Shown here: piece by piece, positions 1-64,000 of the stretch
Layout: each line of letters begins with the position of its first letter
How positions within the stretch are numbered: the stretch's first letter is position 1
Assembly (NCBI GenBank): GCA_030407005.1
Contig: JAUDYN010000006.1
Coordinates: 1-64,000 of the forward strand
DNA: 64,000 nt
Reading direction: 5' to 3'
Origin: Desarmillaria ectypa
Taxonomy: Eukaryota > Basidiomycota > Agaricomycetes > Agaricales > Physalacriaceae
Program-made: the position numbers and the translations under genes
Notes under the pieces: model-generated
The model's database searches: none
Told to the model about the DNA's origin: nothing
The model's input: the letters and a program-made list of their open reading frames with translations, nothing else

Positions 1-660
1 TGAGAGGTAATCAATTGGCAGGACATTGCGGGAGAAGATGAGACGAAAAACTTTTAAAAGTCTCCATCATTTATGCTGACTCTACTTCCCCATTTCCCGT
101 CGTGTCTGACCAAGCCGGATAACCCGGATGAGGTGATTCCCACGGGCCGCAATCCTGAAGCGGGAACCACGTAGGCGTCAGTACATAATATCGCACTCAG
201 GTCCCTCAACGATATGTTCTCTGAACATAGAAGTTTCGAGAGCGACCAATTATAGCTAAGCCAAACACGCACCAACACAGGTTCGAACTTTGGCGTTTAT
301 CTGCCGACCGACCGTTGGCGTGAGTAAGATGAGATAAACAAAGGAGATTGGTCATCACATCGCCACCCGATAACCTTCACGCACCCGGGCATCACTGTGC
401 TGCATCTAGAGCTGTCTCCTCCCGGCCCGACATCTTGTCGGCCCGTACCAGCTCACCACAATTTGTCAGCGAGTGCGAGTTCCCAATACGAGTCATTGCA
501 CTGGCTTCCTCTGGCGAAAGCTCCCCGATTACGGCGTCTTCGGGCCTGCCCAATTTGTGGATGACCTCAAACACAACAAGAAGGAAGTTCAAGCGTCAAG
601 AATAAATTATATAATGCACATTAGTGCAAAGTGCTATTGTACACACGTTGAGTAAACTGG
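1..660. other. Left-edge stretch with no supportable gene
   Basis: Only short overlapping open frames on both strands, none with a recognisable domain or a convincing exon chain. It abuts the decayed hydrolase copy that ends at 665. Confidence 0.4.
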
Positions 661-664
661 ATGT

Positions 665-1560
665 TCATTGGTTCACAACTTCCGAAAGTTCATAGAAAGG
701 TGCATGACCCGCCCCCGTAAGCTCCTGATAGTCGAAATTAGCGCCGAAGTGCTTCTTCATAAACTCTTCATGTTTCTCCAAGTCTAATAGCATGCCTTCT
801 GTACCTTGGATACAGAGTATCAGCAGCTCATTAGCCACAGAATGCAGGGCCATTTCATCTTGATTCTGTGAGAGAGAAAATGACCGTGCAGGATTCTTTG
901 CCTTTCACTCAGCTTTCCAATCAGATCCTTCACATCAATCAAACTCACCATACCTGCCACACTTCCCATTCACGTACATTGATCTTCATAAGAAATCGAA
1001 TTGCCAGGAGCAACAAAATCGTGGATAAACCGTTTCAGTCCATTCTGAAATTCGGTGGTATGCTGGGACAGGATCGAAGAGATGATGGTAGCATGGTACG
1101 GTTTTGGAATCTCCCGCAACATAGAGATCCAAGATATCCCATTGAGAATAACATGCCCGTTCACTGAGAAAGGAGACGTGCCATATCGGGATAAGACGTC
1201 GGCCACGACGATCCCGCCAAGGGGCCTACAAACTATTGGAATCAAAGAGCGAAAGGAACAGGGTAAAGTACACATCAGCTTACGACAATTGGTCTAGTGA
1301 CATTAAAAGCGGCACACACGGCCTGAAAATCTTCGGCGTGTTTTGTGGAAATATAGGCACCCTCCGACTCTGGTTGGTCACCATGACCGTGTTCACGAAT
1401 ATATTCGAAGAATAAGAGGGTTTCAAGGAGGAGTGTGGTTTTGCATTACCTCGTATTTGATCTGGACGTATGGACGTCAAAATCCTTGCCAACATAGTGA
1501 GGAAAGACTGTACCATATACAAATTATCCAGCAACTGCCTGTCCTTGAACATATTAGTAA
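665..1560 (-). pseudogene. Decayed alpha/beta-hydrolase, copy 1
   Basis: Minus-strand segments read as successive parts of a fungal alpha/beta hydrolase. Around 1440-1280 there is an N-terminal strand with STKHAEDFQAVCAAFNVTRP, and 1275-970 continues with LGGIVVADVLSRYG and a lid-like region ending in VAPGNSISYEDQC. The C-terminal part at 853-665 has IQGTE and the catalytic-histidine region GAGHAPFYEL, then a stop. In active relatives the nucleophile elbow reads G-W-S-L-G-G; here the frame reads C-R-P-L-G-G, so the serine is lost. The segments lie in different frames with poorly supported junctions, and no clean start or HG elbow is visible. I call it a pseudogene. A tandem partial copy lies immediately upstream at 1594-1975. 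Confidence 0.72.
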
Positions 1561-1593
1561 GAAACCGCTGCCATGCACGCTTAGAACCGATTA

Positions 1594-1975
1594 AATTCCC
1601 ATCGGGTTCACAACTTTCGGGAGCTCATAAAAAGGCGTGTGGCCTGGTCCAGGAATCTATGAATAGTCTAAATTAGCTCTGAAGTGTTTCTTCACGGTTT
1701 CCTCTGGTTTTCCAATTCCATTAGCGCGTCTTCTGCACCCTGGATACGAAGCACCGCGTTGAGTACGGGAGAATGTCCGTGCAACAGTGTTCTCCACTCA
1801 TCAATCAGCATGACAATCAGATCAGTGATATATATCATACTCACCATACTCACTGCACTGCCCATTCATGCGCACCGATCTTCAAAACAGATAGAATTGC
1901 CGGGAGCTACGACGAACTCTGCCTGGGCCCGGTGCGTTCTGGGGGTGGTGGCGATGGATGAGAGCCGGATATAAT
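1594..1975 (-). pseudogene. Decayed alpha/beta-hydrolase, copy 2 (C-terminal fragment)
   Basis: This minus-strand fragment is a tandem partial duplicate of the neighbour at 665-1560. It contains VAPGNSICFEDRCA (copy 1 has VAPGNSISYEDQCT), then after a gap VLRIQGAEDALMELE. After a frame break comes VKKHFRANLDY and GPGHTPFYEL, matching copy 1 KKHFGANFDY and GAGHAPFYEL. It keeps the acidic residue after IQGAE that copy 1 changed to glycine, so it is not a recent exact copy. Stops and a frameshift lie inside the conserved stretch and the N-terminal half is absent. Confidence 0.7.
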
Positions 1976-1989
1976 TAACATATTTTTCC

Positions 1990-4900
1990 TGAAAACTTTG
2001 TCTTAGTCAAAGAGTAGCCAGACAACGCGGCTTTGGCCGGACGTAAACGGCAAATGCAAACAAGTATACATTGGCAAGCGATAGACGACGGCAGCTGTCC
2101 GTCCCGACTTTCCGGTTCATCCCTTCTCTTATCCTGCCTTCTCTTTCTATCCAACACTATTCTTCTTGTTAACTTAATCAACGCTTAATTATTTCCAGTA
2201 CGGTGTTTTATTTCAACTGCAAGTAGCAGCAAGGCTCCCGTGTTGGCTATCTCGACGTGTTTTCATCTGGGTACAGACTAGCTTTTTCATGTGCGCTGAT
2301 TCTTCCCAGGCATGCGGTGTTTCTATCGTCTGACCGCATCTGCGTTTTTAACCTATTGAATTTTTCTAGAGTACTCGACACGCTCCAGGGAGCGTTTGCC
2401 ATTCAAGGCATGTGTTGGTAGTACAGAGTCAGAAACGCCCCCAGTCTCATGTGTTCGGCGCCGTATAGAGTCGCCGATAAAGTTTCGCAGCCGGCATACA
2501 GTTTGCGTCGACTCCTTGTGATATTTAATAGGGACCGTTTTTCTGTCCTTTGGCAATGCTCAATCTCAGGTATCAATTACGGTTGTCGGTGGCTAACTAT
2601 AGTACATCCTTTCCTTTTTGTTGACTCCAGCTAATCCTCGGCCTCTTAGGTAATCATGGAATTCCGCTGTCAAAATTCCATCTCAGGATTATTTTCTCCC
2701 ATTCCCCCCTCTCTTCAGGGAAACACATCTGCGCCAGATCTGGAAATGTACACCGTATGTCCTGCTCGTGTGAGTTACCATTAGTCTTCAAATTTCGGGC
2801 ATGTTTCTCTATCCAGGCCGCCTTCCATTACATGTGTAGGTGCGGGATTAAAGGTCATATCTGGATTACCGGCTATCTGTGCTAGTGGCCCTCGAAGATC
2901 AAGGCTCTTCCTAGGTTCAGTCTCTTCCATTGACTACCTACCTAACGATCATGGGAAGCAAACCGTCATAGAAAAATTCATTAGTAACTACCAATGATTG
3001 ACACCTCTATGTTTCGTCCTTTGAGTCGGACATTGATCATGGTGGAATTGCAGGTTTACTCATGAGGTATGATCCATGGGATAATCCTCGTGCCATTCAC
3101 CTATTTAAGTTTCTCTATGTTGAGATGGTTTTATGGTAGGAGAGGTACACTATCATATTGCTGCCCTCTGCCTACAACAAGCACCAGGAAGTTCGTGCTA
3201 ATGTCTATCCAGGAAAGCCAAAAATCAATTCTCACTCTCGTTACTATCGTGCTCATGATAAGAGTCTCCCCTCCATCGGTGCTAAGCTCCTATACTCAGC
3301 GGCTTTTGGAATAAGAGAACGATATGACAAGGACTCACGGTAGGGTGCAAAGACACCTTGTCCCAGGGGCATCGGTCTTTCGTGGGACTAACACCGCCCC
3401 GTTTCACGCATGATGAATCTTTCTTACACACTCGATATCCTCACAGCTACGGTTACCAGGGAGATTAGGCCACTCAGATCTGGTGGGCTGAGAGGAACAA
3501 GAGAGAAGAGCATGCTGTACAGTGAGTATCGCTTCACATGGTGATGTCTTGTGCTAACCAGCGATAGAGTTGGCTGAAAAGAGAGATTATCAATTTTTCC
3601 AAGGGTACCCTATCAATGCATGAGTACGAAACAAAAACGAAATTCGCTTTTTCATGAAATAAGTACCCTGATAGAGCTGCGAGAATCTAAAAGAGCATTA
3701 TCAACCCTATAGCAAAATCCCGAGCTAGGGGTCGAGTGTAGGGAGCATTATGGCTGAAAAACACGCATTCAGTATTCCCATGGAAGCTTTCGGTGGATCC
3801 TAGGCATCTCGAGTGCGGCAGTATCCACGACGCATAAGCTCTTTCCCAATTTGACCGCAGCAGGCCTCGATACGGGGAAGATTTGTGTCAAAAGGGACTT
3901 CATGCTGTATACCGAGTTTGTAACAAGGCTCTCCTCGGATGGAGCGTAGGTGGCGGAGCCCCGTGCAAAGAAAACCATGTGACGATCATAGCCTTGCCGC
4001 AAGTGACATTTTTTCGACGTACAACTATTGCATGGCGCAAAAAAATGGTCACGAAAGACCTATGAAAGTCTTTCTTTCTGCGAGAAAACTTGGAGAACTT
4101 GGTAAAGGGGGTGGAGCTGAGCTTTTTTCGAAGGCCATGTATGGTTAGGCATAGAAAAAGACTCGGCATAAACACACAATTGAGTATTAGGAGTAACGAG
4201 GAACGACTGAATACACTATTCCGAGTTACAGTTACGAAAACTGATCTGCTCTCGACATACCAAAGAGAGAGATAACAATACACCCGATTCATTTGCTAAA
4301 AGTGAATCCTTCATCAATGCCTAGAATAGATGATCTATTGGCTCTTCGATGTCTCTAAGCCTGTTCGTATTGAATCAACCCTATAACACGGCAGGTGCTT
4401 GGTCGAGGTTAGAAAATGCACGTACCTCCATAGACTTCGACGCTGCCAGGTTTGCAAAAGGGCATAGCACCACCTCAATGTCCTTTAGATGTTCAGACAT
4501 CCTGGTATTTAAGGACCAGCGCCTGCACGTACAGACAGATATTAACCCAAAGGCTCTGCACATGATGTCAACGCTGAAACCTAGGAACGGTATGAAATAC
4601 CAGTAGTATTCCGCTCCCGCGGATCACTAAACCGATCATTTTTGGAGCCTGCCTCTTGCCCGCCAGTTGATCGTAGGGTTATTGAAGGAAATCGGTTCCC
4701 CTCCAAGGTCTATGCCAGTTTAAGTCGATTAAGTCGTGAAATTTCATTTCAGACTGTGAATATACCCAAGCTTTTGCAGATGAATACTAGCAATCCTCTC
4801 TATCGACCGACTGCCAGTGTGGGGAATTTGTTATACGTTGTACTTTTCAGGGTGTCACTACACATGTCCTCGACTGACGTCAATGCGAAGGGCGTCATCT

Positions 4901-5260
4901 CTGCTCTTCGGAGTACATCCGTATATGATATGCATGGACAAAATGAAGAAGCGAATCTGGAAAGAATCATGCATGAGCAAGGCTGCCTTAAATTATGCCG
5001 TAAGGCCTATAGTCTCAATACGATTCAGAGACCGACACACCCAATCTCTTCTGTGAAACTTATGCCTGAATACACGAGGCTCTTATTGGCGTTGGTATAG
5101 AGCTCTTCTTTGGTCGCAGCGTTTCACTTTGATTCGCGACCATCAAAGTTATTGGAAGACGCGGGACGAAGGAACGGAACGATAGAATGGAGCTCGGGGC
5201 AACAGGACAAATATATACGGCAACGATAGTACGTCCTGGGAAACAGTGAACACGTTCAAA
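1990..5260. other. 3.3 kb without a recognisable gene
   Basis: No domain or consistent exon chain was found. A plus-strand run at about 3003-3134 is open for some 40 codons (start HLYVSSFESDIDHGG, then FKFLYVEM), and a neighbouring frame continues to 3343. It could be a relic of an unidentified gene. The 152-codon frame at 4642-5100 has no low-complexity bias but resembles nothing I know. Confidence 0.35.
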
Positions 5261-5264
5261 TGGA

Positions 5265-5270
5265 TATAAA
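5265..5270 (+). promoter_or_regulatory. TATA box of the DUF6699-like gene
   Basis: TATAAA lies 38 bases before the ATG at 5309, a position compatible with a core promoter and a very short 5' UTR. No other TATA-like element is nearer to this start. Confidence 0.5.
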
Positions 5271-5308
5271 TGGGTAGGTGATCTTCACTGAAGTACTCAA
5301 CTATTCTC

Positions 5309-6109
5309 ATGTCACCGGTGTCCACTAAACGAGTTCATTGGGAGGACGACTTCAGCCGCTATGCAGCGCCGTCACCTTTCTATGTGACGTTCCTCGTCAG
5401 CCCTACGCCTCCCACCCACCAACTTCCCCATTCACCAGCCTGGTCCCTCTCGTCTCCTCGACATCGGATATCTTCTGCCCCTCGCCCATGTCTTCGCCCA
5501 CCATCGCCCTTCCATCCATCACCACAGCAAAGACGTTCACAGCGACACACCAGCATGCAGTTGCCTCGACCCAGCACAGCTCCTCGAGCCTCTTCTCCCT
5601 TTCCTCGACCACGGCGTCACTCTGTTTCGCATCCCCACACTGGCGGGTCACCATACGCGTCTAACCGATCTCCGCTCCCATCCGCGCGTCTCTCTGTTCA
5701 CCGGGCCCTCCGTCTGGGGACTTGCCAGCCCATCGACTTCTTCTCCTCAAGCCGCATCGTCCCCCACCCTCATGCAGCCTCTGAGCCCGCATCTAACCCA
5801 CCTCTCGGAAGAGTGTTCATCCTAGTCGAGATAGACAGGGTTGAGAGGTTCAACGTTGAAGTCTATGCTGGCGGAAGGGGTGTCGTCACCGTGCATGACG
5901 TGCTCGCACGGGTGCAGACCGTGTTACGGGAGCGCCTCGAGCCGGGGGTGGCAGGCGGGTGCTATAAGGAGAGATGCGGTTGCGGTTGTGAGGCACTTGT
6001 TGATAAGAGGTTTGGTTTTACGACAATGTTCGACGGCTTGAGCGTGAGGAGCAATGGCGACCAGAATAAGTGGCGGATGCATTTGAGGAGGGTAAGGTAT
6101 AGGGCGTAG
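5309..6109 (+). CDS. DUF6699-like hypothetical protein, single exon
   Basis: An intronless 266-residue protein of unknown function. Residues about 20-150 are low complexity, rich in Pro, Ser, Arg and His, and probably disordered. The C-terminal 100 residues look folded and resemble the DUF6699 domain of basidiomycete hypothetical proteins: a strand pair ending NVEVYAGG, then GVVTVHDVLARVQ leading into a helix, and a final strand with W-R-M-H-L near the stop. In that family the segment T/V-V-x-D-V-L is the most recognisable part. The early tryptophan-acid motif VHWEDD (residues 9-14) is also frequent in such proteins. The start is supported by a TATA box 38 bases upstream and by composition. 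A second member, with a VHFDNKVHIRW motif, lies at 16121-16981 on the other strand. Confidence 0.68.
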   Translation: MSPVSTKRVHWEDDFSRYAAPSPFYVTFLVSPTPPTHQLPHSPAWSLSSPRHRISSAPRPCLRPPSPFHPSPQQRRSQRHTSMQLPRPSTAPRASSPFPRPRRHSVSHPHTGGSPYASNRSPLPSARLSVHRALRLGTCQPIDFFSSSRIVPHPHAASEPASNPPLGRVFILVEIDRVERFNVEVYAGGRGVVTVHDVLARVQTVLRERLEPGVAGGCYKERCGCGCEALVDKRFGFTTMFDGLSVRSNGDQNKWRMHLRRVRYRA

Positions 6110-8500
6110 ACACAGACGCCAGAAAAGAACTAAATCAAGCATATTGTACAACCAATAGCATCATACGTAACTGGAATGTACCACCACTGTAGTAGTAGTA
6201 GCATCATCGTCGTGGCTCCTAAGGACACTAGCATGTCTTCAGCCCTGGAACGAATGTAAATAAGCAAACACTTACACATTGAAACGGGCCATGTTTCTCC
6301 CACTTTCCATGGTGACGATTGGATTGTAGATACCAGGAAATTACAAGATGCATAGATCGTCATTGTGAAAACGGCCACGCATATGCCTCGAGTAACACGA
6401 GCGACGAAGGTTGGACACTCCGTGGAGCCGGGACTTCGAATGTTACTCGAATTACGCCACCCTCTCCATTTCTTAGCCACGTTCCGATCCCCAAGGTACG
6501 GCAATATCTTCCCGTTCATGAGCGCAGCCTCATTTGATCCGCTATGCGTGGGCGTGGGACGAGCACTGCAGCAGTCGACTTCGCATACAGGGAGAAGGAG
6601 AGTGTAGACAATTACTGAAACGATCCTGCGTTAGAAAGGCTGGTAAATCATAGACAACACTCAACTTACATCTTATAACTGACAGAGTCGTGCTCAGCAA
6701 TGTGTCCGAAGTATACGGACGTCATCCTAATTTGAATTCTGTTCCAGTTTGAGCTCGCACCAACGGAATCCAGGTCTTGCCGAACCCTAACCCCACCAAT
6801 GGGTGACGAGAAGTCGAGCGTGCCAGAAATAACGTAACATCCCTTCTCTGCTGCACTCGATATGAGTGCATCTCGCGATACAACCACGAGATCCAAATGC
6901 TAGTATGTCAGTGAATATTCTTTGAGAACGACACAGAAGCAAATTGGCGCTAGCATTACGGCGTAGGGATCAAATCACCAAAGGTATACTGTCAAGAAGG
7001 CAGAACAAGGCCAGGCCGAGGGGTGGAAGGCCGAGGATAGACGGGCCCCAACTTCCGGTGGTAGACAACACGAGCCTTGTCGACCAAAACATTAAAAATC
7101 AACGGGGTACCAGAGCTGTGAGCACTGGTACGGATGGCATAGGCTCCGCTTAATATCTATTCAACGAGAAATGGGGAAAAATTAGATGGGTTGATGAGTG
7201 ACTACTGAGCTTACCATAGGCTCTGCCGATCCTGGGCAATGCAGTAGAATAATTCCAACGTCTGTGAATAGTCAAGATCGTGCCATGCAACGGCACAGAG
7301 CTGGATGTCTTCACAATCGAACCCTGACCCCAGCACCTGGATCCTCCACAAAGAGGGGCCACGCAGTCAACTTTTCCTCCTAGCAGAGCAGTACCCGTAT
7401 TTACCTCCTGATCCGAAGAGTAAACACGGCATTATGCCTAATGTACTGAGGCGCTGTTCGGTATTCTTCCGGTTGGCACGAAGCATCGTTGTAAGCGAGT
7501 CGGGAATCATTCCGTATGAATAAGAAATGGTTGTCAACTGCGAGACATGAATCAAGGCTGGAGACTCCTGAATAGCTCCGTAGGTGGTCCTTGTGGAGCA
7601 TCGAAGCTCGATAATCGAAGACTTGAGCGGGAAGGAAGGCACATAGCGATAGCCACACAATGACGGTGAGAGCTTACGAAGAGACCCAAATCTGAGGCTA
7701 TTCAGCACGCGCGCTCTCGGTTGAAAGAAAAAGGATGCATACATTCAATGGAACAATGTTGCAACGGAGACGGGAGTGGCGTATTTGGTCTACTCAGACC
7801 CTTTTCCGACTATCTTCACTCGTTTAGAACTCAAGGTATCCTTTGATTACTAGTAGTGCCATAACCATTGTCACCCGTAGAATCAAAATGTTGCGCAATC
7901 ATAGGCCGGTTGATATTCTTTGGTACGCAAGTAGAGAGTTCCGACGTCGTCGAAAATGAGACAGAATGTATTTTCGAGATGAGGGTGATGGTTGATGTAG
8001 ATGATTTTAACATCAGTACGCTTCCTTCGCGGCGGAAGAGATGACAAGCATAATGAAACATCAAGTTCCCATAAGACTCGACAGACTGCAGTCAAGATTT
8101 ACATTAGCCAATGGACCGTTAAGTCATGAAGAAGTCATACAGGTCTGAGATCAACCATTAGGCGACATTCTTGTTAACAAAAAAAAACGCGTTTACCTTC
8201 AATATCAACATCAGTGCCTGGCTTGACCACTCGAGATGGTCCCCCCAGAAATCGATCTAATCCGCTGTCGTAGCTGCTTTTCTCTGAAGTTCAACATTGA
8301 ATTGCGGGATGTATTTGGTACGGTCCGATGAGAGACTGGTATAGCGGGGTGAGTAAATTTTTCGCTACGAAAAAAGGCTATGCACGAGTCTTACATATAC
8401 ACCGTGCAACCAAGCTGATCTGTATCACGGCATCCATTCAAGCATAGAAGGCATGCTGCTGCAGAAGTTAGGATGTAATTCACGACCTGGACACCAAAGT
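6110..8500. other. 2.4 kb with unassigned minus-strand open runs
   Basis: Several minus-strand runs look mildly protein-like. At 6896-6666 a 76-codon run ends HIAEHDSVSYKM at a plausible GT donor. At 7150-7040 there is a run with LIFNVLVDKARVVYHRKL. At 7658-7401 a run contains FLFIRNDSRLAYNDASC. They could be exons of one degenerate minus-strand gene, but the joints are not clean and I recognise no family. Confidence 0.3.
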
Positions 8501-8507
8501 AACGCGC

Positions 8508-9300
8508 CTAATTTGTTGAAGCCTGCCGCCCCGCCTTCGACATCTCTACCCCGATTAGACAGCCTTTCGCAAGGCATGTCGACTCCGACGTCGATGCATC
8601 GAAAAGAATGGTCTTAAATTGTACGGGACCTGGGACACGGTGACGGGAGCTAGAACGCTGTGGTAAGAGCGCAAGACGAAAATTTGATTGCGGATGTTTG
8701 GTCCAGGAATGACACGACGGTCCGCATAGGCAGAATTTCTCACGCCAAATATCCTCTCGTGCGACGGCCGACGTTTTCGGAGCACAATCATCCAGATGTA
8801 GGATATTTGGAGGCATGGTTCGTTCTGGATACGAAAGCAATCATGGGAGATATGACTGACATATCAATTCTTCTCCGCCAGCTTGTACATTATATCAGAA
8901 CCCCTATATATGGGCTTCGTGACAATAGCATCCTGGTTGCATTTCCAAAGAATACAAGTCCATCAAAGGTGGCCTCAAGCGGGTTGAAAGAGGACAGGAG
9001 AATGGTTCCGTATTTTGGGACAAGAATGGGGGATATGAGGATGAAAGAACGAACGGAGCATTGAGAGCGGCACATGAGATCAACGATAAGTTTTACTTCT
9101 ACAACTACTTCAGTGACCGTCCCAAGATTACGATAGGAACTGCTCCACTCCCCGTTCCCGGGACAATTGCTAGGAAATCTTGACACCGTCTAGAACTCCT
9201 CAAGTGAGGGAAAAGTAACGCTACTAAGGGTGAATGGGATTCACGATTGACAGAATTCTAGGCGCCGGGAATGTGGCCAGCAAAGAACCTGATAATACCC
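8508..9300 (-). other. Possible decayed C-terminal part of the F-box pseudogene
   Basis: Minus-strand open runs at 9186-8890 (ending in FDGLVFFGNATRMLLSR) and 8840-8508 directly follow the F-box relic in the expected order. Their composition suits the leucine-rich tail of such proteins. No motif is diagnostic, so the link is by position only. Confidence 0.3.
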
Positions 9301-9315
9301 TGCGTCACCGTTTGT

Positions 9316-10047
9316 CTATGTTCCACGTTCGAACGTTCCATCTTTTAGGACGGTGGACATCTTGAAACTCGCTGCAGCATCTCTAATGTCCCAAAACTCC
9401 TTTTTATCCGTGATACAAATAATCAGATGATGAAGGTGTCGGAGAGTAACAGGTACATCGCATAGAAAGCTGTTGTATGAAAAAACAAAACATAAAATAT
9501 CAGTTCGGGGTAGGGGGCAATCCGCGACCTCTAATATTATATGGCGCAAGCTTAGCAGATGAAGACCCTGGAATAGGCGCGGTAGATTACAGCCTTCTAC
9601 TATTTGATATCCACATGAGACCAACACTCTAAAGACAGAGAAAAATGTTTGAAAATAGCATTAAATGAAGAGTCAGTGATGCGTCAATGAATCTTTATGG
9701 TCAGGGGGTAATCTCCGGTCAGTTGAAGGGCTTCTGTAACCAGAAGTGTGGCATGATGAATGGAGCTCGAATTATCAATGGAAATTGTAGAGAATAACGA
9801 CGGAGAAGATATAGACTTATGTCGCGCCAAAAGCCGTAGATCCGAGCACAAATCCATGGGCACCGCTATCGTTTCCATTTTGTAGATGGTATAAAACTTT
9901 GAGAATAAGTATTAGTGCTTAAACTCTCAAGGAAGACGTCATATGTAAGACCTAATGAGAGAGTTCCGATTGTCAAGAGCACGTTTGACTTTTGCATGCC
10001 CGCTATGTGTGTCATCTCGCAGAGAGGTAAGAGAGGTCAGTTCTGTA
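9316..10047 (-). pseudogene. F-box protein pseudogene (basidiomycete type)
   Basis: The minus strand from about 10047 reads as the usual N-terminal layout of mushroom F-box proteins. A helical lead-in (AKVKRALDNRNSLIRSYI) precedes a degenerate F-box where L-P-P-E would stand (RLP, stop, EF). Then comes DLCSDLRLLARHKSISSPSLF (positions about 9855-9780), which matches the family segment V-C-R-x-W-R-x-I-A-L-x-T-P-S-L-W-S. It is followed by STISIDNSSS and a TEALQLTGDYPLTIKI segment. Three stop codons (TGA, TGA, TAA) fall inside the F-box. The following LRR-like part continues at 9627-9316 in another frame. F-box proteins act as substrate adaptors of SCF ubiquitin ligases; this copy should not make one. 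Further degenerate C-terminal sequence may extend to about 8508. Confidence 0.75.
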
Positions 10048-10119
10048 TCAAGATGGACAGCATTAGCAACACTGACGCCTCAATACAATGTGCCGAACTA
10101 ACAAAACGGTGAGGTCCAG

Positions 10120-12420
10120 ATAGTCTGCTGAGGGTTCAGAGAGACCGCACTTTAGACAGGAAGTATCTATACGATAAAATTAAAATTAAAATCACGAGAC
10201 TCATCTTGTATGGTTCAAAGATTTGGCCTTCATGAATATAAGAGGTAGCCAAATTTCAAAAACCTGATGAGGCAGAACTTGTATTACAAACTCGTGAGGA
10301 GTTTGCCGATTGACTTCGTATATTCATACTGATTTCTGCCTATTCTATACAATCAATTTCTAACTCAGCATGCCGGAATTCTCGAACTCGCATTATTCCG
10401 ACAGACCTTAATATCAAAAGATACACGTTCGGTTTTTTCGAGGCATATAATTTTCCGTACAAAATTGGATGAACCAATAATGGACGCTTGAACTAGCTTG
10501 TATAGTCGTGAAGGTCGTAGATCAGGTTCAAGAGGGACTTGTGGCTGTGTAGCGTACATTTGCCCCGTTCGGCATATCGTATTTCGCTTTGCTTTCGACC
10601 ACGGTGATTGCCGCACCGTAATTGATAACCCTCTCGCTTGCCTTTTTCCCTCATCCCTCTGCCTGTGCTTTTACCAGTTCACTTTGAACGGTTCGAACCT
10701 TTACAGTAGGGACTCAACTGTTGTTTGGCAATAAGGCAGTAATAATCTAATGACTCCACTTCCTCGAAATCCGCTATTGCCGACGATAGATTCGTTCCTG
10801 GACTAGTGACGCGTCTCGGACCTAAAGAGTGTTCACCATAATCAGCCTAGCTTTGCTCTGTTCCTACTAGACCAGAGTTGGAATGTATTCACGTCTGGGC
10901 CATTCTGATGAACGCTGATCTGATTGTCGCGGTCATAGGACGGAAGTGCTGTAGGTTTTTTCTTTCTGTTCATTATCCCTACAGCTTCGCAGATAGGCAT
11001 AACGCTGGAGCTGGCAGGATATGCTCTTTCTTGCCTTCATTTTGGTAAACATTCTTCCTCAAAAGGGCTCGAAGAAGATGATCTAGTCGTCGTGTCGTTA
11101 TTCCCAATAGTCGCATCGCTCAGAGTGAAATAAGCGTATTGAGCTTTTACACTGACGACTGTTTCGTTTTGGCGCTGATAGTGTCTCCCAGCCGGGTCAA
11201 AAAATCCTCTTATTAACGGCAGTTAGTATCGATTGCAGCGCAGCAACTTCGGACCGCCACTCGGGTCTTATGTGGAGAAGATTCGAATGTTCAGATCTAA
11301 GAGTTCAACCGGTACGTAATCCACACTGTCCCCTCAAAAGGTGATATTGACTCGAGACACAAGCGCTTTCTTGTCTACTGTCTATCTGTCAAGTGTGATA
11401 CTCCTCCTGCATCTGCGACGCAGGTTTGCGGTCATTGTCTGTATCAGCGTCCTTTTATTTACGACGCGAAAAGAAGGGAGTACCTGACATCGCAAGACTC
11501 AGAGAGATATATAGGCATGGAGACAGTGGCAAACATGGCACGGCACGGCACGTCCACGGCCACAAGCTGAGGAAGATGGGAAAATGCAGAAGGTGGTTCT
11601 TGTGCGTCTTTCCATACACGATTCTGACCGCAAGTCTAGATTTACGAAGCCTGTGAAATCGCACTTTCCTGTATATATTTAGCAGATCATTTGTGCTCTG
11701 ATCCGTAGCAGCAGTCGTGCGCAGGCATGTCCAAGTGTACAATAAAACACTTGGCGTATTCGATGACCCGAAGCTTACAGAGTGGGCAGAGGACGCCGGT
11801 TCGAAGACTGAAGCGACAACTCTAGACTTTTTCTCCGCCAAAGTACGGGTGAAACCTGATACAGTGGCTCTTTGTCAATGATGGAATCTGATGATGTTTG
11901 ATCCCTATAGGACGATCGGGATGGGACTATTGGCGACGCTCACACTAGAAGCCTTATTGATGACAATGGGCATTGTACGCATGGCAACGGTCCGGAGTTA
12001 ATGCTGATTAGATGGTGATTGGTATGTACAATTAAGAGAAAGTCTGATTCTTGCAGCGTTAACAGGGACGATAGAAATCACGAATAAAGTCCAATGTACA
12101 AATGTCATTGTCAGCTTTATTGGAAGGTTTCGTTGTATCTCCTTCGAAGATACTTCCCTTCGTCATTCAGGTACCACAATATCAACACAGCACGCAAACT
12201 CATGAATAGACTTGACAGGTGTAACACTACACAAAAGTAGACTTACGCTCTTATGGTTATATGCGGGCGACACAATACCCCATGAAGTAACCGGAACGCC
12301 AAAGTTGTGCGAGAGTCGCTCGAGACACGACCTATCAACCTTCCGGCATCCTGGCTGTATATATATTAGTTTGGCCTTCGGCGACTAGAGGTGGCTCTCT
12401 TACAGCTCTTCAGACTGACC
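10120..12420. other. 2.3 kb without a recognisable gene
   Basis: The longest frame (128 codons, minus, 11841-11455) shows no domain and overlaps an equally open plus-strand frame, as expected by chance. I see no repeats or RNA genes here. Confidence 0.35.
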
Positions 12421-12421
12421 G

Positions 12422-14515
12422 ATGGAAGTATTGGGGACCTATGGTGCGATGCTGGCTGGCGGGTTCGTTGCAGCGATGTGAGCACGTATATCATGCTACT
12501 GCTCCTGATGACTAATCATAGAACACAGGTTGAGCGGCATCGTCACTATACAAGCTCTCATTTATTTCAGGCTCTACATGCAGGATTCCTGGCGGAAGAA
12601 AGCCATGGTACGCATTTCACTCGCTGCTGGTTTTACAGCCAGTTAATTTGGCGACGCAAAACAGGTGATAGCTATCTGGTATGCACCTATCAGTACTTCT
12701 AGGAATGGATCACCAATGCACTACTAGGATCCTTGATATCCTCCACTCCACATTCATTTTCGTGTCTCTTTTTGACTATCTCATCACATACTTTGGCGTC
12801 CAGGGTAGGACTGATCACATTCCCTGGTGAGCGTGAGCGTTTCCCGTTCACGAAACACTGACTCATGCCTTAAATACATGAAGGTCCATCGCTGTAAGCG
12901 CACATTCCCCCTATAATCGTTCATTATTCGCTCACTTCGTAATACAAGCTCACTATCGTGATTAATGTTCGTTCTATTACTTCATTTTATGGCATTGCGG
13001 AACGCTTAAGCACACTCCCAGGCCATACAAACACTTATCTCGCATTGGTATGTCCCCCTCAATTTCGCATTACTATGTGAAACGCTCACTAGTTATTCAG
13101 CTATTTTTCTGAGAAGATACATAGATGTACGCGATACGGCTCCTGCTGTCGGTACCGGCCGCTAATAATTAAAATTTCTAGCTAGTGATCAGAAATGGGC
13201 TATAACCATTCCTATCGTAAGGATCACACATTATTCGGTGCCGCTGCGTTTGACCTTATATTCTGCCAGCTTTTTCTTGCATTTTTGCGGCTTGGTGAGT
13301 GATGCAGATCTCTGTGATAACAATTCTGTTTGAATCACCCCTTCCCTACGTTTCAGGAGCGGCATCTGGTAAGCATCTCGTCTGATGACTCTCACATAAG
13401 ATTGCATATGCTGAATCATGATACGCAGTTTCTACTTTTGAAATGTAAGAGCCTTCATCCACACGTCTGCTTGTCCATTCCTGAGTTACTGTAACAGGGT
13501 AAGGCTACATCGATTCTCCGCCTTTAACAAGGACTATCCTGGTGTCGGTCTTCTTTTTGCGAACGGACATAATTCAAACTGACATTCAATACCAGTGGAT
13601 CTTCACCACTGGCCTCTCCCTATCGACTGCCGTTGACCTGCTCATTACGGCCTGGTCGTGTTATTTTCTGCACTTGCTGCGACGGCGGATTGATATTCCA
13701 TCCTCGTACGTACATCACCTCCAAGAATGGCAAATATGAGACCTGACACGCCTTGATGGATAGCATGCTACAAGTCATAGATTCGTTAACCCTCTACACG
13801 CTGGAAAATGGGCTGCTTACGAGGTAAGGAATTTCATTCCTTATTCGCCAATGAGCACTAATCGGTTCGTCTGCAGTGTAGTAACAACAGCATCGTTAAT
13901 TTGTGTAGGTTCTTAGTCCCGTTGTTATTTTTTTAATTTTTATCTCCCTTGCGAACAGTGGCTCGTCATGCCCACAAAACTCGTATTCCTCGGTCTTCAC
14001 TTCGTCATTGAAAAGCGTAAGATGATTTATCTATGTTGATGGTTACTGCCTAGCTGATCTACACCAGTCTACGCTAATTCCGTCCTTGCCTCGCTCAATA
14101 CCCGCAAGGAACTTCGCGAACTCGGCCAAAAAGCTCGAGCATGGGGCGACCTACCCGTCCTCTCTTCGGAAGACTTTTACACACAATACCAACCTCGGCA
14201 TGCAGAGGTAGGACATCTCGCATATGAGCCATTTTTTGTAGGTTTTAACTGACAATTTCTCGTGAATAGTTTGCTTATCGGCCGAGGGGGAAGATGCGGC
14301 AGGTGCGTTTACTGGTTGCCTTTCACAAAGAGATACCGATGCCAATGCCATTATAGCTCGAGGTCACTATCGAGAAGACGGTTGAACGTGTACGTGACGA
14401 AGAGTCGATGCTCGTTCCCCAAATGGAGTGCTATTCACCCTATTCGAGGCTTCCTCGAAAGCCTACAGTGCTAGAATGGCGTAAATCCAGAGCTGCTGAT
14501 AGATTAATTCTTTGA
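12422..14515 (+). CDS. DUF6534-type seven-helix membrane protein, about 20 small exons
   Basis: Splicing by hand gives a protein of about 346 residues typical of the fungal DUF6534 family, membrane proteins of unknown function. Recognisable segments in order are GTYGAMLAGGFVAAM, GIVTIQALIYFRLYMQDSW, AIWILDILHSTFIFVSLFDY, FSEKIHRSSDQKWAITIPI, FRLG-like FLRLGAASVSTFEMV, WIFTTGLSLSTAVDLLIT, DSLTLYTLENGLLTS, LVMPTKLVFLGLHFVIEKL and YANSVLASLNTRKELRELG, then a cytosolic tail ending at TGA 14513-14515. Proposed exons are 12422-12477, 12529-12607, 12665-12678, 12728-12826, 12885-12894, 12949-12957 (uncertain), 13022-13047, 13101-13126, 13182-13216, 13270-13294, 13357-13368, 13429-13444, 13498-13541, 13596-13705, 13764-13823, 13877-13904, 13959-14016, 14068-14207, 14270-14302 and 14357-14515. 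One splice joint (13541/13596) leaves an extra base, so the gene may be broken there or use a site I missed. Confidence 0.8.
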
Positions 14516-16120
14516 TACTGGCCGCTCATTTTCTCACTTTCACCTCTCATGTACCCTTCCCTTTCTATCCTTAGTTCTTGCTTTCTTGCATCTTGAATTG
14601 TATAAGTATAATTGATTTATATAGTGGTCCTTTCTATCAAACCTAGTAATTATTCCATTCCTTGATATAGTAGGTTCTTATTATTTGAAGCTTATAGTTA
14701 CTCTTCTTCACACTGACTGAGGCACCTGACCGGAAAAGAAATGAAAACTGGTCGGAAGTCTGAACGCCAATGACGACAATGCAGCACACTGAACCCGCAC
14801 AAAGATATCACCTGCACCTAGAACCTAGCCTTACTTCAAACTTCACACAGGTAGTCCTAGAAAGCTAGCGTTTTCTTCAACTAACATTATTATCCTTCAA
14901 CGCGTCCTGCAGTGTTTCCACTATTTCCTGTAGCTCGGGAACTTGCTGATTTTCCTGATTTTAGGTCTTGAATTAGCGTATCGTATCCTTGACGAGTTTG
15001 AAGGTTGTGGCGTTTGCAGAGGTGAGTTCGTGATTATATACCCAGAGGGGGTTAGGAAAGAGCGTGACGTCTGGACGTGACTCGCAGATACGGACTTTTT
15101 GTAGCTACATATGCATGCACGGAAGGTTCATACAGAAGTTGATATATGTGTGACTGAATGTGACGCACTGGTCTACGACAACCTACAGACTTTCATGGTC
15201 GCATTGGAGACAAAGAGACTGCGATCGAACATGCAATGTCTCTACTTAGAACGAATTGAATTTTAAAGAGATTTTCGTTCTTGTCTGGAGTACGGTGTTC
15301 AGAACAACGAACATCCGTGCTTATCAAGATATAGTAAGAAACAAAGGGGGAAGTTCAGGGAACGATTGAAGAGTAGATAATTCTGTCAGTAGCGAGTTGG
15401 AAAGGGATAGACACCATTGGGCCGAGTCACTTCTTATGCTTGGTTTAAAATACAAAACGCTGATAACAAGCCGCAGGTCGCTGAATACATGCTTCGTATG
15501 TTAATAGTGTAGCTGTACTGAGGCATACGGTCTTGATATTGGACATCAACTCGTTCAAGAGCCTATATACTGTCGCACCGTTCATACAGGAGCCACCTCA
15601 GATATTTGATGCAGAGACTAATGTTGTAGGTGAGGAGCGTGAATGCAGAGGATTGACTCGGAATAACCAACGTTACTCGATCGCATCCGGGAAGGGCCGA
15701 AACAGCGGACTTTCTCAATCTGTATGCTGTTGCTTATCCATCCCTTCCTTTCTTCTTTGACGACCATCTCCCTTCATCCTCAGTTGTTCCTCGCGTATTC
15801 TCTTTCCTAGTTTCTCGCTCGTTATACATTTATGAGCTACTTTACTGCCCTATACATTCTCTTCGACCAAAAACCTAGTCCATTCAGTCAGCTGTCGCGG
15901 TGATGCGTGCCCACAGGTATGGATTAGATTTTTTTTTGTATTTCTTTGTACATTAATGCCTTGTACAGATAAAACTGTGAATCTGCTTTAATCAAGTACT
16001 CGGATGGTGTGGTGGATGCTAATATCGGACAGTTGAAGCGATGAAATAAAAAGGTGCGTAATTGACTTATATGGATAGGGTTGTCCTGATAAGAAATAGG
16101 CTCTCCGTTTTTTCCTGCAC
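14516..16120. other. 1.6 kb AT-rich intergenic stretch
   Basis: Runs of AT-rich sequence (for example 14580-14700) follow the DUF6534 gene stop. No gene, repeat or RNA was recognised. The short plus-strand frame at 15533-15760 has no features. Confidence 0.4.
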
Positions 16121-16981
16121 CTAAGCGCACTGGACGGTCTTAGTGTGCATCTTCAACCATGCCCGACCAGAAGCGTCCCTCATCATGAATGAGAACCCAT
16201 CAAAGACAATGCCCTCCAGCAAATAATCGATAAGCTTGAGAGGCGGACTCGGGACATATTCTCCCACTTCGAAGTTGCGATCATTTTGGACGCGATTAAA
16301 CCATGCCTTTGCGACCTCTCCTCTCCTCTCTTTTTCAACAGACATCCACCAAACCTTATTCTCGACGTTCTTCATCAACTCTGAACACACAAGCTTCAGC
16401 ACTCGGCGCACTGACAAGAAGTGGTTCTCGCTGGTTGGGATCTCGATTGGGTTCGGCAGGCCGTCGACTAGAATTACTGCGCCATCGACCTTGGGAGTGC
16501 AGATTGACTGCTTCCAGTCGTTGCAATCGTGGAGCCTTGGGTCGTCTGTCAAGGAGGCCTTCAACAGGGCTGGGTTTCCATGCTCGAAGTTGGCCAAAAT
16601 TTTTGGTGTGAAGGTAATCGGATGATCGGGCCGGCGCTTTAGTATTCCAATGGGCGAGGTGGCAGCAATGGGAGGCGCGTTATTCGCGAAGATGGGCTCA
16701 CATCCTGCCGCTTCGATCCATCGGATATGGACCTTGTTGTCGAAATGGACATTTCTGCCGTCATTATCGTTCGGGCCTGTTTTTCTTCGATCGTTTCCTC
16801 GTCCCCCACGACCTACCGTATTTTTTTCTCGTGGCGCGACCTCTGAACTACCTTCAGGATCATTTGGCCTAGCCTCTGCACTAGCAGAGGTCTGTTGCTG
16901 CTTACCCTTGACCCTGAGCGCGATCCGCTCGCATGCGACCCTGTAGGCCCGTTCGCGTTCGGAGAGTGGTTGACCGCCCAT
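16121..16981 (-). CDS. DUF6699-like hypothetical protein, single exon
   Basis: An uninterrupted 286-residue minus-strand frame with an ATG at 16981. Residues 1-75 are charged and probably disordered (basic, with RGGRGNDRRK). The motif VHFDNKVHIRW follows at about 79-89, and the C-terminal half looks folded. That half has paired strands (ILVDGLPNPIEIP), a helix after LSVRRVLKLVCSELM, and a closing segment LIDYLLEGIVFDGFSF followed by a final strand with AWLKMH. The order of strand pair, S/T-V-x-x-V-L helix, L-x-G-x-x-F and a final W strand is that of DUF6699 proteins; assignment is by pattern only. Function is unknown. The opposite strand also carries open frames here, but they lack this domain pattern. 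Confidence 0.68.
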   Translation of the reverse strand: MGGQPLSERERAYRVACERIALRVKGKQQQTSASAEARPNDPEGSSEVAPREKNTVGRGGRGNDRRKTGPNDNDGRNVHFDNKVHIRWIEAAGCEPIFANNAPPIAATSPIGILKRRPDHPITFTPKILANFEHGNPALLKASLTDDPRLHDCNDWKQSICTPKVDGAVILVDGLPNPIEIPTSENHFLSVRRVLKLVCSELMKNVENKVWWMSVEKERRGEVAKAWFNRVQNDRNFEVGEYVPSPPLKLIDYLLEGIVFDGFSFMMRDASGRAWLKMHTKTVQCA

Positions 16982-18126
16982 CTTGCTGCGTACCTATTGA
17001 TTGCGGAGCACTTGGTGTAAAATTGGGCCGCGACTATGTATCGGTGGTGGCGGTCTCTGGGGTCGAAGATATCAGTGTCGACGACAAGCTCAAGATATTA
17101 GGGAACTGGCGTCTGTTATGGGCTAGGAGGGTGATGATGGAGTCAGTATCAATTCGTCAAGAAGAAGAGAAAGAAACCAAGGGCTGTTAGTCTTAGGGGT
17201 TGTGGGGGTGTAGGTTGCGTCGACAGGGTTACACAGGTCGCCGTTTTTGCTTATAAATTGCCCGTGACCGTGTCTTGTCGTAACGCGTTGAAATTTAATG
17301 AAAGCGTGACAATCCAGAACAGTCCTTTGTTCGCATGAAGGGCAGTTGATGTGTTTGGATGGGAATTCGTCGGGGTCCTAGTATGCGTATCCGTAAGGAC
17401 TTCGTTGTAAATATGTGATTTCGTATTTTTTTTCTTGCCTTTGGAACCAAGGGAATCCGCCGCGCCATGTGGGGAAAGCAGTTATTGAGCAGTCAAGAAC
17501 GCGAAAAAATTGAACTGACGAGCCATGGAAGTGGGAACCTGGACTTTACGACATGGGAAGAATATTATTTGGTATCACAATAGAAAAGACGTGTCTATGT
17601 CGCGTGTAATGAATGTTTAAGCGAGTTGCAATATTGTGTTGCATTAAAATCGAGAATCCACATTCGGCGTGCAATGAGACCTTGGGCTGCCGATGGCGCT
17701 ATCGAGAACTCAGTGTGACTTTGGAAACTATTGAATTCAGGTGGTATTTTTTTTGTGAGCCTTTATTTGAATCCACTCTCCGCCGAACCCAGTGAACTTT
17801 CACCTTACTCTGTCAATAAAATCCCGATTCGCTATCGCTCACTGTACTCGAGCGAAGTCTTTATATGTTGGCCCACAGTCGAGACACAACTGCTGCTATT
17901 TTACAGGACATTCCTTCGCATACATCAGAGCATACTTGGGGCCATGAATTGGAGCGCAAAATAAAGAAGCCATATTTCAACATCTGCACTATGGAAAATG
18001 ATTCCTCTACGAAAGTAACATGCTCGCCTGTATCTGAATCAACGAGGTCAAGTTGTAGGTCATGAACGATGGTACTGAAGGTTGGTTAGTTCCGTAAGTT
18101 ATATTAGGCATCTACATGTCAATCAT
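16982..18126. other. 1.1 kb intergenic stretch
   Basis: This lies between two minus-strand genes and should hold the promoter of the DUF6699-like gene. A TATA-like element (TTTATAA, minus strand) near 17253-17260 is about 275 bases from that ATG. No coding sequence was recognised. Confidence 0.35.
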
Positions 18127-19267
18127 CTAAACCTGACCAATGGCGAGAGCTTGCTCTACAGTCAAATCTCCTCTAATAACGGATTGCACGATAGGCAGTG
18201 CTTTAGAGAAATCGTCAAAGAGGATATGCTTAATCCCTTCGCGAGTGCAGTACGCTGCCAAGTCATTGTCTCCTTGATCCTTCGTCTTGACGAACAGAAT
18301 GTCCGCATGCTTAGCAGCAGACATGTCTATCAGAATCAACATGAGCACACTGCTGGGCCATGCGTGTAGACACTAACCTGATACTCCATCGCCAAAGAAA
18401 AACAGCGTCGGAGGCTCTGGGAGGTCTCGGTAAGGAAGAATTGCCCAAGACTTGTCGTGTCCGAATCCACTACGACGATATCAGAAAAAAAGAGATCGAG
18501 GAAAGAGGCTAACCTTGTAGGATGTCTAAATTTAATGGACCACGTCCCATCCTTGTGGAGGTCCACATCGTTAGATATGATTTCGATTTCGTTGGCTGCT
18601 TCTTCCCCAAGAAGATTCGAAAGCACGGCACGAATAGTTGGGGCCATGCCGCTTAACTCACGTTAGATCAAAAATGCGGGGATTGGGAGGTTAGGCCGAC
18701 CTAGAGACGATGATGACCGGGACATCGTTGGCTTTACACCACGCATAGAAATCCTTGAATCCGGAATCAATCTGTATATCTGGGCAACGTGTTATTTATT
18801 AGACGTCGAACGGTAAACCATGACTGACTCTTGCGCAAAACGTCCTTGCACTCTTCAAGTGAATGTCCGTTAGCAACGACACTAGCCAGCATCTCCCGAA
18901 ATGCATCCCTGAAGTACATCAAAAAATTGATGAGATTTATGGTGTTTCCGCACAACGCACCTGAACGTAGCCTTCCCTGTGAGAATATCCAGATTCCCTT
19001 GTCTCCTTTTCTCCTTGCCGTACCCAAGGTTATCAGTCATATCTTCTCAGTAGTGAGTAAGTACAATTATTCCCAAGCTCAGGCATATATTGGACGCACA
19101 ATCGTTCGAATCGCACGTCGTTATCGTGCCATCCCTATTATACGCAAGCACGTTAGTATCCTTCCTCCGATGATTACGATTTCGCACCAATCGGACAGGA
19201 CAACGAATTTTTTATCCTTGTGGACAGGCGGGTAGGGGAGTGTGCTTGCTGGTGCTGAGTCGGACAT
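18127..19267 (-). CDS. HAD-superfamily phosphatase (phosphoserine-phosphatase-like, YNL010W/CTO1 type)
   Basis: Eight exons (19267-19188, 19134-19100, 19042-18961, 18908-18829, 18779-18701, 18651-18514, 18469-18378, 18326-18127) join in frame to 261 residues. HAD motif I is VVLSDWDGTIT, with nucleophile Asp26 and acid/base Asp28. Motif II lies in VIIVSSGMAP. Motif IV is FFFGDGVSDMSAA, with Asp192 and Asp196. The cap region carries NLGYGKEKRRQGNLDIL and FREMLASVVANGHS. Family members are small cytosolic Mg-dependent phosphatases widespread in fungi with poorly defined substrates. Length, all catalytic residues and every splice junction look normal, so the gene should be functional. Introns are about 46-60 bp, and the smallest exon is 35 bp. 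Confidence 0.93.
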
Positions 19268-22150
19268 ATGATGGCGGTGAAGACGGAAGAAGAGGCAACG
19301 CCATGGAGACGGTGATCACTATCGCGGGCGGTGCGCTCCGATCTAATCTTATCTCAACGCGTATAGGGGTAGTATTGTGAGAATTTGTGAGCAATTTGCG
19401 AAATCAATCGCGAATAGTAGGAAGGAAGAACTTCTGAATATAATAGAGGGACACATTTTGAAGAAATTTGGGGAATATGCTCAATCAGGAAATTTTATCT
19501 TTGCTATGGGTCTATATATGAACCTGACCTCTGTACTTGGGACTTAGCTGTCAGTTCGTACATAGCCTCTATAACATCTCATAGCACTTAGAGCAAAATG
19601 CATTTCCAGATCAGTGGGCCAATGGAAGAAAAAAAAAATAGCACGGGGAAAAGTCGGTATGCCTTAGCCTTATTACGATCCGTGAATACGTACTCAGACT
19701 CCTTTCATATGCAAGTGTTTTGTTCGCTTCGACACATGGTATCCGGGGCTTTGAGGACCCCGCAAAGAAGTAAATAACTCAATCCACCTTTCTGGCCACT
19801 ATTGAGGCTTCAAATTGGACATTGGCCTTACACCTCCAACAACTTTAATATTCGTAATATGAAAAAAAACATTTTGGGGGGGATTTTATGCTTGTCCGAA
19901 GAGATTTCGAGAAGAATCGCGGAAGAAACCGGAACAGTCACTGGCCCGCAAAGAATTGTCAAAAATTTGGCGCCTTACGTCCATGCCTTTTCCCCCGACT
20001 TTTGAATCCGGCGGTCATTGCCTTCTGGCCCAATCGCAGGTCTTGAGGCGTAACTTTCAAGATCATCTTTGAGGCAATCTGTAAGAAGGGCTAAACAGGA
20101 AATGGGGTCAAAATTGGTCCGATTCGGACCGGAAGGGAGTCCTCTTTTGTTATAGCGTCATTCCTTCTTGACTGCCTTCTTGCCGTTCACCACGTTATCA
20201 CTTTAAGTCTGTATTGTACCCTGGACCATTGGCATTCTTGAAGGATTTCGAGATCAGTTTCTGATCCTAAATTTAGGGAGATAATCACCGGCGGCGAACC
20301 TCAGTTGGATGCCGTTTTACCGTTCTTGACGCGCCAATTTCGCGATTCCGTTATCCTCATATTACAGAAGCTACAGTTTTTCTTTCCCTTACGACCGGTA
20401 CCTGTAAGGTAGCAGCTTCGGCGTAATATCGGATCAATTTTGACAACGATGGAAACCGATTTTTGTCGGTCGTCATTCATGTGTACCCCAAGGTCCCCAC
20501 GCAAACAACGGTCTCGACTGACCATCTAACATATTCATCGGTCCCGTCACCACCGTCCCTCCTGCTGAAGGACTGATGGTGCGGTCAATTTCAACATGTC
20601 CTCTGTTAGAGTCCCGGGCCTGAACTGAATAGAAGTGCGTAGTGTTCAACTGCATCTGCTGAAAACATGACGACTACTAACTAGAACTACAGGCTTGCAT
20701 AGTAATGCAAACTATGAAAATTTCTCAGAAATGAAGCCAACACACGCTTGAGAAAATCGTGCGATAACCCAAACGACGACGATAGCCAGTCATGCGAGGT
20801 TTTCTGCGGAGTAGCTTTGGCGTTCTTCACGCTGGTTCCACCCTTCAAACTTTTCCGGCAGATAACGTTAGATCCAGTCCGGCGGCCTCAGTATGTCAAC
20901 GCAATTCACATCTCTTTGGGGAATTGTCATCTTCCGGACAGGCCGCTGGGCTGTGAGTGTCTCCATAGTTTTAATGAGGACCTACCCCTTGGCCTACTAC
21001 GAAGATTGACATATATAGTTGTATTCAAAACAATTTACTTGTCATGGTCATATTGGGGGGTCGTCTAGACCCTTTGATGAAGAATCGAAATGTTAATTCC
21101 CCAATCTGGGGTCTGACTCCTTTGGATTCCCCCCCACCCCCTTCCCCCTTCTCTAATAGTGCCCACATCCCTCCATCTGCTGCTACTAGAATCATGGGAC
21201 TGACGGTAACTTCTATATAGCCGACGATGAAACATAGGAAAGAGGATGGAGTGTATTACATAGACTGCGCGCACAATGGAGCGCTACCGGTGTAAACAAA
21301 ATCCAGTCGTTACATCTCGGCGCCTTGTCCTAAGAGTTGTCCCTCTGATCCTATCAAAGGACTTGTCAAGGACCTGAACCTGATACAGCACGTGGCGGTA
21401 TTTTTTTTATACCAGTCTCCTTCCACGTGTACGACGAATGATGGCACGAATGAAGTGGAGAAATTGATTCACTTTCAAACACTGTTGATAGACCAATGAC
21501 GATAGAAGCTAATGGATTCGTATTTCAAGGTGCAACTATCAATTAAGGACCGACTAAGTAAGCAAGGAATTGATGATGTTCCCAAGACTCACTTTCTCTC
21601 GCAATCAAGGCGACCGGCTTCTTCGGGACGATCGAAGTGAGTCATTACGGACCCTCACCGTGTATGCTCCTGGTTGTGCGGATATCTTTAAATCATCAGT
21701 GACGTGGCCATCAACGCAAGGCAAGTAGCCGGCGGCGGCAGATGTTTTAGTTCCGTATCTTGAATTCATTCTGCTTGTCACATTACAGATAGATTGTCCA
21801 CCAACATTCATATCTGACATCTCATTTGCTAGGGATCATGTGGGTCTGGGCATTTGTGAGTCTTGATGCTTCAAGCGCTTGGTGGCTTCAGCACCTACCA
21901 TGTTATCAGTGCCTACCGATATACCTATTTCGAGGTTAGTTATCCCCGTGGTCAACCGTCAAATGCCACCGTTCATGTGAAACAGTGATCTGTAGCCCCG
22001 ACTCGCACTATCTTTACAGCTTGTGGGGTATGAGTCGCAGCAACGGTGTAAAACTACCCGTTCTTTGATTTAGTCATCTTGTGTTAACTCTCCAGATAGT
22101 TGCGTTGTGTGACCTAGAACAATTCTTTGCTGTTTCAACCAACACTTCTT
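19268..22150. other. 2.9 kb intergenic stretch
   Basis: No recognisable gene. Short overlapping frames such as minus 21820-21605 and minus 20655-20301 resemble nothing I know. The stretch must contain the upstream regions of both the minus-strand phosphatase and the plus-strand P450. Confidence 0.35.
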
Positions 22151-22152
22151 CA

Positions 22153-22160
22153 TATATAAA
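22153..22160 (+). promoter_or_regulatory. TATA box of the P450 gene
   Basis: TATATAAA lies 38 bases before the ATG at 22198, the same spacing as at the DUF6699-like gene at 5309. Confidence 0.5.
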
Positions 22161-22197
22161 GGTCAGTCCAAGTAGCCCTCTCAAAACTGGTCCCTCG

Positions 22198-24169
22198 ATG
22201 AATCTCTCTTCTTCATGCATTTTCTCTACCTCAATCTTCCTCATTTTGATCATCGTACGGGCACATAATTTCAGTCTTAGACGTCTCTCCCTTCCTCCTG
22301 GACCCCAAGGAAGTTTATTTCTTGGTGTCAAGAATCGCCTTGCCAGCTCTGCGCCATGGAAGCAGTATGCTCGGTGGGCGGCGCATTACGGAAGTAGGTC
22401 TCGTTATGTTATCTTTGACATTTCTAATCCCTTCATCATTAAGGTTCGGTGATATCCTTCCGTGTATACAATCGTCGCGTCATCGTGCTCAACGACAGCA
22501 AATCCGTGCAAGATCTACTTGACAAGCGCGCCAACATCTACTCCGACCGGCCGAAAGCATGGATGTATCATGAGATATGCGCTCGCGGAAAATCTGTGTT
22601 CAATATATCGTCCTTGAATAATCGCCACAGACAGTATCGACGACTGCTTCAGGAAGGCATCGGTGCGAAAGCGACCCAGCAATATTCGTCGCTCCTGGAT
22701 GCTATGGCAGACACGATGATGGAGAGTTTCATCAATAGCCCTGAAGAGTATGTACATCATTTGCGGAGGTAGGTCCCCTCGTGTGCTTACGTGGTGACAT
22801 TAATCCATCTCACATCAACGACTAGAAATTCTGCTGCTGTAATTATGAAAGTGGCATACGGATATACCGTTACCGAAAATGATGACTTCATTGGTGTCGC
22901 TGCAGAGTCCGCCATGATCTCTGCACAGGCACTAGCTCCTGGCAGGTGGCTTGTTGATTACTATCCCGTCGGTACGTCTGGTCGTTCCAGTTCTCTTGGC
23001 AGTGATGGTAAATACCCAAACAGTTCGCTTTCTCCCATCTTGGTTACCATTCACTAGTTTCAAATGGCAAGGTGCGGAGTGGAAGAAGCGTCTGGATTTT
23101 CTGTCCGGAGTTCCACACGAATGGGTTAAAAAACAAATGGTCAGTGTGTTCATATACGGGAAAACATAAACGATACAACGGTTCATCAATTGTAACAGGC
23201 TTTGGGCGGATACACCGAGTCTTTCACTTCCCGTCTTCTCAATACAAAAAGCGGAAGTGATCCTGAGGAGGAGGATATTATCAAATGGTGCGCCGGAGGT
23301 TTATACGCGGGAGCTGCGGATACCGTGAGTTGGAATTGATTCTTACGAGCTTGATTTAACGTAGTTTTTCACAGACTGTTTCAGCTATGATATCATTCCT
23401 CATGCTCATGGCTCGTTATTCTAAGGTACAAGAGAGAGCTCAAGCTGAGATAGACGATGTCATTGGACGAGACAATCCCCCTCGTACAGCAGATCTTTCC
23501 AAGCTAGTATATTTGCCTGCGGTTCTCAAAGAGATTCTTCGATTTGCTCCCGTGGCTAACCTTGGTAAGTAACAGCGTCCGGTCGCATCTACTACTGACT
23601 AAAAGCTCTCTATTCTTAAGCGCTCCCGCATAAATTAATTTGCGAAGACGAATATCGGGGGTTTCGGATACCAAAGGACGCGACGATAATAGCCAATGTT
23701 TGGTGCGTTCATTTACCTCTTGTGAAAAACAAACCCTGAACATAGCTATTCTTTAACAGGGCAATCATGCATGATCCTGAGCTGTACCCTCAACCTTTCG
23801 ACTTCGACCCAAGCAGATACACAGAGCCAAACCTGAATTCTTCCTTCGTAAACCCAGACCCTCGTCTGTTCGCATTCGGTTATGGACGTCGCACATGTCC
23901 AGGTGCGGATCATCCGTTTCTCCTCTGCGGCTCTGTGCTCATTCACGTGCTAGGTATTCAATTTGCCGAAGTGTCCATGCTTCTTTCCATGTCCAATATA
24001 CTCTCCAAATTTAATATCAGTTGTCCAGTCAAGCCCCTTCCGGACATTGAATTCTCTTCGGGAATCACCAGGTAATGTGTTCTGGTTTTGCTCCGGTATC
24101 CAGTGCTTGATGATATACGTCAACAGCCACGTAAAGCCATTCGAGATCTGCATCACGCGCCGCACTTGA
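22198..24169 (+). CDS. Cytochrome P450 monooxygenase (OrdA/CYP5144-like fungal class)
   Basis: Ten exons (22198-22393, 22444-22768, 22826-22971, 23024-23139, 23199-23324, 23375-23564, 23621-23702, 23760-23902, 23954-24071, 24127-24169) join in frame to 494 residues, the normal length for a microsomal P450. An N-terminal membrane anchor (residues about 5-20) is followed by the proline hinge LPPGPQG. The I-helix oxygen-binding motif is AGAADT (298-303), the K-helix ExxR is Glu356-Arg359, and the PERF-like motif is FDPSRY. The heme loop FGYGRRTCPG carries Cys440. The tail SGITS...KPF is typical of the O-methylsterigmatocystin-oxidoreductase-like P450s abundant in Agaricomycetes. The enzyme would use a P450 reductase at the ER. 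The substrate cannot be read from the sequence, and no biosynthetic cluster surrounds it. Confidence 0.93.
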
Positions 24170-24600
24170 ATGTAGAGAGATTGACTTGGGGTTACGATTT
24201 TTTTTTTTTTTGGGGGGGGGGGGGGGGGGGAGTCTTCGGCTGCGAGAAACGCTCTCACTCGGCGCAAGGAGTGTCCTATATAATAGTGACATGTATGAAG
24301 GGCGATAAGATTTCGATGTACAGAACTGTCTAGCTATACTCGAAAAATAGTATAATACCCATAATGAAATATGTGAGTCACAGAATCCCCGCAAAAACAT
24401 CTTCCCTTGCCACATCCCCTCTCAGAAATGTGGTGAGAAATTACAGGTCAGTGACTCGGAAACTCTAGCGGCCGTCGTTTCTCGACTTTTTGTTGTTCAT
24501 ATGGTATTAAACTCATCACGGTGAAAGCCAAAGTTACGATGTGGTGGTACAAGTTGCCGCGCTTGAAGACTCGACGTCTCAGGCCGGCTGACTCGTACTT
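24170..24600. other. P450 downstream region
   Basis: This is the 3' flank of the P450, containing the homopolymer tract listed separately. Polyproline/polylysine-coding frames here are artefacts of that tract. Confidence 0.4.
24198..24230. repeat. T14G19 compound homopolymer tract
   Basis: Fourteen T residues run directly into nineteen G residues, 28 bases after the P450 stop. The G run can fold into a G-quadruplex on the plus strand. The tract may be length-variable or partly a sequencing artefact. Confidence 0.9.
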
Positions 24601-27016
24601 CCTTTTTCGGTTTGCTACGTGTCTTTCTTCTCTTCTACCATCTCTTCCGCTTTAACTTCCTTTTTCGACTCATAAAGCCTCTCTACGCGATGCTGCATAG
24701 CTCTACGACCGACGAGCATGCTTTTTGACAACCTATGCCTTTGGGCAACGACGCTCAAGATCATGATACCAATATTGAGGTAGCTCGCCTCGCCGACAAT
24801 GGAGCTACCTCTAGCACTGGTGGAAGGATGGGTGCGGGTTGTATAGGCGTTATGAATATACCAGTGTGTTAACATCTTCTAAATTCATTCATTCTCTTTC
24901 TCTAGTTTGTTTCATCACTGTTCCCCATCCTACCCCATCCGACACGAAGACCAACGCCAACGGCGGACGACACCTCCTTGGCGCGCTTGGGAATCTAGAC
25001 ACAATGGTTTCGACCACAGTTTGTGGGCTGAGCGGGGCAGCGAACTCTTCCTATGTCGCATTTGCGCGTGTCCCGGTTGGTTTAGTCTTGCTCGAGGTTA
25101 AGGTAACTGACCTAGAATATTCCATTTCTTTGACATCTTTCATTATAGAATATATCTATATACACGAAGTTACTGTCTACGGGCTCTGGCGACGCAAGAG
25201 AACGTGTGCGGCTACCCCTCCTTCATGTTTGTATTTGATTGATATCGAAATTTGATTCACCTTCTTCTTGCCATCCTACCACGAGCACTGAGCCATCGAG
25301 CGAGCCCCGAGCCTTCATAACAGAGCCCAGTAAGTGGTCTCTTCGTTTTCTTTACTGATTTAGTATCTAGATATAATTCGTATCTACGAACACTGTTCCC
25401 TTCCACACCCGGTCGAACCGCAAGCGACTCACGACCTCACATAACTGTCTACGTCCGCTTCGACGTATACTACGACGATGAGTGGTAGTGGAGCGAACAA
25501 ACTTGATAATTAGATAGATGAATGGCAATCCACTATGCAGTGCATTGTGGTGGTCTTCTGGATGAAAGAGCTTTTGCATCTCTTGCTACTCCGCCCATGA
25601 AATCATTCTAGTTTTCCTATTGCCGTACAAAAGAAGGTAATCTATCATTAAAATTAACGCCTGCGAAGCGGTCCCGCCGGTGTTTCGTTTGAAGTCCAAC
25701 GTTTCCTTTGTCCATTTCAAACCATTTGAGCGTTGATAAATTCCTACACGTAACATGATTCCTGTAGTGACCTCCGAGAAGCTGCAACAAGCTCAAGGGT
25801 TATATCAAACCAAAGCATCCGAATCGGATGAAGGTTAACGAACAAGCATATCTGACCTTCGTGGGCTGGTGGAGAAATCAAAGCGTTACTGAGGCTAATT
25901 TTGTCGAGCGGCGTACAGTTTTCGCATTAGAGTTACTTGATAGAATAAGACTCGGTAGTAGCATGATAAGGAAATTAAACGCACGCACCCTCAAACTTCG
26001 GAGCCTATGCTTTTAGTCCTAGTTGAGAACATGTATTATGCTGTCCGAAACAGAGACACTGAAAGAGGGAAAGACAGAACGACTTCTTGAAGTCTATACA
26101 AAACACCCATAGGAACGTGTCGGGTTCTCTGTTTATGTGATTCAAAATTGTGCTGGTACTAGGTAAAACCTTAAGGATTTCCAAGTTCGACTCATCTTCA
26201 AGGAACAGATGCCTTAATTCTGGAGAAATGTGATGACGGTGAACTGTTCGTCCCGTGTCTCCCAGATTCGTGATTGCCATGCGTAAATTGTTTACATCAA
26301 TGGATTTTGGAGGATGTCCTTCAGGACGTCGAATGCTGCAGGTAGAACCCAGATACACCCTTCGAGGTGGAACTCTATGCAGAGCACATTGACACGTTTA
26401 GAGTCGTCTGCACATTGCTTGAGGTGGCCATAGAAAAACGCTGGTATCCATGAGAAATTAAATATTGCGCAAGATGGCGTGTATGAGAGGGCACGCACCT
26501 TTCCCAACCCTCTTGCTTCAGTACCTGAGCCTGAGACTTGTTCGCACCGGGCGAGAAGTGGTCCTTAAAGCATAAGCCAACGCTATAATGTAGGGCAAGA
26601 AGCCTACTACTTTCTTGGGTGTACTGTCGGGAAAGTCAGTCATTGGCAGCAAAAGTCCGCATCAGAAAAAACTCTTGTACTACGTACTCCTCACTCAGGT
26701 GTATGTAACATTGGTAGCAGGTGTAGGCGATAAAGCGGTTACCTCAGGACATGTGGATAGTGATGCCATTGCTCGTGCCGAGAAGGATATGGAGGATCGG
26801 ACCGGGGAGACTGATAGCAAGGAGGATGAGGATGACAACACGAACGACGTAGATAGCAACACCACACCCGATCCTGTAACAGAGTAAATGTAATGTCCAA
26901 CGAATAATTACACATTCATCTTCTCTGTTACGATCAAGTACAAACAAGCAGTGTTTTTCCAAGCTAGTGAGTACCAGGTTACATGCATGACATAGGACTA
27001 TGCATTGATATGTTAG
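24600..27016. other. 2.4 kb without a confident gene
   Basis: A minus-strand frame at 24875-24615 ends in a charged tail (ERLYESKKEVKAEEMVEEKKDT) and could be a 3' exon, but no upstream exon or domain was found. Minus-strand frames at 26507-26005 overlap and look like a decayed gene of unknown type. I assign no function. Confidence 0.3.
26615..26887 (+). CDS. Small open frame with acidic C-terminus (doubtful)
   Basis: A 90-codon frame whose last 45 residues are strongly acidic (DRTGETDSKEDEDDNTND) after a short hydrophobic stretch. Such a composition is unusual by chance and could be a real 3' exon. It matches no family I recognise and has no clear partner exons. Confidence 0.25.
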   Translation: MGVLSGKSVIGSKSPHQKKLLYYVLLTQVYVTLVAGVGDKAVTSGHVDSDAIARAEKDMEDRTGETDSKEDEDDNTNDVDSNTTPDPVTE

Positions 27017-27021
27017 ACATA
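27017..27021 (+). repeat. Target-site duplication, left
   Basis: ACATA immediately before the LTR, repeated exactly at 27239-27243. Confidence 0.85.
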
Positions 27022-27238
27022 TGTTGGAATCCTGGGTGTTGCGCAGGGTAGACTCCAGGCTGGTAAAGCCAGATGTAAAGGAATTGTTATTCTATGGCTC
27101 CTACAGAGCTCATATTTATACTACTTCGCACTAGAATCTAGAATGTACTATAACTTTCTACGACTCTCTTGCTTACTCATCGACTCTCGGCATGATGCCG
27201 GATTGCTCCTTCTAGAACTTTCCAGCAAAATCCCAACA
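27022..27238. mobile_element. Solo LTR (LTR retrotransposon relic)
   Basis: A 217-bp element starts TGTTGGAAT and ends ATCCCAACA, short inverted ends of the TG...CA type. It is flanked by a perfect 5-bp duplication ACATA (27017-27021 and 27239-27243). This is the signature of an integrated LTR left after recombination between the two LTRs; no internal gag-pol sequence is present. It contains the palindrome CGGCATGATGCCG near its 3' end. The same palindrome occurs in the longer element at 33023-33416. The TGTTGGAA start is common in fungal Ty1/copia LTRs, but superfamily cannot be proven without internal sequence. Confidence 0.85.
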
Positions 27239-27243
27239 ACATA
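27239..27243 (+). repeat. Target-site duplication, right
   Basis: ACATA, identical to 27017-27021. Confidence 0.85.
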
Positions 27244-27261
27244 TAGTGTAGCTACGGTAGC

Positions 27262-27304
27262 CATGTGGTAGCAGAGGCAGTGCACTACAGCATGCTACCA
27301 CATG
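27262..27304. repeat. Inverted repeat / hairpin beside the solo LTR
   Basis: CATGTGGTAGC (27262-27272) pairs perfectly with GCTACCACATG (27294-27304) across a 21-base loop. About 40 bases further, TGCACTA and TAGTGCA form another inverted pair at about 27337-27361. The stretch 27244-27370 may be a small palindromic insertion. Confidence 0.75.
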
Positions 27305-27369
27305 CGACGTAACGGGGACTTTCCTACCACGCTATCTGCACTATGCAACCTAAGTAGTGCAATGTAGCG

Positions 27370-28242
27370 AGTTTTTTTCCCCCTGATGTACAGCAAAAGT
27401 TTAAAGGAGTTAGAGGAAGTGGCCGCAGCACGAAGTACCGTCTCTGATGACTATGGATAAGAGCGCCTGTACTTGTGAGAGATTCGCAAAGACTATGCAG
27501 AAAGGAAATTATAAGGCCACGCGTTACTTTATATACTGCGTACTTCTTCGACGGTCGCTTGACGCTCGTCGTTGTGAAGGGGCTGGGCATTACGTCATAA
27601 TATTGCACAGCCACCCCACCGTTCTTTCTTGCATGTTGCTTGCATGCATCTCGAAGGCGCGACAAGCGTACTCTGAATGTTCTTGGTGAAATTTAGCTCT
27701 CTGTAAAAAATAAACCAGTGGCTGATCTATGTTTCAAAAAGCAAGGTATGCTCAACCTCATAAAATTTTACTCAGGAGGCAATTGCAATGCGGCGATAAT
27801 TCCTTGGCCCTGCAGCACGTCCGATGTTGATTCATATCTCCGTCGGGTATTTCTCAGTCCTCTGTCCCGCAAAGAATATCCGCGGTTCTGTAGCCTGTTG
27901 TGTATACCCCCATGTGCCGACAATAGCAAGTAATCTCGTTCTTCGGTACTGCAGCCTAACTGACGTGACATTTTCAATAATTTTGACCGTCGTCGGCATA
28001 TTTTGTTAGTTCGAAGGAATTGTCCTTTCCCTAGGTCATTTTCGCATGTTACCTATAAAACTGTTATAATTGCCCGTTTTGCAGGCTAACGGCAGCTGGG
28101 TTGAGACAGCCTTGCTTCTCACCAGAAATTCACGTTCGGGAAATCAGTGTCCGACATCTATTATGATTGACCGCTCAAATACGGCATTGCCATAAAATTT
28201 TAAGGTTGACATGAACCGTCGACCATCTGAAGAGGTCTTTGT
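27370..28242. other. Intergenic stretch upstream of the hydrolase
   Basis: No gene recognised. It includes the presumed promoter of the gene starting at 28243; a weak AT-rich ATAAAATT element lies near 28192. Confidence 0.35.
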
Positions 28243-29902
28243 ATGCGTCTCTCATTTCTCTTTCACTTCGCGCCTCTGGCTTCGGCCAGTGTGCGCTATC
28301 GGCGGCAACAGGTCAATCAGAACCCTACCGTCGGTGGTGATCCCGATAACGGCTGGAAGACGTTCCCTCAAGTGAGCGACGCTACAGCATACCCTCGTTG
28401 GGTTGTAAATCAAGACAATGGTGCTAAACTGGTTCGGCTGTTCCTCTTCCTGATCATCGCCTCCGAATCTAACATTCAAGCTTTAGCCTGTATATCAAAC
28501 GAGCGGACTGAACAATTCTAGAATAACAAGAGCGGTCATTGTCTTACCTGGGAAGGTGGGCATCTACTTTCAGCCCCTCGCCGCGTTTCTCACTGTAGCG
28601 ACACAAGAACCGGGACTGCTGGTACTGTAAGTCTCCTCCTGTTACTCCATTTTCACCCAAACAAGCACCCTACCAACCAGACTGGAATGTGATGAACAAC
28701 GCGCTATATAATGCCACGTATCACGACCCAAGCATAAGACGTGAACATATCTCCATTATGGCTCCTTGCTTTTTCACCCAACCGGATATGGACGCAGGCA
28801 CAACAGGGGATGACGTACTACTATGGGGGATGACAACCTGGATTGACGGAAAAGCCAATATCCTGCCGAGCTTCGTAACAAACTTCAGCAGTTTTGATGT
28901 GCTCGACGTGCTGGTAGCATATTATATGGATACACACATTTTCCCAAACCTAAACGTGAGTTTTTCTTCATTCTGGTTTCATTTGTCACGAATCGTCTAC
29001 AGACCGTCGTTGTTGGAGGACATTCTGCTGGAGGCCAAATGACACAGCGCTATGCTACGTTGCGAAAATCGACTGAGAACGATAATCGGCTCCATTTCTG
29101 GATCGGTGAGTTCTTTGCTTTGTTTCTTCTCCTGAAATAACTCATTGTTCATGGCATTCCTTTCAGCCAACCCAGGCTCTTTATGTTGGTTGACTGAAGA
29201 TCGGCCGATGCCCGATAGCTTTTGCTTTGATGCGGACAAGTACAAGTACGGTTTAGCTGGCAATTTTCCAGCCTATGCTATATCGGACACGAACAGGCTG
29301 GGCAGGGAAGGGATCATTTCAAGATACATTGGACGAAATTTACACTATGCCTGGGGAATGGTCAGCATCTATTCTAGAAATATTCAACCCGTCAGCTACT
29401 GTTCTTATTTTGTTTTTCCTTTCTATAGGCAGATAATGGCCCTGGTGATATCTCTTGTCAAGCGTTTGTGAGCAGCTGTCTTACAGCACCGGTCCGTTCA
29501 TCCACCTAATCATTTCCATCACCCACAGACCCAAGGACGCACACATCTGGAAAGGGGAAGGAATTTTGTCGCCATGCTAGAAGACCTGGCGGGCGGTATA
29601 CCTGCCTTGACGACCATCGATTGGATCGAGGGCGTATCTCACTCGAACGAGGATATGATGAGTAGCGAGGCAGGAATAGACAAGGTAATGCATATTCTCT
29701 TATGAAAGTGTCTCAATGCTCATTTGTACTGGAGCTGTTCCGATATGTGTCGAACGACACTGCTCGGACTGTGAATGGGCCTTCCGGCTCGAGTTCGAGC
29801 TCGGATCTGGATCCGACTCAAACAGCCAACGCAGTGAACACAAAACCACTGTCTTTGATTTTCTTCTTCGCGTTGCCTCTAGTTTTTTGTGTCAAGATTT
29901 AG
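28243..29902 (+). CDS. Secreted alpha/beta hydrolase with GPI-like tail
   Basis: Nine exons (28243-28431, 28487-28555, 28599-28626, 28681-28955, 29003-29105, 29167-29360, 29429-29467, 29529-29684, 29735-29902) join in frame to 406 residues. Residues 1-15 form a signal peptide (MRLSFLFHFAPLASA). The core strand is RAVIVLPGK. The nucleophile elbow is VVVGGHSAGGQ with Ser195, and a C-terminal GVSHSNEDM places the likely catalytic His at 337. A conserved middle segment reads WGMADNGPGD. The end is a Ser/Thr-rich linker then a hydrophobic stretch (LSLIFFFALPLVFCV), as in GPI-anchored or cell-wall-tethered proteins. Homologues are fungal hydrolases of unknown substrate; esterase or lipase activity is likely by family. 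Exon 3 is only 28 bp, but its phase fits. Confidence 0.88.
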
Positions 29903-30500
29903 AAGAGATACTGACACGAAGCGGACTATGCCCATTGGATATTAATTTCATATAAATCCCTTCTACTGCTATCCAATATATCGCCATTTTCTGACGCAGT
30001 CCCTCCAAATACCAATCGATGACTGCCGACCGTCATCCGACGGGGTTTATATGAGATATGTACTGCCCCACATCCAAACGTCGGAACTTTGAGACCATGC
30101 TCACAGGGTTGCAGAAGAAGCGTGACTCAGTTGCTCTTTCTTGGTGTGGATCTTACAAGTTACGACGAAGCTGAAAGGCATCTACTGATACTTTCAATCG
30201 CCGAGTTACCGGTTCGCATTATCTTCCTGAAGTGTCCATCGAAAACCCGATGTAATGGATGAGATTTCAGCTGCCGAAAAAGATTCCAAGAAGGGTTATC
30301 GGTTCAACCTTCTTTTGTTCGGTGATGATAGAGCACGCGCTACGATAACACGAGGTTCCGATAACCATGTGTGGTATGCGCCCGTTCGAGAAAGATATCT
30401 TTCGGTAATTAAAAGCGGCTTACCCGGGCTTGGGCACAGCCGGAGGCAAATTATGTTTATTCTGATAGGATCCATCAATGCGCGGGTTTATCGGTAGCAT
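29903..30500. other. Intergenic stretch after the hydrolase
   Basis: Holds the 3' flank of the hydrolase and two short overlapping frames near 30255-30497 with no recognisable domain. Confidence 0.35.
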
Positions 30501-30516
30501 CGTTGATAATGAGCTG

Positions 30517-32281
30517 TCATTTATCTTGATGGTCGGAAAGTATAAACTGACATAGAGGTTCTATTCTATAATTGTTGAAGGACCTGGATTCTTTCTGATG
30601 TAAAATAACAGTCCCCACTTCTAATAGGCAAAGGCCATGAGTATTGAAGTAAATTTGACTTAAGTAGGCAAAGGAGCCTATTGTCGCGGAAAGACATTGC
30701 TGAATTCTCCGCTTCAACGGAGGAATTAATTCATTATCCTCTGCATCTCGGACCTGGACAGTGCCTGAGTCTGTAATATCTCGGTAATTCAAACAGAAAC
30801 AAGCCAACGCCATAGAGTAGCATAGGGTCCGGAGGTCACGTACTGCGGGGGTCTGCATTTCTGGGAGAATTCAGATGTTCGGCGGCTTTAATACAATCAC
30901 GGGTGAAGACAATTGCAGGCGAGCGAAGAATATCGGGTTCACAAGATTATGTCTTTGATCCATATGATGTTCCCAAAAACCTTTTCGATACGAGCTTTCC
31001 CAGAGGGGTGTAAAACAGTCGCTTTAAATGATCCCCCAATAATCCATTCATAACAGCGGTGGAATCGGATAGTAAAGAGCATCGTACATGTCAATGGGAC
31101 CCCTTTAGGCGATTGGTCAACAAAGCAGCCCCATATGTTATCATATTTATGACCTTGAAGAAAGCAGCGTCGTCTAATTTCAATATGTGATACTGCAAGA
31201 GGACATAGGCCTTGGCTGCAACAGAGAGGACTGGGTTTACCATGTGCTGAAACGCAGTTCTAGCCTCGGAAGTTGAATTCAGATCTCCTGAGTCGCTGAT
31301 AGAACGAGATGGAGACTCCTTGCTAGAAGAACATCGGTATTCAGTATTCGGTGATGCTGCCCCAGTAATGAAGTTCAGGAACCGAAAGATGGCTATTTTT
31401 GAATATCAGTCATGAACTCAACAAAGAGAAGACAGTGTCATATGGCGAGTCTATTCTTCCTGCTAGTAAAACGAGTAACAAAGCATTGGTGTAACCGCAT
31501 GCTCTATTTTTCTACGAACAAGACACAATCATCGTGGTAGCCGCACAACAATACCGCACAGTTTGGTGGCCTGTTAATTAGAGGATATCTATGCGCAGAG
31601 ACGTGGATCTGGGGATTATGGTTACGTGCTGTACCGTATACGGTTAGACGGCCATCGCTTCCAATCCGTCGACGGTACACGGACCGTACGAGTACATCCG
31701 TCACGGCTGTGCATACGGCTGTATGCTAGGGTCAGTGCTCAGTATATCAGTCCAACATAAAACTATACTATATAGTCATTAAAGCGCACCTAGCTGATTT
31801 TCTGGTGCAATTCGACGTTGCTGTTCTCTTTGGACAAGTGTTCTTGCCATGGAAAGGCGCCTCTAACAGTTGCGCCATTGTAGTTCGAAATGTGCAAGAA
31901 TATATCTTGAGAGTGTCGCAAATCACCGGGCAATGAATGAGAAAGAAAGTTATTGCACTGAACTTAGCTCTCAAGCCGCATTGTGGCTGAACCTCATCCT
32001 CCAGTGATACATAGCTACATGCCATACAGATAGCCGTCAACGGCTGGCGGTGCGGTGCTTCTCGAGCTTTCGGCGGCACAGTTATGGTATCTGTATGGTG
32101 ACACCCGTATAACCATACTAGCATTTGATGGCCATCGCATTCGAGTGGCAGTAACCGAGTGATATGCAACGTCTGTCTTGCCTATGTATAGGGCCATTAC
32201 CAGTACCCTATTGTCCGAGGAAGTCGGCATATCTACACCCTTTATTTCACCTTCATTACTTGCTGCAAACAAGAGCAACAC
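30517..32281 (-). pseudogene. Decayed unrecognised gene
   Basis: The minus strand from about 31280 to 30850 stays open in one frame for roughly 140 codons with only two stops. It reads HMVNPVLSVAAKAYVLLQYH and FFKVINMITYGAALLTNRLK, later SPAIVFTRDCIKAAEHLNSP. Adjacent minus-strand frames at 30858-30517 and 32281-31768 have similar protein-like composition. Together they suggest one broken gene of up to 1.7 kb. I cannot name it: the helical composition and CIKAAEHL segment faintly recall fungal transcription-factor middle regions, but no zinc cluster is visible. Confidence 0.45.
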
Positions 32282-33022
32282 TCACCCAGACATAGTTTGG
32301 TCAATTTGATAGTTATCTTCTTACATGACGTCGGCCTCTTGCCCAGCCATTATCCTTAAATTAATGAAACAATTAATGACATTTTACTGGAGAACGCAAT
32401 GCACATATCTGAGATGTTTTCCTCCAGGTTTAAGATCAAAGGGCCAGCCAGAAAACGATTTAAGCCGTAGAAAATATTAGGGAGGGACAACATGAAGTAG
32501 AACGAAGAACATACAAATAATTCATATGTTTGGGCTTCGGAACCATACGCATATCCGTTAAATTCTTGAGCCGTTCTGCGCTAGGTTGGAGCTTCGTTAT
32601 GTGCTGCCCAACTTGGACCACCCAATATCACACAACGCATCGTAAATGTGGGGAGATAAACGAGAACGATATTGTGAAGACGTGTCGAAAATAAGCGTGT
32701 GATATCCTGTTCGTACCGAGAGGCAAGATGCGGAAAATGGCACGCTCCAGTTGAGTTATGGATGGCACGGCTTGAGTTACACTGCTGTCAGCATGGGGAT
32801 TGGGATGGTGCGGATACCGATGCTCGAGTATTTTCTTGGAGTCATTACTGCTGTTGTTGGAGCTCTTTTCATTCTTTTTGGGATTGGGAGTATATTTTTT
32901 AATATGAGATTATTTTGCGAGCATGCTGCTGAGTAGGACAGTTTTAGTACCAGTTTTAGTGAGAATAAAGATTACGTACAGGTTCCTGGCACTCGTCTGA
33001 AGCAAGTAAGACTGTTCAATAG
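32282..33022. other. Stretch with one hydrophobic frame
   Basis: A plus-strand frame at 32751-32936 encodes a clear membrane segment (LGVITAVVGALFILFGIG) and ends CEHAAE. It could be the last exon of a membrane-protein relic. Nothing else is recognisable. Confidence 0.3.
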
Positions 33023-33416
33023 TGTGGAATATCGATGACTCTGTGGCTGTGCGAGCTGGGGCGATGGCCAGTTAGCCCCAGTCTTGCTGAGTAAAAGTTT
33101 GGTAAAGAATTATTGAGAGAAAGTAATAGAAGGATACATAGAGTATATAAGTAGCTAGATTTTGTAGTTGTTGTGAAAAACGGGGGATGAGTAGATCAGT
33201 TCGTTCCCAGTTAGTACATGCGCGGTGTCAGGCCAATAGTATTGCGCTTGGCTGAGCTCTGCAAACACATGCAGATGTACACTACTGTACCTACTTATAT
33301 ACTAAATGCTACTTTACTAGAACCTTCTACAAGTTTCCTAATATTTCTCTCTTAATCAGCAAGCTCGGCATGATGCCGGATTGCCATCATCTCGGCTCAA
33401 CTCTCAAATTCCAACA
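33023..33416. mobile_element. Second LTR-like element, longer variant
   Basis: This runs from TGTGGAAT to ATTCCAACA, about 394 bp. It shares with the solo LTR at 27022-27238 the terminal bases and, near the 3' end, the exact stretch CTCGGCATGATGCCGGATTGC (first 20 bases CTCGGCATGATGCCGGATTG). It also has an internal TATATAA (about 33144). The target duplication is not perfect: TAGTG occurs at 33020-33024 and 33418-33422, which fits only if the element ends are shifted by one or two bases. It appears to be a related LTR family member or a less deleted copy. Confidence 0.65.
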
Positions 33417-34980
33417 GTAGTGTACTGTACTCGTTTGCCTCTATTCCTACAAGCAAACTTGAACTGCTCTGTCCTAACTCGCTGGGAAAACGTGCCTGAT
33501 CTTTGATCCGTGGTGCGCGTGTTATCCAACAGATTGTAACTTAATGCCATCACGTAACGCAGCTGTGGTAAGGTCAGTTACAAGCTTCAGTACGGCGGAT
33601 ATTCAGCGTTAGTAAAAATATGCAACATATAAACGGTATAGGCGCATCTTTACGCACCTAGCAAGGGCCTCTCAGTATGTTTCCATTGTTCAAAGGTCGC
33701 GAGAATCTTCTCATCGTCTTTTCTCTTCTGCAGGCGCTTGCCGAATGTGTTCGGGCGCTTGCACGGATACGGCTAGTATATGGCGGTCGTGGAGGATTGG
33801 GAAGAGATTGCCAAGCGGAAGCCACAAATTATTTCGGGAAATAACTTATCGCTGTTGTGTAATCTCGTAATCTCATATTTATGCACCAGCTGGGGTTTAT
33901 TCGCTCACTGGCATATTCTATTTCTATCCGTTACGAACTGGGGAGATGTCTGAGACAAACAGCAAAACTGTTGAAAGGGCCTCTATGCGCTTTCAAAATC
34001 ATATAGGAAGATGACACAATCAAATAGGTGAAGTTGGGTGCACTTAGCAAATGAGGGATGAAAGTAACTTACCGCAAGCAGGGATTTACCTTAGCTTGTC
34101 GCTGATGGTCTTGATGGATTCGATTGGAAGTGTAAGCGGCTTACGCCTGGTCAAAATAGTCCCGCAATGAAAACTCAGCTTTACCTTGAGTCAGTGGAAG
34201 ACGAGCTTACCATGACTTAGTGAGGACCTCACGGCTAAGTCAAAGTTGCATAACCGAGATGTCTACACACATAGGACTCGGAATCTACTTGGCGGGTTAG
34301 AATCGCTTCCCAAGAGTTCACAACGAATGATTCTTATGTGGTTCATAGCTTGTTTCTATTCCGGATGTGTCTGCCCTCCACGCGATGCTCTGTTAGCAAC
34401 AGCTAAGAGCGCTTCAACTTTCAACAGAAAGGGCGTAGGAGAACAAAAAAGGAAAGAAATTCTCACTTTGATGAATTTTGACGGGAAGGTCAAGCAGAAA
34501 CCTTTTCAATCTCTTTTTCAGGATTTCAATGTTAGATCGGAAATGCCAACACACGAAAAACAGATGCTGAGATCCCTACTTATAGCATACGCCGACCTTT
34601 TTCCGGGCCCAGTCTCTAAAAGCGAAACAGAGTAGGACCGGGTAGATCCATAAACGAAAGAAGCAAAACACTATGGTCATGCATCCAGTGTTTAGCAGGA
34701 GCCCTTTTCCCCAATCTATAGCTTTCTATGCTAGATCAAATTTTTTCGGAACCCCGATGTATGGCATAAATTGGCTTCGTTTTTCCTAACGTACGGGTTA
34801 CAGAGTCTGTATGGATGGATATAAAATTTTCTGCGGAGGAGAATTTGATAGCAGGGATTAGACCAACAAACTTCAGTAAAATACTACGGAGCAACGAAAT
34901 CCGCATTAATGAAAGTTCCCGGCTGAAGAAAGACTGGCTTACGTAGGACGGAGTCTCCTTCAGACATAGATGACCCATAA
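33417..34980. other. 1.6 kb between the LTR-like element and repeat copy A
   Basis: A 129-codon plus-strand frame at 34246-34635 (with QRMILMWFIACFYSGCVC and EKQMLRSLLIAYADLF) is the longest here and may be coding; I do not recognise it. Nothing else is supported. Confidence 0.3.
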
Positions 34981-36775
34981 TTATGGCAGCATCATTACAC
35001 CGTCAGCCCTGTTGTCAGAGCCCCATCAAGTTGGATTTATCATGGACTATCGGTCGTGAAGACAGAGATCCCGATGAGGGGAATATCGTTGACGATCATG
35101 CCTCGAAGGACGAAATTAACCATACCGTAGATGGGAAGAGCACGCATGCCACATTGCACCTCCCAGCATCGAAACTATGCTAGACCTTATGTTGGTGGAT
35201 CTCCACCGATCAAGAACCAGGAGTTAGTCTCCATAATATCGCCTTCAGCCTTCCCGTTTAGTCTCGGGTGTAGTGATTAGGTTTGATACGAGACAGTTAC
35301 CGGGGCCATACCTCCCTTATCAGAAGACCATCGTCGATTGCATTGTATGGGTCCCCTAGCAAACCTGAGGCACGAAATGATGCGTCTAGAATAAATACAA
35401 GGCCATCCCGACCCTGGAACAAGGAAAATTTCGGAAGGATCATGAACATGAGGTCGTATGTAATTTCGCTGTATAGATATGTCGGAGATGGTGTAGTGTT
35501 CATAAGAATTACATTGTATCAACGGACCGAAATAAAGTTAGCGACGGCAGATGAAAAAACGAATTCTCTTTAGCAGGTAGACTGGTGGAGATGATATATC
35601 TGTGGAATGTGGGAGTTAACATAAAGCAAAATGAGGGAAGAAATCCGTCGTTTGATTGAATTTTGAGGGTAGGTTGTGAAGTTGTTCCAGAATATACTAA
35701 AAAGATAGGGAAACGCGTTTGCATGTGATTACGGTGCGCATGCTTCGCTGAGACACGTTGCATTTCCAAGGGAAACACGCATTATATTCGTCAAGGCTCA
35801 AGCATTCACTATGCAGAGAATTAGTTCAAGAATATCCCGTGTTCTTTACGCGTTAGGTAGGCCATGCTGGAGCCTCGCATGAAGGTTGAGACAAGATCAA
35901 GAAATAAATTAAATATTAGAGCATCGACATTTGAGCGGCAAACACGTAATGAAATAGCCATTTCGCGTAGGGTCCCAGAACAAGGCTGATACGGATAGAG
36001 GGAATGGATGATCATTGGTTCTGGTATCGATGAGAAAGTCGGGAGCAGTAGGAATTGGCGTCGGGGTACGGGGTGTATTTGGACTACCACCCCGAAAGAT
36101 CCGAGTACAGCCAGAATTCAGGTCCAGTAGGGAAAGGTTAGGGCGAACATAACGAACCCTGATGGTGAAATTGGAATGCGGGGTTGGCTTCGGGGATGGG
36201 GTCGTGGGTTGCGGAACAATTGACATCCACGTCATATGTTTTTTTAAAAAAAATAAAAATAAAACAAGGCTCATCGAGTCTATGCTGGCGACGAGAGCAC
36301 TGCCGTTACAGTGTTGCAGCACACCGCGGACCTGTGCTCTGCTGACACGTCCAAAGCATCTATGTAGAAGCAAGATAACGGAGTAAGCGTGACTCGTAGG
36401 GCTCAAAGACGTAAGAATTCTTCAATACTCACAGACGAGCGAGAGGGCTTTCTACGATTCAAGCTAGAGCTGTACTCTGGCGGGATTAGTACTACCTCTA
36501 GAAGAGAGTGCACACTAGACGTCGCCGCAAACCCGCATACTGCGGCGATTAACAACAGGCAGTACGGAGATCTAAACGTAACCTTGAGTAGTTGCCCCAT
36601 ATCTGGAAGTTACAAGGAGAAATCAACACGCCTATGCTATCGTTGACAATGAACGTGTCTGCACTGCCTCCGGAAGAACGAATGGTGGAATCATGTGAGT
36701 GGCAGGCTAATTATTAGTGTCCGGCACGCTCCGACACTAATAGCATTCACCTCGATAGTGTAGACTTGGATGACG

Positions 36776-36844
36776 CCACCGCCGCCATCACCGCCCAGAT
36801 GTCGTCGAACGCCCTGCCGAATATGGAACAGCTGCTTCTACGAG
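36776..36844 (+). pseudogene. Exon-like segment of copy A
   Basis: Begins after a TAG acceptor near 36760 and ends at a GTGAG donor at 36845. It reads DDATAAITAQMSSNALPNME in the frame set by the preceding segment. Copy C has the matching stretch at about 60.42-60.37 with CGTCGAACGCCC in common; copy B has deleted it. Confidence 0.5.
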
Positions 36845-37169
36845 GTGAGAACAATAGGATCCCATAAATGCGAGGTGCGAGGAAGACCGAAGGCGCTGAT
36901 GGAGAGCGGATATCAACCTCGCGCACGCGGGATCGTCACATCATAAACACGCTGCTGAAAAGAGTATGTTCAAACAGTTGACGCTTCGAGTAAGGACTGC
37001 CGCTTACTACCCACTGGGAGGCGGAGGTGTGTTCAATGGGACCACGTTCCAGGAAATTCGAGCAGAATGCTGGCAACCATTTTAGAATCCTTCCGCGATT
37101 GATACACTGTCGAGTCATACAAACAATCCGGGCCTTCCGGAAGGGGGATAAGACCCTGACTGACGATAC

Positions 37170-37372
37170 AGCGGAATAAATTCACCGCTGAAGATCATTG
37201 TGGCGAGGTAGAAATAAGTCCAGGCGTGCTTGTTGATCGTGGCACGGCAGAATCTAGACTCGAGACGCGTCATAACACCCGAGCGACGCTACATGTGTTT
37301 TCGACCGGCAGAAGACGTACTTGTCTCCGAATGTGGGCAAATGAGTCTGATGATCAGCTAGAAGTAAGTCTT
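37170..37372 (+). pseudogene. Exon-like segment of copy A (GVLVDRG / MWANE)
   Basis: An open run with FTAEDHCGEVEISPGVLVDR, then RTCLRMWANESDDQLE at a possible GTAAGT donor. Copy C (minus, about 60.05-59.90) reads FTLEEFGGEGKI and SGARHTRFRM at the same places. The nucleotide core CGACG-TACA-GTGT is present in A, B and C, which suggests a once-constrained coding exon. Confidence 0.55.
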
Positions 37373-39632
37373 CATCAAATTGACATGCGACTTACGGAGA
37401 AAGAGTGATTGAAAAGGACACCTATAATTACTTTTGATTGCAGGAGCACGATCCATAATGTTGGAGCCTTGACGACCAGAAGATCATTGGGGCACCAAAT
37501 TCCAGGAAGGAGAGGTGATACTGTGAAAAATATGACGCATTGTCAATCAAAATCCATCGTATGGTACATAACATATTCTCACCTCGACTAACCTGGCTTC
37601 TAAACACGGGACGCTTTCTGAGTGGTTCTGAGTCATTTTCAGTGACGTGGGAGGAGAAAACAAGAGACGCATATTACGACATTCCGTGTGATGTCCCTGA
37701 CTCTGCCCAGTGATCTCGCCCAATATGGCATGTCAGAACAATGCATCTTCCAGCGTCGATGCTTGACTTTATACTTGTTATTTGAGTAAGGGATATTCGC
37801 ATTCTACGTATCAATGTATTCTCCAATGGAATGTAATTATGCAATGTATTGGTGTGCCTTCAAGTCTGTTTCAAGTGTATTCCGATTTCGTGAGACGATT
37901 GTTCCTGCAGAAGCAGGGAGACTTGCATCAGAGGTTATTATTACAGACGGCGGAATACGGGCTATCGTGGCATCGGTAAGCTTAACTATAGGGAGGAAAA
38001 CGATTGCAAGGCGGTAACGAGCAGGTCGGACTGCTCCAATAGTACCTTAGCATAACTGATCATTCAGTCCTAAGGCTCGGCCACTGATATTTTGACGGAG
38101 GATAATTTGAGTCTTCCTCAGGAAGATGATATGTATCGGTCATATAATTTCTCACGGACCCACTGAGTCAAACTGCTTGTATTGGTCAAATTGTCTGCGG
38201 GACGAAGCGAAGTGCTGTACATCCATCAGCTGAAGATCTGTTCTCATGGATACGTCTACTATTCCTTTCTTGCGAGGCCTTTTCCTGCGGTCTATAATTT
38301 TGTCATCCCCCTGGTGGTGCCTTATTAGAGGTCGAATGTATCCATGTAAATTCAGTGATCGCCCTTCACACATGCAAGTGGTGCAGGGCAGTACATTGTC
38401 CGCCTAGAGAGGAAATTGCTGCCCAGATATATCAGCTCGATATGTATCATCGAGCTCGCGTAACACATCAAACGTTGAGAAGGGTGATCGCGTCGATACG
38501 ACTGCCGCACCAGGTTCACTTTGTAGTTGCCTTGTTCGGTGCGATGACTAGCTCGCGGTCGCAGGTCTGACGCGTCGAACACTGCCTATGCATGATAAAG
38601 TGTCGTTCGACGCTCCCAGATTATTTTCCCTGCGTGTTTTTTTAGAACTTTACACGAGGCACCATCATGATATTGCCATGCGAGGCATGCCGATGCCTCC
38701 GTTCATTGTCCGCCCATCGAGGATAAGCTTTGGTCATCTTGATTCTGGATTAGCGTGTGCTTGAAGCTTCTCGTGAGTTCTATTGAGGAATACAGCACAT
38801 TACTCCAAAGGTTCCCTGTCGGCGCGACTCCATGCGAGTCAATGGCCGGTAGTCCGACATACACTATTCCCTAAAGGTGACTTCGTGACCTAATTACTGC
38901 AGATTTCGTTTTCTAACGTCCGAGTACCAGATTTTAAATGGGTCGCCAAGAGCTAGTGCACGGACAGTCTAGGAGCTTTATCATGCGTAAGCGAGGCTGA
39001 AAGACGGAAGGCTCGAATTGCATAGTATGCGTGTGACTTGGCCTCTATGCCAGATATCAGTCTAATTTTTTGGGGGGGATCCGTAATATTTTTCTCTTCA
39101 GAGACCAGAGCCGATGGCCAGATTTTTCATGTCGCTCATGTAAAGCTGTGAGGCCTCAGTGCTTCAAACTGCATCGCTATGACTTGGTGAATTGATATGT
39201 GCGCAGCATCCCACCGGACCCTTGCCTGTTTTTCAGGGTTTGGCTTACGGTCACTCGGGTTCGCTCTCGGGCATCTTCAGCTTGTTGAGGTCGATTCGAA
39301 AGGACTTGGTCCTTCCAACCACGCTCCCTCTCAATCGTTGGGTTTCTACTGTACGATTGCTGAGGGCTATGTGTAGTTCGCCGTTTCGTTCCTTTCCTCC
39401 TGCAAAGAGATGCCTCATTGGCTCCTTCGCCACGTCGTTTAAGGGGGTTGCTGCATCGCTACGACTTTGAAGATACACTTTCATCGTTCGACGTGTTTTC
39501 TACGCAGAGGCTTCAAAGCAAAGACGGCCATCAAGTGTAGACGTCAAAACTCGCCTCGTTACTGCGGCTCGCTTCCAAGCCAAAAGTCTATCAAGAAGTA
39601 ACGCATTGTCTCCATGACGTATGACGGTGAGG

Positions 39633-39698
39633 TGAGTGTTCTCTTCTCTTCTTTCATTTGTATGTTTTATTGTTGACTGACAGCAATGGATTGTAGGA
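39633..39698 (+). other. Conserved intron-like segment inside copy A
   Basis: GTGAGTGTTCTCTTCTCTTC opens a 66-bp segment ending TGGATTGTAG. Copy C has the equivalent (GTGAGTGTCTCTTCTCTTCT ... CAGTAG) in inverted orientation near 56860-56795. Donor, pyrimidine-rich body and acceptor are all kept, marking both copies as derived from a spliced gene. Confidence 0.6.
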
Positions 39699-39959
39699 GC
39701 GGCCTTCCCTGTCAGGAAGCCGATCAGGTTCGAGCCTCAGCCTCTTTCCCCGGTTGAGTCGTCCCAAGAATTAAACACTAGGACGTCGTCAAGGCGAAAG
39801 TAGTGCGTTTTATCATGATCGAGGGACTCTGCATCTTGAAGTCAATCAGTTGCTGCCGATTTCCAGCCTCCAGTAAGCCATCGTCTCTTTCTGTGATATG
39901 TGTGATCCGAAGATTCGTTGGTCTGCGATACGCACTTTGTGTCAGGATGCTCCGTCAAA

Positions 39960-41710
39960 CTTGGAGACTGGTACTGAGGGCGGGTAACGTATCCTGGATG
40001 CTCGTGGCTTTTGCATGCTCAGGACGTGCGATGTTGAGGTCCCCGGTCCGACCTTTTCCACGCCAATTCGGGTGTGCTGCTCATCGCGGACCCATATGCC
40101 GTTGTGGGTCCCCCCACGCCTGGTTTAGGGATGTAATCGCACCTTTGCTGCTGCGGCTGTGTGGGCGTTTTATTCGCGTTTTGGATAACTGCATGAGATC
40201 GCTGCCCGGATGTGTGGTTGGCTGTGCTCGGAGTGACAGTTGGGTGAAGGTTAATCTGGGGGGCTTTATTCGCGGGCATCTGTTCATTATGGACTTCGAG
40301 TCGGTGTGTGTCTTATATCTTGTTGTCGTCTCGCAGATAGGGATCATCTCTGCCTATGTCTGTCAGCCTGGGTCTCGAGCTTTTCTAACGGCCTAGTGAT
40401 TTGAAACTTGTAACATTGCAATTTGCGGTGGATTGGATGGGTGTGCGTGCGTTGATTATAGATATCTGTTGGATGTTTTCGTTTCTCTAATTTTCAAGTT
40501 TTTTGTCCCCCCCCTTCTCCGAGGATGTTTGCCTCGGGTCGTTTCCTCTCCGTCAGGTACGGTGGCTTTCTGTTTTCCTGCGACTGAATTTTCTGTTATT
40601 AAGTTGTCCCTGAGTTTCGGGAGCGAGTATTTGGCGGGGTGAAAATTCCGTGAGGGCGTACAGGTAATTTGGGGAATGGACGGCGATTGTGGGTGGTATC
40701 GTAATTTCGTCATGGAGGGATCATATATGTGTGGAACCAAAGATTTGTGATGGTAGTTCGGAGGCGGCGGGGGGTACGAAGTTGCGCGGAGCTGAGGTAA
40801 CTGGAGGAATGGCTGGTTACTATTCGGTGGCCTTTGTTGTATGCTCTGAGGCGATTTGGAAGGAAGATAGTTCGGCAGGCGCTGTGTAAGAGGAGTTTTG
40901 ATTGATTGCATGGATGCTGGGCTGAACGTGGATCGATGGAAAGGTGTGCGAGTCTCAGCGTCGGGTTACCCTGATTTACTTGGTGCCCGTGGGCTGTAAA
41001 CCGAGTAGTTAATGAAGTGACGAGAATAAGGAATATTACACTGATGCCCGTGGCCCCGTGAGAGGAACTCGATTATAGGTTGTTATTTTGGGGCGACGGC
41101 ATAGAGTTGATTTTGTAATAAGAAGGGAGGTCAATGTTTTAGGTAAGGGTCGGAGAGCAAGGAGTTGGGTTTGAAAATGGTAGGACTGTGGAGAAAGGAG
41201 TAGGAGACCCATTAGTGGAGCATGTAAGCCGGTATTTCATCCCACCAGATTGGTGGACAAATCGCCACCTCGGGAGCTGGGCACGAATATCAACATGATA
41301 GTGGCATATGCCTCATTGGGCCAGAAACCCGTCACTGCTGCAGTGATGCGCCGGTATTTTAGCCCCAAAATCAGGACAGAAAACCGGTGGGCACAGACCG
41401 CACGCTTCTCTTTGGTTAAAATACACTACATTTATCAACATCTTTTAGTACCAAAACCCCCAAGCCAAAGACTGGCGCATCACAGCACAGGTTCTTATTA
41501 TGGGGTTCTCATGTCGTGTTATACCGCTAAAGTCGTCGGTTTGATGGTACTTTAGCTGATTATTACCACAGAAGAGGATCCGTCGTGGGGTATGAATAAG
41601 CACTCTCCTAACTATGTCTCCGGCACATCGGCCCGGAGTCCGCCGTATCCGCTATTTGCTTTTGCACCCCATTCCAAGCATGCCCAAACAATCCCATCTT
41701 TTCGACCTCC
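39960..41710. other. G-rich stretch between copy A and BUB3
   Basis: The plus strand from about 40.0 to 41.2 kb is unusually G- and T-rich and correspondingly stop-poor on the opposite strand, giving long but featureless frames (plus 39803-40396, minus 40911-40456). No domain is visible. The last few hundred bases hold the BUB3 promoter. Confidence 0.4.
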
Positions 41711-43036
41711 ATGGCAGGTACGCGTCCACCCCTCCCACGACGACGAGCACTAACCCAACCCTATAGACCCCACGCAATGGACCCTCGAATCGCCTCCCTT
41801 TGACAGTATCTCCCAAGTGCGGTTCTCACCTACGAACCCGGAGCATCTGCTGGTATCTTCTTGGGACACGGTAAGTAGCGCCTGCCTACGCGTCGGAGGT
41901 CCTCGGCTGATGGGGCGTAGACTGCGCGGTTCTACGATACGGGCGATACGGATAAGCCGAACGAGCAGAAAGCAAAGTTTGACCACCGGGCGGCGGTACT
42001 GAGCTGTTGTTGGTCGGATGGTGCGAACGCGTATAGCGGGGGGCTGGATTGCACGGTTAGACAGTGCGTGTGTTCGTCTTGGGTCGGGTATATATATACG
42101 CGTATTGACTCTTCCCACCAGCCTAGGCCTCGATACGGAAAAGACGACCCCGGTAGGCGCGCACGACGATTCGATATCGTCCATGGTGTGGTCCGCGGAT
42201 AAGAACGCGCTGATCACGGGTTCCTGGGACCGTACGCTGCGGTTCTGGGATCCCCGTACGGGCGGGGACGGGGGCGCACAGCAGTCGAGCGCCGTGATGC
42301 CGGAGAGGGTGTACCACGTCGATATAGTGGGTCATGTGCTCGTGTTGGCGATGGCGAGCCGCCTGGTTCGGATATACGATACGCGGAGCATGGGGACGCC
42401 TCTGCAGGAGAGGGAGAGCAGTTTGAAGTATTTGACGAGGTCGTTGGCGTGTATGGCGAATGGGGAAGGTGGGTTTGGTTTGGGTTGGTTTGGTTTGTTT
42501 TTTGCTGACTTGGGGTTAGGGTATGCGATGGCTTCGACGGAGGGGAGGATAGCGGTGGAGTATTTCAATGCGTCGCAGGAAGTGCAGGCGAACAAGTACG
42601 CGTTCAAGTGTCATAGGCAGACGATTGATGGGGTGGATCATGTTTGGCCTGTGAACGCGCTAGCTTTTCATCCTACGTGTGTCCTCACTTCTCCATTCCT
42701 TTCCAATCTTCATTCCCTTCCCTTGGTAGGTACAACATGTTCGCTTCGGCAGGTTCGGACGGTATCGTTTCCATCTGGGACCCCAAAGCGAAGAAACGGC
42801 TGAGGCAGCTGAACAAGTTCAATAATCCCGTGTCGAGCGTTGCGTTTAGTTGTGATGGGAGTAGGATGGCGATTGCGAGTTCGTATACGTGGGACGATGG
42901 TGAGGCGGGGGCGAAGACGGCGGAGAGGCCGGCGGTGACAGTGAAGAGGTTGGGGGATGATATCAAGGTGTGTTATGCCTTATTTTTGCGCGTTTCGTGG
43001 CTGACGGTTCGTTTGTTGCAGCCGAAACAGGCGTAG
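41711..43036 (+). CDS. BUB3: Spindle assembly checkpoint protein Bub3 (WD40 propeller)
   Basis: Seven exons (41711-41717, 41767-41870, 41921-42063, 42122-42468, 42520-42676, 42730-42967, 43022-43036) join in frame to 336 residues, the usual Bub3 length. WD40 repeats are visible from the start (VRFSPTNPEHLLVSSWDT, VWSADKNALITGSWDRTLRF, HVDIVGHVLVLAMASRLVRI). Family hallmarks are YDTRSMGTPLQERESSLKY, MASTEGRIAVEYF and the late repeat FASAGSDGIVSIWDPKAKKR. Bub3 binds phosphorylated Knl1 MELT motifs at kinetochores and recruits Bub1 and Mad3/BubR1; the close relative Rae1 lacks the EGRxAVEY signature. The first exon is only 7 bp (ATGGCAG), chosen because it supplies the right phase and gives MADPTQW. 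Confidence 0.93.
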
Positions 43037-44012
43037 TGCTTGTTGTATGTTACACTCTGTTATAACGTTGTTCAATTCCGTTCTGTTACCACGCGGTCAA
43101 GGTGTGGACTGGGTATATCAACGACGTTCCTTTCACTCGCCTCATCCAATGTCCTTTGTCTTTCACACAAACTCGGTATTCATCATTCCTCGGCTCACTG
43201 ACTTTTAGGGCATTTGTGACTCGGGAAGCGCCTGCTCGGGATAATACACCACCACTGCCAATGCAACATTCCATTAGCTCGGGAGTCCCACGAGCAGGGT
43301 TCCGCCACCTTTTTCCATTAACATTAACACGACAATGACTCGCGTCGGGCTCAATACGAGAGGCCTTTGGACGGCCGTATGCCTCTTGCCCTTCAAGTTT
43401 CCTTACTGATACTCTCTGTGCCTTGTTAATCGATAAGGAAAATCGCACGAGTCATAACCCGACTATAGTTCGACTCGACTCTTTATTGTTCTCTCTTTTT
43501 TTCATTTTTTAATTTCAGCTCTGCGTTCACATTTCCTTTTTCCTCCGTTTGCTTTATCCGCCACAACCGTTCATTTCCGCATTTTTTCTTTAAAGAAACA
43601 AAAAAGCACTCACGGTGTTGACGTCTCTTTGTACCTTCCTATTCTGGATTTTGGGGCGTGTGTCGGAGTCTTTTTGTGCGTTATGCTTTTTGTGTTTTCA
43701 GGGCCGAGTTTTCTCCGTGTGCGATGGGCTTATTGTTCATTTTTTTTTTCAATGGGATGACTTTATTGTCTTGGGGGGGAATAATTGTACGAGATAGATG
43801 GGTATGGAGAAGGGCTGGGGGGATAAGTAAGGTTCGTAAATCAAAATAATCGTAAAACATGATGATACAACAGAACGTGAAGGTCGGGCCAGTTGTACAA
43901 CGCATGAGAGGTAGCGTAAGAAAAAGAATAAAATAGTCCACACCAACAACCTTGAAGAAGGAAGAAAAAGTGTGTATAAAAAAAAAAAGAAGGAAAGGAC
44001 GCCCAGCGTCTT
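43037..44012. other. Convergent 3' region between BUB3 and the HMG gene
   Basis: About 1 kb holding the two 3' UTRs. Homopolymer-rich near 43740 and 43980. The 120-codon minus frame at 43448-43086 has no domain. Confidence 0.4.
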
Positions 44013-45280
44013 TCAAAGCCCGAACCCGTGACCAGCACCACCATCGAAATCAAAAGCGTACGCACCCGGATAGTCTTCAACGACAACACCATGAAACTTT
44101 GGCAAGCCGAGGTCTATCGGAGGGATAGCGTTCATGTCAAAGTCGTCTGAAGCGAACGACGCGGTGCTATCCTGAGAAGACTCGCCCCACCACGAGGTGT
44201 TGGTATCGCCAAAGAGGTGCAAAGACAGGTCGAGCTCTGCCTGTGCTTGTGAGAGCGACGACGATGGGGGCATACCGTATGCGGGGAGGCTCGCGGGCGT
44301 GAACGGGCCGGAGCGTGGGGACGAGCAGATGGAGGACGGAGGCGAGGTGACGATCTGTGCTGGTGGGAGAAGCTCGTTCGAGTTGGAGTTGTTCACGCTC
44401 AGTCCGTACTCTGGGGGCTGAAAACGTGACGTCAGTATTTCGTATGTCATCCACTGCTGGGGGGAAGCTCACCTGGATGTACGTCGTCGGGTGGAAATCA
44501 AACGAGAATTCAGAGGACCGCCTGCTGGCACTGATCATGGGGAGCAGGGAGGGCGATGTCGGGCATGAGGGCGCTGACATGTACACGTTAGGGATCTGGA
44601 TGGCCTGGTACGGGCTCGGGGCGGACGACGAGCGTCCGTGCTTCGGTGTCGGGATCACGAACGACATGTACTCTGAATCCACGCTCTCCCGCCTCCCCCC
44701 CCCCTGTTTCTTCCCCTTCTTCGTGCGCTGAGGCCGGTACACGTAGTTCGGGTACATCTGCTCGTGCTCCTTTTTCTTCTCCTTGGCGAGCTGTTCCCAG
44801 TACTGCCGCTCCTCCGCGCTGAGGCCCTTCCACTGCTGGGAGATCGTCTTGGAGAGGTCCGCCTGGCGCTGTTTCTTGGTCGTCTGGGGGGACCCTTCTT
44901 GTCGGTCTTCGCAGCATTTCCGGCGGAAGAGGATGAACGCGTTCTCGGGCCGTTTGATGTAGTCTTCGTCGCCTTTTTTGGGACAGCGGGTGGTGCTGGG
45001 GCTGGGGCTGGTGGAGGCGGGGGAGAGGGTACGATAGGAACTTGGGGGGGTGCTAGGGGCGCCGAGTTCAAAGGGCGAGTTGGAGGGCGAGGAGTAAGGA
45101 CTGTCAGTCAGGTTGTGGCTTGTAGGGAACGTGAAGGCGCGCGGTGTCGGCGAGATGATGGCGAGAGTCGGTGGTTCAGGCGCGTCCGTTGTCACTTCGA
45201 GTGCTAAAGTCAGTGAGTTAGATACTTGTTTTTTTTTTTAACGCGAAACTGAATATTGTACTTGCATCGGGATGGAGCAT
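44013..45280 (-). CDS. HMG-box transcription factor (MATA/Ste11-like)
   Basis: Three exons (45280-45262, 45203-44473, 44417-44013) join in frame to 384 residues beginning MLHPDATLEV. A Ser/Pro/Thr-rich N-terminus precedes one sequence-specific HMG box at about residues 89-161. That box starts YIKRPENAFILFRRKC and continues with LSKTISQQWKGLSAEERQYW, LAKEKKKEHEQMYPNY and VYRPQR. The box is of the SOX/MATA type that binds minor-groove ACAAAG-like sites. The C-terminal half is low-complexity with an acidic region near the end (DYPGAYAFDFDGG), a likely activation domain. Basidiomycete relatives act in mating, pheromone response or development; which one cannot be told here. A TATA box lies 157 bases upstream of the ATG. 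Confidence 0.9.
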
Positions 45281-45436
45281 CGCGTGTGCGAAGAGCGGGC
45301 ATTATCGATGTTGGTGAGGAAGGAAGAGAGAGAGAGAAATGATAATACCCTATAGGTGTCGCCAGGGAAGTGGAAGAGGGTTGCCAGGTTTTTTGTCTCG
45401 CGGGGCACAATTGAAAAGACAATTAAGAGCCCTCTG

Positions 45437-45443
45437 TTTTATA
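45437..45443 (-). promoter_or_regulatory. TATA box of the HMG-box gene
   Basis: TATAAAA on the minus strand, 157 bases before the ATG at 45280. It leaves room for a 5' UTR of about 125 bases. Confidence 0.45.
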
Positions 45444-46150
45444 CTCTTCGTCCCGTCGGGAAAAAGTTCCGTTAAGCCTGGATTTGACGCTAAATACGGA
45501 ATACGTCCTGAAATGGAGGGTGGCACTATTGTCTTTTCATCGGTTATCTGCTCCGGGATCCTAGGCGAGTCAGAGGTTTGATCGAATATTTATTGTTTCC
45601 GTTATCTTTTTCGACGTCGCTCATTTCATCATTTCACCCACGTAAGGATCATCTCTTCCTCTCCCCCCCCACTAGTGCTGTGCCCCCCCTCTTCCCCCGT
45701 GATGGTGTGTATTTTAATTATAAATCTCGTATTTTCCAGTATACAACCACAGATTGCATCCATCTATTTCGTCCTCGGAATTTTCATCAACGCAATCCCT
45801 CATGTCACGGGGCTCAGAAATCTCTCAGATCTTTTTCACCTTTCCATTTTCGGCAATCTAGACCCGGCCGTTTGTATTTCGCCCGTTTAGGATATTCCTC
45901 CTCATCTCGATAACCAGTGGCTGTGTCAGATCTATCCATGTGAGACATTGTGCCCTTAACCAGGCGGCGTGAGTTTCTCAACTCCCGAAACGAGAAACAG
46001 GAAAAAAAAGGGTCCAAGCCCATTGCCGTTGTGTATTTCACCGCCACGGGACATTCAAAGCGCGGCCCCCTCCCTTCATCGCATTGTTCGACGAATATGG
46101 AAAGTGAGATGGGGTGACGTCAGAATCTAAGATGTAGACGGCTAACATGG
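45444..46150. other. Upstream flank of the HMG gene up to repeat copy B
   Basis: No gene supported. A hydrophobic plus-strand run at 45700-45830 is probably chance. Recognisable repeat-B sequence begins near 46150. Confidence 0.35.
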
Positions 46151-46567
46151 TGGCTTAGTGCCAGAGGAACAATGCCTATCCATTGTTACGCGCTACTAGA
46201 TCGACCATCCATCCGTAGACACCCGCTCGAGAAACGTTATACGAGAAGTGGAAGTTCATCTCATTAAAAAATTATATGTCAGACAAGAATCGAGATGGAA
46301 CTTGCTTAAAAAGGGCGGACAATGGGTCGGTTGGTGGTGGTGTATTGGGGGTTGCCTCGTGTGACGGGAACAGAAGAAGAAGAGTGTCAAGTCCCGTTTG
46401 ACGCGTCGGTCCCGCGCCTGCGCGTCCTAGTCATCGGGCTTAAAGAGGCATGGCGCGCGAATATATCATCAGTTACCCATCGCGCAATAAAGTTACGGGG
46501 CGCGGGTTTCCTCTCTCGGAGGACAATGTACTTTTCAATCAAGGGTTTATATATATTGCGTGAGTAA

Positions 46568-46578
46568 GGGGGGGGGGA
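46568..46578. repeat. G11 run in copy B
   Basis: An eleven-G run, one of several long homopolymers in copy B (also C10 at 47318-47327, T11 at 47460-47470, T11 at 48284-48294) that have no counterpart at the aligned places of copies A and C. Confidence 0.8.
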
Positions 46579-46642
46579 TGGGAACTATGTGTAAAGCGCC
46601 CGACGCAGGCAGGCAGGTAATATCACCCAGAGAGGAATCTTG

Positions 46643-46662
46643 ACTCGGTCGGTCGGTCGGTA
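46643..46662. repeat. GGTC tetranucleotide microsatellite
   Basis: ACTCGGTCGGTCGGTCGGTA: four tandem CGGT units. Copy C has only one or two at the aligned position (about 59096), so the expansion is specific to copy B. Confidence 0.75.
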
Positions 46663-49600
46663 CGTGAGAAACGCGTGCGGACCCGCTACGTCACGCGGAG
46701 ACGGAAACAATTCCCGGACAGGTTCTTAAATTTTCCTCTCTTTTGCAAGTGGCATTAGACATTGTTCTAGAATATCCCTCGTAGAAAGTCGGGAAGGAGG
46801 GGGCAGTATAGGCTTTTGTTCTCTAAAAGTCGCGAGAGGAGCGCGTCCCGAGCAAGTCTGGACATTTTCCTGACGTGAGAGCCACGCGCGCGCATTTGAT
46901 GGTGAACGTCGGTCAGGCGTCGGGCACATGTTGGCTTGATCGTGATGATAGATAGCCCCGCCGTCTTTCTGCATCACCCCTCAAGCTTCACCGCGAAATA
47001 AGTTCCCCCGACGTCGCGTCAACCGCCCAAAACATTTTTGTGTGTGTTTAGGCGGACCAGAAAAGAGTCTCTCTCTCTTTTTTGTTTTTCTTCTTCTTTA
47101 CCGGGCTTGGGTAACTTTCATTTCACCATGCAAAATCAAATACACTTACGGGAACTCGAGGGAGGGAAGATGCGTTGCTTCTGACATTCCATATTGGGAT
47201 CATGATCGGCGAGCTGGCGCTCAGGGTCGTCACTTTTGCTTGTAACCAAGACCCTCCTCTCTCTCGCTCGCAATTTTTCCACACATGCATGATGGAGGAG
47301 GAGTAGAGTAGTTCTCTCCCCCCCCCCTCTTTCGTTCCACGTGTGATGGATATAAAGAATCTCCCAAGCGAGATTTTTCTGAATCCGAGTCCGGGGTGGG
47401 ACCCATGCAATAATGGCAGTATAGTTTCCGGATGATCGCACTGATGCCTAAACGGGGACTTTTTTTTTTTCCTTTTTTTGGCGCTGGTTGATACACGTGT
47501 GTCGTCGTTCGGGAGCTCCCCAGTCGATAATTAACTGGGTTCTTCTTATCTCTGCGCCGCCACCTCCTTCTCCTTGTCACGTCTATTTCCTATCACCTCT
47601 TCAACGTCGTTCCTGTATGTATCTCAAAGCGAATCCCTATTCCGTGCATGCCAAAAAAAGAAAAAAAAATTTCTTTGGCTTCATGGCGCCATTGTTTCCT
47701 CTCACGGACACGGACGGTGGCGGGAGATAAGCCGCAGACTTACTTCACCCTCTTTCAACATGCTATATCCAGTAACGTGTTTATGATTCGCTCCACTGCC
47801 CGCCTGCAAGGCGGATATGTCCGCTCAACGTTGCAGCTTGCCGGCATTACGTCGGTTCTTGGTGGTGGAATTTACAAACATTTCTCCTAACGGCATCGCG
47901 GGCGACTCACATGACCGAACGCGTTGAACCTTGGGTGGGGGGCGTGGGTGAGTCTTCTTCCCGCCTCTCTGTGTGGCCTCGCTCGACCCTTGCAATGAGG
48001 CTGTGCTTCGAGAGGCAGGACATCGTGCATCGTGTCCGACTCTCGAGTCATACGAGGGTCTTTGGGGGGCTTTTACGTCGATTCGGGATAGTTCGCCCCC
48101 CCCTTCTAGATAATGAGGCGGATCACTCAAGTCCGCGGCACTTGACAACGGCTGGCATGACGAATACGAGTATTGACGTCATCCCTTGGTTTCGGGGCTT
48201 ATTATCTTATCATCTTTCTGCCATCCCCGATGAGCTTTTACCCCGCATTACATCATTATTGTTCGCCGTAGGCTCGCCTCGTATTTTTTTTTTTGCCTGC
48301 AGGAGCTGAAATTAATTCATAGTACTCGGATCTTGTGGACGGTCAGTCCTAATAGACGGGGATGGGATGATATCCTACCTCAGTCCCCGCTGAACGACGT
48401 TTGTATCGTATGACGTTCATTCTACCATGTTTAATATTAATTCCGTAACATCGTTCACCTACTCCCCGTCTGGCCCGGTCTTCGCCCATATGACAAGTCC
48501 TCATACCGCCTTTGCCACTTGTACTATACGATGACATTTGACATCCACCTCTGAACGTGTAGATCCTACGGCTAATCCTCTGCGTAAGCTCCGTGCGCCG
48601 GACACCTCGAGGACAATGCTGTGCCTCTTCCCTGACACTTCCACGAGTTATCATCAAACATGCGTCACCGCCTCCCAATCACGTGTAAATGAATTTCGAT
48701 GAGTGTCCCACTCCATGTTCTTGAATAACTCTCGATATCACCGTGGAAATAAAAGTGGAACCAATAGTACGACACCTGGTGACAGTTTCCTCTTGTTCTT
48801 TACTATACAATCGCCTCTTCCATTTTCCGGCGCAGGAAAAACTCCCTTTCGATGCGAGTTCGTATTGCGAGCTTGTGCAGCCGCCAGCTGTACCTCTGCT
48901 CGTGAACCTTGTTAAAGCACCCTTCATTCTTGTGGACCTACTATCCCTGACGCGGAGTGTATACGACGGATCTTGACTCATCCCTCCCGCGTGTTATTCT
49001 GTCTTCTCTGTCTGAAAATGCGATGTCTAGATTGCCTACCGCGCCTCAGGATCAGCAATGCCGGACCTTGACAAGGAAGAAATCAACCATATCCTTCTGA
49101 TAGGGGCAGTTGTGGTATCTGTCCCATGTCGTTGCCGAATCAAACCTAATCACCACACCTCAGACCAAAGAGGAAGGTTCAACACGATAACGCGGAGACT
49201 TTTTCCGTTCCCGATCTTGACACGAGTTGGAGATAAGCCCTAATTAGTAATAGGTATGACACGCGTACTCGATTCTCGACTCACCGCCGCCGCCGTGTAT
49301 GTTGTCTGCCAAGTCAGGAGACTCTTCAGCTGTCTTTGTACTCCTGGATCCTCTGTCCCTTCCAGCCTGATGTTCCGAATTTTCCTATCAAGGTTCTTTT
49401 CTCAAGTCTCGTGACAATGAGCTGGCATTGCGACGGTGGCGCTGACGTTGCTTTGTGTTTCCATGATACACGCGTCCTTCATATTAACAGTGTGTACTGA
49501 GAGCGCCTCTTCTACGTGAGTCATTCCCCCCTCTGCAGCGTAGTATTCCCACTGACATCCATCTAGAACGAGGCAAGGGCTCGACGTTTGGGATTTTCCA

Positions 49601-50899
49601 GCCGTGATTCTTCTCACTGCGGACCATGTTTCCAGCATATAGGTTCTGCATCGTGCAAGTCGGTGATAGAATTATTGGGTGTCATCTCTTCGCCGGTGGA
49701 TCGCTGTAGCTGAAGATAGTTCATCCTATTTCAAGTTACAAACCGTCAACAGCTTAGAATCCCGGGTCCACGTCGACCTTGTATGTGTCCTGCATCTCAG
49801 TCTATCTCGCTGTGTTCACGATTTTCAGGTAGAGGCGATTTATCAAGCTGTCTGGACTCTCCATAAGGACCACATCATCTCCCGGCCAATCTTGCCCTCA
49901 ACTGTTGCGATTCGTACACTCATTGGCCCTACCCCGTCCACCGCAGACCTCAGTCTCTTCACTGTTAGCCGTACCAGAGGGCCGACGCCCACTATTAATC
50001 ACCATCTGTTTTACATGACTCGTGGAGAGCAAGGAAGAATCGGTTTAACTTTTTCCCATATTAATTGTCGAGTGCGGGAAAAAAGACTAGACGCGGCACA
50101 GGGCACTCGAAGACTGAACCAGGGTATCTTGACGGTAGACTGGGACCTAAACTCCATCCGGATTTCGGATCGTCGATGTCGAAGTGGACAAATCCCCTTA
50201 TCAAATGAATAATCTGATAGCCTAGAGTCTCTGGCGCTTTCTCATCCAACCTCTTCTAGTTCACTGATGAACCAGCGACTCCGATGTTCGGTTCTCATAT
50301 CAGATGAACGAGGGGTGGGTAGAAGATCGCGAGTGGCTATTATTGCGCGAATGGACCGTTGTGTGGGCGTCAGGGCGTAACGAGTTCCATGGAATCTCTT
50401 AATGATAAGGTGAGAAGCATGGTTCTGGATGTTGTCATTTGACCTGATTTCGCAAAGACAGTGAAGGCTTGAATGGAAGAAAGATTGATATTATTTCCCG
50501 AACGGGTTAGACGTTGGAGCCATCAGCTAACGCTACCTATCGAACCCTGTTCGTGTCCTCGTTGACTGAGCTCTGTTGTATTCTGATTTTGGCTTGCGCT
50601 GTCAGTGATGCTCAATCTGTCGTGTTCGGGCTGCATATCTCGTCTAAAAAATTATCATCGTACCCCCATAACTAGGCAACACCTTCATCAGACTTCTTCC
50701 AGTTGGTACATCAGCTGTACGCCTTCCGTAACACGTGTGTCTTGTTCTGAACGAGCTATATGAAAGCCGCGTAAGGTTGTGATTACTACTAACAGGTAAG
50801 ATCCAAATACCATATGATTCCAAGTTCTTTTCTTCAGCTCCGTGACCATGCGTTCAAAAATACTCTTTTCGCCATTCAATTCTGGGGTAGCCGCTAATT

Positions 50900-53800
50900 T
50901 CATGGTGTCACTTCTAGCCGGGCCCCAAACATCCTTTGATTGCTCATTCTAACTATTTTGTCTCACCTGGAAACTGTGGGTTCAGGGCAGGGAGTGCGGA
51001 ACCCGACTAGAAACACGCCCTCGGGCACGACGTCCCCGACTTGTCCGACTCTCCTCACCGGCGGTATCACATATTGGAATTAGGAAAACAGCGGTGACGG
51101 GGCTTTGACAGCCGCATTTCACATTCAACTTTATGAAAAAGGGTCTTGGACCGAAGCCTTCACTAGTTCGAGTCCCCCTCTGATCATCTCTGATGTTGAT
51201 TAAATGATTTGTATACATACGAACTCATTATTACCGTCCTCAGCGCGCATTAGGTACACAATACAACGAAAAAGCGGAGATCAGATAGCAGGGCCAATGT
51301 CGTGTGAACTTTATTTCCTTCGAGGCCTCGATGAAATATCATAGCCGCCGGTCCCTTCTCTCTTCACATCATCACCGGAACTAAAATGAATCGGAAGTGA
51401 AATATATTTTCTACTTTGAACTATTAAGGCAGCCGTTGCTTTGTTGGATAACTGGCTACTGGCGAATCAAATCGCCAAGGTTTGGGGGAAATATAAATTT
51501 CAGTGAATAACGCATTCATCAGAGCATGAATGTCTCACTTCAACATTATCCTTCTCCGCCGGCGGCCCCGTTCTGTCAGGATACTTCAACGTTGCCTGAA
51601 GGAGCTTGAAACTTGCGTTGCCCTCCTGCCTTCCGTTCCTTCTTCTGATAAAGAAGAATTACCCACCTGAAATCCAGAAAGAAGAATTTCTAAACTTTAA
51701 GCCGACAGACATCATATTTTGTTTTCTGCGATATCATCCGCGGGCTTAGCTGTCACGTTGCCATCAAAGTGTGATGTCAGTTCATTATATCGATGGACCT
51801 CCCGGTAGGTAGACCCTCGCATTACGGTGGATCTATCAGAACATTCTAAGAACCGAACAGCTGCTCTTCGGCTTCAAGTAAAACCCCAATCCTGCCAGAA
51901 CATGCTTATGTGACAAAGGTACTTACCCCACATGGACGTGAGAGCCTCGTGCTATGGCATCTTGTGTCCATCAACTTCGTAGAACAAAGGAATGTCGACA
52001 GGCTGCCGTTCCTGGCTTCTACTCTCAGGACTGTCAAGGCTTTTCTTTTCTTTTGACGGACGATGTAAAATGTTGGTACTTTACGTCGATGTTGCAGGAA
52101 CGCTAGGAATATTTCAAAAGTGGCTCGGTGACCGACTCTCTGCAAGGCACAAATAATAATTGGAAACATCGATATATTCGAGACAGCAGTATTTCCATCA
52201 AAAGTGTCCAAGTTACTGTCGGACGTCGAATAGACGATACCTACTGGTATCTGCTAAGGACAGGCCATTAGCGAAAGGGGGAACTCTGGTTCCTCTGCGA
52301 TACAGGCACGCAATACTAAGGGGCCTGAAATGGCCCACAGTCAAAAATGGCTTAGTGGAACTGTGATGAACGTGCCCGGAAAGCTAACGGCCAGCCTCAG
52401 ACCTTTTAGTAGAACCCCGAGCGCCATAGGAGATCGCCACAAGGGCTCGGGTCGGAAGCCTAGAAAAATTTCAAGGTCAGTTAGGGTTCGTTAATGAAAA
52501 GACGGAGACATTAAATGCTATGCTTAATTGAGGACTCCACAGTACCGGTAAAATGTAGTGAGCGTCAGGATTTTTGACAGAAATAATAGCGAAGTCACAG
52601 ACCACCTTACTGCCTAGAACAAAAGGAGATAAACAAGAGAGGCCCGTAGCACTGTACAAAACGGCTTACTATTAATAACTGAGTTTATTGAATGTTGATA
52701 GGGAAATAATCTTCTTATGGGTAGCTCATAGGATCACACTATGTTATAGTCCACCTTCATGTGGAGGCAGGTCGAGGTTTCGTCAATTCTTTTGTACCGA
52801 GGATAGATAGGAGCACGCTGAGATGAGAATATATCAATGCTAGACAATCAACATATGAAACCGGCCTGTACCTGGCGATTTCGCACACAGGCATGTAGTC
52901 CCAAAAGAAATTGCTCTAATCTTCAACAACAAAATCGGTACAGATGTCCATGATGAAACCACAGAAACACCACATTTGCAGGGGTTGATCAGGCTGTACA
53001 ACCCGAAAGAACGGAATCGACAACGGCGTGCGGGTCCCTACGATCGGCGCCTTGTTAGTTGTACGCGACCCGAGTACCGAGCATAACACTAGAGTGGTGA
53101 TACCGATTATAATCATGGGAATATTGATTTCACACAGCAACTCCAACTCCAATCCAGCTGTCCATTCACGGGACGAGCGTCAGAGGAGGATCGATATATG
53201 GGGTTTGTTTCTAAAGAGCGCCAAACTCTTCCTGAACGAAAAAAGGAGTCGGTGGAGCAGTAGGATCCCGGGTGTATAATTCATCAGCTAAATAAGCACG
53301 CAAATTTTGGAAAAATGAGCATATCTTGTAGCCAAGAGGCGATCATCATAATGAAAGATCATCTATCTCGGGATGCATATTCCAAAACATCAGTCAGTGA
53401 CCGCAAGTTGTTGAACAAAATGGCAATCTACCGGAGCTTACACGCTGAAAAGACTGCCCAAAAGAGTTCGTCGGAAGTATGTCAAACGGGTAGCAAGGGT
53501 TTGAACACGATCAGCTCCCGCCGGGTCTTGCGCGTGTCTCAAAGACAATAGGTGCACCACGTAAAACAGGAGTTACTGTCGATGAGAAACGTGTAGCTGA
53601 CCGTGAATAGTAAGCAACGCACCGCCCACCTTTGCCTTAGTAACTTAAATACTAGGTCCTTACAGATATTGTATCTAGGGTGTCCGTCACGGCCTAGATA
53701 CATATACAGCATAGCCGGCAGGGCTGGTTTAATTATTGTAAGGACCAGCCACATATATGATACGGCGCTTTATCTATGTGTCCCGGAACAGTAGCTGCAG

Positions 53801-56540
53801 CACTAGGAAGGCGTATGGACCGGAGAAATGTCAATTCTGTTGACCCGATGGAGTGGAAGGAACAATCGATGTCGGCAGGTAATGAGGTTTTACCACGTTA
53901 TAAGGCAGAATTTCGCGTGTTTGTAGTGACGGCCTTACCAAGGAGATTGGTAGCAGCAAATCGTTAACGTCGTATCATTTCGCTGAATACACGGGTGAAG
54001 GCGAGTGGGAAAAAAAGTTACCGTACAGCCACACCTAGTGCACCAAGCGGTGCTCCGGGAGTCTGATGAGCCGAGTTTCTTGTTTTCTTGATTATACCTT
54101 TGTAAAGACAGGCTGCTACTATCCACAGACACAGACATTTCTTTGTATATGTACGGTGTCTGCTCTGCCAGCATCATCGATCCAAAATGTTGTTTGCCGA
54201 AGACAGAATGAACTTACAAGTGAATCTGATCTTTAAGTGATCTAAAGCTATGCTTTACTAGTTCAGCCACTGGCAGCACATACATACAGACACTCGGATG
54301 TAGAAAGCTGCCTAAATCTATCGACTATTTGCTCTTTTTTCCCCTCAAAATTGTATATAATCCGATCTCGAACCGCGCTCTTAGGAGGATGTTCCAAAGA
54401 ATGATCAATCAGTCGACTTCTGATCTTTGGCTCAAACTCGGCTCGCTAACTATCTCTCGGAGTCGATGGGTAATTTCTGTTACTGGTGGAATAAATATCT
54501 CATGGGTTGTCCTTCTTTCCCATATGCTTAGCACCCTTCATTCTCATCAGGTTCTTGCACTACCACGGATACCAAGGTAGCCCGACTCTGAGAACCAAGC
54601 TTCTTCTGATTGTTCTAGAGATCCACCATGTGTCGAATCTGCGTCCACTAGGCTATCTACATGGGGAATTAAGATTCATGACATAGAGGTTTGAGCAATG
54701 TTACTCAGAAACACTATTATCAAGTTTCAACAACATACTCTGAATTCTGATCACTTTGGCGGCCTCAAAATGATTAATAAAAGGTCACGTTTAACGACTA
54801 TGAGAGAATGCATTACTCCCGCATATTCTTCCATAAATTCTTACTTCTCTCCCCCAAGTACTACTGTGCTGCCTACCCCCAACGGTGTCGCGGGGCCATC
54901 TATTCGATTTCTGATCATTCCACAGATCCACTCTGCATCTTATCTGGGAACAGACAGCATCTTTGTATGCATTCCACGTCGCTTGTGCAACATTTTCGGA
55001 GACACATACCAACGAGACAAATATAGGGAGTTCCAGATTACGAGACCAATCATCCCACAAATGCACATGCATCCAAACCAATATCATGATAACCGAGCAC
55101 CAGTCCGTTCTGTGCGGCTACTCGTACGCTGCTTTCCGGTGTTAGTTCGGTTCCCATTCATTTCATAAATCATGATACCAACGCTCGGTCCCGAACTCAA
55201 ATACAAGATATCAGAAACTAAGCATACCCTTTTCCTCTTTCTGATCGTCCTGCTTGCCTCACAAAAATCGACTAAAGTCTTTCTTTGGCTCGCAGTCACT
55301 AGCCGACAGAAAACGCCATCAGCCATGAAGATCGCCCTCTGATGCTCAGCCGAACGACAACGTGAACATTCAGAGAGTCACCGGCACACGCGAAGTTCAC
55401 AGAAAAGCAATGGGTACCTCGCGGAGATGCTCTCATAGGTATATTTCCATCTGATGAAGCCTGCGGATATAGTGGGTAGTAGATAGGTAGTATTCCACGG
55501 CACGGTGCACCAGACCAACATCCAAAAGTAGTGACGGCATATGGCTGTGCAGCGGCTCAGGTCGGCATCCTATCGGCAAATCCTCAAGCAGGCGAAAAAA
55601 AGAAAAGAAAAAGCAAAGCAATACATGAATGATTGGGCGCACGGGTCTACGCAAACTATTCTATCTCGTGAAGCGCACAAGAGCGCCCAATCTTTAAGAT
55701 TTCTGATTGTCCGGCCATAATTGATGGACGCCACATCGCTGCAAAGTGACCGGACGTGTCGACGGAAGAGGTCGAGACCAAGCTAACTACGCAAAACATT
55801 AAATGATGGATAGAGATTGACAGAATCTGTGAAGATATCCTTATCAGCAAGGAGACAATAAGATAAGACACAGGTTCTCCAGGAAGCAAGATAAGCGCCC
55901 ATGACGTCATAAGTTGACTTGTGGGTCCACAGGTACCGCTTCATCTTCCCCGCACTGATGGAACATCGGAGACAACAAAGCGTGTTGTGATAGCAACACC
56001 ACAGCCTTAGCATAATACTACGCATAGGGCACCTGTCACTCTGACCATAGCGACGAAACAAATACGTCGCAACTCCGTCAAGGGAACGTTACTACAGCAA
56101 CAAGTATCAATCCTCTGCGTATCTAAAAAAAGAAAGACGAAAAACGTTCACACAGCACCGAGGGATATTACTAGCAGGGTTGATAACCATATTTATATAG
56201 CCCTGAAGTGACGGACGTCCGTAATAATCAGCAGCTATTAAGAGCACTTTGAAGGCGTCCAAAAATTCCATACTGAAATCACACAGGGGCGAGAAGCCCG
56301 GCGTTGTGACATTGAAGTGTACTGTGGAGGTCAAGGCTGGGTGAATATCAATGAGCTTCCTATTAGAAAATACTATCAATCGCTGAGCGAGCGAGAATGT
56401 CCTAGGAATTGACGCCCCCTGTGAAAACCGAAGTACAGCCGTAATGATAAAATGGGGGGTATAGCAAATCGGCGACCTGGAAGAACATCTTCTGAAAACA
56501 TCATTCAGTCACTGCATATCGCAGAAGGAGACGACGACTT
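50900..56540. other. 5.6 kb between copies B and C, no confident gene
   Basis: Many short frames on both strands, none with a domain I can defend. Minus 53152-52916 encodes a hydrophobic start (INIPMIIIGITTLVLCSVLG). Minus 56379-56107 and 56061-55656 look mildly protein-like (EFLDAFKVLLIAADYYG) and could belong to a decayed gene adjoining copy C. Parts may be older repeat copies too diverged to align by eye. Confidence 0.3.
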
Positions 56541-59163
56541 ACTGGAGACTGGCCAACCAGAACGGGCATTCATAGGCAGCAACTGATTCACTAGCAAGAA
56601 GACCCGAACTTGAGTGGCTCCACGTTCAAACGCCATGGATTCGGTCAATCAAGGAAGAGGTATCACTTTCGCCTTGACAACCTATTGTGTACAAATATGG
56701 GTCCATCAAGGCGCTTAATTATTGGACGACTCAACCGGGGAAAGAGCCTGAGGTTCGGTCCTGATCGGCTTCGCACTTCCCTGACAGGGAAGGGCGCTAC
56801 TGTAGTGGTCGGTCAACAATAGAACATACAAATAAAAGAAGAGAAGAGACACTCACTGAGAAGCAGGCCATCGAGAGCAGTTGATCCAGGAACTGGCAGA
56901 CGTCACGGAGACAAAGTGATACTTGCTCCTTGACTTCAGACTTGCGACGAGGGGAGTTTTAATGTCGACATCCGATGGCGGCTGTCGCTTTGTAGCCTCT
57001 GCATATAAACGAACGACAGCGACGTATCTTCGAAATGATAGTGGACCAATTCGCAGGGACTAAGAGCACAGGGGCCCCTCTTATTGGTAATAAGACCACC
57101 GATGCTACGAATAGAATTGTCAACGTTCAGATATGCATCGACTAAACATCTATGTATGTACCAACTGAGGGGTACGGGCAGCGAGGCAAGGCGGCAAAGG
57201 CATGTTCGAACTTTCTGAGCATGCAAAACCAAATTCTTCACACTACGGGGCCTGTTTTTGCAATACAGCCTTAGTCACAGGAAAGGAATGAAATAGCGAG
57301 ACTGTACCTACCATTGGTAATCGTACAGTGGATATCGATTGTCATCCAACGATTGAGAGCGAGCGTGGTTGGAAAGGCCAGTCCCTTTTAAGTCGACAAT
57401 AAACAAGCTAAAGACCCCCGAGGGCAAATCCGAATGACCTTAAGCCAAACCAGGAAAACGGAAATCAGTGACCGAAGGACGAAAGACGAAAGGTACGGTA
57501 GGATGCCGCGCACATATCAATTCACTAAGCCACATTAACGTTTGAGGCATTGCGGTCTTACAGTTGCACGAGAGCGACGTGAGAGATCCGGCCATAGGCT
57601 CCATTCTCTGAAGAGAAAATTTTTTATGGATGAAGTTTATTCCCTCCCACCAAAATTAGACTGACATCCGCAGAGAGACAGACTGTCGGGCCTTCAGAGT
57701 GACATGGCCAGCCGTCTTTCATCACTGGTTACACATAATGAAGATAGTCCAAGGTCACTCGTGTAGCTCTTGCCGACTCATTTAGAATCTGGTACTCGAA
57801 CGTTAGAAAACGAAGTCTGCGGAAATTACGTTACGCACCATGGTCTACCCCGAGATCTTATACTTTTCCGATAGCCTCAAGCGGTGCACGCATGGACGCC
57901 AAACGGCTTTAGCTTCCCACACAAGAAAGAGCTGATGGCTCCAGCCATTGTTGACCTAGCTATGAAAACAGCAAATTGTCAGATCCAACAAAAAGGTCGG
58001 GTCCTATGCGTGCTTACAAAGCTTGATTTTATACATTAAGGAGCTTTTATAACAATATATTTCTAATGCGTGAAGAAGAGGGTGGCCTGCAGACGCCGTG
58101 CGTTGTTGGATATGGTCATGGTTGGATACAGTCAGTACAGCTGGCGGTCCGAAGTCGGCTCTTCGCAGCCGATGACAAATTCTAGCACAGCCACTCTCCC
58201 ACCCAGAAACGTCCATTATGCCGTTCGATGTAGTGATCCAACCGCGTGTTCTTACGCGTCTTATATTGAACAATGTGGGAATCTTTGTATTCACTACCTT
58301 TTTAAACTGCATTGACTCCACGAACAGCCTCAGTCTTACCTCAACCGTTCAGCGACGCGGTCCCAATCGCACTGACAGGTAACTTATTCAGTAAAGCGCT
58401 ATAGCCGTAAGCTTTCCCCAGTAGAAGTTACCAAACCCCTCACGCGCATGCAAAGCCAGAATCAAGATGATCAGCAACTTGTCCTCAATGGGCGGACAAT
58501 GGACGGAAGTATTGGTATGCCTATCATGGTGGTATCATGGTGCCTCGTATAAAACTTTGAAAATACGTAGGATAAAAATATGGGAGCGTCGAACGACACT
58601 ATCATGCATAGGCACTGTTAGATGCGTCGGACCCGCGACCGCGAGCTAATCATCGCACCTAACAAGGCAACCACAACGTGAACCTGAGGCGCCAGCTGTA
58701 CGTATTGAAGTGATCACCCTCCCTAACATTCGATGTGTTTCATGACCTAAATAATACAAACAGCCCATGTCGAGATGTAACTACGTAGCTGTTTTCTCAC
58801 TAGGCGGACAATGTCCTAACCCATATAAATTTGCTGCTTGCATGTGTGAGGGACGATCACCGAATTTACCTGGACTCAAGGTGGGCCTCTGATAAGGCAC
58901 CACAAACGAGTTGAAAAAATTATCGGCTATAAGGAGAGGCGGGATTTAATGTTTCTTCCTCTCTGGAATGCAACAGTAGGTGGTCAATCCTTTCCAGCGG
59001 ACGTATCCATGGTAAATCTTCAGCTGATGCAAGTGTAGCATTTCAGGGAAATTCGCTTCGTTCCGCTGATAATTTGACCAATGCGAGCAATCTGACTCGG
59101 TCGGTATGCGAGAAATCATGCCAACGGTGCATGTTATCTTCCTAAAGAAGGATGAAATTATTC

Positions 59164-59565
59164 CTAGCCAAAATAGTAGTGGTCGAGCATTAGGACTGAA
59201 TGATTATTTGTTCTGAGAAAGCGGCCGTTAGAACAATCATCTTCCCCCTGATGGTCAAATGTTGCGGTAGCCCATATTCCGCCGTCTATATTAACAACCA
59301 CTGATGCGATGTCTCCGTGCCTCCGCAGAAACAATTCTCCCGTAAAATAATACTCTCGAAACAAAATTAGAGAAAAACTCAATCCATAACCTCTGGATTC
59401 ATACTGTATAATGTACACGTACATGGCACTGAAAGATCCCGCACCCAAACACCAGGCATAAGGAAAGCCATTGAGTCCCATGCTGGAATGGAAGATGCAT
59501 TGTCCTGACATGCCATATTCAGCGAGATCACCGGGTAGAATCAGGGTCATCACGCGGAATGTCAT
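59164..59565 (-). pseudogene. Longest surviving frame of the repeat family
   Basis: A 133-codon uninterrupted frame inside copy C. It reads DLAEYGMSGQCIF, then FPYAWCLGAGSFSAMYVYII and GDIASVVVNIDGGIWATATF. The aligned stretch of copy A (37.67-37.99) keeps the nucleotide sequence and the DGGI motif but shifts frame between the two parts. No known domain is evident. It is probably one exon plus neighbouring intron rather than a whole gene. Confidence 0.45.
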
Positions 59566-62500
59566 AACACGCGTCTCCGGTTGTTTCCTCCCACGTATCT
59601 ACAGAGTGACTCAGAACGCACTCTGTTTTTGGAAGCCGGTGGGACAAGGTGAGAATATGTTATCTCAACCATATGGCAAATTTTGATTGACACCGCGTCA
59701 TATTCTTCACAGTATCACCTCTAATTCCTGGAATTTGGTGCACCAATGATCGTCTCGGTCGTCAAGGCTCCGAGGTTATGGACCGTACTCCTGCAATCAA
59801 AAGTAATAATAACGATATGGCTTTTTTAGTTGCTCTTCCTCCGACAATCGCGTGTCAAATCGATGAAGAAATATATTGAGTCTGCTCACATACGGAAACG
59901 AGTATGTCTTGCGCCGGACGATACACGTGTACCGTCGCTCGGGGTCTTTAACGTATGATGCGTCTTGAGTCTGGATTGGCCACCATCAATACGTCCCCTT
60001 ATCTTTCCCTCGCCACCAAATTCTTCGAGGGTGAATAAGTTGGTTCGCGCTATATATTCATCCCCATTCAACATTTCCGTTTGCCGGTTCCTGTGCATCT
60101 GTATTCTTACTCTGAATGTTCCACGATACGTATGACTCGACGGTGCACTAACATTCAGAAATAGTTATCAACATTCGAATTTTGAGAACGTGGCGTCATT
60201 GAGCACATCCCCATCCTCCCCGTGGATAGTAAGCGGCTTAATCTTCTCTATGCTTCAACTCTTTGAACATACCATTTTCAGCAACGTGTTTGTAGTATTG
60301 TGACGATCCCGTTCCCATATGTCCGCTCAACGCCAATGCCAACAATGACCCAGACTTATGGTTTGCTAGTACCATTGTTCTCCACACCTAGAAGTCTCTC
60401 CTTCGGCGGGGCGTTCGACGACCGACGCCACGATGGCTATAGATGCGCCTTTAAGGAGATCCAAATTCGCCATTTACGGCATTGCGGACTATCGGGTCAT
60501 GTCAGGCACTGTTGAATAGGCCGTCGCTCACATGACTCAGTCGGCACCCTTTCTTCTCATTTGGTTAGCGTGGAGAACAGAGGCAGTATGACGTTTAGGA
60601 TTTCCGTACCACTTTCGTTATGGGGCTCCTCGCCATTTACGGCCGCAGTATACGGGTTTGTGGCGACGTCTGGCATGTATGTGCTTCTAGTGTAGTCCCC
60701 CTGTCTGACCCAAATCGTGACTCGAGTCATAGGAAGTTGTTCATAGAAAGTCATTTCGCTGGTAGTAAGTAGCAGAAGCTTTTACGTATTTTGACGAGTC
60801 CCGGGTCATGCTGACTACGTTACCCTTACTTCTAGATAATTGGGACGGATCACCGTAGCACAAGTCCGCGGCACGCCATGATGATGACTCGGAAACTCCA
60901 GTCGTTAGCATTAATGCAAACAATCACATCAGCTGTTCAGCCGCCTACTGGTATCTTATTTACAACAGTTCCCGATCCTAGCCCGCTTTACAATGCCACC
61001 ATCAAGGTTCAAGGCTTTATTGAGTCAAGCATTTTCCTCCAGAGCCTGATTTTGATTCTAGTGGCACTCGGGTCTTTCAGGGGTGTAGTCGAAATTATGC
61101 CCTGAGTAGTTAGCCCTAATAGTCCGACGGCAAGTCATGCTAATTCGGGTTCTCTCATACCAGGGCTAGGACAGTCATCCAGTCTGCATCCGCTCTACTT
61201 GCTCGTACGTCTGCCTTTACCGTATGATTTGATTTCATCCTTTCCGCTCATACACATTCTAATAGTCGAAAAAACCCTCGACTTTCATATCAAGTCTCAA
61301 CGTACTCCTCAAGAACGTGTACAGAACTCCAGATATTCTGAGACTGATTCTCAGACTTCATGTTGCGGACACTTATATGAGCCTCGAAAGATATATTGTA
61401 TACCTTCCTTGGAAATTCGGTGTTTGTTATGATACATGCGGCATGAATCACATGCGAGGTGAGCTTCTTCATAGTCTTGTTTATTTATCTTCCGGAACGT
61501 CTTGAGAAACCACCCTCAAAATGGAGTCTGAATGAAAGATGCCCTGCAAATGATTTTCTCTTCTTTGCATCTTAAATAAATCTACCCCCTTCTTTCCTAC
61601 GGACGTCATCTCCACCATCTATTTGGGGATGAAGCCATACTCTAGCCTGCCGCCGCTAAGTACGCTCGGGCTCGACGCTACAAAGAATATTATGGGCTTT
61701 TCCTATCTCTGATACATCAACACACCGCATAAGATGATCGTTCCGAAATCGTCCCTAGCTTCGCGATGTGCAATGCGTTTACTCTAGGCGCATCATTTCG
61801 TGCCTCAGGCTCACCAAAGGACCCACACATGAGACCGATGATGACCCGCTAATAAGGGAGGTATGACCCAGGTAAGCGTCTCGTATCAAACTTAATCACC
61901 ACGCCCTAGACTAAATAGGAAAGTTGAAGACAGTAGCATGGAGACTACTTACTGGGTCTCGATCGAAGGAGATAACCCAGTAAACGCCTAACGGAGAGGT
62001 ACCTCACGCCAACACGAGTACCGTAATATCTGTCCCCGAGGCCTCGTCGGATTTACGTTCTTTACAGCCGATAGTTCGAATGCTCCTTTCAGGGAGTCGG
62101 AATTAAGGTCGACTTTGGCCGTAAGGCATATGATTTCTGTAAGAACTCTTAGCCATGTCATTTCTTGATCTCTGTTTACCTACGCCTTCAGACTGCCTAT
62201 GTATGCGCCGTTTCTGGCTTTTTCTTTACATTACCTATGATTTCTACAGTGCTTCTGCGTCTCTGCTCTGGCAATATATACAGATCCGTACTCAGTTCTC
62301 GGGTTGAAGACCCCCTCGCGTAACAGATCCTTTACATTGGCGGATGTAATGTTGCCATAACCCATGCGTAGTCGATCTGGACCTCTCTCCCGTGTAAGCT
62401 GTTTTCTGTACGAATTGAAATTTATTTGATGTCAATCTGACTATTCTCATCAGCGTCGAAGTCTAACTTCACACCCACTCAACTTAACTCGCGGTAGTCG

Positions 62501-62646
62501 TTTATCGTACCACGGAAACCATCTAGTACAAGATCCTGCCAGCGAAGGATGCACTAACTGATTCAACAGACTTGCGACATCACGAGCAGTTCTCTTACCT
62601 CGATGTATAGAGAGGGTTACTTCATGTGCCCGGTCCTAATTACTAC

Positions 62647-62940
62647 GAGGATTACCTATGAGCCTGTACGTTATCCCTTTCCTTTTAAGCATACTACCTT
62701 CATTGAACCTAGTCTAGCTTGTTCCTTTCATTGACATCAGTCGTTACGCCGGTCCTGAACCCAGTTGCACTACTCGTCCGTATCTCTCATCATCGGTGAC
62801 TCTCAGCATTCATTACTATAAAGATAATTTATGAGCCTTTACGTTCTTCTTTCCTTTCAATTATTCATTGAAGCCAGACGTTGCGTAGGATCTGAACTGA
62901 GATCAGACCAGTTGCAGCCCCCTCGTCCACAATTCTCGAC
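62647..62940. repeat. Imperfect tandem duplication, about 176-bp unit
   Basis: ATTACCTATGAGCCTGTACG (62651 on) recurs as ATAATTTATGAGCCTTTACG (62824 on), both followed by a TTTCCTTT tract and TTCATTGAA. Later GTTGCACTACTCGTCC and GTTGCAGCCCCCTCGTCC also match. The unit is about 173-176 bp in two diverged copies. Confidence 0.7.
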
Positions 62941-64000
62941 TTTTGCGGTAGGACTCTTTCATATCTAGAACAGAAAACCCATCTCCGTTCAACCGATTCT
63001 GTTTTTCCAGGCCTTGCACCCGTATTCATTTTACTAGAGCCCCCATCGTAATGCTTATGCAGAACTTCGGGCATGAGCGGTGATAATATTGATCACTTGA
63101 AACCAGCCCTCCTCCAAGTTCATTTCAATGTCCGGCCAATTCATCACTTCTCGAGACGGTACGTATATCTGGGTTGATGCTCCCTGCACCCTAGGAAAAT
63201 CATCCGTCGTAATCGTTTATGGGTTCCTTACTTCGAGCTTGAACCGGGCTCACCAGTTCGGCGGTAGGCGGATGCTCGAGAGCCTGGACATTGCAGGACT
63301 GTCTTTTCTCGACATATACATGGTGCTTTAACGTCGACACTTCCAGATTAAATACGAGGTTAGCTGCAAGGTCGCAGTAACCAGCTGGAATCAGGGAATG
63401 CTTACGCCTCGCAAGGTATGCGGAGGGCTTTCAGGTCGTATGCGCCGCGTTCGGAATCACGAAATCAGCTGTCGTAGGCTGGTATATAATTGTCTGGGCA
63501 TTCCAGATCTCTCAAACCTATGTCGTGCCCGACATCCTGCCTCGGTATGTAGATTACGCAGCTGTCCACTTATGATCGATCTCCCTCGTCTTTTAATTTC
63601 CGCACTGTTCTGTCAAGGTATAGTCGAACTAGGTACTCAGTTTCTCGTAAATATTCGCGCCGCCGCTCATCTTGTCTAGATTACCATCACGATCCCAGAA
63701 TAGGGAAACAGGTCCAATAAGCTGTGCTCCTTCGTTAAGGTATGTAACACGCGTGTTTTTGTTCTGAATGGGCCGTATAAAAGCTACACAAGGTTGTGAT
63801 TACTCTCAACAGGATTGAGTCCTCGCATGACGTCAAGCGCTAGGTGTATAATTCAGTGATGAGACAGAGGGGCAATCCATCAGTTATGTGAGTTGAGTTC
63901 CGTTCTTCGATGCTCGATGAAATACGAAAGCCAAATGAGTGGAAAACCTGTCATCGCGAGGCAGGTATTTCCAAGTTGGAAACTAGCTCTGATGGAAAAA

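Follow-up and report, generated by a model that had tools for sequence, protein, structure and literature searches.

Local segmental duplication followed by decay gives rise to a few neighbouring copies, direct or inverted, which remain colinear while they diverge without constraint. DNA transposons and LTR retrotransposons likewise form kilobase-scale repeated units. Here we describe a repeat family of three copies, A, B and C, in a window comprising bases 1-64000 of contig C29 (3 766 149 bases) of the mushroom Desarmillaria ectypa (Physalacriaceae; genome of 40.6 Mb in 32 contigs). The family resembles local segmental duplication with decay, and nothing that we tested sets it apart from that process. 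It is also similar to the decayed duplicates of alpha/beta-hydrolase-like and DUF6699 genes, with which it shares a 154-kb stretch, a comparable divergence and the presence of both direct and inverted copies; unlike A/B/C, most of these gene pairs keep codon periodicity and some keep recognizable domains. In contrast to DNA transposons and LTR retrotransposons, we found only three copies, all in a 34-kb stretch, with neither convincing terminal repeats nor mobile-element domains. The three copies are probably old local (segmental) duplicates of non-coding or already dead DNA that then decayed neutrally; this is ordinary genome decay, and no new element.

A D. ectypa genome, FPL83.16, is listed in PMC10470841; narrow literature searches returned nothing on the A/B/C repeat.

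Three colinear copies in two orientations

The family is real: A (plus strand), B (minus strand) and C (minus strand) are homologous and colinear. A self-comparison aligned A with C, in inverted orientation, in four blocks: A 35199-35443 with C 61973-61734 (76% identity), A 36928-38790 with C 60311-58414 (68%), A 38884-39398 with C 57835-57279 (69%) and A 39632-39774 with C 56856-56715 (79%). Alignment extended this colinearity to the whole stretch between about 35.02/62.10 and 39.90/56.52 kb, which delimits the main part of A (35017-39901, plus strand; colinear with C 62100-56515) and of C (56515-62100, minus strand). B is far more diverged and is recognizable in parts of its length only; plain DNA comparison was weak here, with one 70-base piece matching C in the genome search. 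When A and C were combined into a profile, the best piece of B emerged at 49392-48104 on the minus strand (E = 2.4e-31), with further colinear pieces at 47830-47720, 47233-47126 and 46457-46280, the best match in 20 random sequences with the dinucleotide frequencies of B being E = 1.9. These four pieces make up the main part of B (46280-49392, minus strand). The colinear alignment of all three copies, and the inversion of A relative to B and C, had been proposed in the original prediction; the self-comparison and the profile matches bear out both.

The copies lie where that prediction placed them, but the units proved wider: their whole limits are 30.28-39.90 kb for A, 52.02-46.28 kb for B and 63.84-56.52 kb for C. 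An extra 1.3 kb is common to the outer part of A (30280-31549, plus strand) and to B 52021-50714 (E = 4.6e-14), and B 50563-50824 is homologous to the outer part of C (63573-63837, minus strand), so that the outer part of B spans 50563-52021 on the minus strand. C had been thought to continue beyond 64.0 kb, but its homology to A and B ends at about 63.84 kb, and a search of 62300-66000 against C29:1-154000 returned none past that point.

Where all three copies could be aligned (1082 columns), identity was 0.609 for A-C, 0.502 for A-B and 0.504 for B-C, and shared differences grouped A with C in 261 cases, vs. 145 and 147 for the other pairings. Since A and C have the highest identity and are grouped by most of the shared differences, the earliest split was most likely that of B. 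A first duplication would thus have set B apart from the line that a second later divided into A and C; one of these two events would have involved inversion. The copied DNA would have been non-coding or already dead, and each copy would then have decayed by point changes and indels. As a guess, the molecular cause may have been, for example, template switching between nearby segments.

Copy number and ends of the units

All three copies found fall within 34 kb of one contig. With A 36.9-39.8 kb, C 56.5-64.0 kb, 30.2-36.2 kb and B 46.2-52.1 kb as DNA queries, no A/B/C homology was detected outside the window in the rest of the 40.6-Mb genome, within the sensitivity of this search, which scores the best candidates only and would let copies as diverged as B escape. 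The other matches of these queries were a MITE-like repeat, a solo-LTR-like repeat, a patch shared with contig C28 (all described below) and two short pieces on contig C31. At the protein level, queries translated from C 56.1-60.4 kb in the three sense frames matched C itself and A only, and a profile search of C29:1-154000 yielded no fourth copy. Within the sensitivity of these searches, the copies are thus colinear, neighbouring, few and undispersed, as in local segmental duplication.

The original prediction had considered an undescribed large mobile element. Such an element, present in very few copies, would account for the presence of multiple colinear copies, each at least 5 kb long, in an area where insertions are common. 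We regard it as very unlikely, however, since the three copies found all belong to the same 34 kb, Pfam scans of the units revealed no transposase, integrase or reverse-transcriptase domain, and the ends carry no convincing terminal repeats. Specifically, when the 250 bases on both sides of every end were compared for exact 10-base matches, A and C gave none and B gave one inverted pair, in agreement with the earlier remark that no terminal repeats were apparent. Old, diverged ends could be missed by an exact search of this kind, and the unit ends are too diverged for exact placement. A/B/C show none of the transposon features tested.

Divergence without detectable protein-level constraint

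The repeat had alternatively been suggested to be a decayed, locally amplified gene family. Decay and local amplification are upheld by our data; 'gene family' found no positive support in periodicity, reading frames, domains or relatives. We determined the codon-position bias of the A-C differences over 37 ungapped blocks (2441 bases, 625 mismatches) and obtained z = -1.16 (p = 0.89). The same block-wise test on nine other duplicated pairs of C29 gave z = 31.4, 21.3, 12.6, 7.9, 6.5, 3.6, 2.6, 1.0 and 0.6. It was run first on A-C and six control pairs; the remaining three then scored 3.57, 0.98 and 0.55, the last being a pair of dead hydrolase genes without codon periodicity. Seven of the nine controls therefore keep some periodicity (z from 2.6 to 31), and two score 0.6 and 1.0. 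In a simpler test, pooled over one frame for A-C and the same nine pairs, the controls did not behave uniformly.

As the dead hydrolase pair also lacks periodicity, genes that were already dead when copied can resemble A-C, and the three later controls mean that the missing A-C periodicity says less about origin. Comparing codon-position bias with that of duplicated neighbours is nevertheless informative: it reveals the absence of constraint since duplication, not the nature of the source, and a dead-gene pair can fail the test as well. A and C diverged without detectable protein-level constraint; their source could have been a dead gene.

Other measures gave the same picture. A-C similarity in tblastx was about equal in all six frames, A-C gap lengths followed no multiple-of-three pattern (17 of 64), and the three sense frames of C contain 56, 72 and 61 stops in 1433 codons each. 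A codon-usage scan was uninformative, setting even the neighbouring WD40 gene only weakly apart from random sequence. Because the tblastx matches were about as strong in one frame as in another, DVAxNPxTAA, xVIIxDGGIxA and PQVHxVVALxGAM, previously put forward as protein motifs, are most simply explained as similar DNA viewed through a reading frame. Motifs and 'exons' that the eye picks out of similar DNA do not count as evidence of a gene. An armadillo- or leucine-rich-repeat gene, also considered, was supported by no search.

Duplication with neutral decay is favoured by the homology and order of the copies, the failure to find a further copy, the lack of codon periodicity, the gap lengths, the six-frame similarity and the stops, and also by the closer relation of A to C than of either to B and by the many other local duplicates in C29:1-154000. 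Two observations speak against it: A-C divergence is patchier than in simulations, and a splice-like intron is kept near 39632-39697 in A and C, with donor, branch-like and acceptor motifs recognized by eye. The intron would be expected of a multi-exon protein gene that was alive at duplication and died early in its copies, as would the few open stretches (e.g. the 144 codons of C 59598-59167). Neighbouring gene families took the same course, and the hydrolase pair is equally aperiodic. We still consider such a gene unlikely, given that periodicity is retained by most of the neighbouring pairs but not by A-C, and that the domain and protein searches of A and C gave no support.

Domain, protein and RNA searches

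Pfam was searched in six frames, with stops written as X, over 29.7-39.2, 39.2-40.4, 46.0-55.9 and 56.2-64.0 kb; no match above cut-off was obtained in A, B or C. The two weak matches in the units (E = 0.049 and 0.047) were to PF21509 in C and to PF20137 near the end of A, each at 14 bits, with cut-offs of 27 and 23.6 respectively; a third, also below cut-off (E = 0.27), fell in 29.7-34.7 kb. NCBIfam, queried with parts of A and C in their sense frames, gave no match, and two protein-database searches with 168 residues of C and 151 of A yielded no homologue. No recognizable intact homologue was found in these searches or with the sense frames of C in the genome.

An open frame of 139 codons (34216-34632) lies in the span of A. 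Its only Pfam match is a weak one to a bacterial family, below cut-off (E = 0.08), and it has no relative in the genome at the protein level.

Rfam returned no match at the gathering threshold, nor, in 34900-64000, at E ≤ 0.1. Likewise, 20 of 20 predicted folds (six A and four C blocks, both strands) had z between -1.49 and 1.27. These results weigh against the idea that the copies are maintained as a functional non-coding element or RNA, in favour of which one could cite the A-C blocks at 86-93% identity that adjoin poorly aligned stretches, and a mild excess of patchiness over simulations. With B recognizable only in parts of its length, we judge it extremely improbable, the least probable of the alternatives. 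Only slightly less remote is that the 86-93% blocks represent a lineage-restricted functional non-coding element, or a tiny undescribed family that amplifies only locally.

Patchiness of the A-C divergence

Neutral simulations, aligned in the same way, reproduced most of the A-C picture. In A-C, 92 of 2312 windows had ≥ 90% identity, compared with a simulated maximum of 60 of 2632 in 24 neutral runs with large indels, and the spread of identity was 0.078 vs. ≤ 0.072 in those runs; 15 simpler neutral runs fitted less well. A-C is thus slightly patchier than all 24 simulations, a margin that would accommodate gene conversion or some constraint.

Probable later insertions in the copies

Under duplication and decay, later insertions would have interrupted the copies, namely a MITE-like repeat in C and a solo-LTR-like repeat in A. 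The MITE-like dispersed repeat (62121-62337) lies in C where A has a gap; elsewhere in the genome at least 19 places match it (E ≤ 1e-5), and we aligned 14 other copies; by eye, its ends resemble the inverted pair TGTAAAGGATCTGCCA / TGGCAGATCCTTTACA. The solo-LTR-like repeat (33159-33421, minus strand) lies inside the span of A, measures about 250 bases and has TG...CA ends. It is recent and abundant: at least 39 other places match at 95-98% (best 40 of 322 candidates scored), among its further sites are C29:80918-81180 and C29:101586-101833, and 5-bp flanking duplications were present in 3 of 3 copies examined.

Around it, also inside the span of A, a patch at 32595-34091 (plus strand) is common to C28:17115-18114, at 85% and 78% identity. 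The flanking pieces are 3 bases apart on C28 and 522 bases apart in the window, the latter including the solo-LTR-like repeat. On both sides of this repeat, the bases also match a single place on C31 (2885492-2885739), and the repeat may therefore sit within an older small insertion.

Between the two parts of C, a fragment at 63125-63552 (plus strand) is related to the alpha/beta-hydrolase-like copies of C29.

Genes and duplicates surrounding the repeat

Two genes lie between A and B, outside the repeat. The HMG-box gene (44016-45237, minus strand) is annotated in D. ectypa, and its protein was 100% identical to the annotated one over 68% of the query frame. The WD40 gene (42003-43033, plus strand) had its best solved structures named mRNA export factor, which we take to be RAE1/GLE2; the structures thus pointed to this factor rather than to BUB3. 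Frames of ≥ 150 codons cover 8% of 1-34 kb, 8.5% of 34-40 kb and 8.6% of 46-64 kb, vs. 34% of an interior control.

Many other local duplicates, direct and inverted, with 65-95% identity, were present in C29:1-154000, DUF6699 genes among them. Fragments of alpha/beta-hydrolase-like genes matched six places including the query, each of them in the 0.8-121 kb interval of C29, and a hydrolase domain was detected only in the relative at 72.5 kb. Bases in local duplicates amounted to 8.5%, 12.0% and 18.7% of three 60-kb stretches of this region that overlap in part, compared with 8.0% in one interior 60-kb control; a special enrichment at the contig end, which we had considered, is therefore not clearly exceptional.

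A giant palindrome or a telomere was also considered but gained no support: the inverted pairs share no common centre, and nowhere in C29:1-154000 do two TTAGGG units stand next to each other, compared with 34 such units in the final 1000 bases of C29. The contig start, which may lie near a chromosome end or simply mark a break in the assembly, is itself duplicated: 1-391 recurs inverted at C29:72537-72157 (95%), as does 631-1482, which resembles decayed alpha/beta-hydrolase genes, at C29:73572-72712 (76%). Outside the window, C29:81762-87873 and 108103-102121 form a large inverted repeat of ∼6 kb, whose identity ranges from 69% to 95% along its length. Finally, a dispersed repeat of ∼100 bases at 10284-10379 recurs in at least 13 other places on five contigs.
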